Assembly (NCBI GenBank): GCA_020091685.1
Contig: CM034601.1
Span: forward strand, 1 to 64,000
Origin: Lutjanus erythropterus
Lineage: Eukaryota > Chordata > Actinopteri > Lutjaniformes > Lutjanidae
DNA length: 64,000 bases
Direction: 5' to 3'
Shown: in pieces, positions 1-64,000 of the stretch
How positions within the stretch are numbered: position 1 is the first letter of the stretch
How the letters are laid out: each line of letters begins with the position of its first letter
Notes under the pieces: model-generated
What the model saw: only the letters and a program-made list of their open reading frames with translations
Told to the model about the DNA's origin: nothing
Databases searched by the model: none
Made by a program: the position numbers and the translations under genes

Positions 1-528
1 AAAAAAAAATGTTTTTCAAAATTTGGTCACAGTTAACTGAACCTGATTTGTTAGCATTTTGTTGCCTTAAAATTAAATGTTTTTTTCTATTTAAATACAA
101 CATTTTGGGGTTTCTAAAATTCCAATATTTGAATTTATCTTAACAAGAAAAGTAAATTATCTCAACAAAAGATCAGTAGTTGGTAAACCTTTTTCAAAAC
201 TGAAGAATTTAATGTGGGCTCAAAACTGATGTACTATGTATGTAGTATGTTGGCTTGAAATTTTGAGCTGTCTCAACTTTTTCATAGACCTACAACAATG
301 AAAGATGAAAAATATTTTAAAAATATAATCTTATTAATTTCCATGTCATTTTTTGCCAAAGTGACAGGGAGCCACTGGAGAGGACCTAAAGAGCCGCATG
401 TGGCTCTGGAGCCTCAGGTTGCATACCCCTGTATTAACTTATTTTAAATTGATTTTTACCAAGTTGGTGCACGACAGGTTAAAATATCTGATGAGACATT
501 ACATTGTTGACATCAATAATAGAAGCAG
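1..528. repeat. Copy 1 of a 528-bp duplicated segment
   Basis: This segment reappears at 27819-28346 with no difference in any stretch I compared, including homopolymer lengths. The second copy ends at the first N of the assembly gap. The segment includes AT-rich DNA of a dispersed foldback family, also found diverged at 55300-55930. Near 383-432 it has the end of a hAT (Charlie-like) element, recognisable by the motif gagccgcatgtggctctgg followed by acccctg. The match may extend left of base 1, which I cannot see. Confidence 0.9.
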
Positions 529-1348
529 AAATAAAATGGCTATAGACCTAAGATTGAGGAGAGATCCATTCAAGAGACGACACAGCACTAATTATCATTA
601 AACAAAATATATATTTCAGGGTTGTCAGACAATGTAATATAATTCCAAAAATATCCCCAGATTGGCTCTATGTCTATGTGTCTATCAGTCATCCTGGTAA
701 GCATGGATACACGAGGCAGTTTTTGTTATGTAATTGACCTATTCTTTCAGTTCTTGGGGTTTAGTTGATACCAGTTCTAAGTATTGTTCATGCAGCCATA
801 ATGACCCCAGCTATAGCAATCATAAATTATTCTCTTGACATGTTATCTACTTGTGATCTGTTGTCTATAAAAGAAATTATTTGAGACACTGGCAATGTTT
901 TTGCCACTTACTCGCGTGTCGTAAAACTTTACTCCAAAATGGCTGCATGAGCAGACAGTCCCAAATATAATGTAAGAAAGTGTCTATTTCTTTCTGGCTT
1001 TCCACACTTGAGTTATTAGTTAGTAAACCCATCCTATGTAATCTGATCAGTGTCCAGTAACATATGTGACTTACTTTATACTGAGTGAATTTATGATTTA
1101 ACTGAGATGTAGAGATGTTAATGATCTGGGGTCAAAATTAACGCTTGCCAAAGTTTCATTTGCTCATATATCATTCTGTTTGTAGTTTCCTATAAATTAT
1201 TATTTTTTTGTACAATGTAAATAAAAGTAAAATTTCTTAATTAATCTGTTTAATAACCATAGTAGATATATTTTAATCCACCATCAATATTTAATGCTAT
1301 TTTTGTTTTAAAATACATATCCAGAATTTATTTTTTTTAAATACTTAC
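529..1348. other. AT-rich non-coding DNA downstream of gene A V exon
   Basis: No exon is recognised. If gene A resembles genes B and C, this is the start of the intron between its V and C2 exons, and the C2, transmembrane and tail exons would lie left of the window. Confidence 0.5.
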
Positions 1349-1846
1349 CTTGTATTTCTAGATGCATAGTGATGTTTTTCAAAAGAACACCATCATATCC
1401 ATTTTCCTCCAGTTTATAATCCCCAGAGTGTCTCTTTGTCGCGGTGCCTAGTTTGAATGTTCCATTGGGGAAGAGTTCAGGCTGTTTCACATGCCCCTCT
1501 GTAATAGTTGTCTTACCTTTTACTGTTTTTAAAATCAGCCCCTTATCATCCTTTTTCAACCTGATATCTGTATTTGATGTCCTGGGCAGATGAAAAATCA
1601 CCATCTGTCCCACTGCTCCGAAACATGGAGCTCCAGTAGGTTCAGAGAAACTGCACTCAACAGACCCTAAAAACATACAGCCCCCCCCGAAAAAAAAAAA
1701 CATCATTAATATATTATATATTGACTTCATTTTTTAAACTAAATTATTGTCTTCACAAGTTAAGTGTGGTAACTTTTGCACTAAAATGTACCTTTAGCCA
1801 GAGCTGTTGTTGCCAGAGCGGTGAAGATCATGTAGATAGAAATCAT
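1349..1846 (-). CDS. CD2/SLAM-like Ig receptor gene A, signal and V-domain exons (partial)
   Basis: Two exons are visible. The signal exon 1846-1792 starts with ATG and encodes MISIYMIFTALATTALAK plus one base, with donor G|GTACAT. The V exon 1666-1349 follows an AG acceptor, has matching phase and ends at AAG|GTAAGT. It encodes about 106 residues with the V-set signature of CD2-family receptors: a PNGTFKLG strand, then the HSGDYKLE turn, then HLEIQGK. The canonical V disulphide appears absent, as is usual for CD2-family N-terminal domains, and N-glycosylation sites (NGT, NIT) are present. Genes B and C on the same strand are paralogues. The membrane-proximal exons are not in view and should lie left of base 1. 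The role is inferred as a leukocyte cell-surface adhesion or signalling receptor; the ligand is unknown. Both exons are intact. Confidence 0.78.
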
Positions 1847-4809
1847 TGTTTTTCTGTTGTAACACAAAAATCACATGTAATTTTAAATGTTACATTTTAT
1901 TTCTATTGTATTTGTACCTATTTTCTGTAAAATTACTAAATGTGAGATTAGTTGTTAGTTTGAAATTAAAAAGTCAATTTTAATAAAATCTCTGCACAAA
2001 CCTGTTACTCACTGCCTTCACGATGGTGCGATGTCTTCTTTGTGTCTGTTTAAGGCCGACCTGTGAATTTTCCACTGACAGGTTTATGTTCGTCTTGTCT
2101 TCTTGTTGTCTGTGTATGTAATAAGAATCAAGGAAGCGGTTACTGTGTCGTCACCCACAACTTGCCAGTGAACTAAGATCTAAAATTCATTGCTTTGGTA
2201 GTTATGAACTCATTGAACATCCTAGATATGGCAGTACACAGATTAAAAATGTTGATCTAAACTGAGGTTTCTAAAACGTGAAACAACAGCAATTCAAGAA
2301 AGTGAGTATTTTCTACTGTTTTCAGTTTTAAAGCTACTACAAGTTTTTATGGTTCTTAAACAGTCTCGGTTTATTACTGATTCCTATACATGACCTACGT
2401 AAGTTAACAAGACCATCCTCAAGAAGACTGGCTATTTCTGTGTAGCTGTTCTTAATGTCTGCCACTATATTGGATTCTCCTTCCAGTCAGATTAAATGAG
2501 CGTGTTTTGACAGCAGATATTATGGGGTTGGTAATACAACCAAAACTGCAAGTATGTATGTATGTATGCTATGATGCTTCTTTTTCAAGTTTTTAACACT
2601 TATGGCCAGTATGGGTCATATACTTGGTTCATTAACACTTTCTGTAACATGTCAATTCAGTAATAGGCTATAATATAGCATTGAGCTCACAGTTGTTGGT
2701 GGTGTTTTGATGTGTTGTGTTTCTAATATCCTGCTTTGCTCAAATAGGGAGGACAAAATAATGGGAACATAGTATACAGTAGTCCAGTACAACATCTTCT
2801 AGCCATGACTCCATTAATAAACCTAGAATTTACACAGTGGTATTGAGTTACATTAGATTGTACAGATTTACATAATGAAGTGGCTACTGAGTGTAAATGC
2901 AACCTCTGATTTCTTTCATTCTACAGTACAGCTTAGCAACTCTGTGAAACAATTTTTGTGGGTTTTTAAGTTTAACAGTAATGTAAAAAACTACAGTATC
3001 ATTATAATTAATTATTATTATAATATATAAGGACAGGGGATCACATAGTTGGAGATGCAAATTATCCTGCTGACATCTTAAACATTACAAGAGTGAGGAC
3101 CTTTACACAGAGAGGAATGTGATCCCTTGTGGTCATCAAACGATTCAACATTTACTATGTTGTTTTATCACTCAGTATGGTGTAAGAGTATGTTGTAACA
3201 ACATACTATATAGCCAAACAAAAAACAAAACCACATACTACACATTACTCACAAACATCTGCATCATTGAACTTTCTCATAGGCAACACAGGTAATGTAA
3301 AATTAAACCATGTGAGTCTTTGCTTTGTTTTTGAATAGAGAGACCAAAGGAGGACATTAAAATATCTTCAGTTAAACAAAGTACCAAGCCACAAGCTAGT
3401 TTTTAATAGCCATGCAGAAAGCAACTGCTCATATAAGTGCTCACAAATCTGCAGAGCAATGAAAGCCAAAGAAAAAAAAAAAAAATCAACTATGCAGCTG
3501 TTGCAGGTGTTCAACTGTGGGTGGGGTGTGAGTTTCAATTTCAGCTGCAGATGTGTAGTGGCCAAAAGGCCTCCTACTGTAAATGTTTTGTCTTTGACAT
3601 GTGTCAAACTGACACTTATCTAATGTTAGTTTTCCTTACTAGGGTGCATAGATTTTAAGAGCACCCACTTTTGCTCATTCCTTTACACATGGTAACAGTT
3701 TGTCTGAGAAATACAGTTCTATACTACTAAGTACCTAACTGAAGAACATTTATTCATAATGATTCAGACAGGAGCTATAATTGATGGAAGCAGAAGCTGC
3801 CTTTCACATCAAAAAAACAAATGGTTCTAACACCCATGCATGGAGACCTGCTCTGCTCTTATTCATGTAACTATGTTGTAATGAGATTATAAACCTGCCG
3901 GAACATCAGAAGTGTTGTATTTCTGCAAAGGACATGCAATGAAATACCTTCTGCCTTTAATGTCCTGTATAGCCAAACTTTTTATTCAAAAACAGATACT
4001 GCACAGTACTCACAAACATCTGCGCTACTAAACTTCCTCACAGGCAACACATTTTGCAATGTATGAAATTAAACCATGCATGAGATGAGCAGTTTAAAAC
4101 CACAGTTTTTCTTTCTCTGTCTCAGCCACAGCGCCTGGTTTGAAACGTTCACAGCTCAGGAGAGACTGTGAGAACAACTGACCTGAGCCAGTTACAAAAC
4201 ATACATCTCTTTGCATACTTTTTCCTAACATAAACTTATTTTATTTTAAACACACAAGAAAGAAACAGCACCGTGCAATTAAGCAATGTTAAATTTCAAG
4301 ATATTATTTGTTATGGTTAACATCAGCCCAACTGACAAAAACCCAAAGGCACTGTAATACTTTCAGTTTAATTCTACGTGTGAATAAAAGATTATGGTTT
4401 AGATTTGCCAGTTCAGGCCTGACTTCACCTTCTTAAATTTCATATAATCACAGTTAAAATTCAGAGTCCTCTTGCATCAGTTGTGTAAAATAAAAGCTAG
4501 TCTATTAATAATTATCTCTCTGTGTATGGTGGTAAGACATCAACATGGTATTTATTAACTATTCATCCTTTACTGTCTGAAAGCAGACCGTTTGCACTAG
4601 CTCTTCTCAGAGTTCACTGCATTTGTGCAACCAGTTACAAATCCCTGGCTGTTATATTTGTAATCTTTTGGCATGCAATTGTTAAACATTTTTTCAGTGA
4701 TGACCTCCGTATAGATCTTTAAATTCATACAACATATGGCACACCATAGACACAAGATAGTAGCGCTACAAGTGAGTGCTGCTCAGCTGAGTGCTCTGAT
4801 TGTTTTTCT
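1847..4809. other. Intergenic region with a degenerate local duplication
   Basis: No gene is recognised in about 3 kb. Segments near 3195-3310 and 3963-4080 are diverged copies of each other: both carry tatagccaaac, cacaaacatctgc, a ggcaacaca stretch and aaattaaaccatg. This indicates a local duplication with a spacing of about 760 bp. Confidence 0.5.
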
Positions 4810-7245
4810 TTATGGAGCACACTGCAGCAGAAGACATGTTGCTTTCTGTGTTGTTTCCTGATTGTATTGTAGATCACAACATTTAGGTTTGTCCAGTCCT
4901 CTTTCTTTCTGCCAGTTCCTATCACTCTCCTGTCCTTGTTGACTCTGCTGCCATTTCTCTCTGTCTTTTCTCTCAGGATTGACAGTAATGCCCTCCAGTG
5001 ATGTTACTTGGCTTTCATTTTGCTTGCAAGTCCAACCTAGGAGCAAAACATGAAGTACAGGGTCAATCTTTCAGGAACAGCAAACCAGGAAGAGGTCAAT
5101 TATTGTTATAATGCAAACAACAGAAAGTAATATTACAATAGTAGGTGAGAAATTTGATAACAGTACATTTAATTTATTTGAATGACAAATGTATTTGAAA
5201 AGTTGTTTTTACCTCTTCTCTGCCTGCACAACAGGGTCACCCTGGTAATGAGGTCATCAAGGGGCTGCAGCGAGGTCATCCAAACAGGAAGAAAGTCCCA
5301 GTTCTGCAGTCTACGTGGCAAACAACCAGGCCTGTGTACCTGGAGCATGTTTACTGTTGCACCTGATATAACCACCATAATGACCGGTACGCCAATCCCA
5401 GTCATCACCCTCCACCCTGCCATGGAGAGGGCAAACACGAGGGACGGGAACAGCAGGAAGCAGAGGAGGAGGTACAAAACAGCAAACCAGCGGTACCTGT
5501 GTATATGTGATTTAATAATAGAATATTTTGATTTCCTTTGATGGTTCAGACATTTTGTTTGATGTGAGTAAAAGAGAAACTATTACTAATAGTACCTGGC
5601 AGTGCATTTGCCAAGGGCACAGGCCATACGTATAGGTAAGCGTGTGGCTGGTATGGGAAACCACAGCAGGATACCAAGGAGATTAAAGAAAAATGACATA
5701 AAGCAACCTGAAACACAAGAGGAGATAAAGGTGGAAGTAGGTTGGTACATTCTGGTACTTGGTACCTATAAAAGTGTCATGGGGTAGTTTTTAATATTTA
5801 CTTTACTGCTGCTCTTTTTCATATTGTGTGCTGTGTGTTTTTGCAGGCAGTCTTTTCTTGCAAAAATCTCCCAAGTAAAATAAGTTTTATTATGTTCAGT
5901 TTTTTTCAACAATAGGGACAGCAGGTCAAAATAAGCAAATCTTTACCCATTGAGCATCATTTAGAGACACTTTTGAATGTGTCAGCACCATAGAGAGACA
6001 GAAAGATTACCTTTGATTTTTGATTTTTGCCCCAGTGGCCAAATGTAATAATTACAGAAATAAGGACAAAGGTGTGTATATGTATTATTTCTATCACTGT
6101 TGTGTGTGTATGTATGTGTATACTTGTGTGGCAGCAGCTAGCTTATCTCCTGGACTAGCCAGGGCTGCCAGTGTAGCTGTTGTAGTGGTTCGAGGTTGGA
6201 CCCCAGGGTTAAAGGGTAGGCCCTTTCAATACTGATCACACCAATCCCTGAGGATTAAAACAAAAAGATAAACAAAACAAAGAAGAACAGGACTCAAGCT
6301 AAACATGAAAAGGATTATTATTACTACATTATTAGCTACAGTCAGGTAAAACACATGAGTAATAGACCTACTGAAAGATTTAAGATTTAATTGTAAATTG
6401 ATAACTGGTCTTTCATGGAAAATTAAGTCATGTTTCAGGTTTAAATTGAGTTTGATAACTACTCCTTGTAGTAGCTTTAAATTGTAGAGTTTGTTTGGTA
6501 TTGAACAAATATCCTATGAAAGATATTTCACAAACATGCTTAACTATTATCTGCTACACTCCTGTTAATGTTGTACCAAGCCAGCAGGAGTTGTGTATGA
6601 AACACTGAGGTGGTCATTTATTAATCGGTGAAATGGACAGAAAAGAGGAAGACGTTGCTAGAATTTACAAACAGCTTATACTAATGTATAATACATAGTA
6701 AATAACAACGAAGTAAAGATATTGTTCCCAAGTGTAGAAACATTTAGGCAAAGTTCAGTTTGGTAGGCATTATGATATTTATTATATACTGTATATGTAT
6801 TTATACATGTGTTTGTGTGTGTCTTACCTATGAGAGGAGTGATGGCAGAGGTGAAGACTGAACTACTCTGAACCAAAAGGTCATGCTGGCTCCCACTATT
6901 AGAGCCAGATAACCTGCCAGCCACGTAAATGGGAACGGAAATCTAGAGGACAGGACATAACAGGACAGTGCATGGATGTGTCCTCCTGCACATTGTCATT
7001 GTTAAAATAAAGATTCAATTTAAGATCAGTTAAGGATAATGAAAAAGCTGTGGGCTTAACTGATGTAGATTGTATATTACCTGTATTAACAACTTTATTA
7101 ATAGCACCGCCACCTGGCCCTTCAGCAGGAGTTGAGCAGTTTAACCAGCAGTATCAGACAGCTGCACAGCACCAACAGGAGCAGGCCAGGAGGATCAGAC
7201 CTATGGCCAAGTCTGACAGAGAGCAGTCCACAAAGAGATGTCTGC
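4810..7245 (-). pseudogene. slc34a1: slc34a1-like sodium-phosphate cotransporter, 3' half with frame-breaking deletions
   Basis: Six exons match the C-terminal half of the SLC34 (NaPi-II) family: 7245-7081, 6942-6828, 6247-6124, 5707-5596, 5496-5213 and terminal 5036-4810, all with GT-AG borders. Landmarks in order are LSDLAIGLILLA, KGQVAV, TDFP, the second signature [60 protein letters not shown] and [23 protein letters not shown] and [11 protein letters not shown] fit SLC34A1 better than SLC34A2. Family members import phosphate with Na+ across apical epithelial membranes. The frame can be followed only by allowing seven single-base deletions, in the four upstream exons; the two 3' exons are intact and end in a hydrophilic tail with TAA at 4812-4810. 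N-terminal exons, including the first QSSS repeat, are not found to the right. It is either a decayed gene or a good gene with uncorrected consensus indels. Confidence 0.85.
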
Positions 7246-7458
7246 CTGGGCAGAGAGACAGATATGTGACGTGTAATGAGGATTTAATGTAGAGACCAAG
7301 ATTGTTGAAATGAGAAACTAAATTTAACTTGCAAAATAATTATCAGTGTGGTTAATTTGCAGTGCATTTGATGATTGATGCTAAATTGATTGAAGTTAAA
7401 TTTAATGATGAAAACACATTAAGTAGAAGGAAAAATGTCTGACAGAGGATGAAGATGG

Positions 7459-7593
7459 TTAGTTGACCTCAAGACTGCAGTGGTGACTGGGAATGTCAGC
7501 CGCAAAGATGGCGCTGGCACAGAGCAGGAAGAGAACAATTTGCTCAAAACGTCCTAAATGGCCCAGAAAGACTGTAGCGTCGTAATCATTCAT
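7459..7593 (-). pseudogene. slc22-like N-terminal fragment
   Basis: A 44-codon frame from ATG at 7593 to TAA at 7461-7459 begins MNDYDATVFLGHLGRFEQIV and continues through LFLLCASAI to PSHHC. This is the N-terminal cytoplasmic start and first membrane helix of SLC22 organic cation/carnitine transporters, whose usual pattern is M-x-D-Y-D, F-L-G, G-x-F and later HHC/HRC. The family's segment between the helix and the HHC motif, about ten residues, is missing, and the frame stops soon after. It lies opposite in orientation to the other slc22 fragments at 8283-8440 and 9428-9543, so an inversion has occurred or two copies are represented. I read it as a relic. Confidence 0.6.
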
Positions 7594-8282
7594 GAGCTCA
7601 GAATTCTCCTCAAACGCTACTGTCTTCTCTGATGTCTTCCTGCGAATGTGTCTTATTTACAGTGCACAAATGCACAGTCGACTATGCCCTATGTACAGTG
7701 CAGGTGATCTCAGTAGATATATTATGGCTTCAAAGAATAAAAAAATGGCTTCATGTCAACATCCGATAAAGGTATATCACTATACCACTGTCAGTAAACT
7801 GCTGTTTTCTGATAGTACTGTGTACTATCAGACATGTACATGTACATGCTATAGTCCTCATTTGATGCTCCAAAATCAAAACAATTTTAGTAAGCGAGCA
7901 TCAAACCAGTTTGATTTTTAAATGGCCATCAGTTCAGTTCAATACAATTCAGCTCTGTAACGATACAATATGATACAATACGATATGATGCAATACAAAA
8001 CAATGCAATGTGTGAATCTTTACATTTTGATTCAATTAATGCTACATTTGTGGAGAGGTATTAAAAAGAAATCCTGATAGTTTTATGAAATATAGTAACA
8101 GTAGAGACAGAGTGAAGGAGACGTTACAGTGGTGTTAACATCTTATTATGAGTCTCATGTGTAAATGAGATACTGTAGCCTAAATGAGAATCTGTGAACA
8201 AACTTTAAAACTGTTTAAAATATTAGTATTTTTGCAGTAAGATGCTGTGCTGCTCTGTTTCATATGAAGGTGGTTTTGATTA
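7594..8282. other. Non-coding DNA between slc22 fragments
   Basis: No coding sequence is recognised. There is a low-complexity run of gatacaata-type units around 7955-8010. Confidence 0.4.
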
Positions 8283-8440
8283 GTGTTGGGGAACAGTGAT
8301 GCTCCGTGTTACCTCCTTTTCTCATCACTGGCTGTGTGTCTGTGTTTTGCCATTGGCTACATGACTTTAAGGGACTTGAAATTTCCCCTGCTGGCTGTGG
8401 CTCTGCCTGGCCTGCTCTACACCCCCTCTTTTGGTGGGTT
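8283..8440 (+). pseudogene. slc22-like mid-protein fragment
   Basis: The plus-strand frame contains CFAIGYM, RDLKFPLLAVALPGLLYTP and then, in a shifted frame, FWWVVFI. This corresponds to the SLC22 region (A-I-G-Y-M, R-D-W-K/R, L-A-V-A-L-P-G-L-L, L-W-W-F/L-I-P) just before the PESPRW motif. Relative to the family, the segment between GYM and RD is deleted and the frame shifts after YTPS. With the fragment at 9428-9543 it forms a plus-strand remnant of one degraded gene. Confidence 0.6.
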
Positions 8441-9427
8441 GTATTTATCATATCACATTACATTAAATGCTTCACATTGCTCATGGTAGAGTTTCAGCCA
8501 CAGTAGCATCTTGTTTTGTCAGTGTTGAGAGCAGTGTTAAAGGAAAGTTCTTTATTATAATTGTTCTTACCAACACAAAAAAAAGCTCCTTAAAAAATAG
8601 AAGCATGGTCAAAAAGGTGTTATATAATCACACCCTGAATTTATGATTTAGCTTTGTGAAATTGTCAACTGAACAAATAGTCAATGTATAAAAAGAAAAT
8701 TACATAAGTAAAAATAAAATTTGAATGGAATGAAATATAGAATAATATGGAATTAATTCATAAGGAAAAATGTTTAAACAAGGCAAAATTTGTTTTATAT
8801 TTTAGATTCTTAATAATCTTCACTAGATATGCAACAATGAATTGATTAATAATCAGTTATTAAATTGATTAATTTAATAATTGACTATCAGTCAATTATT
8901 AGATTAATCATAAACTCTTTTGATAAAGAACAGGCCTTGAATGACAAATGTGTCCAAACTTTTGACCACATAACCCTAACTCTAATCCTACCAACCCTTG
9001 ACTGGTGTGTCCAAACTTTGTACTGTGTGTATGTACATATCCACACGATCACTATCTTGTTGCTGCTGTTTACATTCAACAAGATGCAAATTCTGAAAAT
9101 GCGGTGCATATGTGTATAAATGTAGATATTTTATTTTGTTTTATATTATATCCCATTTTATTTTGAATTTAATTATATATTGGTTGTAGCATGACGGACT
9201 TCAGACTGACGTCTAAATTAGTTGCGTAAAACTGTCAAGTTCTTAAACTTTTTAAGTGGCACTAATTTGCCACCACTTTAGACAAATTACTCACTCCAGC
9301 AGAAATGTTTGTCATGTTTGCTTTGCATTAGAAAAGTCTAAAAGCCAAAATCAGACTGGCCTAAGACTACAGACCAGTCTTAAGTATCTTTGTGAAACCA
9401 GCCACTGAACCTGTCTGTCTCTGTGTT
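8441..9427. other. AT-rich repeat-like DNA between slc22 fragments
   Basis: It contains gattaat-rich stretches typical of teleost hAT MITE remnants (8826-8915) and two copies of a tgtgtccaaactt motif (8950 and 9007). No exon is seen. Confidence 0.4.
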
Positions 9428-9543
9428 GAATGCTGAGTCTCCGTGGTGGTTCCTCTCTCAGGGGTGACTGGAGGATGCTAAGGAGATGGTGAGAAATGCT
9501 GCCAAGAAGAACAAAGTAGAGGCCCCACAGATCATCTTTCAAC
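9428..9543 (+). pseudogene. slc22-like PESPRW-region exon with an in-frame stop
   Basis: The plus-strand reading gives NAESPWWFLSQG, stop, LEDAKEMVRNAAKKNKVEAP and IIFQ. This is the conserved SLC22 loop after helix 6 (PESPRWL-SQGR-EEA...). Two changes mark it as dead: the conserved arginine of ESPRW is tryptophan, and the arginine codon after SQG is TGA, as expected from C-to-T change at a CpG in CGA. Order and orientation fit the fragment at 8283-8440. No further slc22 exons were recognised downstream. Confidence 0.65.
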
Positions 9544-12376
9544 ACTACATTGTAAATTTAACCAATAGGTGCGCATTTTTTCAAGTCTGCCTTAAAACAA
9601 CAGCCGAGTATTAATATGTACATTGAAACAGGTTTTACTTGCTAGTGACATTCCTCCTGTTCATACTGGCTGTAACAATATTCCCTCCTAATGCTTTTGC
9701 AATGCAAGTGATGGGGGCAGAACACAGTCCTCGTTTTGGGTAAAAATGCAGACTTAAAGTTTTTCTGAAGCTAATGTCAGGTTTCCTCAGTCTGAGTTTG
9801 GCAAGTTAAGTTGTTATCTTCCAAAGTAATTTTTTTAAATAGCTCCACTGCAGCTGAGCAAGGATATACTGCTGGGAGAAACATGTGAAGATGGGATCTT
9901 TCAATAGTCACTATGAACAGGAGGAAAGGATTAAAATATTTCAGAGATTTTATAATTTCTTATTTAAAATTGTCCAAAGCATATGAACAAAAACGCAGGA
10001 AGTTGAGTGAGGTTTTGTATCTTGCAGGTTGATGAGAGAAAGACACTAAAGAAGACTAGAAAGACACTACAGTGTCTTTGACCCAATAAGAACCAGCAAC
10101 ATCAGAGCCACAAAACTTACTCTTTGCTTGTTGTGGTGAGTCTGAGAATTTATTACACATTATTACACATATTATATTAGGGATGCACCAATATTGATCC
10201 CAGCACCGGGTATCAGTTACCACTAATGACTGCAGTGACATGCTGCAAAATACTGTCCAATTTAAACTGCCAGCCTGTGTTTCTCTTTGGCAACAGTCCA
10301 TATAAAACTGAAATAAATTCAGTTGCAACTGTAGACCGCAGCTGCTGTTCAATAAGTCGTGCCAGCGTAAGCTTGTTGAATGCTTTGGAAAATTAATCTG
10401 AAGACAAAGAAAAAAGAAACATTGCTGCCACAGGTCTGTAAGTCTCTTTTTTGATTGGTCTTTATTCTCTGTTAATCTTGAGCAAAACAGCATGACTGTA
10501 CAGTACACCTAACGTGAAGAAACAACTTAAATATTACACATGCCAATGTATAATTAAAATAATAGTTAAAGTGCTGCAAGTGTTAATGAAATAATAATTG
10601 TAGTTAAATGTAAATTTAATTCTGCAGCTACATAATTATGTTGTGGAGTTATTCCTTCTGAAATATATAATTTACACAGTAAACTGCACAGCTTAATAAG
10701 GAACATAAAATTAACACTTAATACAAATAATCCGAAAATGTAAGTGTACACTAACCATGGTTACAATAGCAACGGGAAACAGCAACAACAATTTGTTACA
10801 TTTAGAAAGTGTGGAACATCTGATGACAGTAAAACATGTTTTGAATTAATTGTAAGAGCTGCAGTTTATTGCATTATTTAGTACTCCTATTGCCACTCAG
10901 TATTCGCAAGTACCCAAATCTAAGTACTTGTACTGAGAAAAAGTGGTAGCAGTGCATACCCACTATTAGGGATGCACTGCTACCAGTCCAAGTATTTAGA
11001 TGAATGAAGCAGTGGCAAAGGAGTTTTATTTAAAACAAAAAAAAAACTGGCAGCTCAGACTCTCAATTGGAAATTGGAATCAATATCTGTCAGAGATAGA
11101 AAGACTGCCAACTAAACTATGGTTTCTCAAACTTGAAACAATAATATAACATGGCCTTTATTTAACAAGGAAGTCATATTGAGATAAAACCTCCATTAGA
11201 AGTGAGACTTCCAAAAAAGGGTCGCAGTGTCCTACATCTTCAGTTTTAACACTGGATTATCTTCTGATGTGTGTTGTGTGAATGGTTACATTTTCACTAA
11301 ACACTTTCCAAATGGAGTTTCACCATATTAATTGGAAGATTATAACCAAAAGTCTAAGTATGTATTATCCACTATGAAACAAATTTAAATTATGGGCATT
11401 TACCTGTGCTTCTGGTGTTTTCTGCAGCGGGGCCTAATATGAAGACGCCCCCGAACGTTTAGAGGTTCTAAATGCTTGTAAAAATGACACATATAATGAC
11501 AAATTAGGCTACATGTAATACACATGCAAAGGTAATCACTTGGTGCACCTGTTGTTGATGAGTTGATTGACACTTACTGTTGGTGAAAAGATAAAAGGAC
11601 TCAACCGTGAAAGTGGAGGACAGCTGGAAAATCTGTTGTAAATTTAGCGCTGACTAGAGTGAACAGTCTGTCTGGATATGCAAACTCTTTTTTTTTTTTT
11701 TTTTTTTTTTGTTATAGAACATATAATTCAAAAAAAATGTGCCTGGGGTGATTTTGAAATAATGCCATCATGTAGTTTGTCCAGCAGAGCGCGCTCCAAC
11801 TCTGCTGTCAACAACAAGGTGTTGATTAGATGTAATGCTGACATACATGCAAATAGGAAACGCAACAATCTGAAAAAGAAACACATTGTTTGGATTTTCT
11901 CCAGTATTTGCGATAGGTTGTTGCTTTATTCTTGTTACTATACAGATATAGCTTCTTTTTAATGTAGAATACAGTGTGCAGTTTGACTTTGATGACCTCT
12001 GTGATACTTACTGTAGTCATGATGGATGACCCACTCCACCACAGCAGCTCACTGAAACTGGGTTATAGTGTATGTGGGATTTAAGTCTAACAAAATATCC
12101 TTGGCCCAGGTTTTCTGGTATCAGAGACATGGCTTACTTGTAACTGGGGTGAATCCCCATGGTATCCCATGCTGCATAAACACCTTGCTCTGGTGCAGGT
12201 TAACTTCAGAGGATTAAAAGATGTCAGCAGGCCGACAACTGAGCAACTACTGTCAGGTTGAATATGTATTCATGGGAGAAACTAAAATTGTTGACATATA
12301 CTAGCCATACATGGCTTCTGCAGTTCATTAAAGAGATTTAACATGCTGAAACCTGCAGAAACCCTATAATGGATAG
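9544..12376. other. Intergenic, hAT-like remnants, no gene recognised
   Basis: Around 10178-10970 there is a degraded hAT-type element with tagggatgcacc at its left and gtactt-rich DNA plus ggtagcagtgcat at its right. A perfect hairpin lies at 10944-10985. A run of about 21 T sits at 11690. The longest open frame (10056-10508, minus) shows no family resemblance. Confidence 0.4.
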
Positions 12377-12691
12377 CAGGGGTTCCTTAACCCTCTCATG
12401 TCAAGGACCCCCATATAGATACACATTAAACCACGGACCCTGAATTGAAGAAGGTATTAGTATTTTATTTTTAGGTTTAAAGATAATGTCTTCATTGTCA
12501 ATCAGTAATCTAAGTAGGATCACTATGCTTACAATCAATCAAAATGGCCAAGCCAGTGTCTTCCTATGTTGCTCCAACTCCCAATAAAGTGTGATAAAAG
12601 TTAAAATACTCTGTTCCTCCTTTTGCTTGGGACCCCCTATAACTCAGTGAAGAACTACTGTTACTACTGAACCCCAGTTTGAAAACCCCTG
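12377..12691. mobile_element. Short hAT-like MITE
   Basis: The ends are complementary: it begins caggggttcc and ends aaaacccctg (315 bp). Termini of the CAGGGGT type are typical of hAT/Charlie elements. I could not find a convincing 8-bp target duplication. Confidence 0.55.
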
Positions 12692-12873
12692 CTGATTTTC
12701 ATTCAGTTTCATCTCTACTCTCTTATCTAACAATATGAGGGAGGAGGGATGGGAGGAGTGGGGCAAAGACATCAGTCCTCTATATAACTCTATATTGCGT
12801 CGAATGCTTCAAAACTCTCAAGTAATTATTCCACAGCCACACAGAAGCCAACAACACTTTAATTGCTATGCAG

Positions 12874-13880
12874 TAGGCATGCCACGATTCACTCAACTCA
12901 CGATACAATTCGAATCACGATTCAGGGTTCACGATACAATTCGAATCACGATTCGAATCATGTACAACACAAAATTAATTTACAGGCAAATGACTGATTT
13001 TCTTATCTTTATTATTTCTCTTATATTTCTCTTATTTCTCCAGCCTTTTCCTTTTTAAAAATACTGTAGTGTTTTCTCTTATGCTCTTTTCAATACATAG
13101 TTTGCATATTGTGTTTGTCTTGTCTATTATCTTTTCTCCTTTTTCATTTACTGTCTTTGGGAAGCCAAAATGTTTCCACACCTCGGACTTGAAATTGCTC
13201 GGTGCCTCTGCAATTTCAACCTCGTTTTCGAGTTCGACCCCCGCCATGGGATTTACACCAGGCGTGCCTGCGCCGCGGTTTTGCTCCGTCATGCACACGA
13301 CTTCAATTTACACCAGCAGCATTTCAGCAGCGGAGCGTTTTGCCCGTCTGATTATGTTTACTTGCTCTGATTTTGTTGATTAAGTCCTCTTTCCTTGCTC
13401 TTTGTGCTTCTACCATGGATAAGCAGACTACGTAGTTAAATTGTTTCTTTTCTGTCTGTCTTTATGATCGCGAGTCTGCACGGGGTGTTTTATTTTGAAA
13501 ATCAACCGGATTCTCTCCTGTTTTCCGTGCCTGACTTCCTGTCCGTTCGACCAGCTCTGTGCCAACTGACGCGCCATCCGTCGAAAATAGACTCGCTGCG
13601 TATTCTCTGCGGAGCTCTCTGCTCGCTGGCTGCTGCACTGTTTGTTTGTGACCTGCATAGGCACGCTGCGCACCCCGACTTCCTGTTGTAGCTGGAGCGG
13701 CGCTAGCACGTCACACGTAGCGCCGCATATAGTGACGTTGAACAAGAACGTAGTTTAACTCGAGTGCGCCCTCTGCTGGCCTGGAGGCCACATCGCGATT
13801 CATGGTTTAATTAAATCGATTCGAATCGTATTTTAAAAAATCGATTTAAATCGATTTTTTCAAAAATCGCGGCATCCCTA
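12874..13880. mobile_element. Non-autonomous hAT element with exact 8-bp target duplication
   Basis: The element starts TAGGCATGCCACGATT and ends with the near-complement AATCGCGGCATCCCTA (1007 bp). It is flanked on both sides by CTATGCAG (12866-12873 and 13881-13888). An 8-bp duplication and these termini fit the hAT superfamily. Inside, a minus-strand frame at 13298-13032 contains SEVWKHFGFP and then CKLC, which looks like the start of a BED zinc finger of a ZBED-type transposase. The element is therefore an internal-deletion derivative. Confidence 0.85.
13032..13298 (-). pseudogene. BED-finger remnant of a hAT transposase
   Basis: An 88-codon frame includes VWKHFGFPKTVNEKGEKI and ICKLC. 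This matches the first half of a BED zinc finger (aromatic W..F then C-x2-C); the histidine pair and the catalytic part are missing. It lies inside the element at 12874-13880 and is the residue of its former transposase. It is too truncated to be a transposase. Confidence 0.6.
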
Positions 13881-13888
13881 CTATGCAG

Positions 13889-14420
13889 GTCTTTAAAGAA
13901 TACATAATTCAGATGTACATACTGGAATCAGGTCCAATGTAAAGAAAAAGACTTTTGACTTGTGAAAACCTTAAATAAGTGTAAGCTTCCTTTTCTCCCC
14001 TTTTGTTCTTGTTTTGATGGTTTACATAAAAACAAAATGTAAAAGATCATGCATAATGCCATCTAATTACAAAGCAAATCATAAAAACAAAAAAACCCAC
14101 AAAAATAAAAGCACTTAACATACAGTTTGAGAAACAAAATGCATGAATGATTAAAAAACTCTAAACAAACGTCACACTTTTAACAAAGTAATCCAAATAT
14201 CAAGAGCATATAAAAAGTATATTTACTGAAAAAAAAAAGTTCTATATCTGTGGTGCTACGTAGGTGCGGTGCCAACTATCTCAATCATACAACTTAATGT
14301 TTTAAAATACAATATATGTTTTAATCTCCCAGCCGTGTTACATAAAAGGTCCTCAGCAAGCTTAAATTTAGGATTTAGGAAACATGAAAGGCACTGTTAT
14401 CTTTGAAAAACAAGTGCATG
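13889..14420. other. AT-rich non-coding DNA
   Basis: No gene or clear repeat is recognised. Confidence 0.4.
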
Positions 14421-14600
14421 TGACTGTTTAGCTCAGTTGGTTGGCGTCCGCCCCATGTATGGAGACTGTCAGTCCTTTGCAGCGGCCGCTGGTTGCTCCA
14501 CCTGCGGCCTTTGCTGCGTGTCATCCCTCTCTCACCCCCTTTCCTGTCTACTCTTCAGCTGTCCTATCAAATAAAGGCAGGAAAAGCCCAAAAACAAAAG
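14421..14600 (+). mobile_element. tRNA-derived SINE of teleost type
   Basis: The head contains tagctcagttggttggcg, which resembles a tRNA A box, followed by the fish SINE body (gtccgccccatgtatgga, cctttgctgcgtgtcatcc) and the tail tcaaataaaggcaggaaaag. The B box region (ggttgctccac) is degenerate, so the copy is likely inactive. Confidence 0.75.
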
Positions 14601-14964
14601 AAAAACATGTGCATGTGCACAGGGAAATGAAGTAGACATAAGAAGTACTGTTTATAGTCTATAGTCAATATACAACAAATATATTGACAAAATTTAATAA
14701 TAATACCTAGGATTATAACAATTAAATCATTTACATTTAGTCACAGGTAGGTAAGTATGGATATCAATTGTAATGACCTCTGACAATACACAACAACATG
14801 AACCAAAACTGTGGTGTTACTATGTCTGCAACTGGAACTTGCATTTTTACTTGTTGAAGACACAAAGTCAGTGATCCATGTTTTTGGTGTGGATAGATAG
14901 ATAGGCAGGGGTATGGTAAGGTTTAGGCTAATGTTAGGAATGAGTATTAATGTTTTGGGAGAAA

Positions 14965-17900
14965 CTAATTTGCAGTTTGATGCAAGTTGGGTCTGGTTTT
15001 TCTTGTATTCTTCATCACTTTAACATCTGAGTAGATAATTTCATCCTCAGTGTGATCTGAAAGAAGAAAAACAGACACTTGAATGAATGACAGATAATCC
15101 ACCACATTTACAATGTTAAAGGGCATTAATGTTGTGTGGTTTTGAGACTTATCAAAGCAGACCATATCCAGACAATTGTCCTACCGTAAAATGGCAACAA
15201 ATTAAATAATCGAAATAGACAGAATTTTCATTTTGATGGAGGGCTACCTCAGATGCAAAAAGGTTTTTAATATCTTTGGAACTACAGTAACTGCTTTGCT
15301 AAAATTATCAGGAAAGGGTACAGGGTAGATAGAGGACAAGAACATGTTTCTCTTACCTTCATTAACAGTCATGGGACTTGTCTTCTTTTGAAGTGTTTGA
15401 TACCAAGAAACAATGCCAAATGGAAGTAGAGTGGCAACACTTTGTCACAGCCACAGTCACAGAGAAGTGAGAGATGGAACCTATAAAATACAAACATCAA
15501 CAAAATTTGATAGAGCTAAGTTAACCATGACCGTCTCAGTGCTACTAAGATCTGTCTGAACCACAGCTCAAGATGCTTAGATGTGTACTTGCTATTAAGA
15601 CTCTATGTATGTATCATCCTGTACAGATCTAAAGCCTGTTCCATACAGCTGAAAAATCAGGCTTTTAAACTTTTGATACCAATTTAAAACAGGTGCAATA
15701 GCCATGAGGATACAATATTAACTAGAGGAATAAATAACTTAATCAATAAATTATCAAAGTAAAATGTAATAATTTCTTGAAATACACTACCTTTACAGCT
15801 TGTAAGATGAATATTTCCGCTCTATTGATATTGTTTTGAACATTACATCAAATTTCCTGTCAGTTGACCATGTATGCTGATGGTAATAGTTGAAATTTTG
15901 GACCAGTTTGGGTTATCTGTACTCCTAGACGGTGACAGTGTGCCCACTGTTGAGCAGCTGGGGGACAGGCTGTGATCTCTTGTCTGCATCAGTAAAAGAC
16001 CATCCAGAGTCAAAATGAACTCTACTCCATCTCCCATTGAGGAGCAGCTGATGTTCATTTGTTCTGGGACAAACACATCTGAGAAACAGCAGGCTTTGAC
16101 ACTGGAGCTGAAAGACAAATATATAGTTTAGTTAGCCTGATCTCTACAAGTGGTGAAAATATAATGTTAAAAGCAATATATGGCTGTTTTTAAAGTGGAC
16201 AAACATATATGTATATTGCATGGATACAAATACATATAAAAAAAATAATGGATTTATATTGCATGTAGAATTTAATATACATACAGTATTGTATATCAAT
16301 TGAGGGTAGACCAAACAAATTTCAGTATAATTAAATACAACTGACACCTGTTTTTTTAAAAAAAGAACATTATGACTTCATGAAGGACGGTTGAAACCAG
16401 GCTATGTAAGACTGCATTAGATTCAGTTAGGTGTATCTTACAAGCTTGCAACTGAGTACACATCCACATATATAAAATACTTTTACTATACATTGTAAAT
16501 TTTTAAAGCAAATACAAATTATATACTTGGATTGAATTCACTTAAAACAAATTATATTTATAACTGTTGATACTGTAATCTGCAATATACAGTTGAGGAC
16601 AAAATTATTAGCCCCCAACAAAATTTAAAAGTTTTTTTTCAAAATTTTCCCAAGTGCTTTTTAACAGAGCAAGGAATTTTCAACATAGCAAAGCACAGAT
16701 TATTTCGATTTGCACACAATAACAATTATTTTTTTAAAAAGCATAGCATAGCACAAACCACTGTCGTACAATGATGTGCTTTAACTTTGCAATGCCCAAA
16801 GCTTGGAAAATCAAGTTATCTGAGGTCTATCTTCCAATTTACACACAATATAATGCCAAAAATAAAAGAAATCAGTTTAGACGTGAGAACAAAATTGTTG
16901 ATGCTCACAAAGCAGGAGGAGGATATACAAAGTTATCACAGTGTTTCCAAGTGTTAAGAACTGGCGTGAGAAGTATCATCAAGAAATTCAAAGAGCCACA
17001 CAGAACAAGCCTGGCAGAGGTAAGTGAAAGATTTCAAAGACTTTGGAAAGAAAACTATCGAGAGATGTGTCTAAACCCCAGAACAAGACACTAGTGAATG
17101 ACTTAGCTGAGTCGGAATTGTCATCTCAAAGAAGACAATCACTAGAGCCCTGCACAGGAATGGACTGCGAGGTTGCAGACCAAAACTCCACTTCTGCAGA
17201 AGAGACACCTTCAAGCCAGCCTGAAGTATGCTAAGACAAACCTGGAGAAAGATTATACATACTGGAAGCGTGTCCTTTGGTCAGATGAGGCAAACTAGAG
17301 CTCTTTGGCCATAGAGACATTGCTTATGTTTGGAGAAAGAAGGAGAGGCGTATAACCCAAGAACACCGTCCCCGTGAAACATGGTGGTGGGAGTATTATG
17401 CTAAGCGATGCTTCAGTCTGTCTGGAACTGGGGATCTCGTCAAGGTGGAAAGAATCATGAAGAAAAAGGATATGTCAAGATTTTGAAAAAAAAAAACCTC
17501 AAGCAGTCAATAGAAAAACTGGGTCTGGGTTGTCGCTTTGTCTTCCAACGACAACAACCCAAAACATACGTTGTTCCTGGTGAAGAACTACCTTCAGAAG
17601 ACCAAAGTGAGCGTTATTGACTGGCCTGCACAAAGCCCGACTTGAATCCATTGAAAATCTGTGGGGTGAACTGAAGACCATTAAATCTGGAGGAGCTTGA
17701 GATTCACCAAAGAAAAATGGGCTGAGACTCCTCAGAGACGTGTCTGAGACTTATTGAAAACTACAACAAACAACTGCAGGTAGTCATCAAGTTATTGAAA
17801 AGGATACACAATTGACTATTAGCATCAGGGGGCTTATAATTTTGACCCTGGTAGTTTTGTTTTTGTGAAATAAATTTTTTCTGTGTGCAAAGTAAGATAA

Positions 17901-19131
17901 TGTAAGCATCCAAAATAAAACTAGGATGTTTGGAAAATGTGTTAAAAATTAACACTGGGAAATACTTTTAAAAATTGACATTTTCATAGGGGCTAATAAT
18001 TTCGTCCTCATCTTGTATTTTTCTATATTAAGTACAATATTGAATATATTTGCAGCATTTGTATAAATATGACATCTGTGTTTATATTTACATACGATAT
18101 AGAAAATTGCTGTTTAAAAATAACTACAAGTATCAAAGTTCTAAGATTTATATTATAGATGTTTTATTTTGTAATTAAATTTAATAACCGATAAGTACCA
18201 CATTTTAATAGTTATATAGTTCTTAATTTAAATATCAGTTTATTTAATCAGTGTTTAAGTTTACAACACATTTTTAATGGCTGGTTTCTAGAACAAAGAA
18301 ACATTTCTATAATTGTAACTTCTACCTCATAAAATATCCTACCTTGTATTTCCAGATGTATGTTGACTTCAAGCAGCTGTATACCATCAGAACGAAATGT
18401 TTGAAGCTCATAATCTCCAGAGTCTGTCTTCTGTGCATTATTCAGCTTGAATGTTCCATTGGTGAAGAATGCAGAAGCGATTGATGTAGTCCGCATGTAT
18501 ATGCACTGTTTCCTTCTTTTTGCGTAAAATCTGAGATTTCTTAATCTTTTCAAAAATAGTATTGTTACATCTGTAGGTAGATGAAAAGTCACTTCCTCAC
18601 CAAGCGCTCGAAACATTGTTGAGCTGCTGTAGTCCAGATAAATTGCATTCCATAGTCCTGATAGGAACAAGAACATCAAATGTTTTTAAAACAATCCTAC
18701 ACACAAAATAACATTTCATTTCAGTAGGGAAGAAAAACATAACCGACCATTTCCATTTACAAGTATAGAAATTAATAAATATCCTTTGACTATATATTCT
18801 AAAATTTTCCCTGTACCGTTGATGAGCAAAAATGTAGTCGTAGATTAACTGTGAATATATGTTCAACCAGTGTTATCAGTGATATGCATTTATCATGTAG
18901 GTAATAGCATAGTTGGCATTAGATATTTGATTAGGATTTCAGTTGTTTGCAAATTAAGAAAATGATAGCAAATTACTAAGGAACCGTATAATGTCACTGC
19001 TTTTTAACCTGATATACTGTTTTTGTTTATTGGTTAACACACAATACTATTAACTACACAATTACCACGAAGTGTACCTTTGCCAGAGCCACTGGGACCA
19101 GAGCTGCGATGATCATGTAGATGGAAATCAT
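14965..19131 (-). pseudogene. CD2/SLAM-like Ig receptor gene B, five exons, frame broken
   Basis: The exon order is signal 19131-19078 (MISIYMIIAALVPVALAK), V domain 18657-18343, C2 domain 16107-15791, transmembrane 15480-15357, and tail 15056-14965 ending TAG. All have GT-AG borders. The V exon is open and ends HLEIQG like gene A. The C2 exon has PEQMNISCSS and ISIHGQLTGNLM, then a TAA stop where the intact paralogue C has the conserved cysteine. It also needs one-base correction before PEQM. The signal exon is one base shorter than gene A's, so its phase no longer fits the V exon. The transmembrane exon shifts frame inside its hydrophobic stretch. The tail encodes EIIYSDVKV, an ITIM-like I-x-Y-x-x-V. 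A Tc1 element occupies the V-C2 intron. It is most likely a pseudogene; consensus errors could account for the indels but less easily for the TAA. Confidence 0.75.
16590..18015 (+). mobile_element. Tc1-like transposon, degraded, in gene B intron
   Basis: The terminal repeats begin cagttgaggacaaaattatt and end with the near complement aataatttcgtcctcatcttg. They are bounded by TA dinucleotides at 16588-16589 and 18016-18017. The interior carries plus-strand transposase remnants: KIVDAHKAGGGYTKLSQCFQ (helix-turn-helix DNA-binding part) from about 16880, then frameshifted catalytic-domain pieces through 17700. It cannot encode an intact DDE transposase. Confidence 0.88.
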
Positions 19132-19359
19132 TTTCTTTTATACGATCAAATTATCTGAAAAACATGATAAATTTCACATGTAAGCAAAACAATCAACAAA
19201 TTAAAAGCTATTTAGTTCCTTGGTTTTAGTTTAAGTTAAAACATGGAGTCCACCATGGATTACGTCCATGGTGGACTGCAGTTATGGGACACTGTTATTC
19301 CCTTTTGAGTGGCAAGGACTTGATACAAATGTTTCCATCGCCACTATGGTGACAGCGAT
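19132..19359. other. Upstream of gene B, with a perfect hairpin at 19247-19277
   Basis: AGTCCACCATGGA at 19247-19259 and its exact reverse complement at 19265-19277 are separated by five bases (13-bp stem). The hairpin lies close to the left edge of a Gypsy remnant and may be linked to an old insertion. No coding sequence is seen. Confidence 0.7.
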
Positions 19360-20190
19360 ATGCTGGTGCCTGTAAATGTGTTCCCAGGCAGGCTCGTTGA
19401 CCAGCTCCTGACTTTGTGGGCTACTTAGCACCCAACCTCCAGAGTAAAAGTGAGTGTATAGTGGCTTACTCACTGACATCAGTAAAAAATGGAGTTACAA
19501 CAGTTTGTGTTTTAAACCCAACAGATCAGGACATTATACTGAGGGCATGCACCTGGGGATTTTCTCTGTGGATGAGTCTGAGCTTGTGCCTCCACAGGTC
19601 CCAGTTGAGACTGTCTCTGCCATTTCATCCACTGATGTGCCTGTTGTGTTGCTGGAGGAGTCTCCAGCTAGTCAGCAACAGAAGGCACAATTGGCTGCAT
19701 CGCTAGCACAATACAAGGAGATATTCAGCACGTTAAAGGGCTGACTGGCAAATGCACATTCATCAAACATCACATCAAAATGCTGGACATCCTCCTGCTA
19801 CAGCATGTATGCGAACCTCGCCAGAGAGAGAGGAAATAGACAGGCAAGTGGCAGCCCTGTTAAGTGGCAGGGTATTTGAGGAGAGCTGCAGCCCATGGGC
19901 CTTGCCTGTCATCCTGGTATAGAAAAAGAATGGTGAGTGAAGGTTCTGTATTGACTCCTGTCACTTAAACAGCATATCAGTAAAGACCGTCATCCTTTTC
20001 AGGGTGGATAATACCTTGAATACCTTAGTGGGGACCCTGTGGTTTAGCATGTTAGATTTCTCTAACGGCTACTGGCAGGTTGAGTCGCTGAAGAAGACAG
20101 AGAAAACAGCCTTCACAACAGGCAAAGGCCTATACCATTGGCGGTCAATGCCCATGGGCCTCACCAACTCACCTGTGACAAAAACCATTT
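19360..20190 (+). mobile_element. Ty3/Gypsy LTR retrotransposon fragment
   Basis: Broken plus-strand frames show a reverse-transcriptase N-terminal region: SPWALPVILV, a frameshifted FCIDSCHLN, then WFSMLDFSNGYWQVE, EKTAFTTGKGLY and PMGLTNSPVT. This is the order found in Gypsy Pol. The frame breaks at several stops, the catalytic YxDD region is absent, and no LTRs are recognisable. It is a dead 5' part of a pol gene. Confidence 0.78.
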
Positions 20191-20659
20191 CAAATTTGGA
20201 TTAAATCTGATTTCTAATATTTTTATGCTTACAATTATGTACATACGACTGTAGTGGGTTTGGGTTTACAGAGCTTTGAGGTGTGCTTCTGTTCAGGGTA
20301 AAATGTCTCATTTTCATGAAGAATATTAATCCCTAGAATGTAGCCCTCTACCTGCATGCCACAGTAAAGCATGTTAACTTTAATATGTTTAAACATGTAT
20401 CATGGTAATGACAGTATAGCAACATCTTTTTTTATGGGTGTCACCAGTATACCATCCACCTAATTAAAACATATAATCAGTTATACATTTGTTATTCACA
20501 CGTTAATAATGTAATTAAACATATAAAAATACTGAATCATTTCCATACAGCTTTTGAACACTAGTACTTTCCCTTCATTTTGTCATCAAATCTGAGTGTT
20601 TTACCCCCATGAAATAAACATTTTATCTGTATATTTCACTTAACTAGACTGCAGACATA
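20191..20659. other. Non-coding AT-rich DNA
   Basis: Nothing is recognised between the Gypsy fragment and the next Tc1 element. Confidence 0.4.
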
Positions 20660-22263
20660 CAGTATCTCACAAAAGTGAGTACATCCCTCACATTTCGAAA
20701 AATATTTAATTATATCTTTTCATGGACAACACTGAGGAAATGACATTTTGATACAATGTAAAGTAGTCGGTGTACAGCTTGTATAACAGTGTAAATTTAC
20801 TGTCCCCTCAAAATAACTCAACACACAGCCATTAATGTCTAAACTGCTGGCAACAAAAGTGAGCACACCCCTAGGTGAAAATGTCCAAATTGGGCCCAAA
20901 GTGTCAATATTTTGTGCCCACCATTATTTTCAGCACTGCCTTAACCCTCTTGGGTGTGGAGTTCTGGGAGCTTCACAGGTTGCCACTGGAATCCTCTTCC
21001 ACTCCTCCATGATGACATCACGGGGCTGATGGATGTTAGAGACCACGCTCCTCCACCTTCCGTTTGAAGATGCCCCACAGAGGCTCAATAGGGTTTAGTT
21101 CTGGAGACATGCTTGGCCAGTCCATCACCTTTACCCTCAGCTTCTTTAGCAAGGCAGTGGTTGTCTTGGAAGTGTGTTGGGGTCGTTAACATGTTGGCAT
21201 ACTGCCCTGCAGCCCAGTTTCCGAAGGAGGATCATGCTCTGCTTCAGTATGTCACAGTACATGTTGGCATTCATGGTTCCTCAATGAACTGTAGCTCCTC
21301 AGTGCCGGCAGCACTCAGCATGCAGCAGAACCATGACACTCCCACCACCATGGACTGTAGGCAAGACACTTGTCTTTGTACTCCTCACCTGGTTGCCGCC
21401 ACACACGCTTGACACCATCTGAACCAAATAAGTTTATCTTGGTCTCATCAGACCACAGGGCATGGCTCAGTAATCCATGTCCTTAGTCTGCTTGTCTTTA
21501 GCAAACTGTTTGCGGGCTTTCCGTGCATCATCTTTAGAAGAGCTTCCTTCTGGGGCGACAGCCATGCAGACCAATGTGATGCAGTGTGGCGTATGATCTG
21601 AGCACTGACAGGCTGACCCCCACCTTCAACCTCTGCAGCAATGCTGGCAGCACTCATACATCTATTTTTTTATATTAAGACAACCTCTGGATATGGCGCT
21701 GAGCACGTGCACTCAACTTTAGTCAACCATGGTGAGGCCTGTTCTGAGTGGAACCTGTCCTGTTAAACCGCTGTATGGTCTTGGCCACGCGCTGCAGCTC
21801 AGTTTCAGGGTGTTGGCAATATTCTTATAGCTAAGGCCATGTTTATGTAGAGCAACAATTCTTTTTCAGATCCTCAGAGTTCTTTGCCATGAGGTGCCAT
21901 GTTGAACTTCCAGTGACCAGTATGAGAGAGTGTGAGAGTGATAACACCAAATTTAACACACTTGTTCCCCATTCACACCTGAGGCCTTAACACTAACGAG
22001 TCAAATTACACTGGGGAGGAAAAATGGCTAATTGGGCCCAGTCGGACATTTTCACCAAGTGTACTCACTTTTTGCCAGCGGTTTAGCCATTAATGGCTGT
22101 GTGTTGAGTTATTTTGAGAGGACAGTAAATTTACACTGTTATACAAGCTGTACACCAACTACTTTACATTGTATCAGTGTCATTTCTTCAGTGTTGTCCC
22201 ATGAAAAGATATAATTGAATATTTGCAGAAATGTGAGAGTGTACTCACTTTTATAAAGTTGTG
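20660..22263 (-). mobile_element. Tc1-like transposon with long inverted terminal repeats
   Basis: The left end, cagtatctcacaaaagtgag, begins an arm of about 220 bp (20660-20880). Its complement occupies about 22040-22263 and includes gtactcacttt, catgaaaagatataatt and ttacactgttatacaagctg. The interior encodes, on the minus strand, frameshifted Tc1 transposase pieces including the catalytic C-terminal stretch whose reverse strand reads ctcaatagggtttagttctg (the SPELNPIE block). The ends have diverged and the coding region is broken in several places, so the copy is inactive. Confidence 0.85.
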
Positions 22264-25188
22264 TGAGGATGAGGACAGGATACTACAAAGAAATAAGCAC
22301 TTCCTGCCTCTCAGTATGTAATCACACAGTAAAACCATGTACTCTACATCATGCTGATACTTTGCACCACTTGTTAGAGGAAACTAAGCGGAAATAACAA
22401 CTTGACAACAAGTGTCTAAGCTGGTCATCAAAACAGGAATGGAAAAAAATGTGAACCACAACTTTTCCGTCCTCAGTCTGCTCCTGCCACAGAGACCCAG
22501 CCCAATACACAGGGTGTGTACTGTATGTTGAATTTGCAAAGACTAAAATATCAAGATAGAAAGATATCTATAGAGAGAGATGTAGTCATGCTGTGGTAAG
22601 TGTAGGATCTTGCTGGGAATCAACTCGGTGAATTCAAAAGAAGCTTAAGAAATTTCAGTTATGACTTAATACTCAATGCTCTTCTCAAATTATCAAGTAT
22701 GCCAAGAGGTCCATTCACCAATAACAACGGGTCATGTGGCCAGGCTCAAAACTCTCACAGGAGCATCTCATTTCACCTCTGGTATAAAGAGACAAAATTG
22801 ATAAGAATATATATAAATCTGCAAAATTGGAGTTAAATTTTGTTTGCACCCTGTGGACCCAAACACTGTGAAAATGTATTGAGTACAGAAATTAAACTTT
22901 TAAGATGGGATTTTGATATTTGCAGGGTTCTTGTCGATTATTGAAAATCCTTAAACACTTAATATTTAATGTAACATTTTCAAGGTTTGAAAATGCTTAG
23001 ACTTTGGATAAAGTGCTTGAAACTGCTTGAAATTATGATGACATTTCTTTCCTCTAAACCATTGTCTAACAGAATGATTTATTTTGTAGATAAATACAAT
23101 CAGTCAAAGTGCCATGCTTTTGTCTGAAAATGAAAATGACTCTGCTCAAGCCTGCTTGCCACTCTGCATGTGGTTCTGCATGGTGTGATCTGTCAGTCTT
23201 TTTTGATGTTTGCTGTCTGATGGAAGAGTGAGTGGGAGGCTGCTAAGTGGTTTGCTGTTTGAAAGTGTTATATAGAATGCTGTGTCTATTTGTCAGCCTT
23301 CTGTAGAATGCTATAAAGAAACATAATTTTGGTTGTATGTAGTACAATAATGTGATGAAGTGAAATAAGTAAAAAGCTTGAAAGTGCAGTTTGAAAATGC
23401 TTCAGAAGTGCTTGAATCTGAATCCTATCTTCTGACACTGTGCATGAAGTCTGTAGATGATAGTAGGGGGGCTTGAATGCTGAGAACACAGTTCACATGT
23501 GGCCCAAATAGACTGTCACAGTTGGTCCTGACTCATAATGTGAGTGGAGCTGAGTGGATGCTAACATGATGTGACAGCTGGTATGAAAACATGTTTGTCA
23601 TGTCTCAAGTAAACAGCCACACTAAAATGGAGGAAGTTATCATAAATTCTTTTTTAAACTCATGATCATTGTTGAGTAACACATGAGGACTTTTGGCTCC
23701 ATCTTGTGGAAAAAATGATCCCCACATTGCTTCCAATTTGTACTTCAAGCTCTCTGGTAGTACCTGAAAGAGCAGTGTACAACCTCAAGATGTTAACCAT
23801 TAGCCTCACTTTTAAAAGCAAATCATCAAATTTCAGACTAAAATGTAAAAAATGTACTGCATTAGAAAAAAGGGTTTGTGTTAGTATGTGGCTACAGGTA
23901 CCTTTAAGAAAAAGAAATGCAGTCCAGGAAAGCCAGTTTGATGTTATTATTATATTTATCACACATTTTTTATGTTATTTTAAAATACTTTGAATCTCTG
24001 TTTATGTAAAAAGCAGCAATACACGATTGTTCAAATTCAATCAGAGTTGGGTGTTTTTGGCAGAGTCCATGTTGGCACCCCTGCTCCTGCAAAACAATGG
24101 CCCTCTTGAAATGAATGCTTTATGAGTTGAATGACTGACATGAGGGAGTGATGTGGTGTTTGATAGAAAAATGTATAAAAATGCTTACAGTGAGAGGCAT
24201 GTATCAGTAGGATGCTGGTGCTGAGTTGGGGTTATTTGTTATTTATATATAAAATGTGTTATTTGTTGATACTTTCAGAAGCCACTTGTGCTTTGTGTAC
24301 CAGGACCTGCACCAGGGCAGACAGTTTTACCTGCTTCTATTAAAGCAGCCATCAAGTTGTGCCAAGTCCTTCTCTCTGTCATTTTTCATTGAAGACATTT
24401 TTTTTCCCACAACAGTCAGAGACATAACAAGTGGAAATAGTGATATACACTAATCCTGTATTTACACTAAACAGCCATTCTAAAATGGGAAAAAATGGCA
24501 GATCAAGTGTGTATTGTTTCATGACCATCACGCAATTACATGTCAGGAACTTTGGTTTCATCTTGTGGTTACAAAAAAAAAATGTTGCATTGCCTACAGC
24601 TTGTACTTCCTTCTGTCACTAACAGCAAGAACAGGTTGCTGTCACTCAGTTACACAATTTAAAGTAGAATTATTGTGCAAAGACAACTTGTTTGAACCTA
24701 AACAACTTCTATTTGTTCTCTTTGACCCTGGTTTGATGAGAAAAAAAAAAACAGATGAAAGTCAATTACAATATGTTGTACGTTTATTGAAAAAAATGTA
24801 AGTTAAAAAACAAATTGACTTATGTTTTAAAATTTGTCAAGAGTGCCACATAATCACAAGACATGTAACAGAAAATAACATCACATATAAGCATGGCTAT
24901 TTTCGGGAAACAAATGGACAAATGTATGAATTCTTAAAAAAAACCTCAACAATTTCACAATTTTGAAATGGTAGCTCAAAACTTAAGATAAAATAAAACT
25001 AAGCTGAGTTCATTGTGATAACAGTTCATAAAGCTCCAGTCTGCAGGTGGAAGTTATTTTCACAATTTATTTTCAAGCCACAAAGACAGTGATAATTGAT
25101 GAAATTTTAATATCTCAAGGGTTATTCAGGTTTCCCCAAGATTAACTTGAGGGTTCAAAATATAGCTGGCGGTTGTTTTAGGAGAAAG
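22264..25188. other. Intergenic between genes B and C, with a local duplication
   Basis: No exon is recognised. Segments at about 23610-23760 and 24465-24620 are diverged copies of one another: both have aaacagcca and ctaaaatgg, a tttggnttcatcttgtgg core and cttgtacttc. A tttatt at 24783-24788 reads AATAAA on the minus strand, about 400 bp after the gene C stop, and is a plausible poly(A) signal for it. Confidence 0.45.
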
Positions 25189-26757
25189 TTATGTTGCATT
25201 CTGGTGGGAGCTGGGTCTGTTTTTCCTCCTGTGTTTTATCACTCTAACATCTGCGTAGACAACCTCAGAGGTAACTGGAAAAATTAAAAACAGATGTGAA
25301 ATGTGTTTTTTAGTGGTAATCTATGACAGAGGATATAACGTTTTGTTTATAACCCTTTACAAACAAGTCTTCCAAAACAATTTTCATGGTATGCGCATAT
25401 TAAATAAATGCTTTGTAAGAGCTATGAAAAATGAGGAAAGAAGTTATCCAAACATCTTTAAACCTACAATAACTGTTTGTGAGTATGGTCTTTATTAAGA
25501 CAGATGGGACATGTGAGGCGATTTATACTTACCATCATTAACAGTCGCGGGTCTTGATTTGTTTAGTTTTGTTATAGCAAGACACAGACCCACAGTGAGA
25601 AGGACTGTGACAACACTAGCTATGACACACACAGTCACAGTCATAACAGGGAAGGAATAAAAACCTAGAAAACACAAATAATATGCCATATTAGATAGTG
25701 ATAGTGACATTGATATTTCAATTTCATTATTTTGTCATCCAGGTGTTCTGCATAAAGTTATGTGTACAGTTGTATACAGATGTGTAATTAGTAAAAACAA
25801 AATCAAAATTATAACAAGGACAATTTGAGGTCCCAGATGGTAGACCAAGCAGGGCACGTCTGCGCCACAGTTCTGACCTGTCCTCCACACGGCTGCAAGC
25901 CCCACCAGCAGCGTTTCAGAAGCATTTCAGCAGTGCAGCGGTTTGCCCGCCTGATTATGTTTATTTGCTCAGATTTTATTGATTATGTCCTCTTCCCTTC
26001 CTCTTTGTCTTTCTATCATGGATAAGTAGGCTATGTGGTAAAATAGTTTCTTTTCTGTCTGTTTTTTATGATTGTGAGTCTGCATGGGGTCTTTCATTTT
26101 GAAAATGAACTCCCTGTTCCTTTTCTGTGTCTGACTTCCTGGCCGTTCGTTATGCTCTGTGCTAATTGACACGGCATCCATCAAAAACAGTTTTGCCGTG
26201 TATTTGAAACAGAGTGGAGCAGAGAGCTGCATCTGGGACAGACCGAGGCACTGCTGGTGGGCTCACAAGCATTGTGTAGAATCGCTGTGATCAGCTCTGG
26301 CTGATGTGGCACAGCTGTAATGCAACGCAGCCATGCCTGGTGGAATTTTCTTAACAAATGTATGAAATAAAAAATTTGAGAAGCTCCCCAAAAATCATTG
26401 ATAATCTATTGAGTGTATGATAAAATTTGATTATTTGCTAGCCTTTTGGCAGGTGAAAACAATGCAAAGAGCTGATATTTAGAAAAGAAAACGGGTGTCC
26501 TTTAAACATTTTACCTTTGCAGCTTGTCAGGTGAATAACTGTTTCATCTCTGCTGACATTGTTCCAAACAAGACACATTAAGTTTCCTGTCAACTGCCCA
26601 TGTAAGCTGATGGTAACATTTGAAAGACTGGTCTTCATCAGTAAAAGATCATCCAGAGTCAACTTGAACTCGACTCTATCACCCTCAGAGGAGCAGCTGA
26701 TGTTCATCTGTTCTGGTGACGAACACATCTGAGAAACCAGTGGCTTTGACACTGGAG
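25189..26757 (-). CDS. CD2/SLAM-like Ig receptor gene C, C2, transmembrane and tail exons (partial)
   Basis: Three in-frame exons have GT-AG borders: C2 domain 26757-26515, transmembrane 25664-25533 and tail 25274-25189 (TAA). The C2 exon has four cysteines in the contexts QMCSS, NISCSS, NLMCLVW and LTSCKG. These fit the two disulphides of CD2-family membrane-proximal domains, and NNVS and NIS are glycosylation sites. The next exon has a single hydrophobic helix (VMTVTVCVIASVVTVLLTVG) and a basic stop-transfer region. The tail carries EVVYADVRV, an ITIM-like V-x-Y-x-x-V, then a basic end. Compared with gene B, about 25 residues before ISLHGQLTGN are missing from the C2 domain. No V or signal exon lies between 26758 and the gap; they are expected within or beyond it. 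It is inferred to be an inhibitory-type leukocyte receptor. Confidence 0.78.
25855..26225. mobile_element. hAT fragment related to the element at 12874-13880
   Basis: The order of blocks caccagcagcgtttcag, gcccgcctgattatgtttat, gattatgtcctcttccc, ctatcatggataag and tgattgtgagtctgcatggg parallels 13310-13490 of the intact copy. It sits in the C2-transmembrane intron of gene C. Clear termini were not found. Confidence 0.65.
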
Positions 26758-27818
26758 CTAGAAGACAAACAAAGTAACATTTGTCTAGAATACAAAATGT
26801 AAAGTAAAATTCTAGTCATAATCTATTCCAATTTCCAATGTGATTGTTAAAAAACTTTCAGGGTTAAAACTGTTCAGGAACTGTTCCAGCTTTTTCATTA
26901 ATAAGATAGTTATGTGTGTGTCAGAGGACACAAGTCCACCAGCCACCAGTCAAATGCTGGTAAAATATGCAAGTGGTTGGTAGTTTTGCTTCACTTACCA
27001 GCCAAAACAAAAAAAAAAACAATGGTAATCTATTTAATGGCAGGTAAAATTTTAACATTGACTAGCAATTTGAAAAAAGTTATTTTACACCCCGGTGTAT
27101 AGAAATTTATGACTAAACTTATGTCTCTGTGCAGGCGACAGCTGTGCCCGGAGGCATTATGTTATCAGTTTGTCCGTCTGTCCCCGTCTCATGAGTGCAT
27201 TATCTTAAGAACGCTTTGATGGAATTTCTTTGAACATAGTACACATGTCCAAGTGGACTCAAGGATTAACTGATTAGATTTTGGTGGTCCAAGTTCATGG
27301 TCACTGTGACCTCATATCTGTCCCATTCACATGAACACAATATCTAAGGAACGCCTGATGGAAATTTCTTCAAATTATGACATGATGACAATTTATACCC
27401 AAATAATAAACTTCACTGTGACATCATAATGGTCAGCTCTCTATCAGTACTCCTAATCTAAAAATAAAAATAGTAAAATAAAAATAGTCTCTAAGTGAAA
27501 TACTTCTACTGGAATCAAACAAAAAATCTGTCTGGAGCTGCATCTATTAAATGCTCTCTTTTCCCTGAAGACTTTTTTGGCAGCCATAGCTTATGGAGAC
27601 TCAAGAAGATGAGCCACCATCACAATTTAGAGGAAAAAACACAGAACCATAGACACAATCTTTGATGCATAAAATTTGGTATACAACATACTGAAATAGA
27701 TTTTTGAGTTTTGTGCCCAACTCAAACTTTAACAAACTTTCTGCTGACCTTTAATTGAGATAATTTACTATTCTTCCTCAGATAAATTCATAGTAAAAGT
27801 TAAAGTTAGAGAAACTCA
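26758..27818. other. Intronic or upstream DNA of gene C
   Basis: No Ig exon is found. From about 27700 the sequence resembles the dispersed foldback family at 55300-55930 (cttt-aattgagataatttact and, in reverse, agaaaagtaaattatctcaac). A block around 27120-27360 contains a partly repeated motif (agaacgctttgatggaattt and aggaacgcctgatggaaatt). Confidence 0.5.
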
Positions 27819-28346
27819 AAAAAAAAATGTTTTTCAAAATTTGGTCACAGTTAACTGAACCTGATTTGTTAGCATTTTGTTGCCTTAAAATTAAATGTTT
27901 TTTTCTATTTAAATACAACATTTTGGGGTTTCTAAAATTCCAATATTTGAATTTATCTTAACAAGAAAAGTAAATTATCTCAACAAAAGATCAGTAGTTG
28001 GTAAACCTTTTTCAAAACTGAAGAATTTAATGTGGGCTCAAAACTGATGTACTATGTATGTAGTATGTTGGCTTGAAATTTTGAGCTGTCTCAACTTTTT
28101 CATAGACCTACAACAATGAAAGATGAAAAATATTTTAAAAATATAATCTTATTAATTTCCATGTCATTTTTTGCCAAAGTGACAGGGAGCCACTGGAGAG
28201 GACCTAAAGAGCCGCATGTGGCTCTGGAGCCTCAGGTTGCATACCCCTGTATTAACTTATTTTAAATTGATTTTTACCAAGTTGGTGCACGACAGGTTAA
28301 AATATCTGATGAGACATTACATTGTTGACATCAATAATAGAAGCAG
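27819..28346. repeat. Copy 2 of the 528-bp duplicated segment, abutting the gap
   Basis: It matches 1-528 at a constant offset of 27818 and ends at the last base before the N run. In copy 1 the sequence continues to a V exon 820 bp further on. In copy 2 that continuation is lost in the gap. Confidence 0.92.
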
Positions 28347-28846
28347 NNNNNNNNNNNNNNNNNNNNNNNNNNNNNNNNNNNNNNNNNNNNNNNNNNNNNN
28401 NNNNNNNNNNNNNNNNNNNNNNNNNNNNNNNNNNNNNNNNNNNNNNNNNNNNNNNNNNNNNNNNNNNNNNNNNNNNNNNNNNNNNNNNNNNNNNNNNNNN
28501 NNNNNNNNNNNNNNNNNNNNNNNNNNNNNNNNNNNNNNNNNNNNNNNNNNNNNNNNNNNNNNNNNNNNNNNNNNNNNNNNNNNNNNNNNNNNNNNNNNNN
28601 NNNNNNNNNNNNNNNNNNNNNNNNNNNNNNNNNNNNNNNNNNNNNNNNNNNNNNNNNNNNNNNNNNNNNNNNNNNNNNNNNNNNNNNNNNNNNNNNNNNN
28701 NNNNNNNNNNNNNNNNNNNNNNNNNNNNNNNNNNNNNNNNNNNNNNNNNNNNNNNNNNNNNNNNNNNNNNNNNNNNNNNNNNNNNNNNNNNNNNNNNNNN
28801 NNNNNNNNNNNNNNNNNNNNNNNNNNNNNNNNNNNNNNNNNNNNNN
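28347..28846. other. Assembly gap of 500 N
   Basis: Exactly 500 undetermined bases, a conventional placeholder length, so the true size is unknown. The sequence to its right does not continue the duplicated unit. Confidence 0.98.
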
Positions 28847-28863
28847 GGAAAAAGTCCCATCGT

Positions 28864-28932
28864 GGTTATCATACCCATACCTAACCCTAACCCGTGGTTA
28901 TCATACCCTTACCTAACCCCTAACCCTAACCC
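28864..28932. repeat. Short telomere-like repeats at gap edge
   Basis: Two blocks of cctaaccctaaccc-type sequence, the second as cctaacccctaaccctaacc, are separated by a repeated gtggttatcatacc phrase. The phrase plus telomere-like block occurs twice in tandem, so this may be a satellite unit of about 36 bp rather than telomere DNA. Confidence 0.6.
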
Positions 28933-30678
28933 ACTTTTGATGACTAACAGCTTACAGATTAAAAATAAGATCAACAATTAAAACATAATTAATATATAAT
29001 AAGTAGGGTGGACAAAAATTTAATTTGGTATGTAAGGGGTTAAAAAACTTAAAAAAGTTTAAATTATTTCATTTGGCATTTAGGGGTTAAAAACAGTTTA
29101 AAAATAGTTTAAAATTTACACATAATAATATTAAATTCATGTAACAGTAAAAACAAGAAAATTTGATTTGGCACATAAAGGGTTAAAAATATTTGATTGT
29201 ATTTATTGTCAATAAATGGGTTAAAAATGTACATTTTATTTTATCTGGCACTTATAGGGTTAAGAGTAAAAGGGGAGTTACTTAAAAGGTAAAAACTAAA
29301 ACAAGAAAACTAAAACACTATTTCATTAGATTTACTTGTTTAAAATAGGACCACTGCTATAAAAGGCAGTGCAGTCACTGAGAGAGCTCACTTTTGGTTT
29401 GGGTCTTGACGAGTGAACATCAAGCTCTCCTCAGCAATTTCAGCAAGCTACAGACAGCTTTTTTCAGTGTGCCTGACCTGAAGAAGATCCATTTAGGATC
29501 GAAACATCGTCTTGTGGGCACACTCTTCTTTTGTTTAATAATTCATAATTCATAAAACATAAAAAAATTATTTAAGTTCATTTTTTATTTAAAACTACAT
29601 TTTATTTTGTGATTAAAAACAACCTTTTGGTTTTCCTTCCCCACTTTTGGGGAAGCGCTTTTGGTTTTACATTTTTTATTACATATATAACAAAGCTAAC
29701 AATAAGAACACTACATAAATACATACCAAACAAACAATGGGTGACTGGACGCTGGTGCGCCATGGCAGAAGGCGCCAGCGCCAACGCCAACCTGACTGGG
29801 GACAGGGGTACGAGAGGTCCTATGGGAGGATGGACAGTGCACCTTCCTGCTCCTATGGGAGGAGATTTCCAGTCCCTCAACCTAACCCGGGCATAGGCCC
29901 AGGGAGTGGGTGCTCAGACCCTCACACCCTTTTTCTCCATTAATAAGTTAATTCGTTGTATGATCCAGAAAATGCTAAAAGATACTAATCAAAGTCCAAG
30001 ATAACATCCACAAATATCACATTTTGTCCACAACTCACAGATATTTTAGTGGTTTACAGTATATTCAGTTTACAGTCAGAGAGGAGTAAAGAAACCAGAA
30101 CACATTCACATTTAAGAAGCTGAAACAAGAGAATTTAAATATTTTTATTAAATGACTCAAATCCATGAATAGATTCTAAAAGGTTGGTGATTAAAATAAT
30201 AATTGATTAATTGTTGCAGCTGTGGTTTAAATGTCAAAACGGCTCTTCAGCCACTCTGTGAAAACATTAACAAACAATAGAGCAGATGAACCAGAGCGGC
30301 TTCAAGTGATTAAAGTGAGTAAAGATCTATTATGTTAAATATCTTTAGCATGAACTTAAACATTCAGGTTCTTGCAGTGCACAAATCTCAGTGTGATGCA
30401 CTCATAAACTCAAAACAGGAAGTGTAAAAACAGAAGCATGTGAACTCTAACTATCCAATCAGAATCAACTATTTAACAAAGCTGTGTAATAAACTCTCCC
30501 AATTGGTCCATGTTTACAGTTAAAATCTGCCAATCAGAGAGCTGAACACCAGAGGAAGTTGACAGACTTTTTTTTTTTTCTTTTTTGATCTGAGGAACTA
30601 GTTTAGTTGGTATTGTGATGATGTTGTCCCTGTTGCATGATGGGAAAGAAGAGACTGAGTGTTGCTGCAGGTCAGAGA
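28933..30678. other. Repeat-rich 3' flank of cystm1
   Basis: It contains aaaggggttaaaa-type degenerate repeats (29030-29270). A block at 29430-29510 includes cctgaagaagatcc and ggatcgaaacatcg, seen in many fish repeats. A basic frame at 29737-29943 (GDWTLVRHGRRRQRQRQPDW) may be the start of a LINE-type ORF1. A MITE copy lies at 29945-30235, related to 48305-48630 and to 63806 onward by tgatccagaaaatg, gtcagagagga, aagaaaccaga and attcacatttaag. No gene is recognised. Confidence 0.45.
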
Positions 30679-31181
30679 TCAGCAGAAGCTGCGGGTCAAC
30701 ATGTCCCAGAGGCAGCAGCAGCACAGAGCAGCTGAACACGCCCCAAGACACGATCCTACACCACCGCCATGACCGCTGCTGCCGCCGCCACCATTGCCCC
30801 GATTCTGATCGACCATGAACACTGACAGAGAGAGAGAGACATCAATATTTTATCTGTTCAGAAACATTTACTACCGACGCATTACATTTGACTCACCTGA
30901 TTGTTTTGGTGGCTCTCTGTACGTCTTGGGGCCGTCCCAGGGGTGTGAGGACCCAGGGGGCCCACTCTGGTACCCTGAGTACCCGGACTGAGCCAGGTAG
31001 GGTCCCGGGGGCCCCATTAACCCCGGTGGTCCCTGGTAGTAGGGGTGGTCTGCTCCACAAGTCTGAGGGATGGTCTGCAGAGGAGACAGGTGTGGTTGTC
31101 ATAGGGATAGGGATGGTCATGTGACATAAACTTTAATGTACACAGAGCATCACTCGTTTTGTGTGTGTGTGTGTGTGTGTG

Positions 31182-31260
<79 letters not shown>

Positions 31261-34200
31261 TGTCTATAAAGTTATACATCTTCATATATGTTGCAGGAAT
31301 TTGTCAGTTTCTGTGAGTTGATGTTTTAATGGGTGATTCCATCGGATATTCTTTTTGTTTTTAGGCCAACAAAAACTAAATCATTAAAGATCTGAATCAC
31401 ATCTGATTCATAAAACAGTAAACCAACCTGAGAAACTCATCAAACTTTCTACAAAAACATTTCAGTCTGAGTTTATTGAGGTTCAATCAGGACTGTCTGT
31501 TCTGTCCTCTGTTATCTTGTCTGTTCTCTTGTCTCTTCTATCGTTTGTCCTGTTCTCTGTTATGTTGTCTGTTGTCATCTGTTCTGTCATCCGTTCTGTT
31601 GCCTGTTCTCTCATTTCTTCTCATCTGTTCAGTCGTCTCCAGATGACAGAACAACAGTCTCTCATTTCTCTCATGTGTCCTGCTGACACTGCAGGTGAGG
31701 CTGTGGCTGCAGCAGTGCATGCTGGGTACCTGGTATGGCGAGCCGGGGAAGCCTGGAGGCTGAGTGCTGTAAGCTGCAGAGAGACAACAAGAGGTCACAT
31801 GATCAGATTGACATCATGTGACTGTTTACATGGTAGCCATTCCCACATTACCCGCACTGTTTCTCAAACATACGGTTTCTAAAAGGGCTCTTCCTGAAGG
31901 GCTGAGTTTCTATTCAGAATTGTTTGCTTCTGAAGAACTTTTTTTGAAGGAAGGTTTCTTTGTGAGAGAAAGGGTTCCATTCAGAACCATTTTCATTCAA
32001 AGAACCCTTTTTGAAGAAAGTTCCTCAAGGACTGTTGAACGTGTGGCTGTCAAATGACTGTGACTGAATGGCTATAATGATCTGGGGTTCAATAGTTCTC
32101 TGTACAATACAATATGGCTCTTCATAGAACCCTCAGAGGACAAGATAGTTGTAAGGGAAAACCTTATAATTGATTACTTTTAGATCCCCCTATTTGGGTT
32201 CATTCAATGTGAAACCCTTGGAATATATGAAGGCCCTCAGTAGAACCCCCTGGGTTGTTATTACCTAGAAAAACAGAGGGTTGTCAGTGGAACCATTACA
32301 TCACAGAGGGGTTCTGTGTGGAACCTCTCATAGGGGTTGCAGGTAGAAACTTTCACAGGTGGTTCTAGGTATAACACTTTATGTTGGGCTCTAGGTAGAA
32401 CTCTCTGCAAGAAACGGAGTCATAGTACACTCTTAGAAAAAAGGTGATAACTATAACCATTAAGAGTCATTCAACTTGTCCCTGTAGAAGAACCCTTTTT
32501 GGTTCCTGGTAGAACCTTTTACAAAAAACCCTTGAGGAACAAGTTCTTTTCCTTGAAGATTTTTCTTTTTCAAAAAAGGTTGATTGGATGAAAAGGGTTC
32601 TTAAGCTCCAGTGGGCAACATTGTTTTGGTATAATTGAGAAATCATTTCATAAAAACTTTTCAGCATATTGTAAATCAGGTGCTCTAAGAGAGAACTAGG
32701 CTTCTGCTCCTCCTCTTTGGCTCTGTTGTCAGCATTTAGAGAATCTACCCCATGACGGTGGACTTAAAACAATCGCAGGTCTTTTAGGAACTGGGGTTTC
32801 CTCCTACTAGTGCAGCTGCGCGTGCACGTTCCTTTGTGGAGACCCTGAATCAATGACAGAAGCTACTGCAAGAAAAGTTGCTATAAAACTGAATTATAAT
32901 AAAGAGAGAAGACCCTAATGAGCAACATGCTCAACTCAGCTCACTTGGTTACTTCTGAGTTCACCTTCAGTTGTGTTCATTTACGTGTATTGTGGAGCTT
33001 TGCTGAGTGCCAAGAGGACCGGGTGGAGCTAAGACACAGAACTGACAGACAGCTGCTTAGAGCCAGGGAGCTCTGCAGGAGAGAGTCTGCAGCAGACTGA
33101 AGCTTCTGGAGGAAAAAACACACTGGACTCACTGTGATGCAGCTACTTTACTATCAGGAGAGGAGGTCAGAGTGTATGTTTCAAACTTTTGGGATTAAAA
33201 AGAGGATTTATCTTCACTCCTGCTTCAACCTTCTGCAGCAGCAATAGAGAAATCGAGGAGCCGTGCATCGGACAGAGGAGAGCTCCGCATTTATTTTTGA
33301 AACTTTTGAGATGAAAAAGTGGATTATTTTTACTCCCGTCTCTCAGCCCCTCTGCAGCAACAGTTCATGAAACAATTATGGACGTGCTGACTGACCAGAT
33401 GAGAGCTCAGAGTTTATTTTTTAAACTTTTGGGATTAAAAAGTGGATTTATCTTCATGTTTGTTTGTAAACCTGTGTGCAGCAGCACCATGGAGGAGCCG
33501 ACTGCACTGTTTACAGAGTGAGTGAATGACACACAATTACAGGCACTGTGCTTTTATACTGACTGATTTTTGACATGAGCCAAACCATGTTGCTGTTGTG
33601 TCGCATTGTCATGACCGCTTATATCACGGCGAGCTGCACCCAAAATGAACAGCAAGCCCCGCTGCGGTCACGTAGAGCAAACCACTGCCGACCACTGCTG
33701 TGTAGAGCCTCCTTTCTGTCCCCCCCCAACAAGTGAGTGTTGTGACACTGAGTTCATGTGTGCAGGAGAGCAGAGAGAAAGACGTTTTCAAAAGTCTCTT
33801 CATGTTCAGCTCTCAGTACTTCTGTATCTTCACACTGACTCTTTATGTTTTTAAATGTGATTTTTCTCCTCTGTCGGTGTCTGTTTTATTACACACAGCT
33901 GATGTCTGTTGGTCTGTGCTCACTCATGATTGTCTCCGTTCACTGTTGCTTGTACTCATGAAGCCTGTGCTGCTTGTCTATTGGAAGGGGCTCAGGACAC
34001 AGAAAACAAAACCTAACTCAGAAGAGACTCAACAATCAACTAGGGGGGGTTAATCTGTCTGATTTCCCAATCCGATTCGATTACGATTATTGAGGTCCCA
34101 ATTCGATTACCAACCGATTTTCGATTATTAATGATTCTCGATTAGCGATTATTGATTTTCCATTTGATAACAGTAACCCAAAATACACCACAAAGTTATT

Positions 34201-37200
34201 GCACCATTAAAAAAAATGTTGCTGAATTACTTAACTCTTATTGAGTAACAACTCAAAGCACTTCCTGTGTAGTGCAAAAAACAAAAGTGGTGGGATTAGA
34301 GTTAAATTATTTAAAAATGCACTTGTCTTTGATCTTTGTCTGTCTGTAATTATCACCATAGTTATGTAATGTAATAATAATGATAATAGTAATGATAATG
34401 ATAACAATATGAAAAACTTCAAACTTATACAGTGCTGTACTATGTATATACTACACATATATTAGATCATTATACACTGTACAGTATAATACACAACTAC
34501 ACTCTGTAGTCTGGCTCAATGTCCCGCCTACAGCAGCACATCTGATTGGTTAGAAGTGATGATCAATCAGCAGACACACTGTGTGACAGACGGGGTGAGA
34601 CAGAGCTGCAGCGGTGAGCAGAGAGGAGCTGTGTAGAAGTTAAGACAGCTGATATCACCAAAGTTTCAATCAACATCACAGTTTGATGATCTGTTTCTAT
34701 GGTGATAGCAGAGTTACATCAGTGAAAAAAGTTATGGTCTGGATTTCACTCGAGGCGACGTGACGACTTTTAAATCAGAGCTGAGCTGCACACAGCAGCA
34801 TCTGTCCTTCTGTTCACTGCAGCTCTGCATGGAGATTTCAGGTTTTATAACTTATACAAAAAAAACAGTGACAGTAAAACTATGATGCTCACATGTGGTC
34901 CGTGGATCACATGAGTGTTGAACCGTAGAGGGTGATCTGTCTGTGACACGGGTCAACTGTGATCCGTTGCAGCCCTAGTTGGTTTCTCATTGCTGGTTGT
35001 TTCTCGTCCGTTTTACACACCTGCTCGTACGGCTCACTCGCTCTGGCCGCTGCACGCACTTGCGAATTGGAACTGGGTGCGCTCGCTTGACGTTCAACTT
35101 CCGTTGACCGCGGGATAACATTTTTGCAAAATAAAATAATGCAAAAAATAATAGATTTTTGAAAATTTAATAATCAATTCATACTCGTCCATAACATAAT
35201 CGCAATTAATTAATAATCAATTTTTTTCACCACCCCTACAATCAACTGTTTGTAGGCTTCTTACCTACTGCAGCTTTAATGGAACCTTTCGTCTCACAAA
35301 GAACCATTTGTGAACTAAAAACAAGCGTTCATCAGAAGCAAATGGGTAGAAACTCACATAGGACATATTGGACCAATTTTCCAAATCTTTCCTGACACAG
35401 TTATTTTCATTATTGATCAGTCTGTTGACTGATAATTATCAAGGGTTGAAAAATAAGCCCAAACACGTTCAAACACACAGATGTAGGTTGGTGTGTCTGG
35501 TCATGTTTGGACTTATTTTCCAACCTTTGACTTACTGGCCTATTTCTCAAGTCTTCTACATTAATTTATTGGTTAGCTCACTCAACAACTCACAAAATTC
35601 ACAATTTTGTAATGGAGTCTGGGAATATTATGGTTATTATGGTTATCTTAGATCCTTCTCCCAGCAGATCAGAAATGAAGAGCTACAAATCAGATACTTC
35701 AAAAAAATCCTACAGTCTGATTTCAGTACTCAGACTCTGGATGATGAAAATGGACACAAGTTTAGTAGGAAAGTCTACTGTTAATTCTGTTCTGTTATCA
35801 CACCCCATTTAGGACTGCGAGTTTTCTTCTCATTTTTTTTTTTTTTTTTACCATAGTCAATGATGTCATAACTTCCTCAATGCATGATGCATTCATTCTG
35901 CATACGGTCTATGGGTAAGCAGTAGTGGATACCAGGTGTGTCCACTCAAAGCCTGTCTCAGTTCATGCTGGGTTACCTCATGTTAATATAAATATTACCT
36001 GTTTAGCAACAACATCGTACCTCTGAGTGTTTTCTGTTTCTAATGCATATGGGAGTCGTAGGTCAGAACATGAGGACATATTCCTTGTTAATATAGCTTA
36101 CTTGCCTTGTGTTTTCATATTCTGAGGCTAGGCCTGTGCGGTATACCAGTTCGTACCGAAAAATGGTCTTTATTTTCGTTATGATATTCATTTTTCATAT
36201 ACTGCCATACCGGTGAATAGCCCAAACAACATCTGGAATGTGCGCTGCGGGAAAGTGTTTCAGCGGGGACTCATCACTGCTGCACACCAACACCACAGGC
36301 GTGTTTGCTTCAGCGTGTGCTCTAGGGATGTTCCTGGTGACTAAATTCCCTGTTGATTCAATCCAAAATTTAATTTAGACTAGTCTAACACTAAGAAAAC
36401 ACTAAGAAAGCAGTTAAAATTTAGCAGAATTTATTCATCTATAATGTTAAACACTATCCGAAAAAAAAACTGTGTATTAAAAGCCATTTGAAGACGTTAA
36501 TCACAGTCTATAATCACCAAATTATACTTTAAATGCCGCTACTTTGCTCTCTGATACAAACCTACACATTAATGTACAAAACATGACAACAACTCAAATG
36601 CTTCACCTTTTCAGACTGAAGAGGGTCACAGTGTCTGCAGGTAAAGGACCCAGAGCTAACGTTAGCAGTGTGGCTAACGTTAGCTGCCAGCCTGACACAC
36701 GGTGTGGCTAACGTTAGCTGCAGCCCGACACACAGTGTGGCTAACGTTAGCTGCAGCCCGACACACAGTGTGGCTAACGTTAGCTGCCAGCCTGACACAC
36801 AGTGTGGCTAACGTTAGCTGTCAGCCCGACACACAGTGTGGCTAACGTTAGCTGCCAGCCCGACACACAGTGTGGCTAACGTTAGCTGCCAGCCTGACAC
36901 ACGGTGTGGCTAACGTTAGCTGCAGCCTGACACACAGGGTGGCTAACGTTAGCAGTGCTAACAGCAGCAGCAGCTCCGCCTGCAGGTTTGTGTCTGTGTT
37001 TAATGTGGTCACATGTTTCTCCAGTCGAGTGAATATATATCAGCTTATTCTGTCACAGTCTACATTCATCTGTCCGACTTCGGTCATGTAAACGTCCGGT
37101 GTTGCCACGGCGATCGGTTCATAAACGCTGGGTGAGAGGAGCCGCCGTCTGACAGGGACGCAGCCCCGACTAGTGGTGTGCAGCTGCATAAAATCTTAGA

Positions 37201-40200
37201 GGCAACAGATAACTGACATCGTTTATGAATGAAATATTGATAAATATTTTAAACTGCTAGTATTTCTGGTGCTGACTAGTGTGTGTGGGGACGTTTAATC
37301 GTATAGTCGTCCCCACCATGTGATGGTAACCATACTTTGAAGGGGTCATGCTTTTACCTGTCTGGACATGAAAAACACCTGATACAGTCCTTCTGACAGT
37401 AAAATGGTCTGTTTAAATCCAATCAACTGCAGTAATTCTGTTCTCAGTAGAAGAAAATGTGGGTAAGAAAACTGCTGCATGAAAAAAAAATACTGTGAAA
37501 CTGATATGATTTTTTTTTAAAAGTTGATATTAAAATTTTGTCATACCGCCCAGCCGTATCTGAGGCTCATACTTTTAAAGGGATAGATCACCCAAAAATT
37601 AAAATTCAGTGATTTTCTCCTGACTCTCATGTCTGCCTGATTGAAGGTCAGGTTTAGTTTTTTAGTCCACAAAACTCTGCTGGAGTTTCACAGGAAAACA
37701 GTGTTGCAGAATCTCCCAAACAATGGAAGTGAATGGAGACCAGTTTTCAAATGAAAAAAACAAAACAAACAAAATAAAAATATAAAACACGTCCATACTG
37801 GTTGTCTGGTGTAATCCAAGTATCCTAGAGCCCCAAAATGCCATTTGCACATTGTCACATCACACACACCCAGTTCAGACAGTGTGCATGTGAACATGGT
37901 GCCATGCTAAAGATCTACAGTGAAGATTCAGGATAAAAACATGGTGTAAATCAGGGGTCCCCAACCACCGGGCCAGGGACCAGTACCGGGCCATGGATCA
38001 TTTGGTACCGGGCCGCACAGAAACAATAAAAAGTTTTATTTTGATTTTTTTTTTTTTTTTAATTTGCGTTAGTCTGCATGGTATTTTATTTTGAAAAACA
38101 ATCACTTCCGTCCATGCCTCTTTCCAGCACTTAACTCAGTCGCAATTTTTTCCATGTAGCAGTAAGCCCTCAAACGAACTTTAGCAAAAATGAGTAAAAA
38201 ACAAACCTCGCTGGAGCGCTTCTTTGAAAAGTGGAAAAGGCCTAAAGATGAGACAACAGAAGGCTCCAAAACTGTCACCAAAAAGAAAACTACATTTAAA
38301 AGAAAATACCAAGAGTCCAACTTAAATTATGGGTTCATTGCAACAGATGATTCACATGCTCTGTGTAATATGTGGCGACCAGCTATCCAACAAAAGCTGC
38401 TTCCATTTCCAACATCCTGTCTTTTTGAAGTGGGATTTTCTGCAGTGACAGCAACAAGATTACGGAGTAGACTGGACATTAGGAACATGCTTCAGGTTTC
38501 ACTGTCTCCTATCGGCCCCTGATGGGACTGTCTAGTGGGGAAACAAGCTCAGAGCTCCCACTGAGTCTGCTTTATGGTGAGTTGTATTATATTATATAAA
38601 TTACAATGAAATAATAATAGAAATGAAAGTACATAATATAAAATAATTATATTTACATTATATTAGGGCTGGGCGATAAAACAATAAAGATAACTATCGT
38701 GAAATAACTTTTTCTCAATAGAAATATAAGACGTGGTCGATACAACGTCGATAGAACTCATTCCATCCATGTTTTGACAGACAACGCGAACAGCCAATGA
38801 TAATGAGAGTAGCGCCGCGCCGAACCAATCATGTGGTTGGAACAGAGCCACGTCAGGTTAGGTTGACGCACAGAGCGCAGATAGATGCGTTGGAGTAGCA
38901 GCCGGTAGCAGCACAGGTGTTTGGGCTGCTGCAGTCGTGCACACCAGTACGTCAGGAGTGGGAGAGATGAAAGAGAAAATGAGAGTCCCTTCGATAGAAA
39001 ATGTTAACGAAAACTGGAGCTTGTTTGTACAGAAGCTCGTTTCCACCACTGAAAGAAAAAAATATCCTCAAGGTAAGTCATAATAATGAGATAAAAAGTT
39101 GAAATTATGAGATAAAAAGTTGAAATTATGAGATAAAAACTGCGCATGCGCTTCAGTGACGCTGTCTTCAAAGGACCCTCCATCACCTTTCAGGCACAAC
39201 CATGGCGTGCATGGCGTGCATGGCGTGCATGGCGTGCTAGCGATATATAGTGCTACATACGGTAATAAACGTTACATTGCTTGAAGACGATATATGGTTC
39301 TTTCACAGTCAAAAAATATGATCAAAACTACAACAAGTGTTGATTAAAAGACTTTAAAATAATACCAAACTCCTAACATTTACAAAAGTCACCTCGAATA
39401 CTTACGTAGTAAACATATGGGCTTCCATATGTTTGTGTTCTCCTGTAAAACTTGAAAGCTTTTGACTGGTCAGAATTGAGATTTTAATTTATTATATATA
39501 CCTATTTTATTTATTTGAAATACAGTTGTATAATGTTTTACAGTACATTTGTTATGTTCAACTTTTGACAGAAAATAAATAATATTTAAACCAAAATTAA
39601 CCTTCTGATATCTTCACATCTCACTTAGGAGTAAAAGGGAACCTTTAAGCTTGACAGAAATTGTGATTTGATTTATATCGTGATATATATCGATATCGAC
39701 AGATAGGAAAAAAATTATCGTGATAAGATTTTTTTTCCATATCGCCCAGCCCTACATTATATATGTAATAATTTAATTATATATGATGCACTTTGTGTTT
39801 TGTTATGCGCGTGACCTCCCCTCACACACACACCCCTGCCGCTGGTCCGTGGAAAAATTGTCTTGCATAAAACCAGTCAGGTGTAAATGACGTCTTACAA
39901 GTCAACTTGGCATGTTGGAGCTTTAGGAGATTTGGATTAAGATAAGATAAGATAAGATATTCCTTTATTAGTCCCACAGTGGGGAAATTTCCAGTGTGAT
40001 TACACCAGACGAGCAGTATGGAGGCATTTTGTTTTTACTCTGTTTTTTTATGTTTTAAAACTGGCGAACTATCTCTTTAATACTTTAATGAGTGTTTTTG
40101 GTGGTGATTATTTGATATTTATGTGCATAGACATGTCTGTGTTACAAATTGCAGCACCTTGCCATGTAGTCCTTTTCAGTATTGCAGTTGTGCTATTTGG

Positions 40201-40531
40201 CCACAAGAGGGCTCTGCTGACCACAGAACTGTTCTTTCTGTCCAGTCACTGACTTAGAGTTCATTCATTTATTCATCGTCTGTAACCACTTATCCTTGAC
40301 GGGTCGCGGGGGGCTGGAGCCTATCCTAGCTGACACTGGCCGAGGGGCGGGGTACACTATGGACAAGTCGCCATTTCCTGAGTTAGAGTGTATTTAATAA
40401 ATATATAATAAATATATATCAGCCCCTCCAGGATGTTGAGATGTTGTAACAATTCATGAAAATTCAACCAATCCCTGTGAATTTTGCACAACCTAGCAAT
40501 ATTATATCTATCAATCTATACACACACACAC

Positions 40532-40603
<72 letters not shown>

Positions 40604-41338
40604 TTATTTATTTCTCACAGGCACTGTAAAGAATACAAGGTTTGTCCTCATCATTGACATTCATCAATAATCTGTCCACTTTTATTCTGTGCCCATTTGA
40701 GCCTTTTTATGGAGGATTATCTTTGTCTTTTTGCTGTGGTCACTTAGAACTTTGAATGAATTATACAAAAAAATCTCACTTTTGAAATGTTGACTTGCAC
40801 CTGCACTTTAATTACTAATACCTAAAAAATAATTGACTATATATTTTTAAATATTTTTTAAATCCCAATATTTTCACCACTCCTGAAGACAGCTGTCAAA
40901 ATCCTGACACTGAAATAACACGTTTCTGTCATGAACAAATCAGATTGTTTAAGTGAAATTTAACCAGTCTATTTTATTGAATCAAACTGGATAAATATTA
41001 ACATGTTGTTAATATGTTGAAAATGCAAATATGAAACTATTTAATATAGACTAATACTTGAAATTGATTACTTGTTTTCTTTAGAACCACACACACACAC
41101 AGCTCCATACCAGCATGTCCATCCCTGACCTAACTGTCCAACCAGTGGTCACTAAATTTTATTTGGATTGAGTCCCTGTGATTAAAGGAGCAGTCCAGAG
41201 TTATCATCTCTGTCACCAGTTTAATTAAAGTATAAATATTAACTTTGAAACTGTGACAGACAAACCTGAAGGGAAGCTGGGAGCAGACGGACCACCAGGA
41301 GGATGAGGAATGTACGGAGGAGGAGGAAGGTCACTCAT
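30679..41338 (-). CDS. cystm1: Cysteine-rich transmembrane module protein 1 (cystm1)
   Basis: Four coding exons are joined in frame: 41338-41266, 31773-31730, 31074-30897 and 30821-30679. They total 438 nt, giving 145 residues plus TGA. The first exon starts MSDLPPPPYIPHPPGG. Exons two and three continue a Pro/Gly/Tyr-rich cytoplasmic segment (YSTQPPGFPGSPYQ, YYQGPPGLMGPPGPY). The last exon has EPPKQSVFMVDQNR across its junction, a Gly/Ser linker and the module CLGACSAALCCCLWDML. The last part and PPK-x-V-x-V-x-DQ match CYSTM1, a small tail-anchored membrane protein of unclear function. Human CYSTM1 is 97 residues, so this version has a longer proline-rich part. The start is chosen because ATG directly opens this frame 19 bases after the acceptor. 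The first coding intron (31774-41265) is swollen by transposons. It is an LITAF-like proline-rich protein only superficially; the C-terminal cysteine pattern decides. Confidence 0.88.
31160..31258. repeat. Self-complementary TG/TA/CA microsatellite
   Basis: About ten TG units, then tatata, then about thirty CA units, in the intron between cystm1 coding exons 2 and 3. The TG and CA arms are complementary, so the tract can form a hairpin, and alternating purine-pyrimidine DNA favours Z-form. Confidence 0.95.
31880..32640. repeat. Degenerate repeat rich in ggttct/agaacc motifs
   Basis: Many short direct and inverted copies of agaaccc, gggttct and aagaacttttt occur over about 760 bp of the large cystm1 intron. 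I read this as an old internally repetitive mobile-element relic; no termini were found. Confidence 0.5.
32641..33164. other. Intronic DNA, no feature recognised
   Basis: Nothing beyond short incidental open frames is seen. Confidence 0.4.
33165..33500. repeat. Three-copy tandem repeat of about 120 bp
   Basis: Three diverged copies start near 33177, 33294 and 33417. Each has aaacttttgngatnaaaaag, gtggatt or aggattt followed by t-rich tcttcac, ctgcagcagca or ctgcagcaaca, and gagagctc near its end. They lie in the cystm1 intron just left of a hAT element. Confidence 0.75.
33501..34032. other. Intronic DNA, no gene recognised
   Basis: Open frames here (33645-34053, plus) lack any recognisable domain and are opposite to cystm1. 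Confidence 0.4.
34041..35238. mobile_element. Non-autonomous hAT element with 8-bp target duplication
   Basis: It begins TAGGGGGGGTTAATC, ends CACCACCCCTA, and is flanked by CAATCAAC at 34033-34040 and 35239-35246. The subterminal regions are full of cgatt and attaatcg words, as in other teleost elements of this type. No transposase is seen in the 1198 bp. Confidence 0.82.
35239..36128. other. Intronic DNA, no feature recognised
   Basis: Apart from a T-run near 35840, no recognisable element or exon is present. Confidence 0.4.
36129..37558. mobile_element. hAT-type element containing a minisatellite
   Basis: It begins TAGGCCTGTGCGGTAT, ends ATACCGCCCAGCCGTA, and is flanked by TCTGAGGC at 36121-36128 and 37559-37566. 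The termini and 8-bp duplication fit hAT. The 1430-bp interior is non-coding and holds the minisatellite at 36655-36953. Confidence 0.82.
36655..36953. repeat. Minisatellite of 33-35 bp units centred on GCTAACGTTAGC
   Basis: Ten copies of the perfect 12-bp palindrome GCTAACGTTAGC occur at a mostly regular 33-35 bp spacing. The spacers read tgcagcccgacacacagtgtg with C/T and one-base length variants. The array lies inside the hAT element at 36129-37558. The even spacing and near-identical units indicate recent expansion. Confidence 0.92.
38190..38522 (+). pseudogene. Internally deleted ZBED/hAT transposase ORF (110 codons)
   Basis: The first part (MSKKQTSLERFFEKWKRP, YGFIATDDSHA) is the N-terminus of ZBED5-like hAT proteins. 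The last part (LLPFPTSCLFEVGFSAVTAT, LRSRLDIRN, VSLSPI) is the extreme C-terminal dimerisation (hATC) region. The middle, including the BED finger and all catalytic residues, is missing. A short out-of-frame bridge hides the finger's Cys-x2-Cys, which appears as LCVIC in the next frame. The frame is open but cannot transpose. Confidence 0.78.
38664..39754. mobile_element. Non-autonomous hAT nested inside the ZBED hAT
   Basis: It begins TAGGGCTGGGCGAT and ends with the exact complement ATCGCCCAGCCCTA. It is flanked by CATTATAT at 38656-38663 and 39755-39762 (1091 bp). The interior is non-coding. It carries three copies of a gagataaaaagttgaaatta unit (39081-39139), also found in a tandem tract at 50884-51073. 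Confidence 0.92.
40258..40374. mobile_element. LINE/SINE 3'-end-like fragment
   Basis: The sequence ttcattcatttattcatcg, taaccacttatccttga, gggtcgcggggggctggagc, ctatcctagctgacact and ggcggggtacact is a very common teleost interspersed repeat end. I cannot place the family with certainty. Confidence 0.6.
40515..40604. repeat. CA/TA/TG microsatellite
   Basis: A short CA block, an (AT)n core and a long (TG)n run form a second self-complementary dinucleotide tract in the cystm1 intron. Confidence 0.95.
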
Positions 41339-41994
41339 CTGGATGGATGGATGGAATCTGAGAGAAGGCAGCAGAAATAATTACTACAGACTGGAGTGAA
41401 ATTAAGTCCTCCAGTTAATTCTGGATTTAGATTCCAGACTTTGTCTTGTAAAATTATGACTTTATATGCTGAAATAAGGTGAAAATAATGAACAAAATAA
41501 AGAAATTAATCTTCAGTTTTAAAAAAATGTTGTTTTGTTGTACTGTTTAAATGAATAAAGTGGTGTTGAACTGAGGTAAATCTCCAGTCATGTGACTTTT
41601 TAAATCACGTTGAGCTTCATTTTTCTACATGAATCATCTCCACTCAGGAACCCATCATTCCAAGCGTAATCTAATCTACTGTTTCCATGGAAACCACAGG
41701 ATAGAAACAGACAGCTCAGTGTTTTTCCATCAAACAGACATTTTATTTGTTTGGAGAAAATGAGCCAGTAAACATGTTTCCAGTTAAACCGGTTGAAGCT
41801 TCTGCACTCACAGCTGTCAGACGACACATCAAGAAAAAATACTTTCACAAGTTTACATTTTTATTTATTGTCTTATGGACTGAGAGAGAAGAACGTTGAG
41901 TTACAGATGAACACATGAGGCTGTATGTCGGTGATCAAACAAAATCTCAAATCTGAAAAATCCAAACATCCCGGAAAAAGCTTCAGTTGTTTTA

Positions 41995-42445
41995 ATTAAA
42001 ATTTGACCCAGAAAGACGTCATTTCCACCATGTTTTTAGTCTAAATATCAGCTGTATCCTCTCAGACCTGATCCTCGTCCACACGCCTGCAGCGGGTCAC
42101 AGACTCTCGACCAAACGACGCGACTGCAGCAAAGAAATGATGTTCCTCTTCTATGTCGAAGTCCTCGAACATTTTCTTCTTTGTTGAAAGTTTGTGAAAT
42201 CAACTATACACATAACAAGTCAGTGTTTGTGAGCAGATCTCTCTCTGTTGTCCGAGTCTCTTCCAGGAAGCATGTAAACACAGATGTGAAGGTGTCGAGA
42301 TCTCGTATATCTCGTGTCGTGTCGTTTGGTCGAGAGCCTGTGACCTGCTTCAGGCGTGCACACGAGGATCAGGTCTGAGAGGGTACAGCTGATATTTAGA
42401 CTAAAAACATGGTGGAAATGACGTCTTTCTGGGTCAAATTTTAAT
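41995..42445. repeat. Long inverted repeat, 130-bp arms
   Basis: The arm 41995-42124 (aaatttgacccagaaagacg, ccaccatgtttttagtctaa, ctctcgaccaaacgac) is matched in reverse complement by 42316-42445 with few mismatches. The loop is about 191 bp. It lies upstream of the cystm1 start codon, in the intron between the probable 5' UTR exon and the first coding exon. Confidence 0.88.
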
Positions 42446-42449
42446 GTTG

Positions 42450-42699
42450 CAGCTTATGGACACTTGGATCACACCACACGAGCAGTACGGAGACATTTTG
42501 TGGGTTTTTTGTGGTCTTTTTTACATTTTAAAACTGGTCACCGTTCACTTCAGTTGTTCTGGATTTGTCTGCAGTTCAGTTTTTTGCTGAAGCTCCAGGA
42601 GAGTTTTATGAACTGGAGATCTTCATCATCCTCACATCAGAACAGGGGGAGGAGACACTGAGGGAAAGTTCAGTTTTGGGTGAACTATCACTTTAAGTA
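42450..42699 (-). mobile_element. TTAA MITE end, same family as 37575-40080
   Basis: It shares tacattttaaaactggtcac and cacacgagcagtacgg-type blocks with the stack at 37575-40080 and ends ttgggtgaactatcactttaa at 42696-42699. The opposite terminus was not found; the inverted repeat at 41995-42445 may be its rearranged interior. Confidence 0.65.
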
Positions 42700-43494
42700 T
42701 AAACTCATGGTACTTGTGGGTTGATTTATCAGAGATTTTCTATTTTATTTTTTCTACTTCTACTCCACTAGAAACTGACAGCTTTAGTTACTAGTTACTT
42801 TTCAGTTCAGTTCAGTTTAGGATTACAGTTTTTCATTCCTTGTCCATCCAGTGAAAACCATGTAACTCCAAATGTGTTGATGTTGAATGTTTGTGAATCT
42901 GTACACACGTTTGTGTTACCTTGTATTACTGAAGTACATTTAATATCAGATATTTCAATACTTTTACTTACGTACCTACATGGGTGACATTCACTTTTAC
43001 TGAAGTAACAGTTTAGTACAGTATCTTTACTTGTCCTCAGGCCCAACTTTATAAAAACTTACGTTTTAAATTATTATTCACTTTAATCTTAACATGAGAA
43101 ATGAAACCAGCCTCTATAATGACGGATTAACAATGCAACAGAATAAAGAACTGAATATTGTTATTAGTGGTTACAAACGACGAACCATTAAACACTTTTT
43201 TTTCTAGAGTTTTTACAATTTTTTTCTGAATCGTCTTCGTCAGAATTCAGCTTGAACAGCGGGAGCGCAGTGTCACTGATTCAGAAAGAAATATCGAATT
43301 TATAAGTAAAAGCTTCTGATTATTGTAACTTTCTGAAGGCCGAACTGAGCCTGAAACAAACAGACACGATCACATAATTACTGGATGTTACCTGAGCGGT
43401 ATATCATCACTTTAAATTAAAACGAAGTTTAAACTGTCCGTTTCTTCAATAGAGTCTGGTGTGTGTGGCAGAATCTGAACTTACCTTCAGTTAC

Positions 43495-43690
43495 AGACCA
43501 ACTTGTAGATGTAAACCGATAACGTCCTCTGTCTGTCCCTCTGCTGTCTGGCTGTCTGTCTGTCTGTCCCTCTGCTGTCTGTCTGTCTGTCTGTCCCTCT
43601 GCTGTCTGCCGATTGACACTTCGACGGATCGCGAGGAAGCAGCTGTTAGCGGCACGAGGACAGGGTGAGGTCGGAGGGACACGTCCCAAC
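43495..43690 (-). other. cystm1: Probable non-coding first exon and promoter of cystm1
   Basis: On the minus strand a sequence ending CTGAAG is followed by GTAAGT at 43494, a strong donor. The next acceptor (ttctctcag at 41358) leads directly into 19 untranslated bases and the cystm1 ATG. The exon contains CTGT/ACAG tetranucleotide repeats. A CpG-richer block lies at its 5' side (43610-43690, with cgacggatcgcgagg). The transcription start is a guess. Confidence 0.55.
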
Positions 43691-43699
43691 ACTTCTGCT

Positions 43700-44037
43700 G
43701 AATCTCCTCTCTCTGTTTCACCTCCCTCCTTCCCTCTCTTTCTCTCTGTCCTTTATTTTTGTCCTTTTTTGAAAAAACAATCTTTATTTATCGATGAAAA
43801 GTTTTAGTTTATTTATCAGCTAAAAACTGAGCAATCAGACACAGTTGTCTATTTTTTATTTACTTGTATTAATGCAATAATAATTACATTTTAAATATTT
43901 ATACATTCATCAGATATATTTTATCAATGCTCATAACAATCCTAAAAATTCAGCTCATTCATTATTATTAACCAGTCCAGCCTCTGTGGTATCCATGGTA
44001 ACCAGGGATAGTAACAGTCCACCAGGTCAGATCCAGG
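43700..44037. other. AT-rich intergenic DNA
   Basis: No feature is recognised. Confidence 0.4.
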
Positions 44038-45660
44038 CAGTGGTGGAAAGAGTACTAAAAATCTGTACTCAAGTATAAGTACTGTTACATGGCTAAAATA
44101 TTACTCAGCTACAAGAAAAAGTACTGGTTTTAGAAAAATAAATAAAGTAAAATCATTCAGTATTTTTCTCAGAGTATTAGTTTCTCTCTCTGTTCTGCTC
44201 AGTGGTCACCTCCACAAACTAGGGCTCCAAATTTTGTCAGTTTTCATTAATAATAATTGGAAATGCTAACAATCAAATAATAATTAATAATTTATAAGAT
44301 CCAAAATGCTTGTTTTTTTCAAAGTTTTTCTTCATTTTTTGGTATTTTTTCTCATTTTAATTCCAACTTCAAGTTTCCAGCAAACAAAACAAAGTCAAAT
44401 GAGGTTCAGTTACTGACAAAACTACTGATTAAATATGCATGAATACATTTTTAATTTGTTAAATTCTTAACTGCAATTAATCAACTGATGATCAGTCATT
44501 AACATCATAACTCCAAACGTGCTGCTGCAGCGTTTTGTTTCATTTTTTGTTTGTCTTTGTTTTCATTAGTCAGTGGTGGACGGTAACAAAGTACAGTTAC
44601 TTGAGTACTATACTTAAGTACATTTTTGAGTATCTGTACTTTACTTGTTTTTTTGTAAACTTCTGACTTTCACTCATTTCAAAGACAAACATTGTATTTT
44701 TGACTCATTTCAAGGACGGTTATTGTTCCTCGTTACTTTTAGGCGAAGTGTAACTTTGAAGTCAGCTGTTGATGTTTTTTTCTTTTCTAAAATGTGATTG
44801 GTCACATGACGTGTCCCTCACAGAAGGAAACCAATCACAGTAGCTCCTCTCAACTGGGACTGATGTAAAAACAGAAATATATCATCCTGACATGTTCTGT
44901 AACAAGAACAAACAAGCTCCTCCTCTTTCAGTCAAACTAAACTCAGTGATGGTGACGGCAGGAGAAAAACTAAATTAAATGTCAAGATGTTATTATAATT
45001 AGAAAAAGAGAAATAATTCCAGGTAGCTTTTAATGTTGGCTTGGTGAAAAATACCACATAATTCATGTATATATACATGTAGGAGAAATCCTTACAGTCG
45101 GCTTCAATCTAATTTTATGATGTGATTTTAATACAGTTACATCAGAAACTAACAATAACTGTCCTTTTTGTTTCTGATTGTATTTCTATGCTGAAGTTTT
45201 TACAGGTGTTTCTATTGGCAGGTCAGTTCATCATCAGGTGGTTTCAGAGTTTCGAGGTTCTGTAAATTCACTGTGAAAACAATACAGCATGTACTGCTAT
45301 TACACAATGTACTTTATAATTTGTAAGTTTGAATACTTAAGTATTTTTAAAAGCAAGTATTGTAGTACTTGAGAAAAATTTTGACTGAGCAACTTTCACT
45401 TGTAGTTGAGTAATATTTGACCAGGAGTATCTGTACTTTGACTTGAGTACTGGGATTGAGTCCACCGCTGTCTGATTGTGATCAGATCACCTGATTGGCT
45501 ATTAAAATGCAGATGAAATGTTTGGACATTGATTCAAATTGTACTCAGTACTCAATTTTCTGATTTTAAAAGTAACTAAGTAGATTACGTAGTGTCATGC
45601 ATACTTGAGTAAGAGTAAAAATAGAAAATGTGAAAATCTACTCATAAAACTACAAGTACC
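44038..45660. repeat. Overlapping copies of a gtacttga-rich interspersed repeat
   Basis: One copy begins cagtggtggaaagagtact at 44038. A second begins cagtggtggacggtaaca at 44571 and ends gagtccaccgctg near 45473, giving an inverted end pair. The remainder of the first seems to resume at 45545-45660 (agtaactaagtagattacgt). Fragments of the same family occur at 42880-43020 and 54276-54420. This is a hAT-like non-autonomous element nested in a relative. Confidence 0.6.
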
Positions 45661-45887
45661 CAAAAAAAACAAATGTCTTGTTGACTTGAAAAGATGGAAT
45701 GAATCTTCTGAACATCCAGTGTTGACGTCCACCTGAGAGTTAGCTCTAATTTAGCAAATAAAATTCTGTCTCACACTTTCTCCATATATGTTGCTAATGA
45801 ATCAAACTATTTATTTGAGTAATCACAAATTTAAAAGAAATTCATTAGTCTCATGTCAATGTCCTGCACTTGTCTTTATGTCCACAG

Positions 45888-45984
45888 ACATCGAAACCTC
45901 GTCAGAGGTTAAAAAAATCAGTCCTGATTTTGACATTGCACAGTCGTACAGATTTGATCCTGGACCAAACAACACAATGGACAG
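45888..45984 (+). other. Candidate plus-strand exon, unidentified
   Basis: An open 97-bp stretch between a tccacag acceptor and a CAG|GTGAAG donor encodes IETSSEVKKISPDFDIAQSY followed by RFDPGPNN. Composition and splice borders are exon-like, but I do not recognise a family and see no partner exons nearby. It may be an orphan exon, a pseudo-exon or chance. Confidence 0.25.
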
Positions 45985-46022
45985 GTGAAGCCCCGCCCCC
46001 TCCTGTGTGCTCCATGTAGTTA

Positions 46023-47281
46023 CCAGAGGCGCAACTACCTACTTCCTGAGGGGTATGCAGACACATTATAGCCCCCCCCTTTCTTTTTCCTTTTCTTCAG
46101 TGTTTAAGTGTATAAATCTTATTTATTCATGGACTTATAAAATATAAGACTTTTATTTTAAGTAACATATTAATTAGTTTTTGTGGCCTCACTAGTTTAA
46201 TTATTCCTACCTGATGTCATCACTGGTCTCCTCTATAGCAGATATGACCTCATATCTGTCTCCTTCACCCCTTTTTCTCCACTAATTCATATGGTCAAAC
46301 AAGCTTTGTTTAATAGCTTTGAATAAATTACACATCTTGCTAATGCAATTTTTCAATATAAATAATATTTAGAAATTAATCACTTGATATCAGGTGACTG
46401 TTCCTACACTTCCACCTAATATTAGACCAACCTGTCCTCTTCCCGTCTCTCCTGATTCTCTCTCTCTTCTTCTCTTCTTTCTCTCCATCCTCACACCTGA
46501 ATCACATCAACTTTGTGTTAAGGAGGTTTAAAAAACACAGCAGTCAAACCACATATAAAAAACATGACATTTTAATTTTAAATTATATTCATATTGGATC
46601 AGTTTGGAAATCCTTTGGAGAAATCAATTTTTAAATAAACTCAATAATATCTCATTGGAAACAAATCTAAAACGTCACTAAATGAAATCAGATTCCTGAC
46701 ATGACGTTTTGAAAGAATGAAGAAGGTGTTTCAGTATCAGATCCTTCCTCCCACAGTTCACCTGTGGTTTTACTAGTAGTAACTTTATCTAACCTGAATA
46801 TTTACAAGCCTCATCTTGATACACTGACGTAACTTACCCACTGTCTTTCAACCACTTTGAAAAGCTTTTTTTCATCCCTTCGAAAGATTTCTCCTTCTCA
46901 CTCTTCCGTTTTCTATTTTGTGCCCCCGAGAGCTTTCTTTTCTTTTCTGCCTCTCCATCTTTAGCTCCCTGTCATTTGATGTGACAACACGAAGCAAATG
47001 AAAAAAAAAAACCCAAAAAAACGCTCCAGCGCGTGCTCAAGGGGCGCGCACTGGAACGCCTATAGTGTGTGTGGGAGGGGGCGAGAGGAGGGGAGCGGAG
47101 GGGCGCCTAATTAGTGACATGCCCCTCTGTTATTGATCATATCATTTACACGTGCATAAACAGCTGTTAAATACAGAAAATGCCGACTCGAAATAATTTT
47201 TCCCCCATCACTTTGGCGCCCCCTCTAGCGTGGCGCCCCTATGCGCCGCGTATAGTGCATACCCACTTTTTGCGCTACTGG
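46023..47281. mobile_element. DNA element with 6-bp flanking duplication, class uncertain
   Basis: It begins CCAGAGGCGCAAC, ends TTGCGCTACTGG (near complement), and is flanked on both sides by TAGTTA (46017-46022 and 47282-47287). GC-rich subterminal parts (gcgcgcactggaacgcc, ggcgccccctctagcgtgg) contrast with an AT-rich middle. No transposase is recognisable. The duplication length does not fit hAT (8), Tc1 (TA) or piggyBac (TTAA). Confidence 0.72.
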
Positions 47282-47377
47282 TAGTTAGTTTGGTTTGGTT
47301 CAGTTTAGTTTAGTTTAGTTTAGTTTAAATTAGTTTAGTTTAGTTTAAATTAGTTTGGTTTGGTTTGGTTTGGTCTC
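47282..47377. repeat. Pentanucleotide (TTTAG/TTTGG) microsatellite
   Basis: Imperfect runs of agttt and ggttt units immediately follow the element at 46023-47281. Confidence 0.9.
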
Positions 47378-48304
47378 ACTTGAAGTATTTTATCAAAGAT
47401 TCCTTTTATCCTTTTATCACCTGGGAAGAGACAGAATGAGACAGACCTGCTGGTCATGTGACTACATCCTGGTACAAAAACACACAGACATCATAGCATG
47501 CAAAGTTTTGTACATCATTATTTATTTATTTGTTTGTTTGTTTGTTTATCTGTGTTTACAGTTATGTTTTGTTTGTTTGTTTTTGTCTGTCCTAATGTCC
47601 AGTATTTTGTCTGTCTTAGTCATTGTATTGTATTGTTATATTAGATAATCAAGTAAATATGTAATAATATAAACTAATATAAAATGATGTCTCATCAAAG
47701 TCTGATATTTCATATTTCAAAAGTTTTATGATAAACTAAGACTTTCTTCACGTGTCAAATTATCTTTTAAAGCCACAAACATCACGTGTGATTAAAGACA
47801 TAATTTAAACAGGACTAAAATATTATCTGTCTCTCTGCTGACGACACGTCATATTTTTTCTGAAGTTTGGTCCCATGATGGTCCACCTGAGGGGGCGGGT
47901 CTGTGGGCGACGCCTCATGTTTGCTACCTGAAGAAGAAAATCAAACAGCCTCCAGCATTTAGACTGAAACCAGTTTGAACTGAAGTAAACACAGTGAGAA
48001 CAGTCAGCGTGACGCCTGTGAGTCTCCGTCTGGATGAATACTTTTTTCTGATTGGCCAGCAGATGTGCATTAAAACCATTTTGAAATAATTCATTAAATG
48101 TTCAATAAACCATTAAACACACACATACTTTGACTCGTTGATCGTCCTTTACTTATTGGATTCTAATTATTGATGCATTCATGTGTTCATCAGTTTAATG
48201 TTGCAGCTGGTTCAGGAGCTCATTTTAATTGGACAGCTGCAATCAATAATATCAATATTCTGTCAATATTACGTTTGATATCGATAAAGATTACTTTAAA
48301 CTGG
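47378..48304. other. Intergenic, no gene recognised
   Basis: It contains a short tttg run (47530-47580). A ggggcgggtctgtgggcg box at 47893 could be a GC-box but has no gene attached. Confidence 0.35.
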
Positions 48305-48630
48305 GGGTGCAACTAACAATTATTTTTTAATCATCGATTAATCTTTTGATTACTTTGTCAATTCATTTATTAGTTGTTTTGTCCATAAAATGTCAGACAA
48401 TGTTGATCAAAGTCCAAGATGACGTCCTCAAATGTCTCATTTTGTCCACAAATCAAAGATCATCAGTTTACTGTCAGAGAGGAAAGAAACCAGAAAATAT
48501 TCACATTTAAGGAACTGAAATCAGAGAATTTAGAGTTTTTTAACTAAAAATGTCTCAAAACCATAAATCATTTATCAAAATAGTAATTAATTTAATAATA
48601 GATTAGTAACAGATTAATCGTTGCGGGTCT
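48305..48630. mobile_element. hAT-like MITE (gcaactaac family)
   Basis: The ends gggtgcaactaacaatt and taatcgttgcgggtct are roughly complementary. The interior (gatcaaagtccaagatgacg, tttgtccacaaatca, cagagaggaaagaaaccag) matches the copy at 29945-30235; a further copy, cut by the window edge, starts near 63806. Confidence 0.7.
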
Positions 48631-49511
48631 CCTTTTAACATCATACTATTTTTTTATGTTTTAGTTTATTATACTTAAAAATGAGATAGGCTAAGTAAAA
48701 TTATTTTATTGCAGTTGTTTTACTCCTGACACTCTTTGTATTTATTTCTCTGCTGTCTTCACTATCCATCATAACTGATTGGTTGAATATATTTTGTGTT
48801 ATTGATCTGAATCTTCACAGTTACTCGGTTTATCAGACGTCGTGTTGAGTTGGTTTGGGTCCCCAGAGCTCGTCAACAGACAGAACACCTGATAAACCAC
48901 CAAAACATTACATCATCATGTTATTGACACGTTCACAACATCAGACCCACAGTATTCTCATTTGTTTATTGGTCATTTTCGGTTCATGTGTACATGACAT
49001 CATTGGTTTGTCTTACTGCAGATCTACAGACAGCTGAGGACTGTTCATCACATGACTGTTTCTCTAAGACTGTTGGGACACTTTGGACTGTTGTTGTATT
49101 GACACTCTCAGACCTCTCAATGACATTTCCTACCGACATTAAACACATTAAAGCTTCTATCTACAGGTGCTCCAGCCAATCAGGAGGCAGCTGGACCGTC
49201 ACTGTCTTTTTATAGTAAGTTATATATGTGTGAACGTCCCCTCCAGCTGTACATTCAGTAACGTAAAGCAATCAGACGTGTCGATATTTTCAATGACCAT
49301 CCATGCTGTCATTCATGCCTGACATGCAAACTGCAAGTCCAAGTTTTTTTGTTTTTTTTTTAACAAAATAAAATGTAAATAAATGTATATTTGTTTGTGG
49401 TGTGTTTACTGACTGGTTCAGGAGGCATTTAAGGTCACATACTGGACTGTTTCTGTAACGCTGTTTGGATCATGAACACCTCCTTCTCTGTCAACCAAAC
49501 ACATTTTAGAG
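48631..49511. other. Intergenic, no gene recognised
   Basis: No exon or clear repeat is recognised apart from short T runs. Confidence 0.35.
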
Positions 49512-49799
49512 CCTGTTCACACCTGGTTTTCACAGCAGGTCTGAACATGTGAAAACCAGGTCTGGCTTTGTGAAATGTTCTCTGTGACAAATTTAATTAT
49601 TTGGGCCGCCTTGCATATTCTGTGTTGTACATGAAGTAACACATTTGGTCTTTATAAACAGAAATGACGAGACTATGTGTCTATTTGCATACAGAGCGGA
49701 GAGTGGTCACACACCTGGAGATGCATTATAATGCAGGTGTGAACTGATGTAGTCAGAGCTATGATCGGATCACCCAGGTTATTGCCAGGTGTGAACAGG
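49512..49799. mobile_element. MITE with perfect 15-bp terminal inverted repeats
   Basis: It starts CCTGTTCACACCTGG and ends with the exact complement CCAGGTGTGAACAGG (288 bp). A second internal inverted pair occurs near the left end (acctggttttcaca and gtgaaaaccaggt). The flanks show no clear duplication. Confidence 0.75.
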
Positions 49800-50883
49800 G
49801 TCTTCAACTTTCACCTTTTATCTTTTTAAATGTTTCTTTTCTTCTGTCATCAAGTTTAAAGCACCTTGAATAGGTTTATGTATGAGTATCAGGCCACTGT
49901 TAAATAAATGTCAATTTTAGAGGAAATCCTCAAATATTCTAGTCATGACAGTTCAGGAAAAAGTTCTTGAAGGATATTTTCTGCTCCTTACTTTACTTTA
50001 TTCTCAGATATGTTTTCCTAATTATAGAAGCTCATTTCTGACAATGTGATGAAAACCAAAAATGTTTTCTTTAAGTCATTATAACGAGAAAGTCCCACGA
50101 AATAATGAATCTGATAATGAAAATTTCTCATTAAAATATTAAAATGATGTTTTTCTCATCACATGGGGAGAAACTGGCTTCAGTGCCTCACAGTGATCCT
50201 GACACATGAAACACTTTGAATAAATCTGTCGATTCAGTCTCGATCCTCACTGGACTCTCTGGCAACATCTTCAGTTGCATTGGAGTATGAAAACAGCTGT
50301 AACCATGGCAACCTCTTACTCACCATCGGTCATCCCACGTGACATGAACACGGAGGAAGAATCTATGTGACTGTATTAGTGCCCTCTGGTGGACAGAATC
50401 ACTCACTGCAGCTGTCACACCGACACTTTAATATTCATTTCTCTAAATATGAAGCTTGAAGCGAATACATACAGGAAACATATCTGACACTGACGACGTC
50501 TCTACCTCAACACTATGTTTCAGGCGCTTTAAGGAGAAATTCAAGGGGAAGCCATTATTGTCACATGACAGTGCAGGGATGGGAAAGTTTCAGGTTCCAG
50601 GTTTGATTCTTTATTTAAAAGTTTAGACTTTATCCTTCGATCCTTTGACCATTTCCCAACATCCTCTCTGTCATTTCAATATTCAGTCTTCTGTTTATCT
50701 TTTAACTCTGAGACAATTATCCTGAGTAATATAATATAATTCCAGTTTATATGTCAGACAGTTTCTCTTTTTATTTTCTTTTTTAGTTTGGGGTGAAATG
50801 ATCCTCCACAGCTCTGCGGCTCAATCTGTCATGTATGGAAGCCCAATTCTGCCAGTAAAATAAAAATACATCCACATGGAAAG
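49800..50883. other. Downstream flank of apbb3
   Basis: No exon is seen. A tttatt at 50610-50615 reads AATAAA on the minus strand about 890 bp after the apbb3 stop and is one possible poly(A) signal. Confidence 0.35.
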
Positions 50884-51073
50884 TTATACGAAAAAAAGCT
50901 TAGAATTATGAGATACACAGTCTAAATTATAGAGTAAAAAGTTGAAATTATGAGGTAAAACATTTCAAAATTAGGAGATAAAAAGACAAAATTATTAAAT
51001 AAAGTCAAAGTTATGAGATAAAAAAGGTCAAAATTATGAGATATAAAGTTGAAATTATGAATTGAGAAGTCAT
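50884..51073. repeat. Degenerate 18-21 bp tandem repeat
   Basis: Repeated units of the form gagataaaaagttgaaattat lie in an AT-rich tract, with drift between copies. The same unit is present three times inside the hAT at 38664-39754. Confidence 0.75.
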
Positions 51074-51503
51074 AATTACAATATAATTCTTTTTATCACA
51101 TATTTCTGACCTCCTGTCTTACTTTACAGGCAGAAATGGGCTTGTGTGGTCATGTGATACTTTGTGGGTGGTTCAGTCTCTGTCTGGATCCACTCAGGTG
51201 CGACTTGCTTCAGTGTTCCTGTTTGCTCAGTTCATGTTGTTCCACCTGCAGACAGGTAGCTAGCAGCACCATTATTAAGCTAACCTAAACTAAGCTAAGC
51301 TAACCAGTGGTGTTGCAGCACCAGGTGAGACGAACAGTGAGTTCAGACAGGTATGTTTCTGGAGGCGACTGCGGTCTCCGGGGCGTCGCTGGTGATGTGA
51401 AGGCGGTGGAATCAGCTGGTTGGACCACCAGAGCCACACAGAGTTCAGTCAATCACATGTCAGTCTCTGCTGTCACATGTCTCTGATGGTCCCGCCCCCA
51501 TCA

Positions 51504-63473
<11,970 letters not shown>

Positions 63474-63805
63474 CTGCACACACACACACACAAAATATGA
63501 AGATAGAGCTCAGACCTATCCAGCGCCCCCTGCAGGCTGCAGTGTTCATTGCAGACTAACTGTCTGATGAACTGAAGACACAGGTGGACATGTAGTGTCC
63601 TGTTAGCAGCAGACTAAACTCAAGTTGCTAAACAATGACCAGTGGACAGAGGAGGACGTCTTGGTCCTGATATCAAAAACAATGACTAAAAACAAAAACT
63701 AACACACTTTCTGGCCTCTTCAGTAACTCCTTGTTGAATTAAATGTTGAAAAATCCTAAGAAGCAGAGGTCAGGGGAGTAAACAGAACAAGCTTAATTTT
63801 AGGAC

Positions 63806-64000
63806 TGAAACCATCGATTATTTCCATTGTTGATTAATCTGTTGATTTTTTTTTTTCAATTAATCTGTTAATTAACCCTGTCACAATCATGTTGTCATGT
63901 GGAGCATCTTTCCTGTAATGATTATTTTCATTGTCAATTAATATGTCGACTGTTTTCTCCATTAATCAATTAGTTGTTTGATCCAGAAAATGGTGAAAAA
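63806..64000. mobile_element. hAT-like MITE cut by the window edge
   Basis: It has ggactgaaaccatcgatta, repeated attaatctgttgatt words and tgatccagaaaatggtgaa. It matches the family at 29945-30235 and 48305-48630 and continues beyond the window. It lies upstream of the first visible apbb3 exon. Confidence 0.65.

Follow-up and report, generated by a model that had tools for sequence, protein, structure and literature searches.

The first 28,346 bases of scaffold C11 are probably a self-closing contig, which represents one 27,818-bp unit of a tandemly duplicated CD2/SLAM-like receptor locus and has been misplaced at the start of the chromosome, where two apparent receptor genes, A and C, would be the separated halves of a single gene. 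The window, that is, the whole stretch of DNA that was analysed, covers positions 1 to 64,000 of this scaffold, which contains 40,645,435 bases in a genome of 937.6 Mb and 444 sequences, the size, chromosome number, and gene content of which suggest a fish. Base 1 is the first base of the scaffold, with nothing to its left in the assembly, and the piece 1-28346 is one whole contig, both ends of which have the same sequence. At face value, the assembly places two truncated receptor genes at the end of a chromosome, with broken-frame receptor genes at 15.65 Mb on the same chromosome. Reinterpreted, the same data would represent an intact CD2-like gene and, very probably, a tandem duplication at an immune locus.

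The ends of the contig

The overlap between the two ends, and the gap that follows it, are arranged as follows:

1..528, terminal overlap, first copy; start of the contig and of scaffold C11, with approximately 2-431 formed by a dispersed repeat
27819..28346, terminal overlap, second copy; ends at the gap
28347..28846, assembly gap of 500 N

The initial annotation had noted that bases 1-528 equal 27819-28346 at a constant offset, and that the second copy extends as far as the first N. Both observations were confirmed, given that the two copies are identical over 528/528 bases, with no mismatches at an offset of 27,818, and that the second copy stops at 28346, the last base before the run of N, which begins at 28347. 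The whole 528 bp is recovered by a blastn self-comparison of the window, and a repeat scan, which takes 300 of the 528 bases as the reference copy for this pair, returned two families of direct repeats of at least 100 bases in the window, these being the 528-bp pair and an array of short units at 57-63 kb. Such arrays occupy 57226-57543 and 63017-63162.

A dispersed repeat accounts for approximately 431 of the 528 bases, and when the overlap was searched against the genome, 37 of the 41 matches listed (from the best 40 of 2822 candidates scored) were dispersed copies of 86-90% identity. As the copies listed reach only this level of identity, two copies without a single mismatch are not accounted for by separate insertions of this element. 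An origin of the duplicate from a dispersed repeat or LTR was rejected, as the repeat leaves 97 of the 528 bases uncovered, and none of these 37 copies is more than 90% alike.

The absence of differences can also be assessed by comparison with the homologous stretch at 15.66 Mb, from which the 528 bp differ, when aligned together with their flanks, by 10 substitutions and nine indel events. At this level of divergence, the Poisson probability of zero differences is approximately 5e-5 for the substitutions alone and approximately 6e-9 when the indels are included, of which the former is the safer figure, because the 15.66-Mb consensus that provides the rate seems to carry indel errors. An alignment without the flanks gives 14 substitutions, a count inflated by a misaligned end, and seven indel events, and the odds do not depend on the choice between the two alignments.

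The sequences C1-C24 are megabases long, judging from their lengths or from the positions of matches, while the 20 sequences sampled from C25-C444 are of 10-31 kb. An exact overlap of the ends was found in none of these 20 sequences, beyond a single 46-base TG run, which indicates that self-closing contigs are not habitual in this assembly and counts against the self-closing explanation. One of the 20, C110, has imperfect matches (74-96%) between its own ends.

The homologous locus at 15.65 Mb

A second copy of the unit is found on the same chromosome, at C11:15,649,372-15,669,663, without N, and the surrounding stretch that was read (C11:15,610,001-15,730,000) is also free of N. The correspondence between the contig and this copy is as follows:

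529..7455, forward strand, right half of the unit; colinear with C11:15662878-15669663
11709..28346, forward strand, left half of the unit; colinear in blocks with C11:15649372-15662877
11709..12873, forward strand, block matching C11:15649372-15650485
13881..14418 and 14600..16589, forward strand, blocks matching C11:15650478-15652992
18037..19241, forward strand, block matching C11:15653022-15654081
22277..27283, forward strand, block matching C11:15657118-15661957
27543..28346 and then 529..692, forward strand, block matching C11:15662086-15663068
812..7455, forward strand, block matching C11:15663057-15669663
7456..11708, junction stretch from the right end of the unit to its left end; no other copy found apart from a dispersed repeat of approximately 400 bp
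12874..13880, hAT-like insertion; 8-bp target duplication CTATGCAG, this site being empty in the 15.65-Mb copy

At 15.65 Mb, the homologue of 11709-28346 leads directly into the homologue of 529-7455 on one strand, and the alignment continues through the join between 28346 and 529, with a single 3-base gap no more than eight bases from it. The contig is a circular permutation of this chromosomal copy. A self-closing contig is recognised by identical ends and by a homologous locus in which the end is joined to the start, and both were found here. One of the two explanations offered by the initial annotation, that 28346 really joins 529, is borne out by this order at 15.65-15.67 Mb. The other, in which near-identical tandem units could not be crossed by the assembler, is compatible with the join, and the link from 7455 to 11709 needs either a tandem copy or a circle. 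Within this explanation, the exact tandem structure is the weaker part, as nothing more than repeat-like pieces corresponds to the junction stretch (7456-11708) beside the 15.65-Mb copy. A search of the assembly with 7400-11800 recovered, besides the query itself, only the dispersed repeat and a 45-base self-match.

No alignment with the 15.65-Mb copy was found for 16590-18036 or 19242-22276. These stretches contain, respectively, a Tc1-like fragment (16747-17094), in which the Pfam HTH_SB domain is just over the cut-off, and a reverse-transcriptase fragment (19941-20204), in which RVT_1 is just under it. The insertion at 12874-13880 has hAT-like ends, a perfect target duplication, and a BED-finger stretch just under the Pfam cut-off. 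As this insertion is present in the contig and its site is empty at 15.65 Mb, the contig is not simply the 15.65-Mb sequence assembled twice. A further stretch, at 25917-26204, is 80% alike to the insertion.

The divergence between the two copies varies considerably along the unit, with substitution rates of 1.6% (812-7455), 1.8% (27543-28346), 2.1% (11709-12873), 4.7% (22277-27283), 7.5% (13881-16589), 8.9% (529-692), and 21% (18037-19241). The gaps are more numerous in the 15.65-Mb copy than in the contig in six of these seven blocks, the exception being 529-692 (three versus six).

The receptor gene and its neighbour

The exons of the joined gene, together with the recognisable parts of a neighbouring paralogue, gene B, are as follows:

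1792..1846, reverse strand, signal-peptide exon (gene A half); signal judged by eye
1349..1666, reverse strand, V-domain exon (gene A half)
26515..26757, reverse strand, C2-domain exon (gene C half)
25533..25664, reverse strand, transmembrane exon (gene C half); transmembrane segment judged by eye
25189..25274, reverse strand, tail exon with the stop codon (gene C half); one tyrosine motif, VVYADV
18344..18640, reverse strand, V-domain stretch of gene B; limits of the match, not of the exon
15789..16108, reverse strand, C2 stretch of gene B; shows a frame change and a stop codon when compared with gene C
14965..15180, reverse strand, open frame of gene B with a tail stretch, IIYSDV

The exons were found to be split as first described, with the V and signal exons at 1349-1846 and the C2, transmembrane, and tail exons at 25189-26757, all on the reverse strand, and a tblastn search with two V domains returned no V between 26757 and the gap, in agreement with the claim that gene C has no V exon. 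Across the closed unit, the five exons have AG/GT internal borders and give a single reading frame of 277 codons, from ATG to TAA. The same five exons recur at C11:15659905-15664061, on one strand and with their order preserved, the signal exon there being a 25-base match only. This frame and the shared order uphold the proposal that A and C are halves of a single gene. As the exons share one phase, the phase alone does not prove which V is paired with which C2, and the pairing in the joined gene is drawn from the order and neighbourhood at 15.65 Mb.

The joined V and C2 domains match CD2 structures in phmmer searches (1hnf_A, E 4.9e-5, residues 13-184 of 186; 1hng_A, E 5e-5), which we take to be human and rat CD2, respectively. 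These matches span both domains, over 172 and 164 residues, and the V+C2 ectodomain that is typical of a receptor of the CD2/SLAM family is recognised here through the match to 1hnf_A. Pfam returned nothing above its cut-offs, with a single sub-threshold ig match (E 0.07), and no match to the complete 277-aa product at E up to 0.1. Judging from its similarity to CD2, the intact protein would act on the surface of leukocytes as a receptor of the CD2/SLAM kind, and, by its sequence, it is an ordinary member of the CD2 kind.

The exons at 15.65 Mb provide an indication of the quality of that consensus. The C2 exon matches in 241 of 243 columns, with two gap columns, and the transmembrane exon in 131 of 132, with one, and neither contains a substitution. 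The V exon matches in 293 of 324 columns (20 gap columns), the tail in 73 of 82 (five gap columns), and the signal exon in 25 of 55 bases. With three gap columns and no substitutions in the C2 and transmembrane exons, the 15.65-Mb copy looks under-polished, and its broken frames may be errors of the consensus, resulting, for example, from the mixing of reads of two copies. A pseudogene locus at 15.65 Mb was also considered, and is disfavoured, as differences restricted to indels in the C2 and transmembrane exons fit consensus error better than decay. The V exon and gene B also truly differ between the contig and this copy. Beside the receptor locus, three mutually similar open frames of 140-167 aa, chosen by eye, are found at C11:15703698-15722110. 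Pfam returned nothing in any of the three, and the one that was compared with TIGR00898, a cation transport family, matched it in part, at E 2e-22, under the full-length cut-off.

The block that holds the V exon of gene B (18037-19241) is the one that differs by 21% in substitutions from the 15.65-Mb copy, the other six blocks differing by 1.6-8.9%. This divergence possibly reflects the diversification of the V exon or a mixed consensus. A broader interpretation, which is rather doubtful, would be a copy-number-variable tandem array of two-gene CD2-like units, in which the V exons diverge far faster than their flanks and individuals differ in the number of receptors and in their ligand-binding domains, with one unit having been caught as a loop.

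Placement, alternative origins, and known systems

The contig would have arisen through the tandem duplication of a stretch of the receptor locus, which is the likely cause of the duplicate, with the other copy being that at C11:15.65-15.67 Mb. The assembler would then have closed the 27,818-bp unit on itself, presumably through a loop in the graph, a step that goes beyond the observed overlap of the ends and the permutation. As the home slot at 15.65 Mb was already filled and free of gaps, the scaffolder may have been unable to insert the contig, which would then have been set at the start of the chromosome with 500 N. A scaffolder that sees contacts with C11 and no gap at 15.65 Mb may place a contig at the end in this way. 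The likely home of the contig is a locus approximately 15.6 Mb away on the same chromosome, and A and C would be the two parts of one receptor gene, the five exons of which encode the signal, V, C2, and transmembrane segments and a tail that has a single tyrosine motif.

A variant of this explanation, and not a competitor that excludes it, is an alternative haplotype, in which one homologue carries one unit, at 15.65 Mb, and the other carries two or more, the surplus being kept as a contig. This would be a false duplication of the heterotype kind, combined with a real difference in copy number, and it deserves serious consideration, even if the balance of probability is somewhat against it. 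Only two copies were found, as no third copy of either 812-5000 or 24000-27500 was recovered, apart from short dispersed-repeat matches, among the best 40 candidates scored for each query, a procedure that makes the copy counts lower bounds. The presence and absence of the hAT-like insertion, and substitution rates that range from 1.6% to 21% among the blocks, are also consistent with two haplotypes. Gaps between the duplicated pairs and small scaffolds are, in addition, among the marks of false duplication described in PMC9516828. A single-copy allele, by itself, cannot yield a circular permutation.

The contig might instead be a linear slice of a true tandem array, beginning midway through one unit, crossing 7456-11708, and ending midway through the next, with its ends being two recently identical copies of the 528 bp, and the exons of A and C belonging to two neighbouring similar genes. 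Assemblers stop at identical repeats, and the link from the right end of the unit to its left end requires a tandem neighbour or a circle. This origin is, however, improbable, as the 528 bp contain no differences, in contrast with the 10 substitutions and nine indel events in the other known copy, and the same searches, with the best 40 candidates scored each, found no third copy of either half.

The assembly itself places the unit at the tip of the chromosome, where it could represent a transposed copy of the locus. This location is very unlikely, given that the contig closes on itself and that no match to the V, C2, or transmembrane exons is found between the gap and C11:104000 (tblastn, E up to 0.01). 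The matches of 28847-64000 to C11:15.61-15.73 Mb are all short (162-421 bases), and C11:64001-104000 has no DNA match of more than 150 bases to 1-28346. Just past the gap, two degenerate CCCTAA-like motifs (28879-28890 and 28918-28929) hint weakly at a true chromosome end near 28847. When the first 600 bases of 19 other chromosomes were read, C16 gave N, and no telomere array stood at the beginning of any of the remaining 18, so that the absence of telomere repeats from the start of this scaffold is uninformative. Isolated motifs were present in these first 600 bases in C15 (three CCCTAA), C20 (one CCCTAA), and C6 (one TTAGGG).

A 27.8-kb circle of extrachromosomal DNA, derived by excision from the receptor locus and assembled in that form, would account for the circular permutation relative to the chromosomal copy, but is the least credible origin, as the insertions and substitutions indicate that it was not cut from the assembled copy, many molecules would be needed for its assembly, and nothing favours a circle over a tandem unit.

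The gene family is an ordinary one, and the case is useful primarily as a warning on genome assembly. Counts of receptor genes or of breakpoints in this genome would be misled by the sequence as it stands, and cases of this kind would be detected by examining the contigs at both ends of every scaffold for terminal overlaps.

The order of the joined gene (signal, V, C2, transmembrane, and tail) is like that of the CD2/SLAM receptors, which include CD2, CD58, CD48, and SLAMF, and the zebrafish Cd2 and Cd58, as described in PMC5990624. The product of the C2 exon has four cysteines, as does the zebrafish Cd2 in a figure legend of the same paper. In contrast with these receptors, the tail is short, with a single VVYADV motif that lacks the threonine at position Y-2, and a strict ITSM, the mark of the SLAM subfamily, the consensus of which is given as TxYxxV/I/L in PMC3958483, is absent from this tail. 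The PPLPRPR motif, which is named for the mammalian CD2 in PMC5990624, is also absent from the tail of the joined gene, in contrast with the mammalian protein.

The contig itself is like the false duplications described in PMC9516828, in that a gap separates the pair on one scaffold (28347-28846, with the other copy at 15.65 Mb on the same C11), the contig is small, and a gene is broken or counted twice. Unlike those false duplications, the contig is circularly permuted and has its own terminal overlap, which points to a tandem junction, or a circle, behind it.
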